Assembly (NCBI GenBank): GCA_022827885.1
Contig: JAJEIP010000003.1
Span: 1 to 64,000, forward strand
DNA from: Candidatus Poribacteria bacterium
Lineage (GTDB): Bacteria > Poribacteria > WGA-4E > WGA-3G
DNA: 64,000 nt
Direction of reading: 5' to 3'
Below, piece by piece: positions 1-64,000 of this stretch; position 1 is the stretch's first letter; every line of letters starts with the position of its first letter. The position numbers and the translations under genes were made by a program. Under the pieces are notes generated by a model. The model was not told the origin of the DNA and did no database searches. It saw nothing but the letters and a program-made list of their open reading frames with translations.

Positions 1-538
1 TTGCGCCACCGGACTCTGGACTGTATCAAGATGGAAGGGAATCGCTGCGGTTCGCATGTGGGTTACCTGACGTTCATTGCTGGGACGCGTGATTTTTCAT
101 CACTTTCGTTTCAATGCAATCGATGCGTCTCTAACACCCTCACGGGTAAAAGTATACCTGAGATAAAGTGTTCAGTGACGTCGTATTATCACAGAAGTTA
201 CAGAAGTTCGTAATATATAATATCACACATCTGCGTTTTAATCAAGTTAAAAGTTGCGATAAAGTCAATGATTATAAAGGTTTATCCTTAAGTTATATTA
301 GGATATTTTTCAGTTAAAAAATAACACTATAATAACATCCTTATCTAACTTTCTGCGATTCGCGCAACTTTTCGCAAGATCTCTCCGATATATATTTCAC
401 ATCAACTCTGAAAAAAGTGTTGGGTTTCACTCGGGGTCTGTTTGATATAAGTTAGAGGGAGGAGACTTCGTTTTTCGATTCGTTTTCAGCGTTGTGGTGG
501 CATCCGTTCAACCCACCCTACGATACTCCTACTGATGA

Positions 539-567
539 TTGACAAAGGCACATCCTTTCGGTAAAAT
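539..567 (+). promoter_or_regulatory. Sigma70-type promoter upstream of the PorV-like gene
   Basis: TTGACA at 539-544 and TAAAAT at 562-567 are separated by exactly 17 bases. Transcription would start near 574, giving the PorV-like gene a leader of about 180 bases that contains the C-rich hairpin at 641-658. Confidence 0.6.
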
Positions 568-610
568 AGGCTGTGTTTATGGTAGATTTTAGAATTACTT
601 AGACTCCTTT

Positions 611-660
611 AACCAGGACCCAACCCCCTAACCCCCCTAACCCCCCTTATCAGGGGGGAA
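611..660. repeat. C-rich telomere-like repeat with hairpin
   Basis: Three C-runs of 5-6 bases separated by TAA are followed by CCCCCC-TTATCA-GGGGGG, a perfect 6-bp hairpin (641-646 with 653-658). On the minus strand this reads as G-runs separated by TTA, the arrangement expected of a G-quadruplex. It lies in the putative leader of the PorV-like gene. Confidence 0.6.
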
Positions 661-782
661 TCCGGGCTATCTATTTTTAGGATTGACCATAGTCTGCTAT
701 CAAGACTTAAGGAGACAGACGGACGAAAAACACGAATTACGTTCTCCATTCCACTATTAAACGCTTCCGATGTCTGCTGTTA

Positions 783-1640
783 ATGCTAATTTTGCTGCTG
801 AATGGATCGGTTCACGCGGCGTTCGAGAATATCGAACTCATGGCGGGACCCGCGGGGATGGGAAGTGCCTACTCGGCAGCGACGCAGGATACCAGTGCGC
901 TGATATGGAACCCAGCCGGGTTGGCACGATTACGGACTCCCGAAATCGGTGTCAGCTACCTCGATCTGCACGGTGTATTGGGTTACAGTTTTATCGGCGT
1001 GGCACACCCGATTCGGAGGGGACACACCCTCGGCGCAGCACTCCTAAACTCAAGCGATACAGAAGGTATCTCTCAAGAACGGATTGTGCTGTTGTCCGCT
1101 GCAATCCGTATATGGAAGAGACTGCATATCGGTATGAATGCGAAGTATTTTAGCACTTCGGTCAATTTGGATCAGATGCCGTTAGGGCGCGGCACAGGAT
1201 GGGGCACCGATCTCGGTATCCAGTATGATTTTATGAGGGAAATGGTTAGAATCGGTATCGTCCTCCCGAACCTATTCTCGAACGTGTCGTATCGTCGACT
1301 TGAAGAGACGACCTCCAAAACCACCTACAGCGAGTCGCTGCTCCGTGAATGGCGTATCGGTGCTGCGGTAAGCGTCAATTTCGGCTCAGGGGCACCCTAC
1401 AGACACCTGGAGGCTGTGTTAGCGGCTTTTGAGATCGCCAACGGTGTCCCGCTTATCGGATGTGAGTACCGAAATGATATAAGATACGGTGAATTCGCGC
1501 TGCGGTTGGGATGGCGTTTCGGCGATGGACCCACCGCTGGATTCGGCTGTCAGCGCGGTAATATTAGTGTAGATTACGCCTTCGTGAACGAGAGATACGG
1601 TTCGCAGACCTCGCTGTTCTCAGTTCGGCTTTTCTATTGA
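783..1640 (+). CDS. PorV/PorQ-like (UPF0164-type) outer-membrane protein
   Basis: The mature part starts with the family hallmark GPAGMGSAYSAATQDTSALIW followed by NPAGLA, found at the N-terminus of PorV/PorQ/UPF0164 outer-membrane beta-barrels related to FadL. Alternating hydrophobic strands continue to a C-terminal VRLFY, typical of a barrel end. The ATG at 783 falls inside the signal peptide. Upstream codons in frame read I-K-R-F-R-C-L-L-L before MLILLLNGSVHA, a complete signal peptide whose first codon (756) is ATT, so the true start is uncertain. In type IX secretion systems PorV shuttles cargo for attachment. The C-terminal sorting module on the 33.8-36.4 kb protein makes such a role possible, but it is not shown here. 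Confidence 0.75.
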   Translation: MLILLLNGSVHAAFENIELMAGPAGMGSAYSAATQDTSALIWNPAGLARLRTPEIGVSYLDLHGVLGYSFIGVAHPIRRGHTLGAALLNSSDTEGISQERIVLLSAAIRIWKRLHIGMNAKYFSTSVNLDQMPLGRGTGWGTDLGIQYDFMREMVRIGIVLPNLFSNVSYRRLEETTSKTTYSESLLREWRIGAAVSVNFGSGAPYRHLEAVLAAFEIANGVPLIGCEYRNDIRYGEFALRLGWRFGDGPTAGFGCQRGNISVDYAFVNERYGSQTSLFSVRLFY

Positions 1641-1698
1641 TTTTTGCTACAATTGACGGAATGGCATCGTTATCACAAGGACAGTATACCAAAAAGCA

Positions 1699-1728
1699 TT
1701 GATTTTCTCATACGACCTATGATAAAAT
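1699..1728 (+). promoter_or_regulatory. Sigma70-type promoter for the toxin-antitoxin pair
   Basis: TTGATT at 1699-1704 and TAAAAT at 1723-1728 are 18 bases apart. The predicted start near 1735 leaves a leader of about 54 bases before the antitoxin ATG at 1789, which has a strong AAAGGAGG ribosome binding site at 1775-1782. Confidence 0.5.
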
Positions 1729-1788
1729 TCTTTCAAGAGATTGGTAGGCACAGAAACCACATCCGCTAATCAAAAAGGAGGCAACACG

Positions 1789-2019
1789 ATGGAACATTCG
1801 ACGACTATCCAAGAGATTGTGGATCGGTTAGACAAACTCACACCTGGGCAGCAGAAACAGATTTTAAATTCTGTTCTATCCTTTTTAGGAGAACCGATAA
1901 GAGGCATCTCAGGCAAGGAACTGCTTAAATTTGCCGGTTTGTTCCCACCCGAGGACCTTGAGCAGATAAAGAAAGCGATTGAGGAGGATTGCGGACAGAT
2001 CGATGAGTCAGAATGGTAA
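1789..2019 (+). CDS. Antitoxin of a VapC-type toxin-antitoxin pair
   Basis: This is a 76-residue acidic protein starting at ATG 1789 behind AAAGGAGG. The longer open frame from a TTG at 1741 lacks a binding site. The N-terminal half (QEIVDRLDKLTPGQQKQIL) is helical and the C-terminus is rich in Glu and Asp (EDLEQIKKAIEEDCGQIDE), as in antitoxins that wrap their toxin. No family name can be given from sequence alone. Its role is inferred from size and from the PIN-domain gene that overlaps its last 17 bases. By analogy the complex would repress the promoter at 1699-1728. Confidence 0.65.
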   Translation: MEHSTTIQEIVDRLDKLTPGQQKQILNSVLSFLGEPIRGISGKELLKFAGLFPPEDLEQIKKAIEEDCGQIDESEW

Positions 2020-2398
2020 CTATCTTTTGGACACCAACATTATTATCGGGATGTTCACTGGGGACCCAGCAATCGAAGAAAAAATACAGAGTAGTAATAA
2101 CTTGTTCTTAGCGTCCCCGTCAGTGGGTGAACTTTATTACGGTGCCCAAAAATCCGATAAAATTAGAGAGAACCTTCATAAAATCAACACATTCGTAGAA
2201 AATCACATTTTTCTTCCTTGTGATTTGGAAACGGCACAATGGTACGGAATCATTAAAGAGCGGCTGCGAAGAAAAGGCCGCCCTATCCCAAACAACGATC
2301 TCTGGATCGCAGCAATTGCTTTACAACATGACTTGATTCTTGTCACACGAGACTCACATTTTGATCAAGTAGAATCTCTACAGACAGAATACTGGTAA
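2003..2398 (+). CDS. vapC: PIN-domain toxin, VapC family
   Basis: This 131-residue PIN-domain ribonuclease carries the conserved acidic active site: Asp in LLDTNIIIG near the N-terminus, Glu in SVGELYYG, Asp in NNDLWIAA and Asp in LVTRDSHF near the C-terminus. These bind the divalent metal used to cleave RNA. The ATG at 2003 overlaps the antitoxin gene, which suggests translational coupling; GAGGAGG at 1981-1987 can serve as binding site. The gene ends 3 bases from the convergent E2 gene. Length and motif spacing are normal for VapC, and nothing suggests inactivation. Confidence 0.85.
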   Translation: MSQNGNYLLDTNIIIGMFTGDPAIEEKIQSSNNLFLASPSVGELYYGAQKSDKIRENLHKINTFVENHIFLPCDLETAQWYGIIKERLRRKGRPIPNNDLWIAAIALQHDLILVTRDSHFDQVESLQTEYW

Positions 2399-2401
2399 CT
2401 C

Positions 2402-3769
2402 TTATACCAACAACAGATACGGGTCTTGAATATAACTGGAGACTGTTTGTAGGAACTGCGCTGCAGGGGCACCGTCTACCACACGGTGATCGAACGTTAA
2501 ACTCAGCGTTAGCATGCTCCGAACAACAATTTCATCGTCGTGAACAACAGGTTTCTTCAGAATCCGTCCCACCCCGAGAATGGCACTCTCCGGTGGATTG
2601 ATGATAGGTGTGAACGCATCAATCCCAAAGTTTCCCAAGTTTGTGATAGTAAAGGTCCCACCCTGAAGTTCACCGGGGGTCAGTTGATTACTGCGTGCCC
2701 GTTCGGCGAAACCTCTCACCTGATCGGATATCTCCGATAACCGTTCCTTGTCGGCATTTCTGACGACAGGGACTACCAACCCGTCTTCCAATGCGACTGC
2801 CACACCGATGTTAATTTCGGTTAATAGGTGAATGCCTTCATCCGTGAGTGTTGCGTTGAGTCGCAGATGTTCCCCCAAAGCGTTTGCGACGACTTTAACG
2901 AGCAGATCGGTGTAGGTGAGATTTACCTCTCTCGCCTGTAGCTTATCGTTGAGCATTCCACGGAGTTCGACGAAAGCCGTTGCGTCAACCTCTGTGTGGA
3001 GTGTGACGCTGGCGTTGGTCTGAAGGCTCATGGTCATCCGTTCTGCGATAATTTCACGGATGCCATCCATAGGAATAACCTCTGTCGCCTGTTGGGGAGC
3101 GGGTGCCTCTATAACGGGGGTTTCAGCGGCGGCTGCGCTCGCTTGCAACACATCGTCACGGACGATTCTGCCATCGGGTCCGGAACCGACGATTGAAACC
3201 AGATCGACCCCGTGTTCCTTCGCCAATCGTCGGGCAAGCGGTGATGCCTTCAGTCGGGTGGTTTCTTCGATGGGTGCGGGTCCTCTCAGGTCAATATATC
3301 GCTGGACATCGCTTTCAAGGATGCGTCCGCCGGGTCCAGAGGCTTTGACTTCGGTCAAGTCAATCGCGAGTTTTTCGGCGAGTTGGCGTGCCGCTGGTGA
3401 GGCTTTTGGTGCGACGGTCGTAGCAGGTGGTGTTGCCTTGGGTTGTGCGGGTTGCACTGCTGCTTGCGGTTCCGGTGCGGTGTCCACTTCGGCTGTCCCC
3501 GTGTCCGCTTCAACGCGTGCCACTTCTTCTCCGGGTGCGCCGATAATCGCTAATAGAGCGTTGACGGGGACATTGGCACCCTCTTCAGCAAACAATTGCG
3601 CGATAACGCCATCTGTGGGGGATTCCTGCTCATGGACGACCTTGTCGGTTTCGATCTCTAACAGCGGTTGTCCTTGTGTGACGGTATCGCCCTCTTTCAC
3701 CAGCCATTTCCCGATTTTCCCTTTGGTCATCGTCTGATCCATCTGAAGCATTCTCAACTCGACTGCCAT
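2402..3769 (-). CDS. 2-oxoacid dehydrogenase dihydrolipoamide acyltransferase (E2)
   Basis: The product transfers the acyl group from lipoyl-lysine to CoA in a pyruvate- or other 2-oxoacid dehydrogenase complex. A lipoyl domain occupies about residues 1-78, with the lipoylated lysine K43 in ETDKV. An Ala/Pro-rich linker, two peripheral-subunit-binding domains (about 122-158 and 174-209, each starting ASP.AR.LA and ending GR.-(V/L).-.DV) and the catalytic domain follow, the latter ending with the active-site His in DHRVVDG (427-433). Two subunit-binding domains in tandem are uncommon. The E1 and E3 genes are not in the window, so the substrate cannot be fixed. The ribosome binding site is TAGGAG. 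A small gene and a Gfo/Idh gene lie directly upstream in the same direction. Confidence 0.93.
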   Translation of the reverse strand: MAVELRMLQMDQTMTKGKIGKWLVKEGDTVTQGQPLLEIETDKVVHEQESPTDGVIAQLFAEEGANVPVNALLAIIGAPGEEVARVEADTGTAEVDTAPEPQAAVQPAQPKATPPATTVAPKASPAARQLAEKLAIDLTEVKASGPGGRILESDVQRYIDLRGPAPIEETTRLKASPLARRLAKEHGVDLVSIVGSGPDGRIVRDDVLQASAAAAETPVIEAPAPQQATEVIPMDGIREIIAERMTMSLQTNASVTLHTEVDATAFVELRGMLNDKLQAREVNLTYTDLLVKVVANALGEHLRLNATLTDEGIHLLTEINIGVAVALEDGLVVPVVRNADKERLSEISDQVRGFAERARSNQLTPGELQGGTFTITNLGNFGIDAFTPIINPPESAILGVGRILKKPVVHDDEIVVRSMLTLSLTFDHRVVDGAPAAQFLQTVSSYIQDPYLLLV

Positions 3770-3787
3770 TTTTTCTCCTATTTTTCC

Positions 3788-4093
3788 TTATGAATGTCCT
3801 TCGATCAGTTCAATCAGTAGCTCAACATTTGCATCTTTTTCCAGAATCAGTGCAAATTTATGGTACTCGTCGCCCTTGAAGATCGCCTGAACGAAGGGAC
3901 TCAACCCAATTAAGAGTTGACTCCCCAAAAAGTTCAGCGGCTTACCCGTCTCTAAAAAGAGAATGGCGGGCGCGGTAAGACCGCGCCGGACAATCCATGT
4001 TGCAGCCTTTTCAAGCAGGGCGCGTTGCTCGGATTCAGGAATATCTTCAAGGACCCGTGGTATTTCAGGGTTTGGATTGAACACAGCCAGCAC
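3788..4093 (-). CDS. Small conserved-looking protein of unknown function
   Basis: This 101-residue frame starts at a GTG (4093). It lies 18 bases upstream of the E2 gene and 25 bases downstream of the Gfo/Idh gene, so all three are probably co-transcribed. The sequence has an amphipathic N-terminal part (ESEQRALLEKAATWIVRRGL) and a hydrophobic middle (APAILFLETGKPLNFLGSQLL). It has no signal peptide, no clear transmembrane span and no catalytic motif. The even spacing between neighbours and the normal composition argue that it is real. I do not recognise its family. Confidence 0.6.
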   Translation of the reverse strand: MLAVFNPNPEIPRVLEDIPESEQRALLEKAATWIVRRGLTAPAILFLETGKPLNFLGSQLLIGLSPFVQAIFKGDEYHKFALILEKDANVELLIELIEGHS

Positions 4094-4118
4094 CTAAGTC
4101 CCTACAAATACACAACCG

Positions 4119-5159
4119 CTAAATCTCTAAGTCGCTCAGGTAATCAGCGATCTGCTTGGGTTGTCCATCAAGCGTTGTTTCCATTGCGGCGATGACAAGC
4201 ACGAAACTTTTGATATTGTCTTCAATCCGTGTATCAGAAGGTTCGCCACCATCGAGCCAGTTCAGGAACTCATCAAAGAGATGCTGATGTGCTTGGTAGG
4301 GAATTGCGGGTGCCTCATAGACTTCGGTCTCTCCACCCACACGATGGATCGTCATCTGGTTGCCGCCTGCGATTTCCACAGCACCCTCCTCAAACTCAGC
4401 GCGATAGTGTTCATGGTTCCAACAATTGACGATACCCGCCGATGAACTGTTGCCTTCATAAGAGGTATGGACGCCGTTATCCATCCGCATCACATAGAAA
4501 CCGCTGGAGTAATGCTGGAAACTCGACCATTCCGGATTCCATCCGAATCCGATTAAGGTTTCACAATCGCCACCGGAGAGGAACCGAAGCATGTCAAGAT
4601 GATGGACGGAACCTTCAAAAAGAAGCCCGAAATCCATGTCGTGTCGCCACGCTTTGCCCCACGAAAGATAACGCCGATAATCGCACGCATATCTCCCGAC
4701 AATGTGTTGCAGCCGTCCCAATCTACCCTCATCGCGGATACGAATCAACTCCTGTTTATTGTCTGCATACCGATAGTTTTGGATAATCGCACACGGGAGT
4801 CCTGTTTTTTGGGCGGTGTGCACCATCGCTTTTGCTGCGTCTAAGGTGTCCGCAATCGGTTTTTCACAGATAACCGGCATCCCGTTTTCCATAGCAGCAA
4901 TTGCAGCAGGACTGTGAAATTGCGGTGGAACCGCAATACCACAGAAGTCAGCTTTGACTTCTGCACACGCCTCGTTAAAGTCTGTGAAGAGTTGCGAAGT
5001 GCCGAGTCCTAATGCCTCACCCTGTGCCGTGAGCACATCTGTACTCACATCCGCTAAACCAACGATTTCGATCCGGTCGCTGAAATTGCTCGTGAAATTG
5101 TTGATCCAGCCACCCGCCATACCACTGCCACCTATCATTAAACACGTTCGTTTTGCCAT
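4119..5159 (-). CDS. Gfo/Idh/MocA-family NAD(P)-dependent oxidoreductase
   Basis: The 346-residue protein has an N-terminal Rossmann fold (CLMIGGSGMAGGWINNF, then acidic VGLADVS) and the family signature VICEKPIAD, whose Lys-Pro contacts the nicotinamide. A C-terminal substrate domain follows. Members oxidise or reduce sugars, inositols and similar polyols; the substrate cannot be read from the sequence. The gene is preceded by a tandemly duplicated leader element (5160-5337) that ends at its ATG and supplies the ribosome binding site, a feature shared with hen1. Confidence 0.9.
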   Translation of the reverse strand: MAKRTCLMIGGSGMAGGWINNFTSNFSDRIEIVGLADVSTDVLTAQGEALGLGTSQLFTDFNEACAEVKADFCGIAVPPQFHSPAAIAAMENGMPVICEKPIADTLDAAKAMVHTAQKTGLPCAIIQNYRYADNKQELIRIRDEGRLGRLQHIVGRYACDYRRYLSWGKAWRHDMDFGLLFEGSVHHLDMLRFLSGGDCETLIGFGWNPEWSSFQHYSSGFYVMRMDNGVHTSYEGNSSSAGIVNCWNHEHYRAEFEEGAVEIAGGNQMTIHRVGGETEVYEAPAIPYQAHQHLFDEFLNWLDGGEPSDTRIEDNIKSFVLVIAAMETTLDGQPKQIADYLSDLEI

Positions 5160-5337
5160 TTTTTTAACGATTGCTCCTGGGCGTTGCCGCCGTTGTTGGC
5201 AACGCTCTAAAATGAATAAAAAACCTACTTTAGGTTATGAAAAGTTACTTTTTTAACGATTGCTCCTGGGCGTTGCCTCCGTTGTCGGCAACGATCCAAA
5301 ATTAGTAAAGAACTTACTTTAGGTTATGAAAAGTTCC
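5160..5337 (-). repeat. Tandem leader repeat (two units of about 89 bp) with hairpins
   Basis: Units at 5160-5248 and 5249-5337 are nearly identical. Read in the gene direction, each has AACTTTTCATAACCTAAAGT, a spacer, a hairpin (CGTTGCC...GGCAACG), then CCCAGGAGCAATCGTTAAAA. The last unit abuts the ATG of the Gfo/Idh gene, so CAGGAGC acts as its Shine-Dalgarno. The stem differs between units (GGC against GAG on one arm) while the flanks are conserved. The arrangement closely resembles the element before hen1. Confidence 0.8.
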
Positions 5338-5370
5338 GTAAAGACTCAAAAGTAGTTCATATTGAATCGT

Positions 5371-5877
5371 TTAAGAATTTCGCATCAGTTTACCACGTAA
5401 AACGTAATCGTCCTTGCCGCGTCGGACGCGTTCCAGTTCCGCCTCGGTCGCCTCACGGCGCACCTTTGCTGGGACTCCCATCGCCACTGCACCCGGTGGG
5501 ATTTCCTGTCCTTCTCGGACAAGCGTCCCAGCTGCAATGACGGCATTTTCGCCAATCACCGAACCCGTCAGGAGAATCGCGCCCATGCCGATCAGTGCAC
5601 CGTCTCCAATCGTGCAACTATGGAGGATTGCGCCATGCCCGATCGTAACATCATCACCGATGAGACACGGAATCTCCTTGTCCATGTGTATCACTGCACC
5701 GTCCTGAACGTTAGTGCGACACCCGATTCGGATCGGTTCTAAATCCCCACGGAGCACGCTGTTAAACCAGATGCTCGATTCTTCTCCAATTGTTACATCG
5801 CCTATAATCATCGCCCCTGGAGCGACGAAAACAGAGGAATGCACGTTCGGCGTTATGCCTTCATATTCTATCAACAT
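5371..5877 (-). CDS. Gamma-carbonic anhydrase-like left-handed beta-helix protein
   Basis: This 168-residue protein is built of hexapeptide repeats (IIGDVTIGEESSIWFNSVLRG and on) that form a left-handed beta helix trimer, and it has the size of the YrdA/PaaY/CaiE group. Candidate metal histidines are in VIHMDKE and in IGHGAILHSC, the spacing seen in gamma-class enzymes. Many members of this group have no proven carbonic anhydrase activity, so the exact reaction is open. It lies 12 bases downstream of the ABC permease and probably shares its transcript. Confidence 0.88.
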   Translation of the reverse strand: MLIEYEGITPNVHSSVFVAPGAMIIGDVTIGEESSIWFNSVLRGDLEPIRIGCRTNVQDGAVIHMDKEIPCLIGDDVTIGHGAILHSCTIGDGALIGMGAILLTGSVIGENAVIAAGTLVREGQEIPPGAVAMGVPAKVRREATEAELERVRRGKDDYVLRGKLMRNS

Positions 5878-5889
5878 ATTCCTTCCTAA

Positions 5890-7548
5890 CTAAAAAAATT
5901 GCTGTGCAACCAACAACTTGCGGAGATTTCCTATTCCCCATCTATAAGATATTCCGAATACACCCACAAGGAGGATTACCAACCCAACAAATACGACGAA
6001 ACTTCCGGTATACCACGCTATGACCACAGCGAGAACAAGTGTCACATCAATAATGAGTGTCACTGTGAACGTTAAAACCCGAAGGATCGGCTTCCGTGTT
6101 TTTGATAGGGTGGTTGTCAATTCTGCCATCCACGATAAAGTCCCAACCGCTGTATTCAAGGCACACGCCGTCGGGAGCGTTAAGAGAGGCGTTAGCATTA
6201 CCGGTATCCACGTATCCTTTGGCATTTGGAGGAGACACACAGCAAACAGAGACCAGAATTCAGCATAAACCAACGCACAGAGAAACGCCGTCAGGAATTT
6301 ACTCGTGAACACCAACCGCGGCGTAACAGGAGCGGCTTTCAGCATCCACCATGTCTTCGCTTCATCTCGAAGACCGTTACAGCTGATACCGAAGGTAATC
6401 AGCATACTATACAGAACTATCTGCACAGTCAGCACCAGTCCAGCGTTCGTATCCGCACTGCCTTCCTGTACGAGTAAAATAGCGATGTGAACCACCAAAA
6501 ACAGCGTGAGCATCGCAATGGCAATTAACCGTCCACTGTGCCGGACGAAAATGAGAAAGTCCTTTAGCATCATAGATCGTATCTTACCACGTCCGAGCGC
6601 AAGCCGCAAGCGTTCCAGATGCGATGCTTGAGAAGCATTGGTGCGCCGCACGGCTTTACGCTTGGAAACTTTCAACTGCCGAATATTTTCCCAACCGCGT
6701 TGATAAATCAATTGCGCAACGAGCGTTGCCATTCCGACAGCGGCGAGACTTCCGCCAACACCGCCCAATGCCCATCTCAACCGGACACCTATTGTGGATT
6801 CAGTCACCCAACTCAACAGCAGTCTTCCAATCCACTCGTGTGGATACCACGCAGCAGTCGTATCCGTTGTTCTCTCGGAAGCCCAATCGAGCAACAATTG
6901 CTTTAGGTGGATCGGCTCAAACTCGAAAAACAGTGTTAACGATAACAGGAAACCCACCGCTACGCCGATTGCAGTGCCGAGGACCTTGAGTGTTGCGAGA
7001 AACCATCCAGACGAAAAGAAACGCGCAATCACCATCACACTGATGGTGACATAACTCGCAATCATTAAGAGAAGACACACGCACACTGGAAATAGAACTG
7101 CGTAAAAATGCCACGGTAATTCAAATATCAGACCGAACGCTACCCACGGAGGTCCCAAAAAACAGAGGATACTCAGAAAGCGCGTGAGCGTGAGATGAAT
7201 GAACTTATACCCGAAAATTGCGAGCGGTTGAACGGGTGCAGCGTGTAACAATGCCGTGTCCGGTGCTTCATATAGACTCTTCAGTGAACTCTCCATTAAT
7301 TCCTTGGCAACGACAATAATCCCGAAGAGCATGAACCCATTAATCACACCCAGCAGAAGCCTCGGCTCTGCCTCAGTGCGTCGCAAATGCGCGAAGAGGG
7401 AATTTCCTAACACCGAGAGGGCAACGATGAAGATGAAATACCCGACACCCTTTAAAGCGACTTTTCGCCACGTCTCGCCACCACGGCTCAGTCCATTTGA
7501 CCACCCTTGCAAATCCGCTCTCAGCAGAATTATCACATCTCTCAACAT
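5890..7548 (-). CDS. ABC exporter permease subunit
   Basis: The 552-residue membrane protein has about a dozen hydrophobic segments in two blocks around a basic cytoplasmic loop (QLKVSKRKAVRRTN). This resembles the putative ABC-exporter permease family, not the shorter ABC-2 type. An upstream in-frame extension (MSFLRKVKLK from 7578) is encoded entirely by the terminus of a dispersed repeat, and the identical peptide precedes LpxI, so the ATG at 7548 (MLRDVIILLRADL) is the likely start. The ATPase gene upstream is separated only by that 256-bp repeat. The cargo is unknown. Confidence 0.8.
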   Translation of the reverse strand: MLRDVIILLRADLQGWSNGLSRGGETWRKVALKGVGYFIFIVALSVLGNSLFAHLRRTEAEPRLLLGVINGFMLFGIIVVAKELMESSLKSLYEAPDTALLHAAPVQPLAIFGYKFIHLTLTRFLSILCFLGPPWVAFGLIFELPWHFYAVLFPVCVCLLLMIASYVTISVMVIARFFSSGWFLATLKVLGTAIGVAVGFLLSLTLFFEFEPIHLKQLLLDWASERTTDTTAAWYPHEWIGRLLLSWVTESTIGVRLRWALGGVGGSLAAVGMATLVAQLIYQRGWENIRQLKVSKRKAVRRTNASQASHLERLRLALGRGKIRSMMLKDFLIFVRHSGRLIAIAMLTLFLVVHIAILLVQEGSADTNAGLVLTVQIVLYSMLITFGISCNGLRDEAKTWWMLKAAPVTPRLVFTSKFLTAFLCALVYAEFWSLFAVCLLQMPKDTWIPVMLTPLLTLPTACALNTAVGTLSWMAELTTTLSKTRKPILRVLTFTVTLIIDVTLVLAVVIAWYTGSFVVFVGLVILLVGVFGISYRWGIGNLRKLLVAQQFF

Positions 7549-7804
7549 TTTTAATTTTACCTTGCGGAGAAACGACAAACGTTAGAACTTTGACGGGCGT
7601 TGCTCAAATCCGTTCTCCATTTCATTACGAACTCCGCGCTTTCGTTTCCTTAAGACAGCAGCCTGCAACAATACGCAGAAATACCCTATCAAAACCCCAA
7701 GCAAAAACACGCAGGGTTTTTGATAGGGTGTTTCCACTAGGTCTACGGAAAGGAACGTCAAACTTGAAATCCGCCTAACCGAACCGCAAGGTATAATTAA
7801 AAAT
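7548..7804. repeat. Gene-boundary palindromic repeat, copy A (full length)
   Basis: The left end (from 7548) reads TTTTTAATTTTACCTTGCGG and the right end (7784-7804) is its inverse, CCGCAAGGTATAATTAAAAA. The left end directly abuts the permease ATG (minus strand) and places CAAGG upstream of it. The right end contains the TAA stop (7797-7799, minus strand) of the ABC ATPase gene. The interior holds the 15-base core CTCCATTTCATTACG (7615-7629) and a strong inverted repeat, ACCCTATCAAAA-CCC (7683-7697) with GGGTTTTTGATAGGGT (7714-7729). Confidence 0.85.
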
Positions 7805-8555
7805 CCGATGTAAGATCGAGAAAAATATCCTCAAGGGTCTCCGTCCCACCCTGACCGGCATCGACGGGTCGTCCGTGGTCCCCCTGCCTTTCCTGCTGCA
7901 ACTCCGCAAGAGTCCCGACAGCAATAAGGTGTCCCTTACTGATAATACCGACTCTATCGCAAATACGTTCGGCAATTTCAAGAATGTGTGTCGTCATAAA
8001 CACAGTGGAGCCCCGCTCACAACGTTCGCGCAAGAGTTCCCTGACAGTCCGGGCACTCCTCGGATCCAAGCCACTGGTCGGTTCATCAAGGAAAAGAATC
8101 TGCGGGTGATGCACAAGGACCGAGATGAGCAGAATTTTCTTCTGCATGCCGTAGGAATATCCCTTGATTTGATCGTCAGCAGCCTCGGTCAGCTCGAGTT
8201 GCTCCAGTAGCACGTCCATCTCATTTTCGGCTTGCTCCGGCGGCACTTCATACAAATCCGCTATCATCCGGACAAACTGTCTACCGCTCAATGCTTCGTA
8301 AAGTTGCGGCGTATCGGGCATCAGTCCGAGAATCGCCTTTGCCTGTAAACTCTGTTTCTGAATGTCAAAACCGCCGAGCGTTGCAGTGCCAGATGTCGGG
8401 CGGAGTAAGCCCGTGAGCATATTGATTGTCGTCGTCTTCCCGGCGCCATTCGGTCCAAGGAACCCGAATATTTCACCGGCATCTACCTCAAGTGTTAATG
8501 CATCTACAGCACACAATTTACCGAAATATTTCGTTAAACTTAAGGTTTTAATCAT
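7797..8555 (-). CDS. ABC transporter ATP-binding protein
   Basis: This 252-residue ATPase has Walker A GPNGAGKTT (34-42), a signature region YSYGMQKK in place of LSGGQ, Walker B LFLDEPTSGLDP and the switch His in MTTHILE. The degenerate signature and the overall pattern fit DrrA/CcmA-type exporters of the ABC-2 group. Its start overlaps the last four bases of the PspA-like gene (ATGA), and its TAA stop is formed by a repeat end. It pairs with the permease at 5890-7548. Confidence 0.92.
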   Translation of the reverse strand: MIKTLSLTKYFGKLCAVDALTLEVDAGEIFGFLGPNGAGKTTTINMLTGLLRPTSGTATLGGFDIQKQSLQAKAILGLMPDTPQLYEALSGRQFVRMIADLYEVPPEQAENEMDVLLEQLELTEAADDQIKGYSYGMQKKILLISVLVHHPQILFLDEPTSGLDPRSARTVRELLRERCERGSTVFMTTHILEIAERICDRVGIISKGHLIAVGTLAELQQERQGDHGRPVDAGQGGTETLEDIFLDLTSDF

Positions 8556-9217
8556 TTGCGATTACTGCCTAAGACATCACTTTTAAGTTCTGCGAGCACT
8601 CGGTCAATGTTAGAATCATCTGCGTTTTTTGTCGCATCCGTGGCATCGCGGCGATTTCGGTTTTCCCAAATTTCTGCCTTCTCTTCGGCTATTTTCAATT
8701 TGTGTTCAGCCCGCGCGAAAGCCGTGGAGAGCGCATTTTCCGCTGTCGCGATTAATTTATAGAGTTCCGAGCGGGTCTCCGCTTGTTTCTGACGGTAGGA
8801 TAGGGTTTCAGCGTGCCCCGCTGCGCTTCGGAATTGCTGATAAAATTCGTGAAGTGCTGTTTTGAGGGTCGTTACGATTGCTGCCTGCGCAGCAATTTGA
8901 CGTTTATAACCGTCTGCGAGGTTCAAATGGTGTTGCCTGCGGCGTTGCGCTTCCCTTGCGCGTGTTGTGTCCTGATCCTGTAAAGCAGCGTCAACCTTTT
9001 TACCCCATACGTTTGCTGTATCAATAGCCTCCTGATAGGCGCGTTTGAGTGTCTGTTCATCTACCATCGCTATGGCTACCAGATCTTTTGCCTCATCAAG
9101 TCGCACTTTCATGTCAACAATGGCTGTATCCAGCCGCGATTCGGCACCCTCCAGTGCTTCCAGAAATTGGTTTATAGTCTCTCGAATCTCTTCTGAAATC
9201 TCCCTAAGCCTTTTCAT
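8552..9217 (-). CDS. PspA/IM30-like coiled-coil protein
   Basis: The 221-residue, almost wholly helical, charged protein has the layout of PspA/IM30/Vipp1: an N-terminal helix with alternating Ile/Leu and acid residues, then long coiled coils (LDEAKDLVAIAMVDEQTLKRAY; RQIAAQAAIVTTLKTALHEFY). Such proteins form ESCRT-III-like assemblies on stressed membranes. Four ATGs occur near the 5' end (MEAMMMK). GGAGG at 9226-9230 lies at good distance only from the last (9217), so that start is preferred. The gene leads the operon with the ABC exporter, which may reflect envelope-stress control. Identity is weaker than the fold prediction. Confidence 0.7.
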   Translation of the reverse strand: MKRLREISEEIRETINQFLEALEGAESRLDTAIVDMKVRLDEAKDLVAIAMVDEQTLKRAYQEAIDTANVWGKKVDAALQDQDTTRAREAQRRRQHHLNLADGYKRQIAAQAAIVTTLKTALHEFYQQFRSAAGHAETLSYRQKQAETRSELYKLIATAENALSTAFARAEHKLKIAEEKAEIWENRNRRDATDATKNADDSNIDRVLAELKSDVLGSNRK

Positions 9218-9238
9218 CATCATCGCCTCCATCGTTCC

Positions 9239-9266
9239 ATTATATCCAGTTTGCCGAGAAAATCAA
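9239..9266 (-). promoter_or_regulatory. Sigma70-type promoter of the PspA-ABC exporter operon
   Basis: On the minus strand TTGATT (9261-9266) and a perfect TATAAT (9239-9244) are 16 bases apart. Transcription would begin near 9232, only about 15 bases before the preferred ATG at 9217, so the leader is very short and consists mainly of the Shine-Dalgarno. Confidence 0.6.
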
Positions 9267-9414
9267 GCGGAAACTTTTATCTTTATGAAAATCTAACCCC
9301 TCTGTGCCTATCGCCATAATGTAGCCGTCACTCTTATTAGAAACACTGGGTTGTAAAAAGATAGTCAAAGAAACAATGTTTGACTTTTGGACGGAACGAG
9401 ACACTCAGATACCG

Positions 9415-10296
9415 CTATTTTATCCGAGGCTCGCACAATGCTGTGTAATTAGCATTGACGAGTTCGACATCATAAAGCGCCATTCTATCCATGATGAGAC
9501 GGATTGCGGGAATATTATTATCGATTAAAATCGAGGCGCGATTGTGAAGTGCTGCAGACTCACCGAGAGTGCCGCTGCCCGCAAAAAAATCTAAAAGGGT
9601 ATCGCCGGGTGAAGAATGCACCTTGACGATACGGTTAAGGATTCCGAGCGGTTTTTGGGTCGGATAACCAGTCTTTTCACTCCCATTGGTACTGACGATC
9701 GTATGCCACCAGACATCGGTCGGCGTTTTACCGCGTGCTGCCTTTGCTTTTCCGACCAACCCGGGTGCCATATACGGAATTCTGTCCATCTCATCGAAAT
9801 TGAAGGTGTAGCGCTCCGGCGTTTTGGCATACCACAAGATGTTATCGTGTTTCGCAGGCCATCTCGACTTGGGCCTCCCACCGTAATCGTAAGCCCAAAT
9901 AATCTCATTGACGAAAGCTTCACGTCCGAAAATCTCATCAAGCATCACCTTACAATAGTGCACTTCGCGATAATCGATATGGAGGAAAAAACTACCGTGC
10001 GGATGAAGCGCACGATACGCCTCTTCAAACCGAGGTTGCAAAAACTGCAAATAGGCATCCGAACTCTCAAACTTATCGGTGTAATGCGTAGTCTTGCCTT
10101 TGCGGGTTCGGTATGTTCTTCCTTGGAAGCCGACCCGATCGCCCTCGGTATCCGGCTCAACTTGGATCTCCGTCCGCTGTTGAAGTTTTCCCGTGTTAAA
10201 CGGCGGATCAATATAAATCAAGTTGACGCTTTCATCAGGAACATACTTCTGAAGAATTTCAAGATTATCGCCGTAATAAAGTTGATGCTTAGACAT
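9415..10296 (-). CDS. Orphan DNA methyltransferase (amino-methylating, beta-type motif order)
   Basis: The 293-residue protein has the catalytic motif IV DPPF (30-33, in LIYIDPPFNTGK) ahead of the S-adenosylmethionine motif I FAGSGT (about 238-243), the order of beta-group N6-adenine or N4-cytosine methyltransferases. The context TQKPLGILNRIV is the conserved motif X region. The start is set at ATG 10296 (MSKHQLYYGDN); the upstream extension is low in similarity. No restriction endonuclease or specificity gene is near, so it may be an orphan (regulatory) methylase. The target sequence cannot be predicted. Confidence 0.88.
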   Translation of the reverse strand: MSKHQLYYGDNLEILQKYVPDESVNLIYIDPPFNTGKLQQRTEIQVEPDTEGDRVGFQGRTYRTRKGKTTHYTDKFESSDAYLQFLQPRFEEAYRALHPHGSFFLHIDYREVHYCKVMLDEIFGREAFVNEIIWAYDYGGRPKSRWPAKHDNILWYAKTPERYTFNFDEMDRIPYMAPGLVGKAKAARGKTPTDVWWHTIVSTNGSEKTGYPTQKPLGILNRIVKVHSSPGDTLLDFFAGSGTLGESAALHNRASILIDNNIPAIRLIMDRMALYDVELVNANYTALCEPRIK

Positions 10297-10481
10297 TCGA
10301 TTTCCTGTTCTGTATACAATAGGGTGTGAGCAATCGTCTCTCTGCAAGAGGCAAAAAGGAATCAATTTCAGTTTTTAATATCGCTTGCGATTTCCCTTCT
10401 CTTTTCCGCAGCAAAATTATACCAGTATTATGGCAATTTATCAAGTTGCTGTATGCTATGTTTAGGCACATGAGATTTTTC

Positions 10482-10510
10482 TTGACGCAACAAAATATTT
10501 CGTGTAAAAT
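10482..10510 (+). promoter_or_regulatory. Sigma70-type promoter of the ruvX-mltG-lpx operon
   Basis: TTGACG (10482-10487) and TAAAAT (10505-10510) are 17 bases apart. The start near 10517 leaves a leader of about 135 bases to the ruvX ATG at 10652. This is the only clear promoter in the 355-base gap between the divergent methyltransferase and ruvX genes. Confidence 0.7.
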
Positions 10511-10651
10511 TCTAAGAGCGGTATTGTGAGACTCGCTGAAATCTGGGAATGGAAATTCTTTCTCGGTATTATGGGCTATCTGACTGCCACCTTCTTTAGA
10601 TTCGGGTCGCTTCTAATTTTTTGTTTCTTTGCACAGGAGTTTCGTTTAAAA

Positions 10652-11098
10652 ATGGAAATCTTACTCGGATTAGATGTCGGTGATACACGGATCGGGGTTG
10701 CGCTCAGCGACGCTCTCGGTGTTGCGGCACATCCACTGTGCACGCTTACCCGAAAGAATCGGCGGGTTGATTTAATTGCGATCTCGGACCTGGTTTCTAT
10801 CCATAAGGTGGAATGTATCGTGATCGGCTTGCCCATCTCTCTTGACGGCTCCATCGGGACGCAAGCGAAGAAGATCCAGAAATTTGCACAACGTTTGGAG
10901 CAGGTCATTGACATTCCGATCAAATTTCAGGATGAACGCTTTACAACCGCTGAAGCAGAAGATATTTTGCGTGAACTTAACAAAGACACAAAAACAGAAA
11001 AAGAACTTATCGATGAGGTGGCAGCGGTAATTATTCTTACAGACTATTTGAATAGCGAGCGGGAGATTTCTAACGATGTCCAGAGCCCCATCGTTTAA
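10652..11098 (+). CDS. ruvX: RuvX/YqgF pre-16S rRNA nuclease
   Basis: The 148-residue RNase H-fold protein has the family landmarks GLDVGDTRIGVALSD at the N-terminus (catalytic Asp), VIGLPISLDGS, DERFTTAEAE (catalytic Glu region) and the C-terminal IDEVAAVIILTDYL (catalytic Asp). The family matures the 5' end of 16S rRNA. An open frame extends upstream to 10526, but AGGAG at 10635-10639 and the conserved start MEILLGLDVG fix ATG 10652. It overlaps mltG by 23 bases, so the two are translationally coupled. Confidence 0.93.
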   Translation: MEILLGLDVGDTRIGVALSDALGVAAHPLCTLTRKNRRVDLIAISDLVSIHKVECIVIGLPISLDGSIGTQAKKIQKFAQRLEQVIDIPIKFQDERFTTAEAEDILRELNKDTKTEKELIDEVAAVIILTDYLNSEREISNDVQSPIV

Positions 11099-12125
11099 AA
11101 TTCTCTCAAGAACACGAAAGATTAAGATAGGCATACTGACGCTCTGCTGTCTTAGTGCTCTCTGTCTCATTATCCTGCTGATTGGGGTATCCCTGACGCG
11201 CCCCCCTACATCGTCAGAAGAAGTTGTCAATTTTGACGTGCCAGTGGGGAGTAGTTCCCGGACAATCGCAAAGCGATTAATTGCGCAAAAGTTGATACGC
11301 AGCGAACATGTCTTTCGTTTAGCTGTCCGATATAGAGGGACCGGTAAACGCCTACAAGCTGGCACCTATGTGTTACGGCGGAATATGGCACTGTGGGACC
11401 TCCTCGATGAATTTGAAAAGGGGCAGGTTACACTCGTTAGCTGGACAGTGCCAGAGGGTTTAACAACAGCTGCCATTGCTGAACTTTGGGAAACGAGCGG
11501 CTTTGGCACAGCGGCGGCATTTCGGAAAGCCGCCGAATCCCAGCATTTGTTGGAGCGGTATGGGCTTACAGACAAAACTGTGGAAGGCTATCTTTTTCCG
11601 AATACATACAAATTCGCAAAAGGCACAACAACTGAGAAAGTTGTTGAGATGATGCTCGATGAATTCAAACAGCAGTGGACAGAAAAATTTGAGGAGGAGG
11701 CACAAAATTTAGGGCGTACCCGTCACGAAATCGTAACGCTTGCTTCTGTCATTGAAAAGGAAGCACAATCCGATCTCGAACGTCCCCGTATTTCAAGTGT
11801 CTTTCATAACCGACTTACACGAAAGTGGAAACTTCAGGCAGATCCAACAGTGCTTTATGCCTTAGGGAACCCCAAAAGTCCCTTAACGAAAGCCGATCTA
11901 CAGGTGGAGTCGCCTTATAACACCTATAAATACAAGGGTTTACCCCCTGGTCCCATTGCGAATCCGGGGCTTGATTCAATTGTAGCCGCACTGCGCCCTG
12001 AAAAAACAGATTATCTCTACTTCGTGGCGATAGGCGAAGGAAAGCACCACTTTTCAAAGACGCTTTCAGAACACAATAGAATGATACGAAAAATGCGACG
12101 TGCTTCTCGTAAGCACGTTCCGTAG
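11076..12125 (+). CDS. mltG: Endolytic murein transglycosylase MltG
   Basis: The 349-residue protein has one N-terminal membrane anchor (about 18-42), a LysM-like region (FDVPVGSSSRTIAKRLI), and the YceG/MltG catalytic domain with VEGYLFPNTYKF, the catalytic Glu in LASVIEKEAQ, LQADPTVLYALG and YNTYKYKGLPPGPIANPG. MltG cuts nascent glycan strands at the inner membrane and sets their length. Pairing of ruvX with mltG is common in bacteria. Length and motifs are intact. Confidence 0.95.
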   Translation: MSRAPSFKILSRTRKIKIGILTLCCLSALCLIILLIGVSLTRPPTSSEEVVNFDVPVGSSSRTIAKRLIAQKLIRSEHVFRLAVRYRGTGKRLQAGTYVLRRNMALWDLLDEFEKGQVTLVSWTVPEGLTTAAIAELWETSGFGTAAAFRKAAESQHLLERYGLTDKTVEGYLFPNTYKFAKGTTTEKVVEMMLDEFKQQWTEKFEEEAQNLGRTRHEIVTLASVIEKEAQSDLERPRISSVFHNRLTRKWKLQADPTVLYALGNPKSPLTKADLQVESPYNTYKYKGLPPGPIANPGLDSIVAALRPEKTDYLYFVAIGEGKHHFSKTLSEHNRMIRKMRRASRKHVP

Positions 12126-12278
12126 CGATAACAAAACAGCGGTCGGTTCTCCGTCGGCAGTCACTCGGATGACAGGGTGGACCGGTGAAAAAATGGGGAC
12201 TCAAGCCGAAGACCCCTCCATCTTCCATCTGAAAACGCAAGCCCCAGCGGGGCGAAATGTGTATAGGAATAAAAGCGA
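12126..12278 (+). other. Intergenic spacer with GC hairpin between mltG and lpxC/fabZ
   Basis: A perfect short hairpin GCCCC-AGC-GGGGC lies at 12241-12253, within a stretch that resembles dispersed intergenic repeats of this genome. No T-run follows, so it is not a strong terminator, and the operon may continue into the lpx genes. No clear promoter was found here. Confidence 0.5.
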
Positions 12279-13565
12279 ATGGCAACAGCTGATTTACAGC
12301 AAACAATTCAAAATGAAATAACAATGACAGGAAAAGGGTTAATGCTGGGAGAACCTGTGACATTAACCTTGAAACCAGCCCCGGCGGACTCCGGCATCGT
12401 CTTTCGACGGGTGGATCTCGCGGGTGCCCCAGAAGTGAAGGTATGTCAGGAAAACTGGGCCGATATTCTGCCGCGATGCACCAGTTTACGCAGCGGTGAT
12501 ACAACCGTTAGCAGCGTCGAACACATCCTCTCAGCCCTCGGCGGTCTCGGCGTTGACAACGCGACAGTGGAACTTGACGCATCGGAACCCCCTGGGCTTG
12601 ATGGAAGCGCGGTGCCATACGTCGAAAATATTCAAGCAGTAGGACTCGTCCCACAAGATATACCCCGAAAGTTTATTGAAGTCACAGAGCCGTTTGCGGT
12701 TTCTGCAGGGGATAAGCAACTCGTGTTGCTACCTGCCGACGCGTTCGAGGTGACATTCGTTTACGCACATCCACAGACGAAACCCCAAACAACCACACTC
12801 AAAATAACCCCAGAATCATACGCGACCGACATTGCACCCGCCCGGAGTTTCTGTTTTGAAGATGAAATTGAAGCACTACAAGCACTCGGTATTGGGAAAG
12901 GGGCAAGTTACGACAATGTCGTCGTTATCAATGCCGCAGGTGAATCCAGCATACCCCTGCGGTTTGAAGACGAGTTTGTGCGCCATAAAATCCTCGATTT
13001 GATTGGCGACCTCTACTTAGCAGGACACATGCCGAAGGCACATGTTCTGGCAATGCGGACCGGACATCTGTTCCATGCGGAATTCGTGCAAGCCCTCGCC
13101 GATGCCGGTCACCTTCAACAGACACCTGTTCAAGAACCAATTGAGGTCATGGAGATCTATGAAGTGCTGCCCCACCGACATCCAATGTGTATGGTGGATA
13201 GAGTTATTGAATACGAAAGTAAAAAACGCGCCGTAGGCATCAAGAATGTGACTTATAACGAACCCATTTATGAGGGGCATTTTCCGACGCGTCCTGTGAT
13301 GCCGGGGGTGTTACAAATTGAAGCACTCGCACAACTCGCAGCATGGCTCGTCCTTCGAGACATCGGTAAGGAAGGGGAACTTGGCTATTTTCGATCAATC
13401 AACAAGGCAACATTCCGACGCGCTGTCATTCCGGGGGACCAACTCCGACTGGAAATAGAGGTCGCCCAACTACGGAGCCGAATTGCACGCATTGAAGGAC
13501 GCGTCTACGTAGAAGACAAACTCGCTACAGAAGCAGAACTGTCAATCGTATTGGCATCTGTCTGA
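12279..13565 (+). CDS. lpxC/fabZ: Bifunctional UDP-3-O-acyl-GlcNAc deacetylase / 3-hydroxyacyl-ACP dehydratase (LpxC-FabZ fusion)
   Basis: The first ~275 residues are LpxC, the committed step of lipid A synthesis. TVSSVEHILSAL gives the catalytic Glu and first zinc His, FVRHKILDLIGD the other His and Asp zinc ligands, and RTGHLFHAEF the catalytic His. The remaining ~150 residues are FabZ, with EVLPHRHPMCMVDRV and YEGHFPTRPVMPGVLQIEALAQ carrying the His and Glu of the hot-dog dehydratase. Such fusions are known from Bacteroidetes and some other phyla. Fusing the two activities could channel or balance hydroxyacyl-ACP between lipid A and phospholipid. All key residues are present. Confidence 0.95.
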   Translation: MATADLQQTIQNEITMTGKGLMLGEPVTLTLKPAPADSGIVFRRVDLAGAPEVKVCQENWADILPRCTSLRSGDTTVSSVEHILSALGGLGVDNATVELDASEPPGLDGSAVPYVENIQAVGLVPQDIPRKFIEVTEPFAVSAGDKQLVLLPADAFEVTFVYAHPQTKPQTTTLKITPESYATDIAPARSFCFEDEIEALQALGIGKGASYDNVVVINAAGESSIPLRFEDEFVRHKILDLIGDLYLAGHMPKAHVLAMRTGHLFHAEFVQALADAGHLQQTPVQEPIEVMEIYEVLPHRHPMCMVDRVIEYESKKRAVGIKNVTYNEPIYEGHFPTRPVMPGVLQIEALAQLAAWLVLRDIGKEGELGYFRSINKATFRRAVIPGDQLRLEIEVAQLRSRIARIEGRVYVEDKLATEAELSIVLASV

Positions 13566-13614
13566 TTTATGGTTGTCAACTGACTACTGATAACTACTAA
13601 ACGGAGGGACATCT

Positions 13615-14436
13615 GTGCTAGAAACCAACATTCATCCTACGGCTATTATCTCTCCAAAAGCAATATTGGAAGAAGGGGTTAAGATTGGCCCCTACAGTCT
13701 TATCGGTGAAGAGGTCCATATAGGGCGCGGTACCGTGATTGGTCCCCACGTTCAGATTGAAAAATGGACAACTATTGGCGAAGAATGCAAAATCTTCTTC
13801 GGGGCTACCATCGGTAACGAATCGAAAGATCTGAAGTACGGGGGGTGGCGGAGTTATGTGAAAATCGGGAACCGCAATATACTCCGCGAATACGTCTCGA
13901 TCTCCAGGTCATCTTTTGAAGAGGAAGCGACGATTGTTGGGGACAACAATCTGCTGATGAATTGGGTTAACCTCGCACACGATGCTATCGTCGGTAATCG
14001 AATCATCATGGCAAACTTTGTCTCGCTTGCCGGGCATGTCGTGATTGAAGATGATGTTCGACTCGGAGCGCATGCGGCACTGCACCAATACGTGCGTGTA
14101 GGCAAGATGGCGATGGCAGGCGGTTTCTCAAAGATCGTGCAGGATATTCCACCCTTTGCTCTATCCGCCGGACAACCTGCACGTGTCCGAGACCTCAACC
14201 GCATCGGTATCCGAACCTCACGGATTAACCCTTTATCACAACTCACACCTGAAACACTCGCGGTGCTAAAGAAGGCGTTCCGCATTTTGTTCCGATCAGG
14301 ACTCCCCCTCAAGCATGCCGTCACCAGAGTCAGAGAAACACTTGAACCAACGCCGGAAGTTGAATATTTACTCAAATTTATAGAAACCTCCAAACGTGGT
14401 ATAGGGTTTAGTCAACCGAACCGGACGCTTTTTTAA
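13615..14436 (+). CDS. lpxA: UDP-N-acetylglucosamine acyltransferase LpxA
   Basis: The 273-residue left-handed beta-helix acyltransferase catalyses the first step of lipid A synthesis. The diagnostic block GDNNLLMNWVNLAHDAIVGN contains the catalytic His of the AHD motif, followed by LAGHVVIEDDVRLG, AALHQYVRVG and a helical C-terminal domain. The start is GTG at 13615, preceded by ACGGAGGGA. Its TAA stop is contributed by the left end of gene-boundary repeat copy B. It sits between lpxC/fabZ and lpxI, the usual company. Confidence 0.95.
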   Translation: MLETNIHPTAIISPKAILEEGVKIGPYSLIGEEVHIGRGTVIGPHVQIEKWTTIGEECKIFFGATIGNESKDLKYGGWRSYVKIGNRNILREYVSISRSSFEEEATIVGDNNLLMNWVNLAHDAIVGNRIIMANFVSLAGHVVIEDDVRLGAHAALHQYVRVGKMAMAGGFSKIVQDIPPFALSAGQPARVRDLNRIGIRTSRINPLSQLTPETLAVLKKAFRILFRSGLPLKHAVTRVRETLEPTPEVEYLLKFIETSKRGIGFSQPNRTLF

Positions 14437-14500
14437 TGTTCCTTGCACTTCGGTTAGGTGGGTTCCAAGTGTGTCGTTTCTCCGCAAGGTAAAATTAAAA
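14429..14500. repeat. Gene-boundary palindromic repeat, copy B (short form)
   Basis: The left end TTTTTTAATGTTCCTTGC includes the lpxA stop TAA (14434-14436). The right end CCGCAAGGTAAAATTAAAAA stops one base before the lpxI ATG at 14501 and provides the CAAGG ribosome binding site. Only about 72 bp separate the ends, and the 15-base core seen in longer copies is missing. The repeat thus fills the whole space between the two genes. Confidence 0.85.
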
Positions 14501-15304
14501 ATGGAAAAATTGGGTATTATTGCAGGCGCAGGTGAACTCCCCGTGCTATTAGCACGTGCCGCTGTTGCCCATGAACGACATCCCGTTATCATCCAAATCA
14601 CCAAGTCTGATGCGCAACGCTTTGCCGGCATCGAATGTGAACTCCATACGTATGGCGTCGGCCAGATTCAACGGATCGCCCGAACCCTTCTCAATTCAGG
14701 CGTGAAAGAGGTTGTGATCCTCGGGAAAGTCGAAAAAAACATTCTCCTTCGTCCCTTTCAAATTGATACGACTACGATTAAAATTCTGGTCCAGAACCGG
14801 CGCGAAAAACCTTCCGTAATCGTCAACGCGGCACTGAACTATCTCGAATCTGCCGGACTTACCATCCTCACCCAAGATCAGTATCTCCAACACCTGCTTC
14901 CAGAGCCCAGCGTTTTAACAACTCGACAACCGACCGCGAGCCAATGGACAGATATTGAATTCGGCATTAGCGTCGCCCGCCAAATAGCAAACATGGATAT
15001 TGGGCAAACGGTTGTGGTTAAGAATCAGATCGTCCTTGCTATGGAAGCCATCGAAGGAACGGACGCGACTATTCAGAGGGGCGGAAATTTGGGAAAGCAG
15101 GGAAGCGTTGTTGCGAAAGCCGCAGCCGAGAACCACGATTTTCGGATTGATGTGCCGACGGTGGGACTGCAAACACTTGAGGTGCTGCATGACGTTAAAG
15201 CGAGTGTGTTAGCAGTGGAAGCGCGCCGCACTTTTATGATAGATGCCGATGCGCTGATTCAGCAAGCAGACCGCCGGAAAATCGCAATCGTTGCTGTAGA
15301 GTAA
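14501..15304 (+). CDS. lpxI: UDP-2,3-diacylglucosamine pyrophosphatase LpxI
   Basis: The 267-residue protein (DUF1009/LpxI) hydrolyses UDP-2,3-diacylglucosamine to lipid X, replacing LpxH. Family features are the start MEKLGIIAGAGELPVLLA, the segment VVILGKVEKN, IEFGISVARQIANMDIGQTV and the C-terminal GLQTLEVLHDVKASVLAVEA. The frame is open upstream to a GTG at 14471, but those ten codons (MSFLRKVKLK) come from the repeat end and are identical to those before the ABC permease, so ATG 14501 is chosen. Confidence 0.93.
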   Translation: MEKLGIIAGAGELPVLLARAAVAHERHPVIIQITKSDAQRFAGIECELHTYGVGQIQRIARTLLNSGVKEVVILGKVEKNILLRPFQIDTTTIKILVQNRREKPSVIVNAALNYLESAGLTILTQDQYLQHLLPEPSVLTTRQPTASQWTDIEFGISVARQIANMDIGQTVVVKNQIVLAMEAIEGTDATIQRGGNLGKQGSVVAKAAAENHDFRIDVPTVGLQTLEVLHDVKASVLAVEARRTFMIDADALIQQADRRKIAIVAVE

Positions 15305-15314
15305 CAAAAAAAAA

Positions 15315-15339
15315 CGGAGGTAGTAAATAACCACCTCCG
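15315..15339 (-). terminator. Rho-independent terminator of the selenoprotein gene
   Basis: The stem CGGAGGT (15315-15321) pairs with ACCTCCG (15333-15339). In the minus-strand transcript the hairpin is followed directly by nine T residues (15306-15314), a classic intrinsic terminator, 18 bases after the selenoprotein stop. In the plus direction no T-run follows. Confidence 0.8.
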
Positions 15340-15357
15340 CCTTTCCAAAGACGCTGG

Positions 15358-15591
15358 TTACGCCGCTGCGTCCATTGCGGCTGTTATCTGCTCCGTCGTC
15401 GGAAACTCTCCGGTTTCTAACTTTGAATAGAGCAGTGTCCCGTTCAAGGAGACTTCAAAAGCCCCACCACTACCGGGGATTAGATCGACTGTCTTAACCG
15501 CCGCACCATATTTCTGTTTCAAGGCATCTGCCAAACTGGCTGCCCGTGGTTGGTAGTTTCAAGCCGTGCAGTATTCGATTCTCACTTCCAT
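15358..15591 (-). CDS. SelW/SelT/SelH (Rdx)-family selenoprotein with in-frame UGA
   Basis: This 77-codon gene is interrupted by one in-frame TGA (codon 11; 15559-15561). The translation begins MEVRIEYCTA-U-NYQPRA, placing the UGA exactly at the second redox position of the CxxC/CxxU motif of Rdx proteins. Downstream LIPGSGGAFEVSLNG, a Ser-Lys pair, GEFPTTEQI and a short C-terminal helix match the rest of the thioredoxin-like family. The ATG at 15591 has AGGAGG at 15602-15607. A stem-loop starts 14 bases after the UGA (GGCA-GCCA-GTT-TGGC-AGA-TGCC) and fits a bacterial SECIS. A terminator follows the stop. The gene is convergent with lpxI. The SelA/B/C/D genes needed for decoding are not in this window. 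Confidence 0.87.
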
Positions 15592-15658
15592 GGATTTTGT
15601 TCCTCCTCAATTAATTTTGACATTGCCTGTCGCCATAAATTCAATCGTCTATCTTAAA

Positions 15659-15687
15659 ATTTTACAACAAACAGTGGAAAATTGCAA
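15659..15687 (-). promoter_or_regulatory. Putative promoter of the selenoprotein gene
   Basis: On the minus strand TTGCAA (15682-15687) and TAAAAT (15659-15664) are 17 bases apart, giving a start near 15652 and a leader of about 60 bases. The gap 15592-15915 also holds a dispersed repeat (15785-15868) and, in the plus direction, an extended -10 motif TGCTATATT (15733-15741) that could serve the TonB-like gene. Confidence 0.45.
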
Positions 15688-15784
15688 GTTTTTTCGTTCC
15701 TTTACAAATTAAGCGAAGATTGGCACAGATTTTGCTATATTCGGTGTAAATACTCGATTCCGTCAAGAAGTTGAAAAGGGTATC

Positions 15785-15868
15785 TAAAGTCTGTAAAGTT
15801 GTTTCCAAGGAGTAGGATACCTCAATAGTTTCAGGCACACCGCAACTTTAGCACACTTGCAAACTTTC
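15785..15868. repeat. AAAGT-rich dispersed intergenic repeat, copy 1
   Basis: Bases 15844-15868 are the exact reverse complement of 52,914-52,938 (25 of 25 bases). The other end, CTAAAGTCTGTAAAGTT near 15,785, matches the inverse of the segment around 52,960-52,978. A rearranged relative lies at 46,678-46,755. It sits 48 bases before the TonB-like gene. Confidence 0.75.
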
Positions 15869-15915
15869 AGGCGTGGAACTCACCGATGCGAAGTTAGCAC
15901 ATAGGTGTTTAAATT

Positions 15916-16734
15916 ATGAACAGGTTTATCCAATTTCTGAACAAGTCCCTATCTTTATCTATCTGTGTTCACTTGATAGGTGTTGCAATTGCAGCGCTAT
16001 CTATCATCGGGACAGTAGACAAACATGGCGATGCGATTGTCGCTGAATTTGTCTCGTTTCCAGAGACACAACAGATCCGCGAGCCACGTCGGAAACTCAA
16101 AGTGCCAGCATTAACACAACCGGATTTCATCCGTCCACAGCCAGAGCCTATTCGGACGATTTCAGAGGTCGTCCACATACCACAAAGCAAAACACAACTC
16201 GCTGTTGATACACTCCCGGTTTCGACTGCGTATCAGACAACGCCGACAGAAATTGGAATAGAGGGTGCAAAAACGCTTCAGGGTAACTTATCTTTTCGGG
16301 CACCCGATCGGGGTTCACAGCCGATCCGTTTGACCTCCAAAGGGATACCCCGTCCAGAGTGGACATTGACACCAACCGTCATTGCTGCAGAGACTGGGTT
16401 ACCCAACCCCTACGTCTCTGAACTACCACCGGTTCCAGCATTGCAGGAGGCACCCACACAAGATGCCCGGTTCTTCCGTAAAGTCGATCCGATATATCCC
16501 GAATCTGCCCGGCTTTCCCACAAAGAGGGACTCGTTGTGCTTGAAGCGACAATCGGTACAGATGGCATAGCGAGAAACATCAAAGTTATCAAGGTCATTG
16601 AGGTGGGTGGATTAGGGTGTGAAGAAGCCGCAATTACGGCACTCAAAGCGTCCCGATTCGTGCCAGCGAAACGGGGCAAAGAGGCTGTCAGTCAACGTCT
16701 CCGTATCCCCTACCGTTTCCAGTTTAAAAGTTAG
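15916..16734 (+). CDS. TonB-family energy-transducing protein
   Basis: The 272-residue protein has a short cytoplasmic N-terminus, one membrane helix (about 12-31, SLSICVHLIGVAIAALSII), a Pro-rich periplasmic linker and a C-terminal TonB domain (YPESARLSHKEGLVVLEATIGTDG, then FVPAKRGKEAVSQRLRIPYRF). It would couple the proton gradient, via ExbB/ExbD, to outer-membrane receptors; neither partner is in the window. AGGTG lies eight bases before the ATG. A 9-residue-scale Pro/Gln linker is normal for the family. Confidence 0.88.
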   Translation: MNRFIQFLNKSLSLSICVHLIGVAIAALSIIGTVDKHGDAIVAEFVSFPETQQIREPRRKLKVPALTQPDFIRPQPEPIRTISEVVHIPQSKTQLAVDTLPVSTAYQTTPTEIGIEGAKTLQGNLSFRAPDRGSQPIRLTSKGIPRPEWTLTPTVIAAETGLPNPYVSELPPVPALQEAPTQDARFFRKVDPIYPESARLSHKEGLVVLEATIGTDGIARNIKVIKVIEVGGLGCEEAAITALKASRFVPAKRGKEAVSQRLRIPYRFQFKS

Positions 16735-16895
16735 ATGTCTCCGCGATGATCTTCTCTCTAACACCCTAAACGCCACTTGTGGCTCCCCATACATGAAAAT
16801 AAAAATACTTGCACTATCGATATATCCCCCCTATAATCTTCACTATTGAATCTAACGATACGGGGATTATTTCTGCCATTTCCAAGGAGATAACG

Positions 16896-17645
16896 ATGGA
16901 CATTCGACTTAACGATAAGGTGGCCGTGATTACCGGCGCATCCACAGGCATTGGTGCCGCAACCGCGATTGAATATGCTAAAGCAGGCGCGAAAGTTGTT
17001 TGCGGCGATATCAATGAAAAAGACGCTCAAAAAACACTCAATACAATTGTTGAAGCAGGTGGGATTGCTAAATTTCAACGCACCGATGTCACTGTCGAAA
17101 CTGAAGTAGCGGATTTGATGGAAATCGCTGATACGGAATACGGCGGGATTGACATCTTGGTAACTTCCGCAGGTGTCCTACGTGGCCCGAGTGTCCGCAT
17201 CGATGATTTTGAAGCTGCGACCTTCGATTCAGTTATCGACGTGAATCTCAAAGGTACTTTCTTCGCTCTCAAACACGCTGTTCCAATAATGAAACGCGGC
17301 GGGGGTGTTATCCTGTGTATCGCCTCTGGTGCCGGGGTCCGCGGCGGCAGTTCCTCGGTTGCTTATGCTTCCAGCAAGGGGGGTGTCAACGGGCTTGTCA
17401 TGACGGTAGAAAATCAGGTCGCGTCAATGGATATCCGTATGCATACCATCTGCCCTGGTGGACTCGCAACTCCACTCAAACTCGGACAGATCGCAGAATC
17501 GGCGGAACGGGATGGGCAAGACCCAGATACGGCGGTCGCGAATGCCCGTAACTCACTTGGTGACCCAGCGGGGGTCGCACGGATACTCACCTTCCTCGCC
17601 TCCGATGCAGGCGCATACACCCGCGGCCAAATTTTCACGAGATGA
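16896..17645 (+). CDS. Short-chain dehydrogenase/reductase
   Basis: The 249-residue classical SDR has the cofactor motif GASTGIG near residue 14, an acidic residue after strand 2 (VVCGDINEKD, favouring NAD), TSAG in place of NNAG, and the active-site Ser-Tyr-Lys in IASGAG...AYASSKGG. AAGGAGA at 16884-16890 fixes ATG 16896 over an upstream in-frame ATG at 16809. The C-terminus ends at GAYTRGQIFTR, shorter than in many homologues that continue with a DGG motif. The substrate is unknown. It is convergent with the polysaccharide locus. Confidence 0.9.
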   Translation: MDIRLNDKVAVITGASTGIGAATAIEYAKAGAKVVCGDINEKDAQKTLNTIVEAGGIAKFQRTDVTVETEVADLMEIADTEYGGIDILVTSAGVLRGPSVRIDDFEAATFDSVIDVNLKGTFFALKHAVPIMKRGGGVILCIASGAGVRGGSSSVAYASSKGGVNGLVMTVENQVASMDIRMHTICPGGLATPLKLGQIAESAERDGQDPDTAVANARNSLGDPAGVARILTFLASDAGAYTRGQIFTR

Positions 17646-17662
17646 AACCTTACATCTCGGAC

Positions 17663-18019
17663 CTATGCGGAAAACGCATAGTCAAAGTTCAGCCACAAAC
17701 TCTTTGAATAACGGTAGAAGAGAACGGGGAAGACCGCGGAAAAGAGTGCCCACACACTTAAATTAACGTAGAAAGGAATAACAGTCAAGGTCTGAAATAG
17801 AAAATAGCTTGGAAAAGCGATAAGGACTGTCGCGCCGTAATTGAGGTACATGGCACCGATAAAGTAACCCGATTCTCGTTCAAACTTCAAATCACAGACG
17901 CTGCAATGGGTGAACATCCTGAAATAGGTTTGAAACAGCGCGCCTTCACCGCACCGGGGACATTTCAGTTGAAAACTACGTCGCAGGATTCTACCGAGGT
18001 CTCCAAACGTTATTTTCAT
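17663..18019 (-). CDS. DUF983-family zinc-ribbon membrane protein
   Basis: This 118-residue protein has four cysteines in two pairs (C20/C23 in CPRCG and C39/C42 in CSVC) followed by two hydrophobic segments, the DUF983 layout. The ATG at 18019 gives the conserved start; the longer frame overlaps the upstream sugar-transferase gene. It lies 4 bases after that gene and so is last in the polysaccharide transcript. Function of the family is unknown. Confidence 0.85.
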   Translation of the reverse strand: MKITFGDLGRILRRSFQLKCPRCGEGALFQTYFRMFTHCSVCDLKFERESGYFIGAMYLNYGATVLIAFPSYFLFQTLTVIPFYVNLSVWALFSAVFPVLFYRYSKSLWLNFDYAFSA

Positions 18020-18023
18020 CGGA

Positions 18024-18704
18024 TTAGTAGGTGTTGTTATCCCAAAAGACTTTGAAGGTTCGGAGGAGTATTTTAAAATCGTTCCAGAAAGATAGATTCT
18101 CAATGTATTCCAAATCAACAGGGATGCCATCTCGGATCGCCCCTTGTCGACGTGGACTCAGCTGCCAGAGACCTGTCATCCCGGGACGGACGAGGTGACG
18201 CTGATTTTCCCGAGGTTCATAATGTTCGGCAAGAAAAGGCATTTCTGGACGCGGCCCGACGAGGCTCATTTCGCCCTTTAGCACATTGAAAAGTTGGGGC
18301 AACTCATCCAAACTCGTTTTACGGAGCCATCTACCGACCGGTGTAATGCGTTTGTCATCAATCGCGCCAGGTTTCTCGGAATAGGACGGCGTATCCACAT
18401 GGAGACTCCGAAACTTGTGGATGACAAACAAGTCGTTGTTTAGACCAACCCGCTCGTGTGAGAAAAAGACGGTACCGCGTGAGGTGAGTTTAATGAGAAT
18501 GGCAATCAGTGCCATTAGAGGAGCAAAGATAATGATAAGGAAAAATGCGGCAATAGCGTCAAACAAATGTTTGCCACGCGTTGCGTAGAAAGAGGAGAGT
18601 CGTTCCACAAGAGTCCCTGTTTTTGATATTTCTGGCGAAGCTTGCAAGCCCGTTCCGCTTGCATCTTTTCCTATCTGGTCTATGTTTCTTGATAGGAATG
18701 GCAT
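18024..18704 (-). CDS. Polyprenyl-phosphate sugar-phosphate transferase (initiating transferase)
   Basis: This 226-residue PF02397-type enzyme would start polysaccharide assembly by moving a sugar-1-phosphate onto undecaprenyl phosphate at the inner membrane. It has one N-terminal membrane helix (HLFDAIAAFFLIIIFAPLMAL), the KFRSLHVD motif, LRKTSLDELPQLFNVLKGEMS with the catalytic Asp-Glu, and LVGPRPE, then a C-terminal RPGMTGLWQLS. It resembles the short single-helix members (PglC/WecP/PssY size class), not the long WbaP type. It sits 2 bases downstream of a glycosyltransferase. Confidence 0.93.
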   Translation of the reverse strand: MPFLSRNIDQIGKDASGTGLQASPEISKTGTLVERLSSFYATRGKHLFDAIAAFFLIIIFAPLMALIAILIKLTSRGTVFFSHERVGLNNDLFVIHKFRSLHVDTPSYSEKPGAIDDKRITPVGRWLRKTSLDELPQLFNVLKGEMSLVGPRPEMPFLAEHYEPRENQRHLVRPGMTGLWQLSPRRQGAIRDGIPVDLEYIENLSFWNDFKILLRTFKVFWDNNTY

Positions 18705-18706
18705 GG

Positions 18707-19834
18707 TTAAGTCCTCTGGAGCTTTTCAAAAACATCAAGATATTGCTGTGCTATGTTTTCCCAATTAAATCGTTTTCGGATCTGTTCCGGTGCGCGCCGT
18801 CGGAAATTTTCAACCTGTTCCGGATTTTGTTCCAACATCTGAATTTTTTCTGTGAGCGACGCGACGTTCTTGTCAAAAAGCACCCCATAATGCCCACCTT
18901 CCAGCACTTCATCGTTGAAAGGCGTATTCAGTGCAAGAATGCAGTTGGAAAACCCTAATGCCTTTAGAATAGAAGGATTAATGCCTCCGAACTGGTGTCC
19001 ATGGACATAGGCAAAGCAGTGATGGTGAAGCTCTTTAATATGCTCAGAATCGTCAATATGTCCAAGAAACTTGACGTTCTCGTTAGCAATACCTTTTAAC
19101 TTCGAGAGAAATTCGTTTTCGAGTTTGTTGCCTTTGTAATCGGCACCCCCGGCTATCGCGAGTTGTTTTTGGCTCTTTGAAGCAACGAACGCCTCTAAAA
19201 TGAGGTCGGCATTGTTATCCGGGACGAGTCGACTGGCAATAAGATAATAATTTCGGGGTTCAAGTCCATAGGTCTCCAGAATTTCTGGATGTTCCGAGGG
19301 CTCAATATTCGCACCATAAGCGATATAAGTGGTTTCTGCCCCTAATTCCTCAAGATAGAGACGCTTCATTTCAGAGGCATCCGTAATAACAATCGGAAAC
19401 GCTGCCGTTGCCATCTTTGCCGCCCACTTGAAATAAAGGGCACCAAGCCCTCTCCATTTTGGACGGAGCCATTCCATTCCATCAACGTTGATAACAGCGG
19501 TTTTGCCTGCGATACGGAAGAACCATCCGAAGGGACCATTGCCGGCATTCCATGTCAAAATGACATCGGATGCGGTAACCGAAGCGTGCACGGTTGCGAG
19601 AAAACTGTGACTCAGGGTACTGAACATCTTATGCTCTATGCTTGGCAAATAAACGAGCTTGATGCCCTGCCATTCCGCAGGTCTCTCCTTGAAAAGTGCC
19701 TTCCGACAGTAGACGATAACTTCATGACCGGCTTCTACCCAGCGGGGGGCGAGTTCGCCCATGATAGTTTCCAGTCCACTGTAGGTAGCGGGGAGCCCGC
19801 GTATGCCCAACACCCGAATCCTCATTTTCCTCAT
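18707..19834 (-). CDS. DUF1972/GT4-type glycosyltransferase (rhamnosyltransferase-like)
   Basis: The 375-residue GT-B enzyme has the N-terminal DUF1972 pattern (LGIRGLPATYSGLETIMGELAPRWVEAGHEVIVYCR) typical of rhamnosyltransferases and related GT4 enzymes, and a C-terminal donor-binding domain with HGHQFGGINPSILKALGFSN. It acts on lipid-linked sugar at the cytoplasmic face. Two ATGs are three codons apart; each has a GGA-rich sequence upstream, so either may be used. It belongs to the capsule locus and precedes the initiating transferase. Confidence 0.9.
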   Translation of the reverse strand: MRKMRIRVLGIRGLPATYSGLETIMGELAPRWVEAGHEVIVYCRKALFKERPAEWQGIKLVYLPSIEHKMFSTLSHSFLATVHASVTASDVILTWNAGNGPFGWFFRIAGKTAVINVDGMEWLRPKWRGLGALYFKWAAKMATAAFPIVITDASEMKRLYLEELGAETTYIAYGANIEPSEHPEILETYGLEPRNYYLIASRLVPDNNADLILEAFVASKSQKQLAIAGGADYKGNKLENEFLSKLKGIANENVKFLGHIDDSEHIKELHHHCFAYVHGHQFGGINPSILKALGFSNCILALNTPFNDEVLEGGHYGVLFDKNVASLTEKIQMLEQNPEQVENFRRRAPEQIRKRFNWENIAQQYLDVFEKLQRT

Positions 19835-19962
19835 TTTCCTTATATATTATACCCGTTTTGGACGCGAAAGTCCAATTTGTTTTCACGATCAGAAACTCAC
19901 AGACAATGCTTGTATTCTTTGATGATTGGAACCGGACAAATCTTCATTTTTTTCTTTTTTTA

Positions 19963-21699
19963 TTACGGAAACCGGTAGAGAAATTTGGCTTCAATTTCAT
20001 TTGCATTTTCACGCACATCTCTACGATTTCCCAAGTTCCGTCTCCACACGCGTGCCCACTCTGCATAGAGTGAGTAATGTCCGATAACGACCCAGTTAGC
20101 CCCGACTGAGAGACGATGCTCACTCTCTGTGACACCAGATAACGGTGTCCACACATCGTCTTTCGGAGCATCCGCCGGATGTTGCTTGTCAATATTACCG
20201 GATCCGTGGCGTTCTAATTCATAGCCGAAAGTCATTTCAAGCCTATCCGTCCACCGGCGACGCAGTTCCACCCATAGATTGTCTGCATCAGAACCCATCT
20301 GATGTCCAATGGGTGTGGTGAAGTGTTTGTAGACATTCACAGGATTTACGTGCGTATATGCGTATTGGTTTATAAAGGCGTATTCGGCATGGAAGTCGGT
20401 ATCTGCGATGCCAAAAGGGTCCGTTAGATATATACCGCCGAGGATACCAAACTTTGTATCCCAATGCTTAAAATTCGCTGCTGGGTTCCCATCATCAACC
20501 ATGAGTTCGCCATAAATTTCAAAATCGTCCACAAGGCGAAGCCGCATATCAACACTCATAAGGACGTTGTCCCCACTGCCGGGGACGCGCCCATCTGCCC
20601 GTGAAATCGGTTGCTCGTTAATCAAGTAGATATTGACCGGGTTGAGATACCCGGGTTCAAAACGGTCGCCGTAGACGACAACTTCAGAGAGCCCAAAACC
20701 GAACCTATCCCAAAAGTATCCTTCAACTCTATGACCTGAAATATACTTATCATTGATCTCCGCTGACATATCTTCCAATACACCCGTGAACGCTGTGAAG
20801 GTAACAGGTTCGTAGGTGGCTTGGAGCTTAATCATGTCCATAGCGAGCGGATTTTTGGAAACTAAAAGACTGTCATGATAGCCAGGTCCCCACTGAAGGG
20901 TATCCTGTCCAAGCTGCAGCTCAAACCACGGCAAATCAAACTTCAGATAGGCGTTAATTGCAGTCCGATTCCTGAGTCCACCCTCCAACTGCCTGATTTT
21001 CGTCTCATCAGGAAAGAAATCATCAAAAAATTCACCGTAGACAAACCTATGCGCTATATCGGTCGTAAAGGCGAACGTTTCCCCCACCTGTCCATAGAGA
21101 TGTGGATAGAAAGTGGTAACATGCATGTTCCCTTCGTAGGGGCTCGGTGACCCAACCTCTACCGACAGATCATCGACAAGGCGAGTGATAACACGTTGTG
21201 AAGCTCTCATGTCGAAAGAGAAACGGTAGTTTTTGCCCGCCATTGTCATTAGGTGCAATCGCCGGTTTCCGGACGGGTTTTCGGTTTCGGAATCGGGGTG
21301 TTTTTGCTTGGGTGTTTTCTCCTCCCCTACATTTTCTGTAACCTGTTTCGGATGAATCGGGGTTACAACCCCCTCCGACGCCTCGCGGTAAAAGACCAAT
21401 AGCGTGTTGAGTCGGTCTTGGTCAATGGCACTCAATGCGATTTCGCCGTTTTTCTGTTTCCGATCCGCTTCTAACAGATAAGACACAACCTGTTTGCGGG
21501 TGAGTGGTAACGAACCGCGCCGTATGCCGGGCAAAGCCCGTTTATTAAGTAAACGATGCACAAAGCGATAGGTTTCACGATTAAAGTCTGACAAGTCCGG
21601 ATTGAGGGGCACATTAATAAGTGACGCAGCCTCTACCATCGGGGAAACTATGAGCAATATTGCAAGGCAAACAATTGGTAAATTACGTAAAATTATCAT
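19963..21699 (-). CDS. wzi: Wzi-family capsule assembly outer-membrane protein
   Basis: The 578-residue protein has a signal peptide (MIILRNLPIVCLAILLIVSP...VEA), an N-terminal helical segment (NRETYRFVHRLLNKRALPG) and a long beta-rich part with the aromatic strand pattern of capsule-assembly Wzi proteins (GQDTLQWGPGYHDSLLVSKNPLAMD is a hallmark). It ends in a C-terminal Phe-Pro. Wzi binds capsule polysaccharide at the outer face and helps anchor it. Its place between the sulfatase and the glycosyltransferase supports a surface-polysaccharide role for the whole locus. Confidence 0.85.
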   Translation of the reverse strand: MIILRNLPIVCLAILLIVSPMVEAASLINVPLNPDLSDFNRETYRFVHRLLNKRALPGIRRGSLPLTRKQVVSYLLEADRKQKNGEIALSAIDQDRLNTLLVFYREASEGVVTPIHPKQVTENVGEEKTPKQKHPDSETENPSGNRRLHLMTMAGKNYRFSFDMRASQRVITRLVDDLSVEVGSPSPYEGNMHVTTFYPHLYGQVGETFAFTTDIAHRFVYGEFFDDFFPDETKIRQLEGGLRNRTAINAYLKFDLPWFELQLGQDTLQWGPGYHDSLLVSKNPLAMDMIKLQATYEPVTFTAFTGVLEDMSAEINDKYISGHRVEGYFWDRFGFGLSEVVVYGDRFEPGYLNPVNIYLINEQPISRADGRVPGSGDNVLMSVDMRLRLVDDFEIYGELMVDDGNPAANFKHWDTKFGILGGIYLTDPFGIADTDFHAEYAFINQYAYTHVNPVNVYKHFTTPIGHQMGSDADNLWVELRRRWTDRLEMTFGYELERHGSGNIDKQHPADAPKDDVWTPLSGVTESEHRLSVGANWVVIGHYSLYAEWARVWRRNLGNRRDVRENANEIEAKFLYRFP

Positions 21700-21723
21700 A
21701 TTTTTTAGTAGTTAAGGGTCCTG

Positions 21724-23340
21724 CTATCCGTTGGGTTTACCGAGGTGCGCAGCAACGCGAATTAAGTCAAGAATATTAACACGCCCGTCCCGATTGACAT
21801 CAACCTTCGGATGTCGCGGAGACACTTCACCAAAATTGTTTGCGACCAAGACGAGGTCTTGAATATTGACCACACCATCGTTATTGATATCCCACGGTAG
21901 TGTTTGTGGAATAGGGGTTTGTAGTTGGCTATCCGGCAAAGCCCCCTGCCATCCGGCGTGTAGCCGTTCACTGAGCTGTGCAGCGAGCTCTACGTTTTCT
22001 GGTAGTTTCGCGATATTGACGGTCTCATTCAGGTCAGCACCATAATCGTAAAGTTCTATCCCGCGCCTGCCTCTGTTTCCCCATTCCGTGTATCGATATT
22101 GCTCCGTCCGAATAGACCGTCCCCTTATGCCTCCCCGTCTGAGTTGACTAAAGGTAGCCGTTTTCCATGGAAGCGTGGGCTGTCTAACAACCGGCATGAA
22201 ACTGAAACCTTCTAACGTTGAAGGTATTGGAAGTTGGCATACATCACACAGCGTCGGATAGATGTCGACAAGTTCAGTCAGGGCATCAACTCGGTTCGGT
22301 TGTTGCCCTGGCACACTGATAATCAAGGGTGAACGGAGGGCAACCTCAAAAAGCGTGTTCTTGCGCCATGTCCCATGCTCCCCAAGATGGAATCCATGGT
22401 CGCCGACAAAAACGATAACAGTATTTTCGGACAGACCGAGGGTATCCAGCTGCTGAAGTACACGTCCCACTTGCGCATCCATGTAACTGATTGAGGCGGC
22501 ATACGCTAAAACCAACTCTAATGCCTTTGCCTCTGATATAGGTCCATCATCCGAAATATCCTGATATTCTCTGAGACCATCTAACCTGTTATTTGCAACC
22601 GACGGCGCGTCAATTGGGAGGGTGTCAGTCGTAGGAAGGATGAAATCCTCTTGGGCGTAGAGTTCATAGTATTTTCTCGGGGCATAGAAAGGCAAGTGTG
22701 GTTTCTCAAAACCAACAGCAAGAAAAAATTGGGTATGTTGAAGCTCCGCTAAAACCTTCACTGCCTGTTCGGCGATTCTGCCATCTGCGAGATCGTTATC
22801 TTCAACGTCAAATGATTGCCAAGACGGACTATATACTGGATCGAAAGGCACCCATGGCAACCACGGCGGTACCCATGACGGGACACTCCACGAATAGGCA
22901 TCATCTCGGGCTAAGGCGTTATGTCCAATCTTACCGATAGACTGTGTGTGATAGCCGGCCGCCTTAAAGTATTGTGGCAGCGTCACAACATCAGGTAGTT
23001 TTTCTCGAAAATTTGAAGCATTGGCAAATACTTCTGTTGTTTCGGGTCTGAGTCCCGTCAACATCGATGTCCGAGAAGGATGACACAAAGGCGTTTGACA
23101 ATAAGCACGGTTGAAAATCGTGCCTCGCTGCGCGAGTCGATCGATGTTCGGTGTGTGTATCTCTGGATAGCCGTAACATCCGAGCAGAGGTCGTAGATCG
23201 TCTACAATGATGAACAGGACATTGTATTGTCCTTGCGCCTTAATGTTTTGTTTCGGTAAGAGTCCAGTTGTGAAAGCGGCGGTCCCTACTTTCAAAGCCG
23301 TTGAGAGGAAATCACGCCGAGTAAAAGGATAGTTTGCCAA
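21724..23340 (-). CDS. Secreted sulfatase with C-terminal dockerin-type repeats
   Basis: This 538-residue type I sulfatase has a Tat signal (TRRDFLSTALKV), metal-binding Asp pair (IIVDDLRP, 47-48), and the formylglycine motif PLCHPSRTSMLTG with Cys86 as the residue to be oxidised. GKIGH, VGFEKPHLPF and VFVGDHGFHLGEHGTW follow, a pattern closest to iduronate-2-sulfatase-like enzymes. The last ~65 residues are two dockerin-like calcium loops (DINNDGVVNIQDLVLVANN; DVNRDGRVNILDLIRVAAH). No cohesin gene is nearby. It may trim sulfate from the cell's own polysaccharide or from host glycans. Confidence 0.93.
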   Translation of the reverse strand: MANYPFTRRDFLSTALKVGTAAFTTGLLPKQNIKAQGQYNVLFIIVDDLRPLLGCYGYPEIHTPNIDRLAQRGTIFNRAYCQTPLCHPSRTSMLTGLRPETTEVFANASNFREKLPDVVTLPQYFKAAGYHTQSIGKIGHNALARDDAYSWSVPSWVPPWLPWVPFDPVYSPSWQSFDVEDNDLADGRIAEQAVKVLAELQHTQFFLAVGFEKPHLPFYAPRKYYELYAQEDFILPTTDTLPIDAPSVANNRLDGLREYQDISDDGPISEAKALELVLAYAASISYMDAQVGRVLQQLDTLGLSENTVIVFVGDHGFHLGEHGTWRKNTLFEVALRSPLIISVPGQQPNRVDALTELVDIYPTLCDVCQLPIPSTLEGFSFMPVVRQPTLPWKTATFSQLRRGGIRGRSIRTEQYRYTEWGNRGRRGIELYDYGADLNETVNIAKLPENVELAAQLSERLHAGWQGALPDSQLQTPIPQTLPWDINNDGVVNIQDLVLVANNFGEVSPRHPKVDVNRDGRVNILDLIRVAAHLGKPNG

Positions 23341-23393
23341 AGGTCGCTCCAGTCCTCAATTGGTTGAATCTTTTCGCAGTATGTGAATCATTC

Positions 23394-23927
23394 CTATGGA
23401 AATACTATAATTGCTTTTTGATCTCTCATAGACACTCTGAATAGCGCAAGGAGTTCCTGTTCACTCTTTTCAGGGAATTCAAAAGATAGACGGAGATATT
23501 GAATGATGATTTCATCAAAGGCACTGATGTACTGAAAGTAAAACATTTCAAGCGTACCCGCTTTCAGTTTTTCAGCAAAGGCACCTTGCAGATTCTCAAG
23601 TCTATTCAACACTGCAGCATTTTCAAGGTTCTCCTGGCGATATATCTCTACCAAATCGACCCAAAGTCCCTTTCTAAAACCGAGTTCTTCTCTAAAGATG
23701 TCATCAGAAGCAGTGAATACAGTAGAAAAATCGCCTGTCTCTTCGGCTTTGTGTTGCACCGCTGCCCGTCTTTCATTGACGCCTCTCATTGCCGCTTGTG
23801 CTTTTTCTAAAGCGATTTGTGAAGGGCCGGTCATTTCCACAACTGACTGTTTTATTATTCGTTCGCACCCGATAAGTGATACAGATGCCCAAAGTATTAA
23901 CACAATCAGCAGCGTCAGTAATCTCAT
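23394..23927 (-). CDS. Predicted lipoprotein of unknown function
   Basis: The 177-residue protein starts with a lipoprotein signal (lipobox LIGC, Cys21) and continues as a largely helical, charged domain (ALEKAQAAMRGVNERRAAVQHKAEE; LENLQGAFAEKLKAG). I see no catalytic motif. It is transcribed between a sulfotransferase and the sulfatase with short gaps, so it is probably part of the polysaccharide locus, but no function can be assigned. Confidence 0.7.
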   Translation of the reverse strand: MRLLTLLIVLILWASVSLIGCERIIKQSVVEMTGPSQIALEKAQAAMRGVNERRAAVQHKAEETGDFSTVFTASDDIFREELGFRKGLWVDLVEIYRQENLENAAVLNRLENLQGAFAEKLKAGTLEMFYFQYISAFDEIIIQYLRLSFEFPEKSEQELLALFRVSMRDQKAIIVFP

Positions 23928-24004
23928 TCTAACTCCTTTTCAAGTAAACCGTGAACTGTTACGGTTCACTGATTTTGACAGCCTATTTCTGTCAAAAAAT
24001 TCGC

Positions 24005-25009
24005 CTAACTATTATACCTTAACTGTCCCATCATGTCATGGAAAACAGGCGCGATTTTCGCATGAACATCAAATGGCTTTCTGGCGGGTACTGGACGCAA
24101 GGTCTGCCGAGCATACTCGTAGAACGTGCTGTCTGTTGGCAATTCACAGAAGTCGCATAACGCGGTAAGCGTTTTGTCCGGCTCTAATGTCAAATCCTCG
24201 AAACGGACGAGATGGATATAATCGGGTGTTGCTTGCATGAGACGGATCCCCTCCTGCATGGTGACAATCCATTCTATGGCGGCTCTGTCGAGATGTCGCT
24301 CAAAGTGTTTAATGTCATCGGTTTCCAGTTCAGCGAAAACCGGATCTGTTTTAACGAGTTGCTCAACTAAGAGCCTCCACTTTCGGTCATCCACACCCCA
24401 CCAATCGTGTTTTTTACTATCGACCTGAACACCGAGTCGCTTCGACCATGTTGCAATTGAATGACACGTATCCCATCCATTGCGGATGAGGAAGATGAAA
24501 CGCGCCTCAGGAAACAGCGCACGAACGAAATCTACCCTGAAGATCAGTTCCGGGTACTTATCAACAAGACGTTGCGAGCGAGTTGCCGTCAAATAAGCAC
24601 CGAACATCTGCGAAGCGCGTTGACGCATTTCGTGTGTCGCATCTTCAGCGGTGAGTCGATATTTTGCCTCCGCTTGACTGTAGTTCCCAATAACATCTTC
24701 ATGCGGATGGATGAGGTGCCACATAGCCTTTGGTTCATTGAGATAGCCGATTTCTCTGTGCATGGACAGCACAATACCGAGTATCGTCGTACCACTGCGC
24801 CCGGTTCCCAAAATGAAGATCGGTTTTTCAACAGATTTATATCTGTTATTGTTCGTAGCGAACCTTTTCAAAAGAGAAAAGACGAGCGGATTTATCCAGC
24901 GACCCTTTGTGGTTACAGGACGCCCCTCAAAGAACGCGTAACTCATGAGACGCGTTATTACTTTCGTCGGACGCGTTTTGATGTAATTCGGATCTATTTG
25001 TGCAATCAT
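24005..25009 (-). CDS. Sulfotransferase (type 3-like, GRSGTT P-loop)
   Basis: The 334-residue enzyme has the PAPS 5'-phosphosulfate loop FILGTGRSGTTILGIVLSMH, a 3'-phosphate region (FIFLIRNGWDTCHSIATWSK) and LVRFEDLTLEPDKTLTALCDF near the C-terminus, the arrangement of carbohydrate or tyrosyl-type sulfotransferases. It overlaps the next gene upstream by four bases (ATGA) and is therefore coupled to a second sulfotransferase of the same kind. The acceptor is unknown; context suggests a surface glycan. Confidence 0.88.
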   Translation of the reverse strand: MIAQIDPNYIKTRPTKVITRLMSYAFFEGRPVTTKGRWINPLVFSLLKRFATNNNRYKSVEKPIFILGTGRSGTTILGIVLSMHREIGYLNEPKAMWHLIHPHEDVIGNYSQAEAKYRLTAEDATHEMRQRASQMFGAYLTATRSQRLVDKYPELIFRVDFVRALFPEARFIFLIRNGWDTCHSIATWSKRLGVQVDSKKHDWWGVDDRKWRLLVEQLVKTDPVFAELETDDIKHFERHLDRAAIEWIVTMQEGIRLMQATPDYIHLVRFEDLTLEPDKTLTALCDFCELPTDSTFYEYARQTLRPVPARKPFDVHAKIAPVFHDMMGQLRYNS

Positions 25010-26013
25010 ATACGTCTTTTTAGCGTTTGACGGATATTTTTCATCCGGTCAAGATTAAAGAGAAATGCGCCACCTAATTTCACTGGAAACGTCAACAGAT
25101 GAAGTATCAAACTCGCGACATTAGGTTGTATTGAGACGGGACTATAGTTATGTTTCTTCATAAGGGCTGCATTTATCTTTTCGTTCAAGTAGATTTCAGC
25201 CGAACTGAGTCCCCCCTCAGTTGTGTCGCTGTGCCAACTGTGTGCCCGATGCGGATTGATACCGAGTTGCTCGGGCTGGTCCTCCGCAACAGAAGATCCG
25301 ACTTGTGGGACTTGAAGCATAGCATCTGTGTAAGTAATACCAACAAAATCACAGAGATGTTTGACAGTTGCTTTAGGGTGCGCGAGGAGTTCCTCAAAAT
25401 AGATGGAGGTAACTCGCTCGTGTTGTAAAAACTGCTCAGCAGCGGTGACAGCGGTTCGCCAGATGTAACTAATGGTTATTGGGTGATAGTTCACCCAATC
25501 GCGGAACATTTCTTTGATTGGCAGATCGCTCCCACCGAGAAACCGGCGTTTCCACTTCCTTTTTTGAGATAATAGCACATCACGCGGGTCACGGATCATA
25601 TTGATAATTCGCGCGTTTGGATACAACTCAAGGATATCGGCAATATAAAAAACATTACGCGGTGTTTGGTCACAAGGGATCGTCCCACCATTCGCAGCGG
25701 CAACATAATAGAGAAAAACTTCAAAGAGTGCAGCTTGCGTTTCAGGGTAAGGGGTTAGCCGCCCAAGAAACGCCTGTGCCTCGCTTAAGAAACGGCGTGG
25801 ATTTCCATGTGTGCGATATCCCTCTCGCTGAATACAATGTAACTGCGAAGCCAGTTCTTCTATCTCCTCCTTACGCGATGCTGATGAAAACGGAGGCGCA
25901 CATAATTGACCAAAGAAGTGAAGCTCACCAAAAGTATAAACACTTGGATGCTTCCCTAAAATCCGTCCCATCATTGTTGTGCCGCTGCGACTATTCCCTA
26001 CAACAAATACCAT
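25006..26013 (-). CDS. Sulfotransferase (type 3-like, SRSGTT P-loop)
   Basis: The 335-residue enzyme begins with the P-loop itself (MVFVVGNSRSGTTMMGRILGKHP), then has the 3'-phosphate motif IINMIRDPRDVLLSQKRKWK and the conserved IYFEELLAHPKATVKHLCDFVG. It is related to the gene that follows but clearly divergent, so the pair may sulfate different positions. A GC-poor repeat-like spacer (26,014-26,142) separates it from the glycosidase gene upstream. Confidence 0.88.
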   Translation of the reverse strand: MVFVVGNSRSGTTMMGRILGKHPSVYTFGELHFFGQLCAPPFSSASRKEEIEELASQLHCIQREGYRTHGNPRRFLSEAQAFLGRLTPYPETQAALFEVFLYYVAAANGGTIPCDQTPRNVFYIADILELYPNARIINMIRDPRDVLLSQKRKWKRRFLGGSDLPIKEMFRDWVNYHPITISYIWRTAVTAAEQFLQHERVTSIYFEELLAHPKATVKHLCDFVGITYTDAMLQVPQVGSSVAEDQPEQLGINPHRAHSWHSDTTEGGLSSAEIYLNEKINAALMKKHNYSPVSIQPNVASLILHLLTFPVKLGGAFLFNLDRMKNIRQTLKRRI

Positions 26014-26142
26014 TTTTTTAAAGGGTTCTCGGTTCGGATTTTTTTCAAAAATCCTTTCGGTCTTCGGTTCTGGGTTAAGAGGTTTTCGTCGAACGAAACG
26101 CTTTTGTTACCGACAACCGATAACCGAAAACTAATCTGCTAC

Positions 26143-27699
26143 CTACCTCTTTAGTTTGAGAATTCCGAAACTGTTTTTTGGAATGATAAGTTCTGTTGAT
26201 TTCCCATGCCATTCTTGAATATTCACCTCAATTTCGCCGGAGCCCTCCATTTCGGCGTTGCCTCCGTTTGTTGCGTTGAGCCTCTCATCAGCAACATAAC
26301 GGTAGTCAATGTCGCTTTTGTAACGCTTACCGTCAATTAGGAGCTGCGGTTCGTATTGCTCACCTGTCCGATTGCTAACGAGGATTGTCAGATGTTCCGC
26401 AGCAGTCCCACCGATGGCTTGCGCCTGAATACCGGGCATCTGTTTACCCGTATATTCTATGGCTCCTTCAAGAACGGGCTGATTTTGAATTGAAAGGCGG
26501 AACTGTGTGTCAGCCTTAGCGAACGCTTCACCGATGAGTTGAAAAGCCGGATAAACAGTCCGTCGAATGGTGTTACCGAAATCGGACTCTGGTTCCCCCC
26601 CATATTTCCAAAATGTATTGGGCGTTGGGGGTGTTACGTGTGAAAACACAGGGAACCCCTTACCCGGACCGGCAAGCACATGAAAGTTCGCTTGTGTGAC
26701 ATTCGGAATCGCTAACATCTTTAGAAAAAAATCACCCACATACATCGCATGAAGTTGCGTATTCGCGACCCGGTTTGCGGGGTTAGCGATGTTCCACTCA
26801 GTTATCCACATCTCCTTATTTGGAAACAGTTTTTCATAATAGTCAATTGCCTCTGTGACATCAAAGTGAATCCATCCCATGAGGTAGCCTCGCATCTCCT
26901 CTATCTCTTTTTTTCGGATAGCTTTGTAGGCATAGACATGGACGGTATAAGCATCGTAAAAACTATTATCGGCTGCGAGGCCTTCATCCCATTTCCGTTG
27001 TTGTTTCTTGACGAACCAGCCCTCTTTGTGAAAGGCGATCGGGGTAGCACACACGGATACCTTTATATCAGGGTTGACGGCTTTCATTGCTGCAGCATGC
27101 TTCTTGGCTTCTGTTATGTAAGTTCCAACCGTCGGGTATTTGTTGAGGTAATGCGGTAGATAGTATTCGTTCCCGAGTTCCCAATGCGTAATCTGATATC
27201 CTTTGTCTTTCGCGTAGCGGACCCATGCCGCACTCTCCTCTGGGCTGCCTGTCCATAAGTTCACAACAACAATGGGTGTTATATTCAACGAGTTACATAA
27301 CCGCATAAAATCGTCGAAAAGGATTTTACCGTTTCGCAGCCTTTGAAGTTTGACGTAATTTCTCTTCATCCGCCCATTAAGCTTCGTACTCAGCGTCGAT
27401 ACCATTTCATCCTCAAAAAAGCCGCCCGGTTCCCAATGATAGAAATTCCCAACCGCCCCACCAGGAAATCGGAGTGTCTTTGGCGCCAGTTCCTTCGTTA
27501 AGGCAGCAAAATCGTCATCAAGGTAACCGTAATCGCCGTTTATCATGTTTGTATTGAAGCCGTAAAGTGCTTGACGGAGCGGTTGTCCGTTACGCGTATC
27601 AATTTCCAAAGAGAGTGTATTAGGCAGCGATTTTTGGGTTTGACAACCGATTACCAGAAACAGTGTCATCATCCCCAGCAACTTGTAAACCTTGGTCAT
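26143..27699 (-). CDS. Lipoprotein glycoside hydrolase, clan GH-A (arabinofuranosidase/xylosidase-like)
   Basis: The 518-residue lipoprotein (lipobox Cys19, FLVIGC) has an (alpha/beta)8-barrel with LRFPGGAVGNFYHW, an acid/base Glu in THWELGNEYY (about 178) and a nucleophile Glu in MWITEWN (about 301), the spacing of GH51/GH39-like retaining enzymes. A C-terminal beta domain follows. It may cut or edit the polysaccharide made by the locus, or scavenge glycans. The start overlaps the stop of the O-antigen ligase gene by four bases, so both are co-translated. Confidence 0.8.
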   Translation of the reverse strand: MTKVYKLLGMMTLFLVIGCQTQKSLPNTLSLEIDTRNGQPLRQALYGFNTNMINGDYGYLDDDFAALTKELAPKTLRFPGGAVGNFYHWEPGGFFEDEMVSTLSTKLNGRMKRNYVKLQRLRNGKILFDDFMRLCNSLNITPIVVVNLWTGSPEESAAWVRYAKDKGYQITHWELGNEYYLPHYLNKYPTVGTYITEAKKHAAAMKAVNPDIKVSVCATPIAFHKEGWFVKKQQRKWDEGLAADNSFYDAYTVHVYAYKAIRKKEIEEMRGYLMGWIHFDVTEAIDYYEKLFPNKEMWITEWNIANPANRVANTQLHAMYVGDFFLKMLAIPNVTQANFHVLAGPGKGFPVFSHVTPPTPNTFWKYGGEPESDFGNTIRRTVYPAFQLIGEAFAKADTQFRLSIQNQPVLEGAIEYTGKQMPGIQAQAIGGTAAEHLTILVSNRTGEQYEPQLLIDGKRYKSDIDYRYVADERLNATNGGNAEMEGSGEIEVNIQEWHGKSTELIIPKNSFGILKLKR

Positions 27700-29075
27700 A
27701 ATGTTACCCTCAGCGGTCTATAGGTTGGGAGCGATCTATCGCTGGCGAACATAAGTCCAGCGCAGAGCCAGAAGTAAAATCCATAACCTCGATATTCAAG
27801 GGTTCGATTAAAGAAAAGCAAGAATACAGTAACAGCGACAAGACAAAGCACAATGATCGCAATCCGTTGGGTCACGTAGGAAGCAGCGGGTCCCTCGCCT
27901 ACAACAGATGATGTCCCGACAGCTCTTTTGTAAAGACTGAGTGCGGCGCGAAAGAGTTGGTAAAATATCAAAGCGAAAAAACCCAATCCCAATATGCCAT
28001 AGAAACAGAGGATAGCCACCCAATAAACATCTTTGAACCCGCTTTTACTGAGTATCTTGAGAAGGTACGAGCGTTTGCTCATATTGAGTCCTTCTATCGT
28101 GGTGTTCTGGTCGGCTCCATACCCCAAGATCGGTTTGTTTACGAGAACTGTTGGAACATTTCCGATCAATGCCCCGAGTCTCTGTTTTTGTGCAACACGG
28201 ACATAAGACCCAGAAAATACGCCTGTTACATTGCCGACAAGCCCAACTCTCGCTTTACGGGGATTTATGTATTCAAGGTTGAACGGGTTTGCCACTGCCA
28301 GTAGGATTCCGAAGATGAGAACAGTCGCTACCGCTAAGCGAAGGGTCTTTTTCCACCCGTGGTGGAAGTAGAACCACGCTCCCCCTGCGAGAAGGGCAGA
28401 GAAGGTTGCAGCGCGCGAATACGAACGCGCGATAAAGAAAAAGAGTATAAGTGCACCGAGCAGGTTCAGGTATTCAAGTCGCCGAATACGGGAGAGATAG
28501 ACGACGAGAACGAGAATCATAAAGATACCATAAATCACAGTATCGCCCAAAGTCCCATAGACACTACCAATCTCTCTACCCAGTTCGAGTAGCCGGTATT
28601 CCTTCACGAAGCCGCCTATAGTGAGTGTCGCCTCCCGCGGAAGAAAAAAATCAAATGCGGGTGTCCCCCCCAACCATTGAATGAGACCCGCGGTAATCTG
28701 AAAAATACCGACACCCAGAATTATGCGTAACAGGATCGTAATACGCCTTTCGGAGAGGGCAGAGTTCGCCACCACATAAAAAAGTACAATATAGCGCGCA
28801 AAGGGCCGAATGTTGTAAAGACTGCCTATCAAGGGGGATCCGTTTATGAGTATTGACAACAAGACGACGCTATAAAAGCCTATAATCGGTAAATCAATCG
28901 CTGTTTTGACGAAGGGAATGCCCCGATGCAGTTTATGGATGACGAGTTTTCCAAAGGCAACATAGATAAGGATTTCACTCAAAAACCTTAAATAAGAATA
29001 GACAGTATCACTAACGGGCAAAAACTTTAGTATAAACTCTTCAAAGGCGATGTATCCCGTCAAAAAATAAATCAT
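27696..29075 (-). CDS. O-antigen ligase/polymerase-family membrane protein
   Basis: The 459-residue protein has about twelve hydrophobic segments and one larger periplasmic loop (IEGLNMSKRSYLLKILSKSG and upstream GYGADQNTT) as in WaaL/Wzy proteins. The loop holds conserved Arg and Gly residues, and the pattern fits PF04932. It would polymerise or ligate lipid-linked glycan at the periplasmic side. The ATG at 29,075 directly abuts the end of gene-boundary repeat copy C, which supplies CAAGG as binding site. Confidence 0.85.
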   Translation of the reverse strand: MIYFLTGYIAFEEFILKFLPVSDTVYSYLRFLSEILIYVAFGKLVIHKLHRGIPFVKTAIDLPIIGFYSVVLLSILINGSPLIGSLYNIRPFARYIVLFYVVANSALSERRITILLRIILGVGIFQITAGLIQWLGGTPAFDFFLPREATLTIGGFVKEYRLLELGREIGSVYGTLGDTVIYGIFMILVLVVYLSRIRRLEYLNLLGALILFFFIARSYSRAATFSALLAGGAWFYFHHGWKKTLRLAVATVLIFGILLAVANPFNLEYINPRKARVGLVGNVTGVFSGSYVRVAQKQRLGALIGNVPTVLVNKPILGYGADQNTTIEGLNMSKRSYLLKILSKSGFKDVYWVAILCFYGILGLGFFALIFYQLFRAALSLYKRAVGTSSVVGEGPAASYVTQRIAIIVLCLVAVTVFLLFFNRTLEYRGYGFYFWLCAGLMFASDRSLPTYRPLRVTL

Positions 29076-29275
29076 ATTTTAATTATTCCTTGCGGTTCGG
29101 TCAGGTAGGTTTGACAAATTAAGTGCCTTTCCGTATATCCGTTCTCCATTTCATTACGAACTATGCGCTTGGGTCTGCCCAAGACAGTAGCCTGCAACAA
29201 CGGAGCAGGCGGATTTGAGAAACGCACGTCAAAGTCCAAACGCTTGTTGTTTCCCCGCAAGGTAAAATTAAAAAT
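29076..29275. repeat. Gene-boundary palindromic repeat, copy C (full length)
   Basis: The left end ATTTTAATTATTCCTTGCGG touches the O-antigen ligase ATG. The right end CCGCAAGGTAAAATTAAAAA (29,255-29,274) contains the TAA stop (29,268-29,270, minus strand) of the upstream sulfotransferase. The interior has the core CTCCATTTCATTACG at 29,144-29,158. A small open frame in the gene direction reads RNEMENGYTERH...YLTEPQG, which is the repeat's translated form. The element occupies the entire space between the two genes. Confidence 0.85.
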
Positions 29276-30194
29276 TCCAAGAAGGAAGGTCTCTACCTAA
29301 CAACGCAGCCAATTGATCGTTAAATGGCTGAAAATACGCCCTCTGGCGTTCACGCGTCTGTGGATTAATCGGAGGCGGTACTGAACCCATATCTTCCGTC
29401 GGAGACCTATCGTTCCAATCCAAAACGGCTTTTCTCAACTTGTAAGCGGTAGCATCTGGAACGAGTTTGCGAATGGCTCTCCTGAGCGGATTATGAGATG
29501 CCAGAAATTGTGTAAACAGAAAGTTGAACCGCTCGGAACGCGGCAGGGCGGCTTGGTTATGCCGTTCACCGATTGTGGGGCTGAAATCCGCACTGATCCC
29601 TATACACGCAAAGAGTTGCTGACAGACAGCCTCGGCATTATCCTTTAAATCATCAGTTAAGACGCAATGCACGTGACTGGCACCAAATTGGGTTATCAAA
29701 TTCTTGACATGCGGGTAATAGATGCCATTGTATTGATAAGCACATTGTCTCCATTTAAACCAGCCTTCGTTCAGGCGAGTTTCCTCGGCAGCAAGTGCCT
29801 CTTCATAAGTTTTGATGTTCTCCCACCCTCTCCGCCGAGCCCACCAATAGGCAGAATACGCTCGCGCGACAGGTTCCCGTAGCAGGACCACGAGATGTAT
29901 CTCAGGATTGTGTTCATAAATCCGTTGCATAACTTCCGGTGAATGCATCACCATCACATTTTTCGCGATCAGATGCTTATCCTGAACCTCATTGTGGGAA
30001 TTCTCCCCAATAAAGTATTTTCCAAAAGCCCATTCATATCCGCGCGTATATTCACGCGCCTGCAGGAAGAACGTCATCTCCGGTTGGGCATGCGTGTGGA
30101 TATCGGGATGCTGCGCCAAGTAGCGGAGGAGCGAAGAGGTCCCCGCCTTCTGTGCACCAACAATCATCAACTGGATTTTTCCCAAGTTTTCCAT
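29268..30194 (-). CDS. Sulfotransferase (type 1/heparan-type, P-loop QKAGTSS)
   Basis: The 308-residue enzyme has the N-terminal P-loop LMIVGAQKAGTSSLLRYLAQHP, a YXXG-like region, LVVLLREPVARAYSAYWWARRRG (3'-phosphate binding) and the C-terminal FNDQLAALLGRDLPSW typical of the glycosaminoglycan sulfotransferase type. Its final codons and stop are TTT-TAA from the repeat end. It overlaps the next gene upstream by 28 bases. It differs from the two enzymes at 24-26 kb, which supports distinct targets. Confidence 0.9.
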   Translation of the reverse strand: MENLGKIQLMIVGAQKAGTSSLLRYLAQHPDIHTHAQPEMTFFLQAREYTRGYEWAFGKYFIGENSHNEVQDKHLIAKNVMVMHSPEVMQRIYEHNPEIHLVVLLREPVARAYSAYWWARRRGWENIKTYEEALAAEETRLNEGWFKWRQCAYQYNGIYYPHVKNLITQFGASHVHCVLTDDLKDNAEAVCQQLFACIGISADFSPTIGERHNQAALPRSERFNFLFTQFLASHNPLRRAIRKLVPDATAYKLRKAVLDWNDRSPTEDMGSVPPPINPQTRERQRAYFQPFNDQLAALLGRDLPSWNF

Positions 30195-31132
30195 GGTATC
30201 GATTTCCCAATCAATTCGCCGAGCGCCTGAACATCCGACGTGTAATAATCAATCAAACGGTGTCGCGTTTCTTCTGAGACCTGCGTCTTCTCATCCGTCT
30301 GCGCGTTCAATCGGAGATAGAGCGGTTCAATTGTGCGCCTGATGGATCGCAACGGGACATGAATGATCGGTTTGTCATGCGTCCACTGTCGCAATCGAAA
30401 CCGGAAGTCCCTATATTTTCGATGCAACTCAGAATTTCGCATCTGCTGCGTCCGATTTGTTACTTTAAAGCCGTAATCGCCATAAAAACCGGCATCAATA
30501 CCAGCGAAGTCACATAATTTTGTCATAGTGTCCGCCGGTTGTGCGGCAAGTTCCTCATAAAAAAGGATGTGGACCCGCTCCGGACCGAATCGGTTAAAAT
30601 AATGCTCCAGATAGATAGTATAGCACCCCTGCTGAAGTGTTTGCAAGTGCTGTTCCTCTGTCTCTTCATGGCGATTCATAGTAGCGAAAAGCAATTCAAC
30701 ATACGCGTCAAAACTCAAAGTTTGGGGCAACTTGCCAATTTGCTTCGCAAATCGATACCAAGAGATCAACCTCGAAATCGGTTCACGGAGACTGAAGACC
30801 AACTTTGCATCGGGTAGCGATATGGCAATTCTCTCACGGGCTGCATTACAATATAGATAGTCGGGGGTCGATTCCATCCGAAGCTGCGTTCCATCAACAT
30901 CAGGAAACAAAAGATTGTATGCTTCCACATCACCCCCCTGTTGATCTTCTCTATATCGGTATTTTGACGGAAGCGGATAGTCGCTGCTGAGAAAAAACCG
31001 GGTTTCCTTGTAGGTGGCAGCACAAATAGATGGGTGGTCGGCAAGATAGACGAACAGCGACGTTGTCGCTGCCTTCGTGGTCCCCCCTATGATGAGATAG
31101 CGATAGTCCCGAGCATTTTTCGTTAAGGCCAT
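30167..31132 (-). CDS. Sulfotransferase (type 1-like, P-loop TKAATTS)
   Basis: The 321-residue enzyme has LIIGGTTKAATTSLFVYLADHP as P-loop (an Ala replaces the usual Gly), KETRFFLSSDYP, LVFSLREPISRLISWYRFAK and a C-terminal LIDYYTSDVQALGELIGKSIPW. It pairs with the neighbouring gene at 29.3-30.2 kb through an overlap, and it starts 10 bases downstream of the flippase gene. The altered P-loop is still plausible for PAPS binding. Confidence 0.88.
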   Translation of the reverse strand: MALTKNARDYRYLIIGGTTKAATTSLFVYLADHPSICAATYKETRFFLSSDYPLPSKYRYREDQQGGDVEAYNLLFPDVDGTQLRMESTPDYLYCNAARERIAISLPDAKLVFSLREPISRLISWYRFAKQIGKLPQTLSFDAYVELLFATMNRHEETEEQHLQTLQQGCYTIYLEHYFNRFGPERVHILFYEELAAQPADTMTKLCDFAGIDAGFYGDYGFKVTNRTQQMRNSELHRKYRDFRFRLRQWTHDKPIIHVPLRSIRRTIEPLYLRLNAQTDEKTQVSEETRHRLIDYYTSDVQALGELIGKSIPWKTWEKSS

Positions 31133-31142
31133 TTTTCTTTTT

Positions 31143-32522
31143 TTACAACCAAGACACCCGTGTTCTTCGGAGGAGATACGTCAGATTTCCAACAGCAAGA
31201 AGCGCAGTAATTGATACGGATAACGCAACGGATAGCAGCCACCACGCTTCCATTAACCCGTACGCTATCAGAAAATTGAGAATTGCCATCGTCACCATAT
31301 TTGTGAAAATAGCGCGATATGCCTTTTGCGCGTAAAGTCCGGCATTCAGCACAGGTATCAGGCAGGAGAATACCATACCTGTGCTGAGCCAAAAGAGGAG
31401 GTGTCCTATCAATTCAATTGACGTTTCATCGATTGTTCCTCTCCCATACAAGAGCCAGCTGATCTTTCCATGGAATATCAACAGGACCAGGGTTACTGGA
31501 AATCCGATGATGATAGCCATACGTGCGTTTCGGTTGAGCGTCCGCCCTAATTCCACTTTATTGTCTGCTGCGTCGTGCTCGGTAGTCGTGCGATCCCTAT
31601 CACCGCGCCGGCGTGCCACCACTCTCGCCATATCGGGCAAGCCGGTTGTCGCAATACTGATACCGATGAGGGTCTGTAACGCCGAACAAATTTGGAAGGC
31701 AGACTTATAGAGCGTGATAGCACCACTGCCAAGTTGTGAAACAAGATATACCTCAACGAGTAAACGGTTCACAATTTGCCGTATCCCGAAGCCGAGTGTC
31801 GGTAGAGCAACCGTGTTTTTCAAAGAACGCAGCGTGTCCACAGAAACGCCTGTAAACGCATACCGGTGCCCCGTTCGATATGCCCCGAGGCACAGCCACC
31901 CAAAATACGCGATAAATCCGCCTGTGTATGCCATCGCCACATAGTTTTCGAGGTGCTGTGTATTCCACAGAATCAGAAATATAAACGCCGCGGTGCCAGC
32001 AGGTAAAGCATTTCGGAGTGCGACTGTTCTGAAACGTTGCTGGCTATTTAGGAAAGCCCCCAGGACCGTGCTGCCACATCCGAAGATAAGGAGAGGCGCA
32101 CAAAATCGCAACAGTGTCGTCGCCTTCTGGATATCAACAGTCGATTTCTGTAACAACCCACTTGCTATCCAAGGTGCAAACAGTTCGACCAGAATGAAAA
32201 TCCCGAAACCAATACCAATCAACAGGATGAGGAGACTATTCGTGAAACGTTGGTATTCCGTGCGAGTCATCTCTTTCTCGCGTGTGACGAAAACCGGAAC
32301 GAGACTGAATTTAGCACCTTCTCGGACAATAGTATCCACCAACAGCACGACCGTTAATGCGGCAGTGAGTGCGTCCGCTGTATCGCTGAATCCAAAGCGT
32401 TTTGGAATCAAGAGGACCCGGACGAAAAGACTCAACCCCATTCCAGCAAAGGTAATCCCCATCACCCAAAACGTTTTTTTAATTTTACCTTGCGGTTGGG
32501 TCAGACGGGTTGATCGTTTCAC
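31143..32522 (-). CDS. MurJ/MviN-like or Wzx-like lipid-linked glycan flippase
   Basis: The 459-residue protein has about twelve to fourteen hydrophobic segments and family features FAGMGLSLFVRVLLIPKRFG and SGAITLYKSAFQICSALQTLIG, resembling MurJ of the MVF superfamily. In this locus a role as exporter of lipid-linked repeat units is more likely than lipid II flipping. The first residues MKRSTRLTQPQGKIKK derive from a repeat end. The annotated start is GTG 32,522 without a strong binding site; ATT 32,480 region (reading I-K-K-T-F-W) or ATG 32,462 are alternatives. Confidence 0.82.
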   Translation of the reverse strand: MKRSTRLTQPQGKIKKTFWVMGITFAGMGLSLFVRVLLIPKRFGFSDTADALTAALTVVLLVDTIVREGAKFSLVPVFVTREKEMTRTEYQRFTNSLLILLIGIGFGIFILVELFAPWIASGLLQKSTVDIQKATTLLRFCAPLLIFGCGSTVLGAFLNSQQRFRTVALRNALPAGTAAFIFLILWNTQHLENYVAMAYTGGFIAYFGWLCLGAYRTGHRYAFTGVSVDTLRSLKNTVALPTLGFGIRQIVNRLLVEVYLVSQLGSGAITLYKSAFQICSALQTLIGISIATTGLPDMARVVARRRGDRDRTTTEHDAADNKVELGRTLNRNARMAIIIGFPVTLVLLIFHGKISWLLYGRGTIDETSIELIGHLLFWLSTGMVFSCLIPVLNAGLYAQKAYRAIFTNMVTMAILNFLIAYGLMEAWWLLSVALSVSITALLAVGNLTYLLRRTRVSWL

Positions 32523-32550
32523 GTTCTTTTACGTAGACCTGCCTGCGTAT
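32474..32550 (-). repeat. Gene-boundary repeat, single end D fused into the flippase frame
   Basis: Bases 32,474-32,495 carry TTTTTTTAATTTTACCTTGCGG in two parts (the 20-base end plus two T), continuing as GGTTGGGTCAGACGGGTTGA and a hairpin GCCTGCGTATTGTCGCAGGC near 32,540. Read in the gene direction the end translates as LTQPQGKIKK and runs in frame into the flippase. The second end of the palindrome is missing. Confidence 0.75.
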
Positions 32551-32635
32551 TGTCGCAGGCTGCTGATTTTCAGTTTCCGGTTAAAAGGTTTTCGTTCAAC
32601 AATCCGCTCTTTAACTGATAACTGACAACTGAATT

Positions 32636-33742
32636 TCATTTCCAACCCTCGGGTAGATTTTTACGAATTTCGATATCAGTAAACGCAGCGGAAGCGCGGG
32701 GCCCCACGGATTCCGCCCAGGCTGCCATTCTCTTTAACCCTTCTGGAAGGTCAACTTGTGATGTTTTTCCGAAGACGCCGTGGAATTTCTCGTGTGTGCA
32801 ATACGCGTGCTTCACCTCTTCTCTTGCACGCACGTTGATAACAGAGACTTCCTTTCCCATTGCTGTCATCACAAGGTCTGCCAATTCGTTGACGGATACA
32901 TGTTTATCCGATCCGACGTTAAAAACCTCTCCAGAGGCTTCGGGTATGTCCACAACGCGAGCGATATGTGGAGCGACATCGGCGATATGTGTGAAGGCGC
33001 GCGTCTGCTCACCGTCTCCAAAGATAACTAACGGTTCCCCTTGCATAATATTATTCATGAAAATACCAATGACGTTTCGATACTTGTCACCGATATTCTG
33101 GAGTTCACCGTAGACGTTGTGCGGACGGAAAATAGTATACTCCAAATCGAAGAGTCGCTTCGCCGTGGCAAGTTCCTGTTCAACGGCGTATTTGGCGATA
33201 CCGTAGGAATCTTCGGGCATTGGGGTAAGTGCTTCGTGCATCGGGAGTTGGTTCGCGCCGTAAACAGCAATGGAAGAAGTGAACACAAATCGCTTGACGT
33301 TGTAGTTTACGGCTGCATTGATAAGATTTACGCTCCCGATGAGGTTGTTCTGGTAGTTAAAGCGTTTGATGAAGTGACTGAGCCCTTCCGCTGCATAGGC
33401 GGCGAGATGATAGATATAGTCGAATTGGTATTGCTCACAGAGCCGATTTATCAGCGACACATCGAGGATGCTCCCTTCAACAAAGGTTGCAGCAGGGTTC
33501 AGATTCTCACGGAAGCCGCCGCTCAAGTCATCAAGGGCAACAACGTCTGTGTCTCCCTGGCGAAGAAGTTCATCAATTACGTGCGCGCCCATAAAGCCCG
33601 CACCACCTGTGACTAACGCTTTTTTAATTTTTCCTTGCGGTTCGGTCAGGTCGGTTTTAAGTTTGACGTTCCTTTCCGTAGATCCGCCCTCCATTTCATT
33701 ACGGGCTGCATGCTTTGTACCACTCTTAAGAGCGTCTGGCAT
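32636..33742 (-). CDS. NAD-dependent sugar epimerase/dehydratase (GalE-like extended SDR)
   Basis: The 368-residue frame contains the glycine motif ALVTGGAGFMGAHV, the active-site SSIAVYG...SYGIAKYAVEQ (Ser, Tyr, Lys) and a C-terminal substrate domain, as in UDP-glucose 4-epimerase-like enzymes that provide activated sugars. The catalytic part starts at KKALVTGG (about residue 41). The preceding residues (RNEMEGGSTERN...DLTEPQGKI) come from a gene-boundary repeat. ATG 33,742 has an AAGGG binding site. Without it the natural start would be the ATT at 33,626-33,628, giving I-K-K-A-L-V. Confidence 0.88.
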   Translation of the reverse strand: MPDALKSGTKHAARNEMEGGSTERNVKLKTDLTEPQGKIKKALVTGGAGFMGAHVIDELLRQGDTDVVALDDLSGGFRENLNPAATFVEGSILDVSLINRLCEQYQFDYIYHLAAYAAEGLSHFIKRFNYQNNLIGSVNLINAAVNYNVKRFVFTSSIAVYGANQLPMHEALTPMPEDSYGIAKYAVEQELATAKRLFDLEYTIFRPHNVYGELQNIGDKYRNVIGIFMNNIMQGEPLVIFGDGEQTRAFTHIADVAPHIARVVDIPEASGEVFNVGSDKHVSVNELADLVMTAMGKEVSVINVRAREEVKHAYCTHEKFHGVFGKTSQVDLPEGLKRMAAWAESVGPRASAAFTDIEIRKNLPEGWK

Positions 33743-33745
33743 GTC
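33620..33745 (-). repeat. Gene-boundary repeat, single end E fused into the epimerase frame
   Basis: TTTTTTAATTTTTCCTTGCGG begins at 33,620 and is followed by TTCGGTCAGGTCGG, the core CTCCATTTCATTACG at 33,689-33,703 and a spacer up to about 33,740. In the gene direction it reads RNEMEGGSTERN and LTEPQGKIKK, the same peptide as in copies C and D, and is in frame with the epimerase. Confidence 0.75.
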
Positions 33746-33765
33746 TAATGTCCCTTTTTTCGATA

Positions 33766-36381
33766 TTATTTTACGACCACGAGCCGTCTTGTCTGTGTGA
33801 ATGTTGGTGTTTCTAACTCACATACGTAAACACCACTCGCCACGCGCTCCCCTAATTCGTTTTTGCCATCCCAATATGCGGCTTTACTTCGATTCAGGTA
33901 ATACCCTGATATTTGATGCCCAATAAAAAGTGTACGCACGATACGGCCTGTTGCGTCGTAGATGCGTATCGTGATATCACTATCTGTTGCGAGCTGGTAA
34001 GGGATCCAAGTCTCTGGATTAAAGGGGTTCGGATAGTTAGGATAGAGTCTGGTCTCCAAGGGACTATCAACAGGCATTAACAGTTGCTTTAAAAAGCGTC
34101 TTACCAATGCTATTTGTGTAGCGTCTCCTGGGATTTCTTCAATTTTTTGGTAAAAAGAATGGAGGAACACAATAGCGGCATTTGGTAACGAAGCAATACT
34201 ATTTGATATAGCAGTGGATCTCGGGACAGTTTGATGTTCCTGAATCGGTGCTGCAGCGATGCTTTGATTTTCTTCAATAATCTTGATAATCCAAACCAGA
34301 TCTTCAAGGTCTACTTGCTTATCTTTATTGGTATCAACTCGGAGGTCTGTAGGAGGATTTTCTCCGAAGTGCACCATGACCCTAAGGAGGTCAAGTATAT
34401 CTACTTGTCCATCCTGATTGACATCGCCGGGAATTGATGTTTGGACCCCATCTTCGACGACGCGTAACACTTGATTGACTGTTACATCTGTCAATTTTTG
34501 AACGATACCGCTGGGCCAGTGGATAGTTAATTCGCTGACTTTCTCGTTTTGAGCGAGTCCAAAATGGATGCGTTTCTGGTCTTGTTGTGCCCAGTGAATG
34601 CCACCTCCATTTTCCCGGAGTTGCGTTTTACCGTCAGGCGTAGTTGCGAAAAGCCTGGCGCCGATTCCATCGCGATTGGAAACCGTCCCCTCTAAATCAA
34701 TTTGTAACCAATTATTGCCACCCCCAACGTTTCGGAAAAGCTGATCGGGTCCCTCGCTAACAGGGTATGCCCCCCTGCCATTGGTGACAAACAGGTCAAG
34801 ATAACCATCTTTGTCATAGTCAGCCATTGTCACGCTCTGTCCTTGCCCCTGCATACTTCCACTTGCCCCGCCAGCATCAGCGCGCTGGAGAAAAGTACCG
34901 TTTCCTTGGTTTTCGTAAAGGTGATTCGGAAGGTTCCCAGTACTAATTGAACGAACAAGATATAGATCAATATCCATATCGTTATCAAAGTCCCCTGCTG
35001 CAACACAACATCCATTTTCAAAAGCATTAAAAGTTCCCATGGTTCTCGCATACTGGAACCTATTTCCTTGGTTCATCAACAGTTGAGACTTCGGTTGCGT
35101 GCGTAGATCTGCCAGGTCAAAGTTAATAGTTTGTAGTTCTGATATAGGTTGTGTTGCTTCTACGGCTCCTATTGAAGAAGGCAATTTGTAGATAAGCGTC
35201 CATGTGTGCGTATCCGGTTGATAACCGATATAGATCCCATACACGGCAGTTTCAGGACGCGGTTTTAGACCGACGACTCTTGGATCATTCGGAGAGAGCG
35301 TGACTTCAAAGGTCGCGGATCGGAGATTCGGTGTTACACCGCGAAACTCGCCTCCCTCGAATTCTGTCACTTTGTGTCCATCGGCACCGATGTTAACCAA
35401 AGGTAATCTCGGTCCCCATTCCGAGTAAATTTGAAAGGAGACATCACCTTCAGTTTTGAAACTCGCCCCTTTCTCTGTTGGGTTGTTTCGTATGTCCAAT
35501 TTTAATTTCCAAGGATCCACCTGCTCTACGTAAGCCTGATAAACCGCGCGAGCGAAAAAGAAATCAGGGAGTAGATCTCCGTTGAAATCTGCAATTGCAG
35601 CATCTTGGACAGAGTACCCCGTCGGAATACTGAACGTACCGACCAAATCTATAAAGGAACTTCCGGAGGTATCATATACTGCAAGCGGGTATCTCTTATT
35701 ACTAACAATGACCTCCATACTTCCATCTGCAGTTATGTCGGCATACTGTGCTAACTTGGCACTCCCTTGCAGGAATCCTGCCGAGCTATTAATATTTTCA
35801 AAGCCATTTACGGTTTGTCCGAACAGGACAGATGTAACTAAACCCCCTGTCTTATCCTTTCCAGCATCTCCTAACACAAGAAGATCAAGTCTGCCATCGC
35901 GGTTTGAATCAAACCATAGGGGTGTCCTCCCTCTCAGATATGGATAATCCACACCGAATTCAGCGGCACTCTCTATCAACAGGTGGTTCTCATTTACATA
36001 GAAATGGTTAGCGTGATTCTTGTTTAGCCTCCCTGAGCCACCCCCGGCACCTGACAATATAATCATATCCTGATCGCCATCGTTATCGAAGTCAGCCCAT
36101 GCTACGCCGTGTGTATCTGAAGTGGGATTCGCGTCCCAAACCTCGTCAATAATATTTGTAAAGGTGCCGTCACCATTATTCCGATATAAACTGGGTTTAT
36201 GCCGATGATTCGTCGCCCATAAGTCAAGGTATCCGTCGCCATCAAAATCCCCCCAAGCATTCCCCCAACTTTCACCGATTCGGGTGATTCCCGCCTGCTG
36301 TGATACATCTTCAAATCGCATTTCACTGAACGCCGTGGACAGCAGGGAAAAAATGATCAGGAACGTTATTAAAATCCGCAT
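33766..36381 (-). CDS. Secreted FG-GAP/ASPIC repeat protein with dockerin and C-terminal sorting module
   Basis: This 871-residue protein has a signal peptide (MRILITFLIIFSLLSTAFS) and several FG-GAP/VCBS calcium loops (DFDGDGYLDLW, DFDNDGDQDM, DFDNDMDIDLYLV, DYDKDGYLDLF) that build a beta-propeller. An ASPIC/UnbV segment (IGARLFATTPDGKTQLRENG) and two dockerin-like loops (DVNQDGQVDILDLLRVMVHF; DTNKDKQVDLEDLVWII) follow. The end is a ~95-residue FlgD-like module starting YPNYPNPFNPETWIPYQLA and ending RRLVVVK, the Poribacteria-style secretion/sorting signal. It may bind glycans at the cell surface. It sits inside the polysaccharide locus, but its role there is unproven. Confidence 0.9.
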   Translation of the reverse strand: MRILITFLIIFSLLSTAFSEMRFEDVSQQAGITRIGESWGNAWGDFDGDGYLDLWATNHRHKPSLYRNNGDGTFTNIIDEVWDANPTSDTHGVAWADFDNDGDQDMIILSGAGGGSGRLNKNHANHFYVNENHLLIESAAEFGVDYPYLRGRTPLWFDSNRDGRLDLLVLGDAGKDKTGGLVTSVLFGQTVNGFENINSSAGFLQGSAKLAQYADITADGSMEVIVSNKRYPLAVYDTSGSSFIDLVGTFSIPTGYSVQDAAIADFNGDLLPDFFFARAVYQAYVEQVDPWKLKLDIRNNPTEKGASFKTEGDVSFQIYSEWGPRLPLVNIGADGHKVTEFEGGEFRGVTPNLRSATFEVTLSPNDPRVVGLKPRPETAVYGIYIGYQPDTHTWTLIYKLPSSIGAVEATQPISELQTINFDLADLRTQPKSQLLMNQGNRFQYARTMGTFNAFENGCCVAAGDFDNDMDIDLYLVRSISTGNLPNHLYENQGNGTFLQRADAGGASGSMQGQGQSVTMADYDKDGYLDLFVTNGRGAYPVSEGPDQLFRNVGGGNNWLQIDLEGTVSNRDGIGARLFATTPDGKTQLRENGGGIHWAQQDQKRIHFGLAQNEKVSELTIHWPSGIVQKLTDVTVNQVLRVVEDGVQTSIPGDVNQDGQVDILDLLRVMVHFGENPPTDLRVDTNKDKQVDLEDLVWIIKIIEENQSIAAAPIQEHQTVPRSTAISNSIASLPNAAIVFLHSFYQKIEEIPGDATQIALVRRFLKQLLMPVDSPLETRLYPNYPNPFNPETWIPYQLATDSDITIRIYDATGRIVRTLFIGHQISGYYLNRSKAAYWDGKNELGERVASGVYVCELETPTFTQTRRLVVVK

Positions 36382-36404
36382 TTTTCTCCTTATGATACAG
36401 TCCC

Positions 36405-37607
36405 TTATAAAAACTGTTGATAGATGCTCATAATCTTTTCATAATGAATGTTAGCATTAAACTCGGTTTCCACCTTGTGGCGTGCCGCACGCCCCATCTC
36501 TGCAGCTTCGCTTTTATGCTCGAACATCCACAGTAGTCGTTCTCGCAGTGCCTCTTGTCTGCCCGACGGAAAAAGAAATCCATCAACACCGTCTACGATG
36601 AGTTCAGGAATTCCGCCGATATCAGCCCCGATCGCGGGTTTGCCGTATGCATAAGCTTCCAAAATAGACATCGGGCAGTTTTCATACAGCTCGGATGGCA
36701 AGACCATACCAATACAATTCTGAATCAGTTCCCGGAGTTCATCGCCCTGCTTAAAACCGAGCAGGTGAATATGCTCACATTCATTCTGTTCACGCATACG
36801 CTGAAGTTCAGGCATCGCCTCACCATCTCCGACAATATAGAGCGGTACATGTTTGAGTGGCATCGCTGCCTCCATTAACGTAAAAATTCCTTTGGCCCGA
36901 TACAACCGCCCGAAATAGAGAAGATAGTTCCCCATTTTGAAACTCGGCGTGATGTCAGAGACCTCGACAAAGTTGTGTACAGTTGATATCTTATCTTCAG
37001 GAATACCGTAGGAGATCATTTTTTTTCGGTTGAAGTGACATACGGAAATGAAATGGTCAAACTTGTCATGTGAACCCAGTATCTGAGAGAAATAAGATTC
37101 GGTAACACTTAACGCAGTGCGAGCGAGCGATCCCTTATTGCATCGTTTCGGAAGGGCACGCCAAAAGTGTTTACCCGCACAAGCTTCACAAATTTCATCG
37201 TTTGAGATATGACTATGAACTGGACACGTCAACTTAAAATCATGTAACGTCTGAATGAGAGGGATCCCCGCTTTTTTGAGCTCACCCAAGATTGAAGCCG
37301 TCAGTTTACCGTAGTAGATGTGAAAATGTGCGAGATCAATTTTTGTGTGTTTTAGTAACCCTCGAACTGATTTAACAGCATCGTATGAATACAGAAAGCG
37401 GAACAAGTCGCCTACCGCCGGCTGCTCAAAATTTGCGCCGCGCGGGAAATAACGTTCCCATTCAGACGACTCATTTTCAGGATCTGCCGCCGTAAAGGGG
37501 ATGACTCGGTGTCCATGCTTTCTTAACAACTCAGCGAGCACAAAAAAGTAGCGATCGGACCCCCCACGGACATAATGATTTTGTGAGACATTCAGGATAG
37601 TGTGCAT
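36405..37607 (-). CDS. Glycosyltransferase family 4 enzyme
   Basis: The 400-residue GT-B enzyme has an N-terminal acceptor half (YVRGGSDRYFFVLAELLRKHGH), a Cys-rich insertion (CPVHSHISNDEICEACAG then RCNKGS) found in a GT4 subgroup, and a C-terminal donor half with LPSELYENCPMSILEAYAYGKP, where the E-x7-E motif contacts the nucleotide sugar. It starts at ATG 37,607 and lies 23 bases before the FG-GAP gene. The donor sugar is unknown. Confidence 0.92.
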   Translation of the reverse strand: MHTILNVSQNHYVRGGSDRYFFVLAELLRKHGHRVIPFTAADPENESSEWERYFPRGANFEQPAVGDLFRFLYSYDAVKSVRGLLKHTKIDLAHFHIYYGKLTASILGELKKAGIPLIQTLHDFKLTCPVHSHISNDEICEACAGKHFWRALPKRCNKGSLARTALSVTESYFSQILGSHDKFDHFISVCHFNRKKMISYGIPEDKISTVHNFVEVSDITPSFKMGNYLLYFGRLYRAKGIFTLMEAAMPLKHVPLYIVGDGEAMPELQRMREQNECEHIHLLGFKQGDELRELIQNCIGMVLPSELYENCPMSILEAYAYGKPAIGADIGGIPELIVDGVDGFLFPSGRQEALRERLLWMFEHKSEAAEMGRAARHKVETEFNANIHYEKIMSIYQQFL

Positions 37608-37777
37608 TCTGCTTAGGGTGGTGTTACTGTTTTCATTTTACCGGATTGTGGGATACGCACATTACGTGTAACAATGTGAGTGGTGGTTGAATTGTGTCGT
37701 CCGCGTCAGTAGCTAAACTCAGACAGAAACTTACAACAAATGCCGTATGTATTGAATTTTGATTTTCTATTTAGGTT

Positions 37778-38530
37778 TCAGGTTCCGACAAACTGAGAAT
37801 ATACATCTCGGACTGTTTTAAAGCCAGGGAGCATATAGTCTGGACGTGCTTGCAGTTCGAGCGGTGGATGGTTTTCTCCCAAAACAGCCGCGGCCGTCGT
37901 TTCTGTATAGAATCCGCCATCGGTTAACGCTGCCAATTCTTTTACTTCAACAGCTTTGCCTGTTCCAACATCATAGGTGCCGATAATATTTAAATTTTCA
38001 ACATAGCGGACAGCACGAACGACATCCGCTACGTGGATATAGTCCCGGCGGAAGGGACAGAATACATAACGAAGCGTCCGCCGCATGAGTTTTTCAGGGA
38101 CAGAATGGTTTTTAGGTGGGCGATTGTCCTCATCGCCATAGACATTGTAGAGCCTCAAAATACAATACTTTTCATTGTTTACCCGGATGTAGTCCTCAGC
38201 GACCCGTTTAGACCATCCATAGTAAGATTCCGGAGCGATCGCCGTGCAAGAGGAGATAAAAATGAGAAAGGCATTTTTCTCACGCGCCATATCAGCAAGT
38301 TGCTTTGTCGCTTCATAGTTCCATTTAAAGATGTTCGGGTCTTGATAAAGTGAATCGGCTATTGCACCGCAATGAATAACCGTCGTTGCCTGTTCTATCG
38401 AATCACACACTTCAGCAAACAACGTCTCCCACCGCTGAAAACACTGACTTTCATCAAGGGTGTTTGCCGAAGGATACGCTTGATGCAAGTGTCCGCCAAT
38501 ATAACCGCTGTTCCCCGTTAGGAAAATCAT
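37778..38530 (-). CDS. NAD-dependent epimerase/dehydratase (extended SDR)
   Basis: The 250-residue protein has FLTGNSGYIGGHL (cofactor glycines), SSCTAIAPESYYGWSKRVAEDY (Ser, Tyr, Lys of the active site) and a shortened C-terminal substrate part. ATG 38,530 has GGAGGTG upstream. It is shorter than most sugar epimerases (about 300-350 residues) but the active site is complete. It likely makes a sugar nucleotide for the polysaccharide. Confidence 0.88.
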   Translation of the reverse strand: MIFLTGNSGYIGGHLHQAYPSANTLDESQCFQRWETLFAEVCDSIEQATTVIHCGAIADSLYQDPNIFKWNYEATKQLADMAREKNAFLIFISSCTAIAPESYYGWSKRVAEDYIRVNNEKYCILRLYNVYGDEDNRPPKNHSVPEKLMRRTLRYVFCPFRRDYIHVADVVRAVRYVENLNIIGTYDVGTGKAVEVKELAALTDGGFYTETTAAAVLGENHPPLELQARPDYMLPGFKTVRDVYSQFVGT

Positions 38531-38758
38531 AGAAATCACCTCCCTACACAAAATAGGTATAATCTTTGCTTAAACCAGTGATGCGGGCGTAAAAACCTTC
38601 AGAAACCGTGGAAAAATCCGCATCCAAGATGCTAATATTGTAACACACTGAGTGTAAAATGTCAAATCCCAAATTACTGTGGAACACCTCTAAAGTCCGC
38701 TGATATTCAGTAGATACAGTCCTCTGTGTTGTGCCTATTTTAATCGCGGTAGGTCCAC

Positions 38759-39640
38759 TTAAGGCAATACAGTATTTACCCAACCATTAAGCCGTTGCGG
38801 GATTGTTGTGAGTTGCGCGCGGAAAAGGGTCAACCCAGCATCATCGGCAATCGGAACGGTTTTCAGTCGATAGGGGGCAGTCTTCTCCGTATTCCAGCCT
38901 ATATCGGTCGTTCGCGCCGATCGGAACCCCGCTGTCTTCACAATCTCAATTTCGCGTTCGGTATAATCACCGTTCGGGTAACTGAAATGGGAGCATTCAA
39001 TATCCAAAAGTTTCTCTAAATCCAGCTTACTCCCAAGAATTTCTTGTCTACATTCCGTTTCTGTACAGTGTGGTAAAATCGGATGGAACTGCGTATGCGG
39101 TTGAAAGTCAACGTCCGCTATCATTTCCTTCATCTCGGCGATATTCAGTGCCTGCCTCTCTGGATACCTCTTTTCAGGTTCAAAGTCAGCGGTATGCTTG
39201 AGGAACGCTAACCGTTCTACATTCGGCAGTCTTTTCAGTTTTTCTCTTTCCGCCTTGGAGTGCCCTTCTATTTTGAACCAGAAATGCCGATGCGTATCAA
39301 CAATCTGTGTGCAAACAAAGAGTGTCGGACAAATACGGTACTGCTTGAAAAGGGGCAAGAGTTCGATATTACCCGCGTGGCCATCGTCGATGGTAATTAC
39401 AACGCTCTTCGCGGGGATCCGTGAGAAATCCTTCTGATGAATAGCAGAGACCAAGGTATCCAGTGAAATAACCGTATAATGCTGCAAGAGATACGCAATA
39501 TGTCTCGCGAAAACAGCCGACTTCGCATCGTGATACATAAGGATAGCGACCCGGTTGCGGCAGAAGCATTCCCGAATGAGGATATCTATACCTAATAAAC
39601 AAATCAGGGTTGCCACTATATTTTTAAGAAAATCACGCAT
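38759..39640 (-). CDS. Polysaccharide deacetylase (NodB-like, CE4)
   Basis: The 293-residue protein has an N-terminal hydrophobic segment (IVATLICLLGIDILI) that probably anchors it, then NodB motifs: ILMYHDA, VVITIDDGHAGN (catalytic and metal Asp), FQPHTQFHP (metal His pair; the common HSxxHP is HTQFHP here), and FSYPNGDY. It removes N- or O-acetyl groups from glycans and may modify the surface polymer in the periplasm. A 200-base stretch downstream (38,551-38,758) holds only a weak open frame. Confidence 0.88.
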   Translation of the reverse strand: MRDFLKNIVATLICLLGIDILIRECFCRNRVAILMYHDAKSAVFARHIAYLLQHYTVISLDTLVSAIHQKDFSRIPAKSVVITIDDGHAGNIELLPLFKQYRICPTLFVCTQIVDTHRHFWFKIEGHSKAEREKLKRLPNVERLAFLKHTADFEPEKRYPERQALNIAEMKEMIADVDFQPHTQFHPILPHCTETECRQEILGSKLDLEKLLDIECSHFSYPNGDYTEREIEIVKTAGFRSARTTDIGWNTEKTAPYRLKTVPIADDAGLTLFRAQLTTIPQRLNGWVNTVLP

Positions 39641-39737
39641 CTATTTTAGTAGTTATCAGTTGCCAGTTGTCAGTTAGTTTTGTTAAACGCATACCTCTTC
39701 ACTGAAAACTGAAAAAAATCCGTACTGACGACTAAAA
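39641..39737. repeat. Short AACTGA-type intergenic repeat
   Basis: The spacer is built of variants of TTATCAGTTGCCAGTTGTCAG and ACTGAAAACTGA. Related strings lie at 13,568-13,600, 26,080-26,140, 32,570-32,640 and 47,940-48,090. All are between genes. They look like degenerate members of one dispersed family. Confidence 0.55.
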
Positions 39738-40649
39738 CTATTCCCCAGTAAGGAGTGCCGGATATGGAAAGCCTGCCTCGGCGATTCGCGTATCTGCGAA
39801 GGGTTCATAATGGACTGTCCCTATCTGTTTGGTAGTCAGTACCGGATCAGCACCATCCACAATGACATTGGCTATCTCAATCGTATCTGAGCTTCCCCAC
39901 CAATTGCTGGTCACCCCTAAGTCAAATTTCACATTTAAACGAAGTGCAAAAATATTCGTGTTCAGATTGTTGTTTTGAATAATAGATTGGACATTCTCAC
40001 AGAAGATACCGGTCTCATTTTTGGTGATATTGTTTCTTTCAATTCTCGGACGCGTTTGGCGTCCGATAGTACTGATGCCGATGTGATTGTCAAGAACGTC
40101 ATTGTGTTGAACGCGACCGTCACTCCCGTCGAGAGCGATGGCGGTTTTATTTTGACGAAAAACGCACGCTACAACAGTTGGGGATGTCGTTTGGATGTCA
40201 AGAGCGACTGTGGCATACTCTATAACCGCCCCTCTGACAAAACTCTCTAAATCGTGTGTGTGGTCGAAAAGGATACCGTTCCAATCGCCGGGGGCAGGTC
40301 CGATATTGTCCGATGTGAGATGCACAAGTCGAGTCACTGGGTCTTGATCCAAAGGGGTTCCGATCTTTAAAATACCTTTTACGCTGAGCAGGGCATCCCG
40401 TCTAAATTTAACAGTCGTGCCGGGTGGGATGTTGAGGGTTATATCCTGTGGAATCTCTATTGTGCCCTGTACAATATACGTCTTCTCAGAGTCCCACGTT
40501 TCATTCTCAATAAGTTGATGGTCTTTGAGGACAATTTCGGCGGTATCTTCAGGTGCTACGGGATTCGGATCTTCTTGCGTCGTACAGCCCACCGCTACCG
40601 ATAAACTCAGACAGAAGATGAATAGGCAATATATCAATCGATGCTTCAT
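39738..40649 (-). CDS. Lipoprotein with right-handed parallel beta-helix repeats
   Basis: The 303-residue protein has a lipoprotein signal (lipobox VAVGC, Cys22), then repeated short strands with Asn ladders (VQHNDVLDNHIGIS, IERNNITKNETGIF, IIQNNNLNTNIFAL) that form a pectate-lyase-like beta helix (PbH1 repeats), ending with a SNWWGS turn typical of such proteins. ATG 40,649 is preferred over an upstream ATG because it starts the signal peptide. Many such proteins bind or cleave acidic polysaccharides; no catalytic triad can be assigned. Confidence 0.82.
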   Translation of the reverse strand: MKHRLIYCLFIFCLSLSVAVGCTTQEDPNPVAPEDTAEIVLKDHQLIENETWDSEKTYIVQGTIEIPQDITLNIPPGTTVKFRRDALLSVKGILKIGTPLDQDPVTRLVHLTSDNIGPAPGDWNGILFDHTHDLESFVRGAVIEYATVALDIQTTSPTVVACVFRQNKTAIALDGSDGRVQHNDVLDNHIGISTIGRQTRPRIERNNITKNETGIFCENVQSIIQNNNLNTNIFALRLNVKFDLGVTSNWWGSSDTIEIANVIVDGADPVLTTKQIGTVHYEPFADTRIAEAGFPYPALLTGE

Positions 40650-40755
40650 TTTTTGCTGCTGTTCCAGTAAAGTTCGTATTTTGTAAAGTTCGTTGCAACT
40701 TTTGGAGATTTTCATCAAAAAATTTGGAGAAGAAGGTTATCTTAACGATAATGCT

Positions 40756-43347
40756 TTAGAGTCTTGGATCAACTGCCTCGCTTTCAAGTGCGAGAATCCC
40801 GAAAACGCATTCGTGAACACGAGACAACGGCTCACGACGCACAAACCGCTCAAGTGCCTCAACCCCCAATGCAAACTCTCGAAGTGCCAGGGAACGCTTG
40901 TGAGAGAGGCCGCGAGTCCGAAGTCGCTCTAAGTTTTGCGGCAGTGTATATTCGGGTCCATAGATTATTCGCAGGTATTCACGGCCTCGGCACTTTATCC
41001 CGGGTTGGACCAATCCTCGTTTGCCTTGAACGATAAAATCCAGAGGTTTGATGACTGCGCCTTCACCGCCTTGCGTAGTGAGTTCTTCCCAGCGACGGAC
41101 GGCTTCCGTCTCGCTCGCGTCATCGGTCAGATCAACCATCCCGTAGGGAGTTGCGCACAACAGGTCGTCCTCAGAATTTTGACAGAGTTCTGTAAGCATT
41201 TCCATGTGCCACAGATGGTCTTTGTTGAAATACACCGCACCTTCCGTTGCGAGTAGGTGGAAAGGCGCCAATTTCAGGTCCGCGACAGATTCGACATGCC
41301 AGCAGTATTGCTGATAAGCGTCGATGTATGCGTCGACTGCCCCTGCGCGTTGTCGATAGTTATCCAATACAGAATTTACTTCAATGCCCCGTTCAGCAGC
41401 GGTTTCCAAGGAAGTAATGGCGTCTCCCAAAGCAATACGGGCGGACGTTCCTACCGGGGCATATTGTTGCTGCAACAACTGCTGCGCCTTAACCGACCAC
41501 GGCATTAACTCGCAATCAAAACAGATCCAATCTGTGTTCAGCGTCTCCCAATAACCGACGCTGTCCACCGCAATTTTCACCTGTTTCAATAGCTCGGCTT
41601 CAATGGCAGCATCATTAAAGAAGTTTCTGCCGGTGCGTGTGTAACAGATACCAAGGGTGTCGTCCGCAACACCGAACCGTTTTTTTGCGGTTTCTGGATC
41701 CCGGCAAACGACAACAACAGCGCGGGATCCCATGTGTTTTTCTTCCCAGATGACGTTGGATACACCCTGTCTGCGATAATAAGTGAACGCCTCCGTTGGA
41801 TGTTCAAGCAAATTAGGTCTGTTTGTCGTCTCAGTAGGGGACATCGTCGCTGGAAGGTATATAAGCCATTTTGGGTCTATAGCGAAACGACTCATCACCT
41901 CAAGTGCGGTTATGGCATTCTCTTCACGGATCGTTACATTGTGATGTAACCGCGTGCCGACAACGCGCTTTCCGAGGACATCATCGATGTTTAGAATATC
42001 GCCGCCGATAGACGTGGGAACTCTCTTCTGGGGAGCTTCAACGGAATTCTTTTCAGGCACTGCAGCGGGGTGCGTCTGTAGAGGTTTCGTCGGTTCATAA
42101 TATGTTCGGTGTGCCGGGACAGACACGAGTTCTTTTTCAGGGTATCGCAACGCAGTCAGTTTGCCGCCAAAAACACATCCAGTATCAATGTTGATTGTCC
42201 GATTTACCCATTGCGGCTCGGCGACTGGCGTGTGTCCATAGACAACCATCGCAGTGCCGCGATACTCATCAGCCCAATTGCTCCGAATCGGCAAGCCGAA
42301 CGCATCGGTTTCTCCAGTCGTTTCCCCATAGAGTGCGAATTCACGCACGCGCCCCGATGCTCTGCCTTGTAATTCCGCCTTCATCCCAGCATGCGCGACG
42401 ACCAATCTTCCGTTGTCAAGTACATAGTGGCTCACCAAACCATCCAAGAATTCCGCGACCTGCGCCTTAAATTCGACTGATTCTTTCTCCAACTGAGAGA
42501 GCGACTCCGCCAATCCGTGTGTTGGATTCACATTTCTGCCACGTAGTGCACGCACCAGTTTTACGTCATGATTTCCAGGGACACAGAGAGCCGCGCCAGT
42601 CTTTTGCATCCCCATGACCAAACGTAATACTTCAGCGACCTTCGGACCTCGGTCAACGAAATCTCCAACGAAAATCGCTTTCCTGCCTTGTGGGGACTCA
42701 ACAGTTTCACCGTCCAACTGCGTTGAGATTTCATAACCCAGTTCCTTGAGTAATTGCACAAGTTCATCAAAACAACCGTGAATATCACCTATAATGTCAA
42801 ACGGTCCATGCGCATTTGTGCGGTTGGTCCACAAGGGCTGCCGTTCTATACGGATGGCGTCAACCGCTTCGGGTGTGGACATCACATAGACGAAATTCCG
42901 AAAACCTTCACGTTTGAGATTGCGCAGTGAGCGACGCAGTTGCTGGTTCTGCTGACGAATGACATGCGGTTTCAAATTGCGATTGGGACGTGCCTCATTT
43001 CTCTCTTGACAGAGTTTTGCAGGCATGTTAAACACAATCGCAACAGTTAAATAATGGTATTCGCGTGCCAGCGTAAGCAACGGTTTGCGCGCTTCAACTT
43101 GGACGTTCGTGGCATCAATGACTGTCAATTTACCAGCAGCGAGTCGCTTCGCGGCGATGAAACGCAGCACTTCAAAGGCATCGTTTGTTGCTGTTTGGTC
43201 GGTTTCGTCGTCCGAAACAAGCCCTCGGCAGAAATCCGATGAAAGAATCTCGGTCGGCTTGAAATGCTTACGCGCGAAGGTGGACTTGCCCGACCCGGAA
43301 GGTCCAATCAGGAGTACAAGCGAAGGTTCAGGAATCTCTATCATCAT
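40756..43347 (-). CDS. pnkp: Polynucleotide kinase-phosphatase-ligase Pnkp (RNA repair)
   Basis: This 863-residue protein has the size of Clostridium thermocellum Pnkp (870). An N-terminal kinase has P-loop GPSGSGKST (15-23). A central metallophosphatase has GDIHG (187-191), GDFVDRG (228-234) and GNHD (258-261). A C-terminal nucleotidyltransferase domain has the ligase lysine K537 in EEKHMGSR. The enzyme heals 5'-OH and 2',3'-cyclic phosphate ends and, with Hen1, seals them. ATG 43,347 (MMIEIPEPS) overlaps hen1 by 20 bases; a longer frame extends to 43,536 but lies inside hen1. All catalytic residues are present. Confidence 0.96.
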   Translation of the reverse strand: MMIEIPEPSLVLLIGPSGSGKSTFARKHFKPTEILSSDFCRGLVSDDETDQTATNDAFEVLRFIAAKRLAAGKLTVIDATNVQVEARKPLLTLAREYHYLTVAIVFNMPAKLCQERNEARPNRNLKPHVIRQQNQQLRRSLRNLKREGFRNFVYVMSTPEAVDAIRIERQPLWTNRTNAHGPFDIIGDIHGCFDELVQLLKELGYEISTQLDGETVESPQGRKAIFVGDFVDRGPKVAEVLRLVMGMQKTGAALCVPGNHDVKLVRALRGRNVNPTHGLAESLSQLEKESVEFKAQVAEFLDGLVSHYVLDNGRLVVAHAGMKAELQGRASGRVREFALYGETTGETDAFGLPIRSNWADEYRGTAMVVYGHTPVAEPQWVNRTINIDTGCVFGGKLTALRYPEKELVSVPAHRTYYEPTKPLQTHPAAVPEKNSVEAPQKRVPTSIGGDILNIDDVLGKRVVGTRLHHNVTIREENAITALEVMSRFAIDPKWLIYLPATMSPTETTNRPNLLEHPTEAFTYYRRQGVSNVIWEEKHMGSRAVVVVCRDPETAKKRFGVADDTLGICYTRTGRNFFNDAAIEAELLKQVKIAVDSVGYWETLNTDWICFDCELMPWSVKAQQLLQQQYAPVGTSARIALGDAITSLETAAERGIEVNSVLDNYRQRAGAVDAYIDAYQQYCWHVESVADLKLAPFHLLATEGAVYFNKDHLWHMEMLTELCQNSEDDLLCATPYGMVDLTDDASETEAVRRWEELTTQGGEGAVIKPLDFIVQGKRGLVQPGIKCRGREYLRIIYGPEYTLPQNLERLRTRGLSHKRSLALREFALGVEALERFVRREPLSRVHECVFGILALESEAVDPRL

Positions 43348-44743
43348 AATCTTCTCGAGTAAAAACAGCCATTTGCGTCGGTGGACCAACGTCCTCTGAC
43401 TCCGGTCCAATTGGGTGAAATTCAACGGCATAATCGAAGCGTTTCGCAACATCCGATGCCCAGGATTGAAACTCGTTTCGTGTCCACTCAAAACGGTGGT
43501 CCTTATGCCGAAAGGATCCAGCCTGGAGGTTCTCAAACTTCACGTTGTATTCTATATTCGGTGTCGTCAACACAACCGTCCGAGGATCCGTAAATTCAAA
43601 AATCACTCGCTCAAAAGCCGCAAGTCGCGAGGCATCTAAGTGTTCGATGACCTCTACAATCGCAGCTGCATCATATCCAGATAGACGTTTATCTCGATAT
43701 CCGAGCGATCCTTGGAATAGGCGCAGTCGTTTTTTCTGTTTATCGGGTAACCGATCGTAATGGAGCCGTTCCTGCGCGATTTTTAGTATGCGATGTGAAA
43801 TGTCCATCCCGACAATCTCTTCAAACTGTTCTTCAGCCAACAACTTACGGAGAAGTTTTCCCTCACCGCATCCCAAATCGAGAACGCGCCTCGCGCCACA
43901 CCGTTTGAGGACTTCAGTGACCATAGCCAAGCGGACTTCGTTCAGACCGATACGTTCTTCAACCTGTTCTTCTTGTGCTGGACCGGATTCGTCAGTTTCT
44001 TGCGCATCTTCTTCACGCAATTGGGCGAGTGCCTCCTGCGTGAGTTTCCGTTGACGTTTCAGGTAACGGAGAACGATAGATTCCTGCTCTGGATGGACAG
44101 CGAGCCAGTTATTCCCACGCTTTAACAGTTTTTCGACCTCTGCATCGCCGACCCAGTAGTGCTTTTCGTCGTCAAGCACAGGAATCAAAACGTAAAGGTG
44201 CGTGAGGAGTTCACTTAAGGCACAGGTCTTTTCAAGTGTTACCGTAAAATAACGGCTGTCGCCCCACTCCGGGAATTGTGTATTTAGCGTGTGCCGTTCT
44301 GCCTCGATTGTATAACCGAGCGGCTCGAAAAGCCGTCGCAACAATGTCTCTCCACCGCGGCACGGCAGAATGGACAAACTCGCGCTTAGCGGAATCTCAG
44401 TCTTTACGAGTTCTGAACGTTCTTTGCATTTACCCGATAACGCGCTGCCGAATACCCTCGAGATCGCTACACTTAAAAACGAGGAAGCGACATACGGACG
44501 ATCGTTGACGTATTGCGATAGCGCGAAATTTTCCGCAAATTGCCCGCGGGAGCGACGGATAAGTCCAACCGAATCAACGTCGAGCAGCAGTGCTGCCGTG
44601 CATTTTTCGGTCCGTGCCTCCGGATAAAAGACATGTGCTTGTCCAAAGGGAAGCGTAAAGGATTGAATTCGCGCTGGATGTTTATGCAACAGATAGCCGA
44701 GGTCTGTCGCAGGGGAATATGTAGTTGATATTGTCAATAACAT
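43328..44743 (-). CDS. hen1: 3'-terminal RNA ribose 2'-O-methyltransferase Hen1
   Basis: The 471-residue protein has an N-terminal domain (about 1-240) that activates the Pnkp ligase and a C-terminal methyltransferase with SAM motif VLDLGCGEGKLLRKLL and metal-binding EVIEHLD plus a downstream His in KDHRFEWT, as in bacterial Hen1. It adds a 2'-O-methyl at the repair junction so the same site cannot be cut again, for example by ribotoxins. A middle acidic linker (EEDAQETDESGPAQEEQVEER) joins the halves. It is translated ahead of and coupled to pnkp and has its own promoter and repeat leader. Confidence 0.96.
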   Translation of the reverse strand: MLLTISTTYSPATDLGYLLHKHPARIQSFTLPFGQAHVFYPEARTEKCTAALLLDVDSVGLIRRSRGQFAENFALSQYVNDRPYVASSFLSVAISRVFGSALSGKCKERSELVKTEIPLSASLSILPCRGGETLLRRLFEPLGYTIEAERHTLNTQFPEWGDSRYFTVTLEKTCALSELLTHLYVLIPVLDDEKHYWVGDAEVEKLLKRGNNWLAVHPEQESIVLRYLKRQRKLTQEALAQLREEDAQETDESGPAQEEQVEERIGLNEVRLAMVTEVLKRCGARRVLDLGCGEGKLLRKLLAEEQFEEIVGMDISHRILKIAQERLHYDRLPDKQKKRLRLFQGSLGYRDKRLSGYDAAAIVEVIEHLDASRLAAFERVIFEFTDPRTVVLTTPNIEYNVKFENLQAGSFRHKDHRFEWTRNEFQSWASDVAKRFDYAVEFHPIGPESEDVGPPTQMAVFTREDYDDRDS

Positions 44744-44935
44744 ATTTTAATTTATTGCTTCTGGGCACCGCTCCATTTCATTACGCGGTGGTCTCTGGTT
44801 AATTCGAGAACCCACTTTAGATGGTGAAAGGTTACTAATTTTAACAGAAACCTGCGTGATTTAATTTACTGCCTCTGGGCACCGCTCCCTTTTATTACGC
44901 GGTGGTCTCTGGTTAATTCGAAAACCCCCTTAAGT
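44744..44935 (-). repeat. Tandem leader repeat before hen1 (one full and one partial unit)
   Basis: Unit 1 (44,744-44,859) and a shorter unit 2 (44,860-about 44,935) share CTGGGCACCGCTCC..TT.ATTACGCGGTGG and GGTTAATTCGA. In the gene direction unit 1 has AACCTTTCACCATCTAAAGT, a hairpin (CCACCGCG...GCGGTG) and CCCAGAAGCAATAAATTAAAA abutting the hen1 ATG in two overlapping parts. This mirrors the element before the Gfo/Idh gene at 5160. The core CTCCATTTCATTACG (44,771-44,785) links it to the gene-boundary family. Confidence 0.8.
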
Positions 44936-44948
44936 CTGCCTACATTAC

Positions 44949-44977
44949 ATTATACTTTCCTTTCTGGGTCCCGTCAA
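44949..44977 (-). promoter_or_regulatory. Sigma70-type promoter of hen1-pnkp
   Basis: On the minus strand TTGACG (44,972-44,977) and a perfect TATAAT (44,949-44,954) are 17 bases apart. Transcription from about 44,942 would put both leader repeat units in the 5' untranslated RNA (about 200 bases). Confidence 0.7.
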
Positions 44978-45063
44978 GTCTTTTGCAGACCCTCCCAGAG
45001 CCGTTCAGACCTCAGCTGCCAATCGTCAACGATTGACAGTCAGTACGTTGAGACGCATGACAT

Positions 45064-45092
45064 TTGTTTTAAACCTAAAAATGCAGTATAAT
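45064..45092 (+). promoter_or_regulatory. Sigma70-type promoter of the TrpD-like gene
   Basis: TTGTTT (45,064-45,069) and a perfect TATAAT (45,087-45,092) are 17 bases apart, about 66 bases before the ATG at 45,165. Confidence 0.6.
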
Positions 45093-45164
45093 AGAACCAG
45101 CACTCTCACCTAACATCTTGCACCATCAAATAGAATGGGTGCCACGCTCGGAGGATATTGCAAA

Positions 45165-46658
45165 ATGGCGGATTTTGACTCTCACGCATATACACCGGTA
45201 TACCCGGGTCCGAATGAGGTTCTGCTTGAAGCACAAGCACGAGTTTGCACGGGACCCCACCAGACGCGTCCTTTAGGTACAAACCCTTCGGATTTTCCGC
45301 AACCGGAGCCACTTCTGGAAACGCTTCTGAAATCCTTAAGGGGTGAACTCCCAGCGTCAGACGCGGCTTCAGAGGCGCAGATGGGCGCGTTCTTTGCGGC
45401 GATGACGCTCCGCGCCTATTTCCCCAAAGCAACACAGTGGAGTCCAGCAGAGCAAGCGGCGTTCCATAAATACCGTTCAGCACTTACAGCGCAACTGCCC
45501 CCGGAAATTCAATACCTCATGAACCCTGCACACGGCTACGTCCCAGCAAATCCGACAGAGACAATCGTCGTAAACGCGTTAGAAAAGATTCTACGGGCAA
45601 AACATTTAGGGTATACCGAAACCCGAGAGATGTGTAAAGCCATCCTTAGCGACGACGTGAAACCCGCTTTCAAAGGTGCCGCACTTATCGGCCAAAGGAT
45701 GAACCGCGAGACCTATCAGGAAGTGCGCGGGTATCTTGACGCCTTCTTCGGACCCGAAGCGGTCGAACCGATCGATATTGCGGAATTAACGCATTTTGGG
45801 CAACCCTATGACGGTGCCAGGCGTTACTTTCGTCCGACACTGTTCGTCGCGGCAGTGCGTGCCGCACTCGGTGAAGCATCACTCCTCCACAGTGTGGATG
45901 CAATGCCCCCAAAAAATGGTGTAACAGAGGAAACCATCCTGAAGGCACTCGGCGCCAACACACACCTATCGCTTGCACAGACGGCTTCACTGATTACAGA
46001 CGCATCGGTGGGTTTCGGATACATCAGTCAGCGTGAGTATTGCCCTGCCGCCTATAATTTGCGCGAACTGCGGGTGCACATCAAGAAACGTCCACCCTGG
46101 GCTGCGACTGAGAAAGCACAACAGTTTTTTTCGGCACGAGAGGCAAACTACATGGTGCTCGGCTACTATCATATCGGATATGAGAAACCCCTTCTCCAAT
46201 TGGCGTGGGAGCGGGGATTTGATGCCGCGGTTGCTGTGAAGGGAGAGGAAGGGACAAGCCACTATGCGCTCCGACTCGGGAAGCCTTCTACGCCCGCTCC
46301 TGCGAGAAATGAAAACGCAAGGATGGCAGTCAACTACTCCCAAGGTTTCCGTCGTGTCAACGATGTGCGTGAAGATTTCGCGTTGGATATCGATCCAGGG
46401 ATTTATGGATTTGACTATACGAGAAGTCCACGTCCAGAGGTTGTCAGCGCGGCGGCATTTGCGGAAGCCGGTGTGGCGGCACTCTCCGGTGAGAAAGGGC
46501 ATATCTACGACAGGATTCTCCTAAACACGGCGATGGTAGATTACCTGCTGGGAATTTGCCCAGAACCTAAAGATGCGCTTGCTCGCGCGCAGTCAGTGAT
46601 GGACAATGGGAGCGCGTTGAAGCATTTACAGGCGTATATAGCCCGCAGCAATCAATAA
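45165..46658 (+). CDS. TrpD-like (anthranilate phosphoribosyltransferase-fold) protein
   Basis: The 497-residue protein shares the nucleoside-phosphorylase/TrpD architecture: a small helical domain (LLETLLKSLRGELPASDAASEAQMGAFFAAM), then FRPTLFVAAVRAALGEASLLHSVDAMPPKNGVTEETILKALGANTHLSLAQTASLI, which parallels the segment of TrpD that ends in KSGSADVLEALG. The GTGGD phosphate-binding loop of true TrpD is absent, replaced by HFGQPYDGARR, so it is unlikely to make phosphoribosyl-anthranilate. The GGAGG box at 45,150-45,155 favours ATG 45,165. No tryptophan gene is near. Function is unknown. Confidence 0.75.
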   Translation: MADFDSHAYTPVYPGPNEVLLEAQARVCTGPHQTRPLGTNPSDFPQPEPLLETLLKSLRGELPASDAASEAQMGAFFAAMTLRAYFPKATQWSPAEQAAFHKYRSALTAQLPPEIQYLMNPAHGYVPANPTETIVVNALEKILRAKHLGYTETREMCKAILSDDVKPAFKGAALIGQRMNRETYQEVRGYLDAFFGPEAVEPIDIAELTHFGQPYDGARRYFRPTLFVAAVRAALGEASLLHSVDAMPPKNGVTEETILKALGANTHLSLAQTASLITDASVGFGYISQREYCPAAYNLRELRVHIKKRPPWAATEKAQQFFSAREANYMVLGYYHIGYEKPLLQLAWERGFDAAVAVKGEEGTSHYALRLGKPSTPAPARNENARMAVNYSQGFRRVNDVREDFALDIDPGIYGFDYTRSPRPEVVSAAAFAEAGVAALSGEKGHIYDRILLNTAMVDYLLGICPEPKDALARAQSVMDNGSALKHLQAYIARSNQ

Positions 46659-46677
46659 GGAGACATGGAAGTCTGAG

Positions 46678-46755
46678 AAAGTTCTAAAGTGTGCTAAAGT
46701 TGGAAAGCCGATTAAAAATTGCAAACTTCTTAACTTCTCAACTTGCAAACTTTCT
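46678..46755. repeat. AAAGT-rich dispersed intergenic repeat, copy 2 (rearranged)
   Basis: It holds GTTCTAAAGTGTGCTAAAGTT and, inverted, ACTTGCAAACTTTCT, the two halves of the repeat at 15,844-15,868 and 52,914-52,938. It fills the gap between the convergent TrpD-like and enolase-superfamily genes, and could act in RNA folding at both 3' ends. Confidence 0.6.
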
Positions 46756-46775
46756 ACTGACTGCCGATAACCGAA

Positions 46776-47918
46776 TTAAATATATCCTGTCGAACCATCG
46801 GGTCGGATGGGACAGGTGCGTTGCCAATGGATGTATTCGTTGTCGGTGATTGCGGATTCGTTGACCTCTACCCCCAAGCCGGGACGGTCCCGTAATTCCA
46901 AATACCCGTCTTTTGGCAGATACGGTTCGTCTACCCAGGCGTTCCATTCCGTCTCGGTGGGCAGCAGATACTCAAGGATTTTGAAATTCGGGGTTGCGGC
47001 GGCGAAGTGGACATTCACTGCCGTTGCAAGCGGTCCCATCGGGTTATGGGGCGCGATACTGACGTAGTGTGCTTCGGCAATCGCAGCAATCTTCCGCATC
47101 TCCAAGAGTCCACCACAGACACATACATCCGGCTGAATTATGTCAGCCCCTTGTGCTGCAATAACATCCAGAAACTCAAAGCGCGTATAGAGGGATTCCC
47201 CCGTTGCGAGTGGCACTTGCATCTGGGCGCGTAGGCGTGCCCATGCGGGTATATGCTCGGGTCGGAGGGGTTCTTCATAGAAATAGGGATCGTAGGGCGC
47301 GAGGGCGTTTGCGAGTTGGAGCGCGCGAATCGGTTCAAAGATTTTGGCGTGTGGGTCGAAGGCAAACTCCCAATCCGTGGGGGTGTTATCCCGAATTTGC
47401 GCAAAATAGGTAGCGGCTGCGTCACAGACGCGTCCCCAACGATCTACATCGGGATCGAGCTGGTAAGGACTCGTCTTGAAAGCCGTAAATCCCCACTCTT
47501 CATGGAGCTTGTGTGCTTGATCTGCGGCTTCGATGCCGTCCCTACCGCCGATGCCACGGTAAACGCGGATGCGGTCCCGAGCGTGTCCACCGAGGAGCAT
47601 GTAGACCGGCAAGTCCGCCGCTTTTCCACTGATGTCCCAGAGGGCATGATCGACAGCAGAAATAACAGCAAGTCCAGCACCACCGGGCGGGAATCGGAAC
47701 TGTTGATGCAGTTTCATCATTATATATTCAATGCGCCTCGGGTCGTCCCCTTGAATCATCTCAAAGATATAGTCAGCGATCGGCTCAACAGAGAGATCGG
47801 GACCTGTGGAGTAGGCTTCACCCCATCCGTAGAGCCCTTCGTCTGTTTCGACCTTGATGAGCCCACGAGGTCGATTGCCAAATCGCGCCATAAAGGTTTT
47901 GATCGCGGTAATTTTCAT
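46776..47918 (-). CDS. Enolase-superfamily dehydratase (galactonate dehydratase-like)
   Basis: The 380-residue protein of the mandelate racemase/muconate lactonising group has GLYGWGEAYS, metal ligands in FAFDPHAKI (Asp), YFYEEPLRPE (Glu) and ATGESLYTR (Glu), and the base His in SIAPHNPMGP, the arrangement of DgoD-type acid sugar dehydratases. A typical second-strand Lys appears as FTAFKTSP. The substrate is probably a sugar acid but cannot be fixed. It is a single gene between repeat-bearing spacers. Confidence 0.9.
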   Translation of the reverse strand: MKITAIKTFMARFGNRPRGLIKVETDEGLYGWGEAYSTGPDLSVEPIADYIFEMIQGDDPRRIEYIMMKLHQQFRFPPGGAGLAVISAVDHALWDISGKAADLPVYMLLGGHARDRIRVYRGIGGRDGIEAADQAHKLHEEWGFTAFKTSPYQLDPDVDRWGRVCDAAATYFAQIRDNTPTDWEFAFDPHAKIFEPIRALQLANALAPYDPYFYEEPLRPEHIPAWARLRAQMQVPLATGESLYTRFEFLDVIAAQGADIIQPDVCVCGGLLEMRKIAAIAEAHYVSIAPHNPMGPLATAVNVHFAAATPNFKILEYLLPTETEWNAWVDEPYLPKDGYLELRDRPGLGVEVNESAITDNEYIHWQRTCPIRPDGSTGYI

Positions 47919-48093
47919 CTTTTTATCTATAGACCTCCGTTTTTTTGGCAGTCGGCTGTCAGCAGAATCGCTGTTGGTGATCGGTAGTCGGAAACCGTCG
48001 GTAAGAGGGTATCCTTAAACGAAAACCTTTTTACTGGCATCTGAAAGGTTTTTCGTAGAAAAACCGACCTGACGGCTGATCGCTGAAAGCCAA

Positions 48094-49647
48094 TTACCAT
48101 GGATGTGTCCGAAACGGGGACGCGGGTAACCCTTCCTTGTTGACGAGATTCGGTTCCGCACTTTGATGCCAACCGAATCGAACGGCGACCGGATTCGCAA
48201 CGGTACTGCTGGAGACAACAATTGTGTTCCCATCAACTGTCGCTTTCGCCTCAACGAATTGCTTATCCTCCCCCGCGATTTCAAACCATGTCAGGGGTTG
48301 CTCGTCTTTCGCCATCAAGCCACTCCCAACAAAATCAAAACGCAGCCGAATCGTGTCGCCTTCCACTGCCATCGACTTGTAAAGTGGACCGGAATAGGTT
48401 ACATCCTCTCTGGCGTAGGTCTTCGCAAGTGCCCACAACGCAAGCCGTCTGCCAACCTCCTGCTTGTTTTGCGGATGGATGTCCTTGAGGTTACCAACAT
48501 CCGTTGTCACAGCCATACCGGTATGTGGAACGGATAACGTTGCGGCTTGTGCCTCCCAAATTGCAGGTAGCAAAAATGGACCGGCTCCCCAACCGTAATT
48601 AAATGGAGCAAGTTGCACGAAATAGAAGGGGAAATCGCCCTGTCCCCACACCTCACGCCACCCATTGATGAGCGCTTTCATCTTTTCGTGGTAGAGCATT
48701 CCATCCTGAAGGTTCGACTCGCCTTGGTACCAGATTGCGCCACGAAGCGCGTACGGGACGATCGGATGCACCATGCCGTTGTAGAGTCCGGTGGGTCTGG
48801 CGTGATGTCTCAGCGCGTGTCTATTTTCGGGTATCTGTGTAAGGCGGGCATCGGTTTCTAACGCCGCTCGCGTTTCTGCGATCCACGCCTCAATCTCCTT
48901 CATCTTTTGTGGAAGTTGCTCGCGATAGTTCGCATCCGCTTCCTGAATCTCTTTGGATATGGATTCAAGGGCAGGGACGGTTGTGAAACCGACAGGCGGC
49001 GTCCACGGCTCAATGCGGGTGCCGCCCCAATTGGTACTGATTAATCCGATCGGGACATCGAGGTTCTTGTAAAGCTTTCTGCCGAAATAGTAAGCAACAG
49101 CGGAAAAATTCTCGATTGTTTCCGGGGTGGTCTCATACCAGTCGGCTTCGACGTCCTGCTGAAGTAATCCTGAAGGTCTGTGCGGAATGTCAAACAATCG
49201 GATCTTTGAATAGTCCGCTGCAGCGATTTCCGCATCGGCATCTCTTGAGGCACGCACAGACCATTCCATATTCGACTGTCCGGAGCAGACCCAAACCTCT
49301 CCAAAAAGGACGTTCGTCAACTCAATTGTAGGGGCTGGGTTACCCAGCCCGTATACACGAAGGGTATAGGGACCTCCGGCTTCCATTGCTGGGAGTTCGG
49401 TTCGCCAGTTGCCTTCCGCGTCAGCAATCGCAGTAGTTGAGAAAAGCGGATCGGCACCCTCGCCTTCGGCACTGAGGGTTATCGTGATTTCCTCGTCCGG
49501 GGCCGCCCAGCCCCAGATAGGGACCTCCATGTTGCGTTGCAATACCATGTTACTGCCGATGACACGCGGCAACGTCACCTCGGCATGCGTGAGGGATTGT
49601 ATGGAAAGTAATAGGAAACCGATGAGAAATAGTGTAATTCGTTTCAT
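48094..49647 (-). CDS. Sialate O-acetylesterase-family secreted esterase
   Basis: The 517-residue protein has a signal peptide (MKRITLFLIGFLLLSIQSLTHA), an N-terminal beta-sandwich, and an SGNH-hydrolase domain with the nucleophile Ser in CSGQSNMEW and the Asp-His pair in KDIHPQNKQEVG. GTRIEPWTPPVGF and GAIWYQGESN are further family hallmarks. It removes O-acetyl groups from sialic acid or other sugars outside the cytoplasm. AAGGAG precedes the ATG. It fits an organism that handles complex glycans. Confidence 0.92.
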   Translation of the reverse strand: MKRITLFLIGFLLLSIQSLTHAEVTLPRVIGSNMVLQRNMEVPIWGWAAPDEEITITLSAEGEGADPLFSTTAIADAEGNWRTELPAMEAGGPYTLRVYGLGNPAPTIELTNVLFGEVWVCSGQSNMEWSVRASRDADAEIAAADYSKIRLFDIPHRPSGLLQQDVEADWYETTPETIENFSAVAYYFGRKLYKNLDVPIGLISTNWGGTRIEPWTPPVGFTTVPALESISKEIQEADANYREQLPQKMKEIEAWIAETRAALETDARLTQIPENRHALRHHARPTGLYNGMVHPIVPYALRGAIWYQGESNLQDGMLYHEKMKALINGWREVWGQGDFPFYFVQLAPFNYGWGAGPFLLPAIWEAQAATLSVPHTGMAVTTDVGNLKDIHPQNKQEVGRRLALWALAKTYAREDVTYSGPLYKSMAVEGDTIRLRFDFVGSGLMAKDEQPLTWFEIAGEDKQFVEAKATVDGNTIVVSSSTVANPVAVRFGWHQSAEPNLVNKEGLPASPFRTHPW

Positions 49648-49694
49648 GTTGTCACTCCTTAGAATTAACGTAAGTTCGATTTAAGAATCCACAC

Positions 49695-49840
49695 GTAGGT
49701 TGGGTTGAACGGCAAAAACCAAAAACTGTCCATCCAAAGATGCCTTGTTTTTTTGATCACTCCTTCATGCAAAGAACCGTTAGTGAAACCCAACATCCCG
49801 ATCAAAGAACCTCATTTGTCCTAAAGTGTTGGGTTTCGCT
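49695..49840. repeat. Dispersed GTTGGGTT-type repeat overlapping the recD2 3' end
   Basis: GTAGGTTGGGTTGAACGG (49,695-49,712), GTGAAACCCAACATC (49,783-49,797) and GTGTTGGGTTTCGC (49,826-49,840) recur as inverse or direct copies at 417-434 and 504-521. The last segment lies inside recD2, so the C-terminal residues RSETQHFRTNEVL are repeat-derived. Confidence 0.65.
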
Positions 49841-52171
49841 TCTACCTTGAAGGCGTTCGGCGAGGTAACTGTTGCGTTGCATGACTTGATTGTTGCGGAT
49901 GCAGATGCCGAGTGCCCGTTTGGTGCCGACTATGACAACACACTCCTTCGCACGGGTGATACCGGTATAGAGCAGATTCCGCTGTAACATGAGATAGTGC
50001 TGCGTGTGTAAGGGGATCACAACGGCGGGATACTCACTCCCCTGCGCTTTATGGACAGTCGTGGCATAGGCTAAGACGAGTTCCCCAAGGTCTGCGGTAT
50101 CGTAAGCGACCTGTTTATCAGGGAACTGGAGGTACACCTTTTTGTCGAGAGGCTCAATCGCGACGACTCTGCCGATATCACCGTTGAACACCTCATAGTC
50201 GTAGTTGTTTCGGACTTGCATCACCTTATCCCCGACGCGGAAACCGCCTGCGGTTCGAGATACAGGCGAGGTGCCTTCGCGCCTACGGGACGGCTGCCTG
50301 TAAGTCTGAACACCGAACCTCGCTTTTTCTAACGGATGAGAGGCTGGGGTTGTATACTCCGGGTTCAATACCTCCTGGAGACGTTTGTTGAAGCTTTCAG
50401 TGCCAAGCATCCCGCGCCGCATCGGGCATAGGAGTTGGATGTCGTCTATCGGATGGTAATCGTAGTGTTGCGGGAGCCGCTCAGAAATCAGGGAACATAC
50501 CAATTCGGTAATCGCTTCGGGATCTTCCTCCTCCATGAAGAAAAAGTTCCGGTCCGTATCACCAGTGAGTTCTGGAAAATCGCCCTTATTGATGCGATGG
50601 GCATTGGTGACGATCATGCTCTCCTGTGCCTGACGGAATATCTCGGTGAGCTGAATAACGGGTATCCTTTGGGAATCAATGAGTTCCCTGAGGACATTGC
50701 CTGCGCCGACGGAGGGAAGCTGATCGGTGTCCCCGATGAGGATGACAGTGGTGCCTGGACGAATCGCCTGCATCAAACGGTTCATCAGGACGAGATCGAC
50801 CATAGAGGTTTCGTCAACAATGACGACATCTGTGTCCAATGGGTTTTGTCGATTTCGTTTAAATCCGTTGTTTCGTGGAGAGAATTCAAGGAGCCGATGA
50901 ATGGTTTTGGCTTCGCTGCCGGTTGTTTCACTGAGCCGCTTTGCTGCGCGTCCGGTGGGTGCTGTCAGGGTGATGCGTCTACCGGCTGCTTCAAACAGGC
51001 GAATCATGCCGAGAACAGTCGTGGTTTTACCGGTGCCGGGTCCCCCAGTCAGGATCATGGCAGGGGTCGTCATGGCGGTATAGATCGCCTTGCGTTGTTG
51101 TGGCGCGAAACGGATGTCCATTTCGTCCTCTAATTGCGTGAGGAATAGCGTCGTGTTAGGGGGCAGCTGAACGGTGCTCTGTTCTTGATTCGCTAAGAGC
51201 CTCAAAAACTGGTTTGCGACACCGAGTTCGGCGTAGTAAAAGGGGGCGAGATAGATGGCAGAATGGTTATTGGTTGAAAGGGGTTCCTGATCTATTTCGG
51301 AAATCTCATAGTTCTCTTGTGTCTCGTCTATACTCTCCTGTTCTTCGGAAACCACTACATCTGTAAAACCGGGATTAATAATTTCCTCTTTTTCGACGAG
51401 GGCGGAAATCCCTTGCTTAATGGCTTCCAGCTCCTGCTCAAGCATGGTTTGGCACGCTTCAATAAGTTCGGCACGGTGTTGGAAGACGTGTCCATCATCC
51501 GCCTTCTGGCTGAGAACGTATTTAATGCCTGCTTGGACGCGTTGCGGCGCATCCTTATCGATGCCGAGTTTCTGTGCGATCGTGTCTGCCGTTACAAACC
51601 CGATCCCGTAAATGTCATCAGCGAGGCGATACGGGTCTTCAGTGACGATCGGGATTGCGTCGTTTTCGTAGGTTTTATAAATTTTCGCGGCGTGCGCTGT
51701 GCTAACATCATGCGATTGTAGGAAGATCATCACATTTTTTATTTCGCGTTGCGCTTCCCACGCCTCCTTGATGATTTTTACGCGCTTCCGCCCGATACCG
51801 GGAACGCGTGCCAATTTTTCAGGTTCGTTCTCAATGACATCCATCGTATCCATACCGAACTTACGGACGATGAGTCCTGCCATCTTCGGACCGATACCTT
51901 TAATGAGACCTGAACCGAGATATTTTCTTAATCCGACGACATTTGCAGGGAGGATGGTTTCATACTTCTCGATTTGGAACTGTCTGCCGTATCTGGGGTT
52001 ATCTACCCATTGTCCCTGTAAGAGGAGACTCTCACCAGGATTGATAGATGCCAAATTGCCGACGACCGTGATGAGTTCGGCATGGTCGCGCGCCGAAAGC
52101 CTGCCGACTGTATAGCCGGTGTCAGAGCTTTCATAGACGATACGTTCGAGTATCCCCTGCAGCGTTTCCAT
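49802..52171 (-). CDS. recD2: RecD2-type SF1 DNA helicase
   Basis: The 789-residue helicase has an N-terminal OB/helix-hairpin-helix part (LGSGLIKGIGPKMAGLIVRKFG; ARVPGIGRKRVKIIKEAW) and SF1B motifs: Walker A TGGPGTGKTTT, APTGRAAKRLSE, Walker B VIVDETSMVDL, IGDTDQLPSVGAGNVLRE, and the C-terminal AYATTVHKAQGSEYPAVV and LLYTGITRAKE. It is the RecBC-independent form found in many bacteria. A ~60-residue acidic insert (EEQESIDETQENYEISEIDQE) before the motor is unusual. The start abuts a degenerate gene-boundary repeat end (52,172-52,185). Confidence 0.95.
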   Translation of the reverse strand: METLQGILERIVYESSDTGYTVGRLSARDHAELITVVGNLASINPGESLLLQGQWVDNPRYGRQFQIEKYETILPANVVGLRKYLGSGLIKGIGPKMAGLIVRKFGMDTMDVIENEPEKLARVPGIGRKRVKIIKEAWEAQREIKNVMIFLQSHDVSTAHAAKIYKTYENDAIPIVTEDPYRLADDIYGIGFVTADTIAQKLGIDKDAPQRVQAGIKYVLSQKADDGHVFQHRAELIEACQTMLEQELEAIKQGISALVEKEEIINPGFTDVVVSEEQESIDETQENYEISEIDQEPLSTNNHSAIYLAPFYYAELGVANQFLRLLANQEQSTVQLPPNTTLFLTQLEDEMDIRFAPQQRKAIYTAMTTPAMILTGGPGTGKTTTVLGMIRLFEAAGRRITLTAPTGRAAKRLSETTGSEAKTIHRLLEFSPRNNGFKRNRQNPLDTDVVIVDETSMVDLVLMNRLMQAIRPGTTVILIGDTDQLPSVGAGNVLRELIDSQRIPVIQLTEIFRQAQESMIVTNAHRINKGDFPELTGDTDRNFFFMEEEDPEAITELVCSLISERLPQHYDYHPIDDIQLLCPMRRGMLGTESFNKRLQEVLNPEYTTPASHPLEKARFGVQTYRQPSRRREGTSPVSRTAGGFRVGDKVMQVRNNYDYEVFNGDIGRVVAIEPLDKKVYLQFPDKQVAYDTADLGELVLAYATTVHKAQGSEYPAVVIPLHTQHYLMLQRNLLYTGITRAKECVVIVGTKRALGICIRNNQVMQRNSYLAERLQGRSETQHFRTNEVL

Positions 52172-52200
52172 TTTTAGTTTTACCTTATTAAGACAACAAA
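52172..52200 (-). repeat. Gene-boundary repeat, degenerate single end at recD2
   Basis: TTTTTAGTTTTACCTTATTAAG follows the recD2 start codon on the minus-strand view, differing from the consensus end at one position in the first 14 bases. In the gene direction it gives AAGGTAAAACTAAAA directly before the ATG and thus the binding site. Confidence 0.55.
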
Positions 52201-52209
52201 CAGAGCGAA

Positions 52210-52893
52210 CTACTCAAACAGACGCGCGACTGGGCAGGTAAAACCCGGTATGACATTATCACCAGTGAGTGTATCATCACGTGTGAGTATCTCAATATCC
52301 GTCTCAGAACGATACACCGTCACGGTTTTGGTAACGGGTTCAAGCACCCAGACGAGGCGTGTTCCTGCCTCCAGATAGGCAAGTGCTTTTTCGGCAACAC
52401 GAGATTGGACATCCGACGGAGAAACAACCTCAATCGCCAGATCAGGGGGTATGGAAAAACCCTTTGTTTTATCGCCAGTCAACCGCGTCGTTGAAACAAA
52501 GGCGACATCCGGTTTTACTATGCGTTCCCCAACCTGAAAGGTTGTTTCTGCGGTGTACAGACGTCCGAGTTTCTGTTGATAAACATGCGAATACAAATAG
52601 TGAATGATATTGACGCTAATTTCACCATGTTCTCTCGACGGTGGTGCCATCGGTACTAACTCTCCCTTAACATATTCATACCCCTCTACATCCTGCTCGA
52701 GAAACTCCTCCAACGTCATTGTGGTGCGGATTGTGCACATCTCTGGAGGGAGTGGTGGCGACTTTGGCACCAATTTGCCATCTATGTATTCATATCCTTC
52801 TACATCATGCTCCAAGAACTCTTCCAACGTCATCTTGACACTTTCTGGCGGACGTATACCTTGCTCAACTTCGTGGATTTCTTGTAACTTCAT
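52210..52893 (-). CDS. Uma2-family (DUF820) putative endonuclease with duplicated N-terminal segment
   Basis: The 227-residue protein has the PD-(D/E)xK-like Uma2 core: IVKPDVAFV, PPDLAIEVVSP (Glu), EKALAYLEAGTRLVWVLEP and VYRSET. A 34-residue N-terminal stretch occurs twice in tandem: MTLEEFLEHDVEGYEYIDGKLV and MTLEEFLEQDVEGYEYVKGELV, in two places about 37 residues apart. Family members start with one such copy, so the first is probably a recent duplication. Uma2 genes are numerous in some phyla; their function is not established. Confidence 0.88.
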   Translation of the reverse strand: MKLQEIHEVEQGIRPPESVKMTLEEFLEHDVEGYEYIDGKLVPKSPPLPPEMCTIRTTMTLEEFLEQDVEGYEYVKGELVPMAPPSREHGEISVNIIHYLYSHVYQQKLGRLYTAETTFQVGERIVKPDVAFVSTTRLTGDKTKGFSIPPDLAIEVVSPSDVQSRVAEKALAYLEAGTRLVWVLEPVTKTVTVYRSETDIEILTRDDTLTGDNVIPGFTCPVARLFE

Positions 52894-52913
52894 GCTTTTA
52901 ATTCCCTCGTATA

Positions 52914-52978
52914 GAAAGTTTGCAAGTGTGCTAAAGTTTGCAGATGAACCAGAACCCTCTGGAAACTTTACGGACTTT
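52914..52978. repeat. AAAGT-rich dispersed intergenic repeat, copy 3
   Basis: Bases 52,914-52,938 match 15,844-15,868 perfectly in inverse orientation. The 3' part (TGGAAACTTTACGGACTTTAG) matches the inverse of the other end of copy 1. It separates the Uma2 and threonine synthase genes. Confidence 0.75.
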
Positions 52979-53013
52979 AGAACATTTTATAGACTTTGAA
53001 ACTTTCCCCAGAC

Positions 53014-54246
53014 CTATCCAATTTCCGTCATCAATTTCCGAAAAGCGTTGAGTTGCGGGGCAATGATATGTGATGAATCCGTTTTGTTCTCAAGTGCCTC
53101 AACGGTTTTGAGTCCGTTGCCTGTGATAGCGAGAACTGTTGGCTCATCAGGTCCGATGTGTCCACTTTCTATCAATTTTTTCGCGGCGGCGAGTGTGACA
53201 CCCCCAGCGGTTTCCGTGAAAATACCTTCTGTGGAAGCGAGAAGTTTGATGGCATCCACAATCTCAATATCGGTGGCATGTTCGCCGACACCCCCAGAGT
53301 TTCGGACGGTATCCACAGCATAGATGCCGTCTGCGGGGTTTCCAATCGCGAGCGATTTAGCGATTGTATTGGGTCTCACAGGCTTTACAAAATCGCCATT
53401 CTCTTTGTATGTATTGACGATGGGTCCACATCCCTCGGCTTGCGCGACATGGATTTTAGTGTTCGGTGTATCTATTAATCCCAAAATGTGAAATTCTTTT
53501 AAAGCTTTGCCAATCTTTGTAATGAGAGAACCTCCGGCAGCAGGTGCAACGATATGCGCGGGTGCCTTCCAACCGAGTTGTTCGATCAATTCAAAGCAGA
53601 GGGTTTTTGAGCCTTCAGCGTAGAACGGACGGATGTTGATATTAACAAATGCCCACGGATAGACCCCACCAATTTCACTACAGAGTCGGTTGACATCGTC
53701 ATACGTGCCAGTGATACCGACGACTGTAGGACCATAAACGAGGGAGGCAACGACTTTGCCGACTTCGAGGTCCGCGGGGATGAAAATGAAGCAATTCAGT
53801 TTCGCGATGGCGGCGTGTGCGGCAACTGCATTGGCGAGGTTGCCAGTAGAGGCACAGGAAACAGTCTCAAAATCGAATTCTTTTGCTTTGCTCAAGGCGA
53901 CGGCGACAACCCGATCTTTGAAGGAAAAGGTCGGATGGCAGACGGTGTCATCTTTGATATAGAGTTCTTTGACGCCGAGCGCGTCTCCAAGATTCTTCGC
54001 TCGGACGAGCGGCGTAAATCCGGTGTGAGTGCCATCTGTCGGTTCACCATCTATTGGCAGCAGATCCGCATAACGCCACATGCTCTCTGGACCGTTTTCT
54101 ATTGAATGCCTTGAAATAGATTTTTGTATCTCTTCATAGTTATAGTCTACTTCCAGGGGCCCGAAACAGAACTCGCAAACGTGGAGCGGTTCCTTGGGAT
54201 ACTTCTCCCCACATTCACGGCATTTGAGCCCTAATACTTTTTCCAT
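53014..54246 (-). CDS. thrC: Threonine synthase
   Basis: The 410-residue PLP enzyme converts O-phosphohomoserine to threonine. An N-terminal zinc ribbon (CRECG...CEFCFGPLE) precedes the PLP lysine in HPTFSFKDRVV and the phosphate loop APAAGGSLIT. The C-terminal AITGNGLKTVEAL is conserved. Size and start match class with zinc ribbon. Its ATG abuts a single gene-boundary repeat end (54,247-54,266), which supplies CAAGG. Confidence 0.94.
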   Translation of the reverse strand: MEKVLGLKCRECGEKYPKEPLHVCEFCFGPLEVDYNYEEIQKSISRHSIENGPESMWRYADLLPIDGEPTDGTHTGFTPLVRAKNLGDALGVKELYIKDDTVCHPTFSFKDRVVAVALSKAKEFDFETVSCASTGNLANAVAAHAAIAKLNCFIFIPADLEVGKVVASLVYGPTVVGITGTYDDVNRLCSEIGGVYPWAFVNINIRPFYAEGSKTLCFELIEQLGWKAPAHIVAPAAGGSLITKIGKALKEFHILGLIDTPNTKIHVAQAEGCGPIVNTYKENGDFVKPVRPNTIAKSLAIGNPADGIYAVDTVRNSGGVGEHATDIEIVDAIKLLASTEGIFTETAGGVTLAAAKKLIESGHIGPDEPTVLAITGNGLKTVEALENKTDSSHIIAPQLNAFRKLMTEIG

Positions 54247-54310
54247 TTTTTTAATTTTCCTTGCGGTTCGATCAGGCCGGTTAGGACTTTGACGAGCCTC
54301 ATCGTAATCC
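54247..54310 (-). repeat. Gene-boundary repeat, single end F at thrC
   Basis: TTTTTTAATTTTCCTTGCGG (54,247-54,266) followed by TTCGATCAGGCCGGTTAGGA is the standard end with the adjacent LTEP/Q-coding part. Its inner bases continue to about 54,310 with similarity to copy A (GGACTTTGACG). The partner end is absent; the next 130 bases show no gene. Confidence 0.75.
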
Positions 54311-54440
54311 AGCCCGGCACGTTGTTTGGGCTTACGTTTTTGGTGCTATCAAGATCGTGTGCTTTTGACATTTCGTTCACAACCAGAAAACGACGATTTC
54401 ACCCATAAGCAGATCGTCGTGATGCACCAGAATCAGAAGA

Positions 54441-55760
54441 TTAGATTGTCAGTTTAACGCTAAATTCGTTCTTTCCAGATTGTAATGTGAGACGTATAAA
54501 AAGCGAATGTTCCCCTATCCATTTGACATCATCGACGTTGGACTCGATTAATTGTAAACCTTCGTGGTCACCCCAGACGACTATCCCATAAGGCATCGTC
54601 CGCGTTGACTCTACCACAATGGCGATGTGCAGTTGTGTCCGATGTCGCGTCGGTAAAAAGCCCGTTAGGACAGGTGTATTCGCCTCGGACTGTAATATCC
54701 GTTCGGCAGCATAGTCTTTGATTTCAACGGGCGCCATATCCCCTTCAACAAATGTCAATTCACATGCCGCGTCGTAGTAAAATATCTTTAACGTAGACTT
54801 CGGGTCAGTCGTTTCCTCTTGGATCTCCAGACTTGCCCCTACAACCGCTGTCGGTTCGGTTTTCTGACACTGTTTTATATAATCGTCAACCATTTGCGAA
54901 AGGAGCAGCGGCTTTGTGTCTTGAAAACCCACCACGTGTGCGAAGTATGCATCGAGGCGTTCCAACCCCTCTTGTCCGAGGTGTGTAACGGCAAGCGGGT
55001 CGATATGTTCGACATAACCCAGCCATTGATTCCACGCTGCGCTCTCGACATAGACATCATAATGGTGTTGCGCTGTTCCGTTTAAGAGTGCTGCACGGAG
55101 ATTATGTGCGTCTTCATCAAGATGACCAGGGGTATGGTAAGGGATACCGACAATCTTTTCAAACGATTGGTCAGGGGTCCCCCGTGCGACAATCGCATCA
55201 AGAGACGCTGAAATTTCAAGCGGGTAAAAACACCCAAAACCCCCGCGGTCGGACCTCTCAATTTCAGGAACATCCGGGGCTGCCGCATCCACATCTCGCT
55301 GATTCCAATGATAGCCCCAAAGCCCTCGGAAGCCCGTCTGTTCAAGGGCTCGCAGGAACGTATCATTCTTGAAGACTGCCCCTGCGATATTCATCTCCGT
55401 CCAAGGCAGCGTTCGCTTGAGTCTTTCGCGTTCCCTGATTACATATTCCGGCAACTTTTCTCGCATGGTGACGAGATGCGATGCCATGGCTTCTGTGCTG
55501 GCACCCGGATTGGCGTTTCTTGCAGCCTCCCAGTTCGTTTCCCAGATGGGTCTGATATCGAGCATCAACAAGGAAGCGTCGCCGTTCTCTGTATGGAACG
55601 TTGTGAGCAACCTCGCGACGACTGGTGCAGATTTGGTATCGACTGCCCATGTTATGGGTATACCGTGTTTATGTGCGACTTCCGCTAACAGTCGGACCCC
55701 TTCACGGAGCCGCTCCCTGTCTTCCGCTATCGCTGTGCTTACCAACCCGTAACTCAGCAT
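54441..55760 (-). CDS. Polysaccharide deacetylase-like protein (unclassified)
   Basis: The 439-residue protein has an N-terminal TIM-like barrel with a NodB-like layout (YGLVSTAIAEDRERLREGVRLLAEVAHKHG; PITWAVDTKSAPVVARLL) and a GLWGYHWNQRDVD motif, then a C-terminal beta domain (LKIFYYDAACELTFVEGDMAPVE). Clear metal-binding HxxxH or catalytic Asp residues are not obvious. It begins 2 bases after the stop of the aldolase gene and is co-transcribed with it. Function is uncertain; a carbohydrate-active role is only an inference. Confidence 0.6.
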   Translation of the reverse strand: MLSYGLVSTAIAEDRERLREGVRLLAEVAHKHGIPITWAVDTKSAPVVARLLTTFHTENGDASLLMLDIRPIWETNWEAARNANPGASTEAMASHLVTMREKLPEYVIRERERLKRTLPWTEMNIAGAVFKNDTFLRALEQTGFRGLWGYHWNQRDVDAAAPDVPEIERSDRGGFGCFYPLEISASLDAIVARGTPDQSFEKIVGIPYHTPGHLDEDAHNLRAALLNGTAQHHYDVYVESAAWNQWLGYVEHIDPLAVTHLGQEGLERLDAYFAHVVGFQDTKPLLLSQMVDDYIKQCQKTEPTAVVGASLEIQEETTDPKSTLKIFYYDAACELTFVEGDMAPVEIKDYAAERILQSEANTPVLTGFLPTRHRTQLHIAIVVESTRTMPYGIVVWGDHEGLQLIESNVDDVKWIGEHSLFIRLTLQSGKNEFSVKLTI

Positions 55761-55762
55761 TA

Positions 55763-56470
55763 CTATTCCAAAAAGACGGTAACGCCCATGTCGGCATACT
55801 TCTGGCGCGTGCTCGGACTGCCGTTCCTAAAGCAAACAGCAGTTGTCGTTCCTTCTAAAGCTTTCGCGACGTATTCCACACAGGCATCCACGGTCTGGAG
55901 CGCATGATTCGGGTGGCTCTCAATGCTGAACGTCAGATCCGCAGGACCAAAGGAGAGACAGTCAACACCCGGCTTCGCGAGAGACCGCGCATGTGTGACG
56001 GCTTCTATGGACTCAATCTGCATCCAGAGGATGCCATTGGTGTTCCACCAGTCGGCGTATTCAAGCCGTTCTTTGCCTTCGGAATTCACTCGCGGGGCAC
56101 CGCCCCAACTCCGCAGTCCCTGCTGCGGATAGTAGAAAGCAGCGACGGCTTCGTTTACGGTTTCGTCTAATTCGACCTGTGGCACCTCAATGCCTGAGGG
56201 ACCTAAATCAAGGTAGTTGCCGATGAGATATGTGTTTCGGGTGTGCTTAATCCGAAAGTTGGCGGGAATTCCGAGTTCATTCGCCATATTACAGAAGGCG
56301 ACGAGCCGATCCTCGTTGTATGGAGAGTGTTGGCTATCCACGGCGACAAAATCGTAGCCGCCCTCTTCGACTTTGGCGACGAGTGCGTCGGCAGATATTG
56401 CCATAGAGACGTTAGCGCCATAGACGAGTTCCCCGTTATGGATCCGTTGTTTCAAATTTGCTGCTGACAT
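55763..56470 (-). CDS. HpcH/HpaI-family aldolase
   Basis: The 235-residue class II pyruvate-type aldolase has VYGANVSMAI, YDFVAVDSQHSPYN (catalytic His region), IEVPQVELDE, a metal-binding Glu in LWMQIESIEAV and a metal-binding Asp in LSFGPADLTFS. It cleaves or forms 2-keto-3-deoxy sugar acids or related compounds. An in-frame upstream region to 56,620 has no binding site. GAGGA next to ATG 56,476 and 6 bases from ATG 56,470 favours the latter. It resembles dehydratase partners in sugar-acid breakdown. Confidence 0.88.
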   Translation of the reverse strand: MSAANLKQRIHNGELVYGANVSMAISADALVAKVEEGGYDFVAVDSQHSPYNEDRLVAFCNMANELGIPANFRIKHTRNTYLIGNYLDLGPSGIEVPQVELDETVNEAVAAFYYPQQGLRSWGGAPRVNSEGKERLEYADWWNTNGILWMQIESIEAVTHARSLAKPGVDCLSFGPADLTFSIESHPNHALQTVDACVEYVAKALEGTTTAVCFRNGSPSTRQKYADMGVTVFLE

Positions 56471-56552
56471 TGTCATTCCTCGCTTTTTTGGTGCAGCTTG
56501 CAGGTTTCCAAAACTTGCCGTAAAAATTGTCTGCGGTGTGCGTAAGTCCAGT

Positions 56553-56680
56553 TTTATAGTAAAGTCAAAAAATAAGTTGACGCCTGTAGCACAAACTGTT
56601 AGTTTGCGCCTCTTTAGCACGCAGACGAACAGTCTACGCTACAGTAGAAGTGTTCACGTAATTATGGACTTTACTATAAA
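56553..56680. repeat. Nested palindromic element (MITE-like) with 14-bp terminal repeats
   Basis: TTTATAGTAAAGTC (56,553-56,566) and its exact inverse GACTTTACTATAAA (56,667-56,680) flank a second, imperfect inverted repeat of about 24 bases, from TGTAGCACAAACTG at 56,585 to CAGTCTACGCTACA at 56,643. The 128-bp unit carries no gene and lies in the divergent gap between the aldolase and archease genes. Confidence 0.8.
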
Positions 56681-56824
56681 TGCAAACGGCATAGCAGATG
56701 CTATTCCGAAACCAAGGCAGTCACTTCAAGTCACGCTTGGACCTCTATAATTATACCCTAAAAATCCTTTTGTGTCAACGGATTTGTGTTTTGGATGGCG
56801 GGATTCAGTGTGTAAATTCAAGAA

Positions 56825-56853
56825 TTGACAGGATCGGATTTTCGGGATATGAT
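56825..56853 (+). promoter_or_regulatory. Sigma70-type promoter of the archease gene
   Basis: A perfect TTGACA (56,825-56,830) and TATGAT (56,848-56,853) are 17 bases apart. The start near 56,860 leaves a leader of about 33 bases to ATG 56,893. Confidence 0.75.
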
Positions 56854-56892
56854 GTTGTTGGATGAAAAAAAATCGTAGCGATGGAGAGTTGC

Positions 56893-57312
56893 ATGAAACC
56901 CTATGAATACCTTGAACACACAGCGGATATGGGACTGTTGGTGAGAGGGAAAAGTCTATCGGATCTTCTGAAAAATGCGGCACAGGGACTCTTTGAAACA
57001 ATAGCCGTCGTGGATACCGTTGATGAGACAGACGCAGTGGAGATCCACCTCACGGCTGAATCTGTGGAAGACCTTTTTGTGAGATGGCTCGACGAACTCA
57101 TCTTCCAGCACGAAACAAAGGAGACTTTTTTTAAACGTGCCGACATCAAAAACTGTAGTGAAACAGAAGTATCAGCGACGGTTTACGGGGAACGTGCAAA
57201 TTTCGATAAACATGAGGTTTATACAGAAATTAAGAGTGTTACATATCACCAGTTGCAGGTCGTGCGAAAGTGTGATGGGAGTTGGTTCGCTCAGGTTATT
57301 TTTGATCTTTGA
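56893..57312 (+). CDS. Archease (SHS2-domain RNA ligase activator)
   Basis: The 139-residue protein has the archease start YEYLEHTADMGLLVRGKSL with the metal-binding Asp of HTADMG, LLKNAAQGLFETI and the conserved WLDELIFQHE, then a C-terminal KSVTYHQLQV that ends before a final strand. Archease promotes multiple turnover and GTP use by RtcB, the tRNA and RNA repair ligase. No rtcB lies in the window. ATG 56,893 has GGAGAG upstream; an ATG 12 bases earlier is less likely. Confidence 0.92.
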   Translation: MKPYEYLEHTADMGLLVRGKSLSDLLKNAAQGLFETIAVVDTVDETDAVEIHLTAESVEDLFVRWLDELIFQHETKETFFKRADIKNCSETEVSATVYGERANFDKHEVYTEIKSVTYHQLQVVRKCDGSWFAQVIFDL

Positions 57313-57316
57313 GAAC

Positions 57317-59254
57317 CTATGGATAGAACTGGTACATCGTGGTGTTTAGAAGGATGTTCAGGAGACTCCATGTGCTTCCCATGAGATAATCACCGAGAAC
57401 TAACCCAAGAAAGAAGGGAATGGCACGCCGATAACTCTGGATACCCCCGTGTCGGAGGATAAGCCATTTCAACGTCAAAGCGATCAACAACGGAATCCAG
57501 AGGTCGGACATCTCTTGGTTGCTCGCCATTACATAACCGAGTGGATGCAGCGGCAGCCAAAAGAACTTCACTCGAAGATACGTCAGCACCATCATCACAG
57601 AAAATCCGATGCCCATGAATATTACGCCGAGCCAGTCTGTGTCGAGGGGATACGTAATCCAGTTTGTTAACCGCCCGAAGTATTCTCTCCCGTAACCGAG
57701 TGCCCAGGGTCCAAAGTATCCGGAATCCGCACCGAATTTGTAATAGAAATGTAGTTGCACCCAGAAAGCGACAATCACACCGAAAACAGTAGCGATGATA
57801 ACCGTCAAGAGCATCCGGCGTTGGTTAATATTGGCGAGTTCCGCGATTTTAAAAGCCTCTAACTGATGTGGCATCTGCTGCGGACGGTAATCTCGATTGA
57901 AAAAGCAGACGGAGAGTGCGGTTAAGTTCCGCGCACCGAGACGGTGCGTCCCCAAAAGCGTGTTTAAGATGTATCGGGGTGCCTGCCAGTGGTAGGCATG
58001 GACAAAAATGCCAGACTCGGCACGGATGCGTGTTGTGACCAACGGCGTTATAAGGAACAGGACAGCGAAAGTGAGTGCGAGCCAGACCGCCATACCCGCC
58101 TTGTAGAGGAGAAACGCAAACAGTAGAACGCCAAGTACAAAGCCCCAGACAGCCACTCGATACGACATCGGTTCGTCGTGCTGCTCGATGGGAGGTTCTC
58201 GTCCGCGTGATGGTAGCGCGCTTCTCAAAACGGCTCCGAAATGCCGTTTCCCTGTCCACCCAAAAAAGAAACAGAGTCCTATAAATGCCCCGATCGTCTG
58301 TTCGTTAAGATACGGAAAGCGCGGAATACTACTCCATCCAACCGCTTTTGCCAAAGCGACTTCGTTCCGGTAGAGAAAATAGAAGAGGCTCGTCGAAAAG
58401 AGGACATCCAACGGCATGAGGAACATAATGCCGATGGCAAACGGGTAAAAGGCGGTGATGATGGTGCCGTAGAGACTCAAGGGTGCCTCCTGAAACGAGA
58501 AAAAACGGCGTGTCACTGGAATATGCGGAATCACGGGATAGAGATGGCTTAATCCGTTGAAAAGACTGATGCCAGCAGCGATCGCGAAGCCGATCCACAT
58601 CCGCTTATTTCGGAAGAAACTGGACGTAGGGTTGGTCATCGCAAGCGGGAGTTGAATAATCGGGAAGGTGAGCCGTTCACGCTGCGCCCACTGCCGGCGG
58701 AGGATCGTATTGAGGCAGAGAAAGATGAACGCTATCACCGAAAACAGTAATAACCATGCCCCCATCACCGGCAACCAAACCCGTAAGTGAAGCGGATGAT
58801 ATAGACTGGATTCCCCAAGGTAATAGCCACGGAGCGCGTCTCTATCGGAAACGGTGAGCCATTCTGGAAGGTGGTGCCAAAATAGGGTGCGCCACTCGTT
58901 CTCTTCGGTTGCAAACCAGAAACTATGTCCGAGGACAGAGAGGATCGCTTGAAAGACATCGCAGCCAGCCAAGGATGTCGAGAAGCTGAGTGTCACGTAC
59001 AAAAATAACAGTTCGCCTTGTCCAAGTGCTAAGTTGCTTTTTAGGAGACGGATGACACTGTTCATCAGCATCACTGCGGTGAGGATGAAAATGACATTGG
59101 ACAGCGGGACCACCCACGTCGGGAAGGTATAGCGCACGAGTTCCATCTGGATGAGGAAATAGCAGTTGATCGGTGCGCTAATGGCAAAGATGGTGATGAC
59201 GCGCCATGTCAAGGCACGTTGTTGAGGGAGAGAAGTCAATTTACCAACGTCCAT
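57317..59254 (-). CDS. DUF6785-type multi-spanning membrane protein
   Basis: The 645-residue protein has about fourteen to sixteen hydrophobic segments with conserved stretches (VTLSFSTSLAGCDVFQAILSVLG, WAQRERLTFPIIQLPLAM, RIRAESGIFVHAYHWQAP, LHPLGYVMASN) and resembles the large DUF6785/DUF6784 membrane proteins that are common in Poribacteria and Planctomycetes-like genomes. The family has some likeness to oligopeptide transporters. Substrate is unknown. ATG 59,254 overlaps the preceding enolase-superfamily gene by 14 bases, so it may take up the substrate of that enzyme. Confidence 0.75.
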   Translation of the reverse strand: MDVGKLTSLPQQRALTWRVITIFAISAPINCYFLIQMELVRYTFPTWVVPLSNVIFILTAVMLMNSVIRLLKSNLALGQGELLFLYVTLSFSTSLAGCDVFQAILSVLGHSFWFATEENEWRTLFWHHLPEWLTVSDRDALRGYYLGESSLYHPLHLRVWLPVMGAWLLLFSVIAFIFLCLNTILRRQWAQRERLTFPIIQLPLAMTNPTSSFFRNKRMWIGFAIAAGISLFNGLSHLYPVIPHIPVTRRFFSFQEAPLSLYGTIITAFYPFAIGIMFLMPLDVLFSTSLFYFLYRNEVALAKAVGWSSIPRFPYLNEQTIGAFIGLCFFFGWTGKRHFGAVLRSALPSRGREPPIEQHDEPMSYRVAVWGFVLGVLLFAFLLYKAGMAVWLALTFAVLFLITPLVTTRIRAESGIFVHAYHWQAPRYILNTLLGTHRLGARNLTALSVCFFNRDYRPQQMPHQLEAFKIAELANINQRRMLLTVIIATVFGVIVAFWVQLHFYYKFGADSGYFGPWALGYGREYFGRLTNWITYPLDTDWLGVIFMGIGFSVMMVLTYLRVKFFWLPLHPLGYVMASNQEMSDLWIPLLIALTLKWLILRHGGIQSYRRAIPFFLGLVLGDYLMGSTWSLLNILLNTTMYQFYP

Positions 59255-60512
59255 GCACAGGGGTCTCACGCGCCTTCTCGAAGAGGTCTGTCCATGCGTC
59301 AGTGCCGTCGTCGAAGGTTAATTCCAGACGCGCACCTTCCACCTGTGCCGCACCGTTGCCGGCATTGAAATAGCTCAGACCATCACCAGACATGTGGATG
59401 CAACTGCCATCAGGATAAACAGCCGTTTTGATGATGCGCGGGACAGGATGAATCGTGTAACCCTCAGCATCTAACTGATCATCAGGCACGCGGAAACGTT
59501 CGACTGCGTCTTCATCGACTTCAACGCCTAACCCAGGGGCATCAGGGACCTTGTGGCATCCCTCCGAGACGTGTATCGGTTGTGTGAGCAGATGGTCGCT
59601 ATAGAGATTAATACAGGTGATTGCGGGCCATGTCGCATGTGTGAGCACACTCCCGAGATGTCCTGCCCACGTCGTCGTCAAGCCGTTTCCGACGATCTGG
59701 AGCCAAAACGGCATATCCGCTGCCGCACTGAGTTGCCCCTCACGCATGACCTGCGATTTACCGCCACCGATAACAAATCCAGTGTTTACGTCCTCGCGGA
59801 TGCAGGTGGTATAGGGGGGTGACCCGAAGTGCATGGCGACTTGACACCCGACGGTTTGGCGAATCCGCTTGTTGCCCTCAACATCGTTCTGCGGGATAGG
59901 CGTTTCAAACATGGCGACGTTTGGGTGTGCAGCGAGTTTTTGTAGGATCGGGATAGCCGTCTCTGCGTCGCGCCACGAACCGTTAGGATCGAGGTCGAGT
60001 TTGAAGTCGGATGGAACGCCTGCTGCGACCGCTTCTACCTGTGCAGTGATATCCCACCACGGACGCGGCTTGTTTTTGAAACTGGTATAACCGTTTTCTA
60101 CGGCATCTGCGGCTTCCGCTGCCCAGTTTTCAGGAGACGCGTCGATACACCACCACGAAATCGGGACCGCCTCACGACACTGCATGCCGAGGAGTTGGTA
60201 GACGGGTACCTCTAAAATTTTGCCGACGACATCGAAGAGTGCCATCTGTAAGCCTGCACCGAGTGAATCGTCGTTCATGCGTTCAGCAGGACTCTGTCCA
60301 AGCACACGTTCAACACTATCATCGCTGACTCGGGAATAGGTATAGTGGACGACAGTCTCACCCCAACCGACATGCCCGGTATCCGTGGTAACCTTGCACA
60401 GTTCAAGGATCGACCAGTTATAAACAGTGGACACGCTCTGGGTGGTAATCTGTTGTTGGCGCGGGGTGAAGGGGACATCTACAAGCACGCGTTCAACGTT
60501 CGTGACTTTCAT
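59241..60512 (-). CDS. Enolase-superfamily enzyme (mandelate racemase/muconate lactonising group)
   Basis: The 423-residue protein has the Lys pair on strand 2 (YTSFKNKPRPWW, K-x-K), metal ligands in LDLDPNGSW (Asp) and AMFETPIPQND (Glu), and a C-terminal part that is longer than in galactonate dehydratases. The third ligand is not clear (AMHFGSPP where Glu-Asp would be expected), so the reaction may differ. ATG 60,512 has AGGAG seven bases upstream. It is coupled to the DUF6785-type gene by overlap. Substrate is unknown, probably an acid sugar. Confidence 0.85.
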   Translation of the reverse strand: MKVTNVERVLVDVPFTPRQQQITTQSVSTVYNWSILELCKVTTDTGHVGWGETVVHYTYSRVSDDSVERVLGQSPAERMNDDSLGAGLQMALFDVVGKILEVPVYQLLGMQCREAVPISWWCIDASPENWAAEAADAVENGYTSFKNKPRPWWDITAQVEAVAAGVPSDFKLDLDPNGSWRDAETAIPILQKLAAHPNVAMFETPIPQNDVEGNKRIRQTVGCQVAMHFGSPPYTTCIREDVNTGFVIGGGKSQVMREGQLSAAADMPFWLQIVGNGLTTTWAGHLGSVLTHATWPAITCINLYSDHLLTQPIHVSEGCHKVPDAPGLGVEVDEDAVERFRVPDDQLDAEGYTIHPVPRIIKTAVYPDGSCIHMSGDGLSYFNAGNGAAQVEGARLELTFDDGTDAWTDLFEKARETPVHGRW

Positions 60513-60629
60513 GGAAGGACTCCTAAGGTTCAATGGAAGGATGCGAAGTATAGGGACCTTGGAATGTGTTTGGAAAAAGAAAAGAGGCGAGGGGATTTGA
60601 TTGAAGTCACCCCCTCGCTCTATACGATA

Positions 60630-61457
60630 TTAATAAGCGGCTTTAACCGCACCCCAGCTGGTAGTGACTTTGCCTTTGGCATCAATATCAAAGCCGTTGG
60701 CATTTGTAACGAGAATGCTGTCGATTCTGCCCATCCCCCAACTTTCGTGCCAGACCCCGACGGACCCGGCACCTTTGTCAGTGGCTTTGTCGCTTTCAAG
60801 AATGGGATCCCCGAGTTCTTCGGAGGGTGCGAATAGATCATCGACTTCATCAAGTTTCATGTACCAGACTTTGACGTTGTTGCCTTTGACTTCAACGCGT
60901 CCCAAATAGGCGACGGCATTCGTCTGGTCGAGTCCACCCCCTAAGCCGTGTGGCACACTCTCTATTTCCTTACCACCGTTCTCACAGCCGCACTGGTCGA
61001 GACATTGTCCGTCCGGGCAGCACCCGTCTGCCAGACTCATGAAAAGGACCGCCGCTGTCTCATTATAGCCCCAGACGGCGAGATAACCTTTATCGTCGCC
61101 TTTTCTGCGGAACTGGACACCGAAACTATCATCATCGCCAAAGGAAAAGACGACCTGGATGATACCGTCGGTAAAGTTTGTCAAACCCGGCAGCGGCGTG
61201 TTACAGGAGATACCACATCCCTCAGCGGTTTGCTTCATGGATCCTTTACCACCGAGTTTACCGCCTTCAAAATCATCCGCAGCCCAGATGGTGCCAGCGT
61301 TTCCCGGTTTATACTTTTTGATGTCGTTGACACCAGCGTCGGGTATTGCCTCCTTGGAGCCAGGCTCAAAATCGGCGTAAAACACAACTTGACCGCTGGC
61401 GTGAAATGAAACAAATAGACTCAAAACGAGAATCAAAAGAAAAAAACGTATTTTCAT
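60630..61457 (-). CDS. Secreted Cys-rich jellyroll-type protein, paralogue 1
   Basis: The 275-residue protein has a signal peptide (MKIRFFLLILVLSLFVSFHASG), a beta-rich body that starts VVFYADFE and resembles concanavalin-like/LamG folds (GVQFRRKGDDKGYLAVWGYNE), and a Cys cluster ADGCCPDGQCLDQCGCENGG. It ends KVTTSWGAVKAAY, similar to the end of the next two secreted proteins. A GGAGG precedes the ATG. It is about half identical to the gene at 61.7-62.5 kb by eye. It probably binds a glycan or metal; no catalytic residues are seen. Confidence 0.78.
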   Translation of the reverse strand: MKIRFFLLILVLSLFVSFHASGQVVFYADFEPGSKEAIPDAGVNDIKKYKPGNAGTIWAADDFEGGKLGGKGSMKQTAEGCGISCNTPLPGLTNFTDGIIQVVFSFGDDDSFGVQFRRKGDDKGYLAVWGYNETAAVLFMSLADGCCPDGQCLDQCGCENGGKEIESVPHGLGGGLDQTNAVAYLGRVEVKGNNVKVWYMKLDEVDDLFAPSEELGDPILESDKATDKGAGSVGVWHESWGMGRIDSILVTNANGFDIDAKGKVTTSWGAVKAAY

Positions 61458-61712
61458 GAGATGCCTCCTTCACTCTCATAAAAGGTTGTGTTGCCATTTA
61501 TTCACAAGCAACATTATAACGACCAGGTTTTATGGTATTGCTTAAATACCCATATCAAAAAAGAACCCAGTCATACAACTAATAACGGGGTGTGGGTGAA
61601 GCGTAATGATCTCACCCTACAAAGATGATAGGACGGGGGGAGGGGGGCAACAAATGATACCCCCCTTTAACGCCTATTGATTTTAGGGTATTAGTTTATA
61701 CTTGGGAAGGAA
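61458..61712. other. Spacer with G/C-run inverted repeat between the paralogues
   Basis: Runs of G (about 61,635-61,648) and C (about 61,662-61,667) can pair as GGGGGG-CAACAAATGATA-CCCCCC. On the minus strand the hairpin would lie downstream of the first paralogue and upstream of the second, and may act as a weak terminator or attenuator. A TATAAT-like box lies near 61,513, without a clear -35. Confidence 0.5.
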
Positions 61713-62537
61713 CTAATAACTGCTTTTAACGTCGCCCCACGTCGTAGAGAGTTTGGCATGCGGATCGACATCCGTGGTGCCGCCTGCACCGGTGACGAGA
61801 ACGTTATCAACTCTTCCGTTGCCCCAACTTTCGTGCCAGATACCCACGATGCCGGGACCCATATCATCTGCACCGTCATATTCAGCGGCTGGATCGCCGA
61901 GTTCACTGGAGGGTGCAAAGGGGTCAGACACATCATCCACCGGCATATACCAGACCTGGATGAGACTTCCAGTGACTTCAACGCGTGCCAAATAGGCAAC
62001 GCTGTTGTCCTGGGAGAGGCCCGCGCCTAAGCCGTGGTCGACACCGACGAGTTCATTTCCACCGTTTTCGCAGGAGCACTGGTCGAGACATTGCGCGGAA
62101 GGACAGCAACCGTCCGCGAGGCTACCGATGATAATTTGGGGGGTTTCGTTATAGCCGAATGCGACGAGATAGCCGCTGTCGTCACCGACACGACGGAATT
62201 GGAAACCGACACCGTCGTCATCTTGCCATGAAAACACTGCCTGGATGATACCGTCGGAGAAGTCATCGATACCGGGTATAGGTGTATTCCCGGAGATGCC
62301 GCACCCTTCGGCACTTTGATGCAAGGCACCGCTGCCATTGGGGAATTCAGTGGTCTCTACCCAAATGGTTCCAGCGTTTTCTGGGACCCAATTTGCCGGA
62401 TCGTTAACACTGGGATCCGGGATTGCTTTAGAGCCGCTCACTTCAAAATCAGCATAGAAAATTACCTGTGCACTCGCATGGCTAATCAGCATAATTGAAA
62501 AAAGCGCGATGAACACCATAAGGTGGGTTCTTTTCAT
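61713..62537 (-). CDS. Secreted Cys-rich jellyroll-type protein, paralogue 2
   Basis: The 274-residue protein has a signal peptide (MKRTHLMVFIALFSIMLISHASA), the start VIFYADFEVSG, the Cys cluster ADGCCPSAQCLDQCSCENGG, HESWGNGRVDNVLV and the C-terminal KLSTTWGDVKSSY. It shares nearly every Cys and most glycines with paralogue 1, so the pair arose by tandem duplication. It has its own strong promoter and an AAGGAG binding site. Confidence 0.78.
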   Translation of the reverse strand: MKRTHLMVFIALFSIMLISHASAQVIFYADFEVSGSKAIPDPSVNDPANWVPENAGTIWVETTEFPNGSGALHQSAEGCGISGNTPIPGIDDFSDGIIQAVFSWQDDDGVGFQFRRVGDDSGYLVAFGYNETPQIIIGSLADGCCPSAQCLDQCSCENGGNELVGVDHGLGAGLSQDNSVAYLARVEVTGSLIQVWYMPVDDVSDPFAPSSELGDPAAEYDGADDMGPGIVGIWHESWGNGRVDNVLVTGAGGTTDVDPHAKLSTTWGDVKSSY

Positions 62538-62656
62538 TTTGTCACTCCTTTATTGATTGATCTTCCGCAAGTTAAGTCGTCTGTCGCAATTTCATTTCCG
62601 TCTTGCAAAGACAAATTTTCACAAATAGGACGATTTCTGACGAAACCGTTGTCTAC

Positions 62657-62685
62657 AATATAGCAAAAAAGCAAATTTCTGTCAA
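62657..62685 (-). promoter_or_regulatory. Sigma70-type promoter of paralogue 2
   Basis: On the minus strand a perfect TTGACA (62,680-62,685) and TATATT (62,657-62,662) are 17 bases apart. The start near 62,650 gives a leader of about 113 bases. The rest of the 62,538-62,888 gap has no gene; TAGAATTAACGTGAGT at 62,700-62,715 recurs with one mismatch at 49,660-49,675. Confidence 0.7.
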
Positions 62686-62888
62686 TAAAAAAGAAAAAAT
62701 AGAATTAACGTGAGTGACATGGCGATCAGCAGTGGAGGGAAATCTACTATCGGAACGAAACACCTTCGTCCTGAGGATGAGGTACATCGTCACCAACACT
62801 CTGGAGGTTGCGTTTTTGATGGCACCACCGGTGTCGAGTTTTTTATTTTCTCTACAATTTTGGAAAAAGAAGGTATTTCTGTATGATA

Positions 62889-63893
62889 TTAGTCTTGTGT
62901 TTTGAGTTTGCCCCACATGGTCGTCAAAAGGGACGGTTGAGGTGAGACCGGCAAAGCAAACGCAGGATCGAACCAATCCGCGCGGAGGTTATTACCCCGG
63001 TGTGTGAGTTGTTCTGGAACACCACCATCCAAAGTGGTTTTGAAGAGCTGTCTGGAACCACGACCCTGATGATTGTAAATGTTGTAAATGAGTTCATTCC
63101 CGCGCGGGGACCAGACGGGGTTAGACACGCCAATGTTTTCTCCAGAACCAATAATCTTCCTGAGTCCGCTACCATCTCGGTTTACAACATAGATATCTAT
63201 GGTATGCACTCTCCTATTCGCTTCTAAAAAACCGTTCTCTTGCCTACCGTTCCAAGAAAAGGTGATCTGATCACTATCGGGTCCCCAGATAGGGCGATAC
63301 ATCGAAATACTCTTCGGAAGAAGTTTTTCCTTTACATGGGTTTGTAGATTGATAATCTCGACGCTGACATCCGGAAACCTAAGATTGCCGTTGTCAGCCC
63401 AAACAAACTCGCTTGCCATAAAGGCGATCTCAGAACCATCAGGCGACCATGCAGGCCATAAGCCATCCGCAAGTTTTTCCTCATTTTTTCCATCAATTGA
63501 GGCAGTATAGATAGAGAATGTATGAAATCGGTGATAAGCCAATGCTTTCCCATCAGGCGACCACGTTGGAAACTCTCTCCCTATTAATTTTCTGAACACC
63601 TGACGCACATTCGTCCCATCTGCATCCATAAGGTAGAGATCCGGTATCCCGTCTCGATCCGAGGTGAAAAGAATCTGTCTACCTGTCGGTGCCCAGACGG
63701 GCGCGTAATCATTGGCACGGTGTTGTGTTAAATTTATCTGATCAGAACCATCCGGGTTCATGCTATAAATCTCAAAGTTGCCATCACGCATCGATCTAAA
63801 TACGATTTTGGCAGTTTCCGGGGCTTTTGCGAGAACAGTGGAGAGGGGAGCAAAGATAAGGAACGTGCTAAGCACATAACATAAGCGTTTCAT
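62889..63893 (-). CDS. TolB-like beta-propeller secreted protein
   Basis: The 334-residue protein has a signal peptide (MKRLCYVLSTFLIFAPLSTVLA) and six to seven WD40-like TolB repeats, each with a P.WSPDG or P.WAPTG turn (PVWAPTGRQILFTSDRDG, PTWSPDGKALAYHR, PAWSPDGSEIAFMAS, PVWSPRGNELIYNI), forming a propeller. It ends LLTTMWGKLKTQD, like the two neighbouring secreted proteins. GGAGGAAA precedes ATG 63,893. It may be a binding or scaffold protein and is not the Tol-Pal TolB, which would have an N-terminal domain. Confidence 0.85.
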   Translation of the reverse strand: MKRLCYVLSTFLIFAPLSTVLAKAPETAKIVFRSMRDGNFEIYSMNPDGSDQINLTQHRANDYAPVWAPTGRQILFTSDRDGIPDLYLMDADGTNVRQVFRKLIGREFPTWSPDGKALAYHRFHTFSIYTASIDGKNEEKLADGLWPAWSPDGSEIAFMASEFVWADNGNLRFPDVSVEIINLQTHVKEKLLPKSISMYRPIWGPDSDQITFSWNGRQENGFLEANRRVHTIDIYVVNRDGSGLRKIIGSGENIGVSNPVWSPRGNELIYNIYNHQGRGSRQLFKTTLDGGVPEQLTHRGNNLRADWFDPAFALPVSPQPSLLTTMWGKLKTQD

Positions 63894-64000
63894 GATGTTT
63901 CCTCCATAGCGTTTGTGAGCGGTTAGGAAACCGCTTCTAACGGATCGAAGAGTGGAAAACTGAATATTTCTATCCCTCACACATTAAGGCTTTATGATAT

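Follow-up and report, generated by a model that had tools for sequence, protein, structure and literature searches.

What are the palindromic repeats that fill whole gaps between genes in this DNA of Candidatus Poribacteria, and do they supply the stop codon of one gene and the start signals of the next? The window (the whole stretch analysed, 64,000 nucleotides) comes from a genus of uncultured sponge bacteria. An earlier note on it had described three gaps spanned by the same inverted ends, with the upstream stop inside one end and the downstream ATG touching the other.

Repeat elements between genes of the window

The 20-base end has eight matches in the window at no more than three mismatches, against 0.02 expected from dinucleotide shuffles (Table 1). 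Three gaps are filled completely, as claimed, and the elements are intergenic palindromic units in inverted pairs. Their terminal inverted repeats face each other at 7548/7803 and 29076/29274 and, in degenerate form, at 14429/14501; the left end from 14429 (TTTTTTAATGTTCCTTGCAC) falls outside the eight matches. The coordinates also agree on the stops. The ABC ATPase ORF (7797-8555, minus strand) stops at 7797-7799, within the end at 7784-7803; the TAA of lpxA (ORF 13615-14436, plus strand) lies at 14434-14436, within the degenerate left end; and the sulfotransferase ORF (29268-30194, minus strand) stops at 29268-29270, within an element end. On the other side, the ATG codons of the ABC permease (7548-7546, at the end 7548-7567), lpxI (14501-14503, at the right end) and the O-antigen-ligase-like gene (29075-29073) touch the element. 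The gene identities are consistent with Pfam, with the Wzy_C match of the O-antigen-ligase-like gene under the curated cut-off.

Table 1. Repeat features of the window
Feature	Position	Strand	Context
Complete element, 256 bp	7548..7803	-	between ABC ATPase and ABC permease genes
20-base end match	7548-7567	+	
20-base end match	7784-7803	-	
Short element, 73 bp	14429..14501	+	between lpxA and lpxI
20-base end match	14482-14501	-	
Complete element, 199 bp	29076..29274	-	between sulfotransferase and O-antigen-ligase-like genes
20-base end match	29076-29095	+	
20-base end match	29255-29274	-	
Single end (20-base end match)	32476..32495	+	5' of MurJ-type flippase ORF; border without ATG
Single end (20-base end match)	33621..33640	+	5' of epimerase
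Single end (20-base end match)	54247..54266	+	touches ATG (54246) of thrC-like PALP gene
Truncated end AAGGTAAAACTAAAA	52172..52186	-	directly before recD2 ATG (AAGGTAAAACTAAAA, then ATG)
Second-type repeat, tandem pair, 89-bp spacing	5160..5335	-	end GGAGCAATCGTTAAAAAA touches ATG of gene 4119-5159 (-)
Related second-type repeat (TTTAATTTATTGCTTCTGGGC...), tandem pair	44746..44934	-	just 5' of gene 43328-44743 (-)

Single ends had been reported before the flippase, epimerase and thrC genes, with a degenerate one at recD2. The thrC-like ATG does abut its end, and the recD2 end was recovered in truncated form. The other two borders carry no ATG: at the flippase the first GTG and ATG listed stand 10 and 13 nt past the border, and at the epimerase no ATG, GTG or TTG with a long ORF lies near it, the ORF staying open into the element.

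Copy number, structure and gene borders

Searched with the 20-base end at no more than three mismatches, the 5.1 Mb genome yields 374 matches, against 1 for the reversed control. Of 23 same-genus relatives, 22 carry the end; the 16 genomes examined from other families stay near control level, and a plasmid collection gave no match. Matches per same-genus genome range from 0 to 495, so that high copy number goes with a patchy, uneven distribution within the genus. Dispersed copies are mostly 70-80% identical to one another, and the closest relative of one G017 copy within its own genome is only 85% identical over 48 nt; recent copy-paste is therefore not supported. Only 15 facing-end pairs within 6 kb occur among the 137 ends of G000, and tandem ends 21 bp apart are found. 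The family is a genus-restricted, high-copy, mosaic intergenic repeat, built from imperfect inverted ends that enclose hairpin modules, plus nested inserts.

The hairpin arms covary. Among 61 copies with 11 arm sequences, 43 have loop-flanking arms that pair at four of four positions (shuffled mean 6.8, maximum 13). A strand test of G-U against A-C pairs on these arms gave 2 versus 6, from few cases, and a second loop search gave 1/730. Mutual information in the end alignment mainly mirrors subfamilies, and a first RNAalifold run of the ends returned essentially no structure.

The preference for gene borders is strong. With up to four mismatches allowed, and with genes called simply as longest ORFs rather than by a trained gene finder, 93 of 257 ends from five genomes have the ATG of an ORF no shorter than 300 nt directly at their outer border. 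The TAA of the end is the stop of an upstream open frame at 37 of the 257, and 5 belong to both classes. Against controls displaced by 500-1000 nt, an ATG at offset -1/0 with such an ORF was found at 86/225 ends (controls 1, 0 and 3/225) and offset 4/5 carried the stop of a long frame at 34/225 (controls 2, 0 and 0). The border ATGs sit mostly on real ORFs (93 of at least 300 nt, 3 of 150-299 nt, and 9 shorter than 150 nt versus about 5 expected by chance), and upstream open frames favour the one that ends at the element TAA (29 versus 9 and 7). Start-abutting ends lie in co-directional gene pairs in 51 of 55 cases in G000, against a background of 757/971 (Fisher p = 0.006), and an element often fills the whole intercistronic gap within an operon. 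The proposal of a mobile or templated element at gene borders thus stands as regards border preference and operon placement; its mobility is suggested by copy number and by gaps that differ between relatives.

Toward the gene end, the outermost bases read TTTTTAA, which gives an in-frame TAA. Toward the gene start, the outermost 20 bases read CCGCAAGG-(T/A-rich)-AAAAA immediately before the ATG, and because of this arrangement AAGG may act as a Shine-Dalgarno sequence with fixed spacing. AAGG is a weak Shine-Dalgarno. G010, G022 and G005 share a 16S 3' region reading CCTCCTTTCT, to which it is complementary; these relatives were used because the gene is missing from the own assembly. Of 73 candidate starts, 48 have a 12-nt spacer between GCAAGG and ATG, whereas native AGGAG spacers have their modal length in 41 of 223. 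Among 893 genes, 58 candidate ATGs have the exact CCGCAAGG core no more than 30 nt upstream. An end marks the beginning of ten named genes (atpA, atpD, prfA, mutL, hisF, ilvC, nuoM type, secD, clpB and sdhB type), and at genes such as atpA, atpD, prfA, secD and lpxI the end holds the position of the ribosome-binding site. A variant end that lacks AAGG (GCCTTGCGAATAATTAAAAA, outward) stands at offset -1 to +1 of start codons in 4 of 13 copies and provides the start side at G017 C81; AAGG is therefore not required for the geometry. G001 has the end in its ABC gap but no ATG follows, and two lpxI loci without the element also begin with ATG. Judged from their sequence and placement, the ends would function as translational stop and start signals.

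Orthologous gaps in relatives

Orthologous gaps that lack the element were compared, as the earlier note had suggested, and the stops and starts were not the same in relatives carrying it and relatives lacking it. Comparison of close relatives usually shows the native gap to be missing, not displaced; this includes comparisons at about 92-98% flank identity. It is missing where the element is present at lpxA-lpxI (22 named loci compared), in the ABC gap, at G017 C81 and at G010 124037; the stretch replaced in G017 is about 117 nt. From 159 ortholog comparisons, 82 had no family member in the target and 57 of these had a target gap of 20-699 nt; at least 18 nt of the other genome's gap were unmatched in 52 of these 57, which are not 57 independent loci and in which inner anchors shorten some gaps. 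One case, G008 63438 versus G017, looks like a nearly simple insertion. Another element (G008 C61 18039) is absent from G000 and G017, which may reflect loss or gene exchange because it is shared with the more distant G010.

Several repeat families alternate within one gap. The ABC gap, compared in 25 genomes, holds different sequences in different relatives, so the alternative that the repeat is ordinary conserved operator DNA fails for this gap. Mosaic gaps have one family on the stop side and another on the start side (G010 124037 and the thrC gap of G008/G017, the latter also arranged differently in G010), and first-type and second-type ends occur at the same stop in G000 and G017. Taken together, the gap sequences suggest that the cassette often replaces the original gap rather than inserting into it.

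Origin of the repeats and comparison with known families

The reading judged probable is that of a genus-specific, mosaic, MITE/BIME-like intercistronic cassette whose ends are translational stop and start signals. As the ends carry an in-frame TAA and a putative Shine-Dalgarno sequence, an element landing between two co-directional genes could terminate the first and initiate the second. Mainly such compatible arrangements would survive, and the original gap DNA, now redundant, would be lost during or soon after the event. Against this reading, 108 of the 257 ends lie outside both border classes and tandem copies. Random insertion with selection also predicts many ends 15-60 nt 5' of a native ribosome-binding site that has been kept, but ATGs of long ORFs are no commoner 12-40 nt past the border than in shifted controls. 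The weakness of AAGG, the variant end that lacks it, the low identity of dispersed copies, the lack of a transposase in the part inspected and of target duplications in the window, and the exceptional gaps of G008, G001 and two lpxI loci count against it as well. A stronger version, in which a targeted mobile operon joint replaces the whole gap in one event and brings stop and initiation signals without a classical transposase, is possible but rather doubtful.

How the repeats spread bears on the alternatives. A conventional MITE, moved in trans by an unknown transposase, could insert at random, with borders and native loss arising from selection and later deletion. The inverted ends, the 73-256 bp length of the window elements, the high and uneven copy number and the nearly simple insertion in G008 fit this account, which is nevertheless unlikely, given that native gaps are usually gone at high flank identity, that ends 5' of a retained native ribosome-binding site are not in excess and that flanks read by eye show no target-site duplication at the three window elements. 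Within 1.22 Mb of G000, the smaller part of the genome, 10 longer facing-end pairs (1.0-5.0 kb) occur; the ORFs of 8 were inspected by eye and no transposase was recognised, although metagenome assemblies can lose IS copies. For these 8 pairs a long autonomous parent between facing ends is disfavoured. Movement by short-homology recombination or template switching between gaps, a donor gap with A/T-rich edges and an ATG replacing the recipient gap in one step, is about equally unlikely. It would account for native gaps absent on both sides, the lack of target duplications in the window, the mosaics, the two types of end at one stop and the tandem ends, and the sequence read contains no high-copy long repeat (8 long repeats in 1.22 Mb of G000, 5 in 580 kb of G010). 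Against it, the stop-side junctions examined by eye have no evident homology to the replaced sequence, and a search made for one element turned up no donor gap. The part searched also contained no near-identical or recent donor. Because the family-free G022 lacks the motif AAGG-W7-AAAAATG, recipients probably offer little native homology.

That motif also bears on whether the ends are no more than the ribosome-binding site that the host normally uses, which would make their border positions trivial. Similar A-rich spacers do stand before certain ATGs where the remainder of the element is lacking, such as AAGGAAAATTAGAAAAATG in G008, but the motif occurs 22 times in G000 (control 0) and only twice across the 16 genomes of other families, where the reversed control likewise gives 2, and AGGAG-type 8-mers are the other enriched upstream motifs of G000. 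As a general account this idea is refuted and hardly credible. The truncated recD2 end closely resembles the motif, which is at control level outside family-bearing genomes. A REP/BIME system driven by a RAYT-type Y1 transposase would match the paired inverted hairpin units in intergenic DNA, and REPs can supply stop codons, according to the part of PMC3733652 consulted. It is disfavoured as very improbable: none of the four Y1_Tnp loci in G000, each 2.5-3.3 kb long, contains the exact family core, and Y1 counts do not track copy number (5 Y1 and 0 ends in G022, 0 Y1 and 318 ends in G013). Equally improbable is a conserved structured RNA leader or operator regulating many genes. The covarying arms and operon location would suit it, but folding energies lie only slightly under those of shuffles (mean z: start ends -0.47, stop ends -0.78), the ABC gap holds unrelated sequences in relatives and the named genes are functionally unrelated. 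A known RNA family is rejected, with no Rfam match in the window at the gathering threshold.

The earlier note knew of no described family with this stop-to-start geometry. Stop supply does have precedents, whereas the start half and gap replacement have none in the literature searched, which mostly excluded subscription papers and contained no description of these poribacterial repeats. In the sections consulted of PMC3049150, BOX of Streptococcus pneumoniae, which resembles the present family by description as a modular intergenic repeat in a different host, encodes the stop codon of 36 annotated CDSs. Expressed BOX ORFs are described there as lacking good Shine-Dalgarno candidates, and neither a ribosome-binding site exactly abutting the next ATG nor gap replacement is reported in those sections. 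GTAG REPs and BIMEs are also palindromic intergenic units whose termini often give a TAG stop to flanking ORFs; they differ in their 20-40 bp length, GTAG tag and associated Y1 transposase (PMC3733652, in part). The poribacterial repeat has a TAA stop and start-side geometry, with no Y1 association found. Like ERIC/RU-1, Correia/NEMIS, RUP, RPE and YPAL, it has the inverted repeats and largely intergenic location of non-autonomous MITEs, some of which are co-transcribed or fused with ORFs; in contrast, TA is the insertion site of RUP, which also matches an IS, and YPAL generates target duplications (PMC2229807, in part). The available text of that source contains neither "start codon" nor "Shine-Dalgarno".

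If the preferred reading is true, a few per cent of genes would be translated from repeat-supplied ribosome-binding sites, among them those for ATP synthase subunits, release factor 1 and SecD. Translational punctuation inside operons could then be a selfish or exchangeable module, and these gaps would form a natural set of swapped intercistronic regions from which to learn what such regions must contain.

Distribution of the family and its position at gene borders

The 20-base inverted terminus of the element (the end, TTTTTAATTTTACCTTGCGG) has eight matches with at most three mismatches in the window, where 0.02 are expected. A genome-wide search of the window's own genome (G000; 5.13 Mb in 148 contigs, with the window on contig C96) gave 374 matches versus one for the reversed pattern, which establishes the palindromic repeat of the earlier note as a real family. 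Forty genomes were scanned, comprising G000, 23 same-genus relatives and 16 genomes from other families. The end is present in 22 of the 23 relatives (17 to 495 matches each) and has no match in the remaining one, G022; the other-family genomes have 0 to 3 matches each, which is the control level. One of the latter, G035, has a match with a single mismatch; one good copy of the end with ATG in G035 may reflect horizontal transfer. CCGCAAGG followed by ATG 8-13 nt on occurs 227 times in G000 (reversed control: 19) and 11 times in G022 (reversed control: 18).

Positions were tabulated in 1.22 Mb of G000 (window included) and parts of G008, G017, G010 and G013, with offsets counted from the outer edge of the end (the border). 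At 86 of 225 ends, an ATG at offset -1 or 0 opens an ORF of 300 nt or more; moving the test positions by 500, 1000 and -1000 nt gives 1, 0 and 3. At 34/225 ends, a stop at offset 4 or 5 terminates a frame that stays open over 300 nt or more (2, 0 and 0 at the same shifts). Ends thus prefer gene borders, far above the shifted controls. With further G010 sequence added, 257 ends divide into 93 at starts, 32 at stops only, 24 internal to tandems and 108 others. Nine border ATGs in this set lack a 150-nt ORF, about five being expected by chance, so that a simple ATG-specific target sequence does not explain the border. The upstream neighbour is co-directional at 51/55 start-abutting ends versus 757/971 in the background (p = 0.006). 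RNA genes may also be among the borders, judging from a candidate tRNA gene in G000.

Sites of the family and of other short repeats
Feature	Location	Coordinates
Element in the gap between ABC ATPase and ABC permease genes	window	7548..7803
End directly 3' of apparent tRNA gene 3' end (CGAGTCCCTTTCCCGGCA, judged by reading)	G000 C64	near 123730
Good end copy with ATG	G035 C5	4930-4952
ATP synthase operon; atpA start, atpA stop and atpD start all at family ends	G000 C33	166880-170286
Native start removed by element, no ATG/GTG/TTG at border (epimerase); in-frame ATT possible	window	33600-33742
Native start removed by element, no ATG/GTG/TTG at border; ATT in frame at or near ribosome-binding-site spacing	G017 C112	near 37939; near 41690
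Native gap of G000 missing	G010	124037
Near-simple insertion relative to G017	G008	63438
Element common to G008 and G010	G008 C61	18039
Short dispersed repeat GAAAGTTTGCAAGTGTGCTAAAGTT	window	15844-15868; 46676-46701; 52913-52938
Intergenic imperfect inverted repeats, CAACTGACTACTGATAACTACTAAA type	window	13574-13601; 39645-39672

Probable replacement of orthologous gaps

LpxI of the window has 22 matching loci in Poribacteria, with 55-97% identity; two in Nitrospirae match at 35%. Among 22 named lpxA-lpxI loci, a CCGCAAGG-type end precedes lpxI in 11 (degenerate in L080), all 11 with ATG. The end-less loci start with GTG or TTG (L081, L083, L087, L090, L091, L097, L098 and L099) or ATG (L094 and L101), with no start assigned in the eleventh, L096. 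The C-terminus of window LpxA is unlike that of element-free loci. Among 25 genomes compared at the ABC gap, the gap is native (57-60 nt) in G022, G040, G002, G003 and G019. A CCGCAAGG-type end abuts the ATG in G000, G008, G007 and G018, and other repeat ends do so in G017, G013 and G010; G001 has the end with no ATG after it, and G020 retains TTCTC between end and ATG. Stop and start contexts therefore differ between relatives with and without the element, in agreement with the earlier proposal that the repeat fills gaps and supplies both signals.

On G017 contig C81, a stretch of about 117 nt present in G000 and G008, beginning two codons ahead of the native stop and reaching the start codon, is missing; about 101 nt of element occupy its place, and their start side is a variant end without AAGG. 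The G000 native gap is also missing at the G010 site, whereas the G008 site is nearer to a simple insertion relative to G017, with about a dozen bases differing. In 52/57 comparisons, 18 nt or more of the gap in the other genome lack a counterpart. Some of the G010 comparisons may show unmatched DNA through divergence; stronger evidence comes from G000, G008 and G017 compared with one another, where flanks are mostly 92-98% identical. The direction of change is often ambiguous: one G008 element is also present in the more distant G010, so that loss or exchange of genes may play a part too.

Anatomy and probable translation signals

Inward from the end, the arm region is variable; next comes a hairpin whose loop is conserved (TCCATTTCATTAC-like). 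The 4-nt arms flanking the loop are fully paired in 43/61 copies with 11 arm sequences (shuffled arms: mean 6.8, maximum 13), and in 75/112 copies with 12 arm sequences over a wider set of genomes. This pairing may result from selection, or else from quasi-palindromes being repaired on their own template; thermodynamic folding of the element gave no clear advantage over shuffles. A second family shows the same preference for borders: its ends, for example GGAGGCCATAGTTAAAAA touching ATG, lie at offset 0 or +1 in 9/11 copies (shifted control: 0). In G008, a GAAAGTTTGCAAGTGTGCTAAAGTT-like insertion lies just 3' of the start codon of an O-antigen-ligase-like gene.

The spacer from GCAAGG to ATG is 12 nt in 48/73 candidate starts and 11 nt in 10/73; native AGGAG spacers are widely spread in length. 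The 16S 3' region CCTCCTTTCT of G010, G022 and G005 contains a CCTT that can pair with AAGG. Forty-seven start-abutting genes whose ORFs reach 700 nt or more were counted in G000. Ten, each within one retrieved stretch and chosen for familiar-looking N-termini (hence a non-random sample), were run against NCBIfam, and every one passed the curated threshold for an informative family (AtpA, AtpD, PrfA, MutL, HisF, IlvC, NuoM-type, SecD, ClpB and SdhB-type subunit). Expression is to be expected of genes with these functions, and the end therefore probably serves as a ribosome-binding site. The AAGG-free variant of the end also sits at start codons (4/13 copies), which counts against a simple reading of AAGG as that site. 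At the G017 C112 sites, and perhaps at the epimerase, translation may start at AUU, or the protein may be extended N-terminally through the element.

Relation to known repeats

Of the 137 G000 ends, 112 have a partner 60 nt or longer, with a median best identity of 86% (identical tandem neighbours included); most G000 element pairs share 70-80%. One G017 element had no close copy elsewhere in its own genome, a parent IS did not turn up in the portion of genome sequence examined, and Y1 transposase counts do not track end copy number across genomes. From these observations, the family is probably mobile on evolutionary time. The element resembles MITEs and BIMEs in looks but is not a proven member of either. 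The earlier note named no described family with the stop-to-start geometry. For the stop side, reports on BOX elements (PMC3049150) and GTAG REPs (PMC3733652) describe repeats that supply stop codons; for the start side, and for gap replacement, no report was found in the literature searched. On these grounds the family is classed here among small interspersed repeats, as a form not described before.
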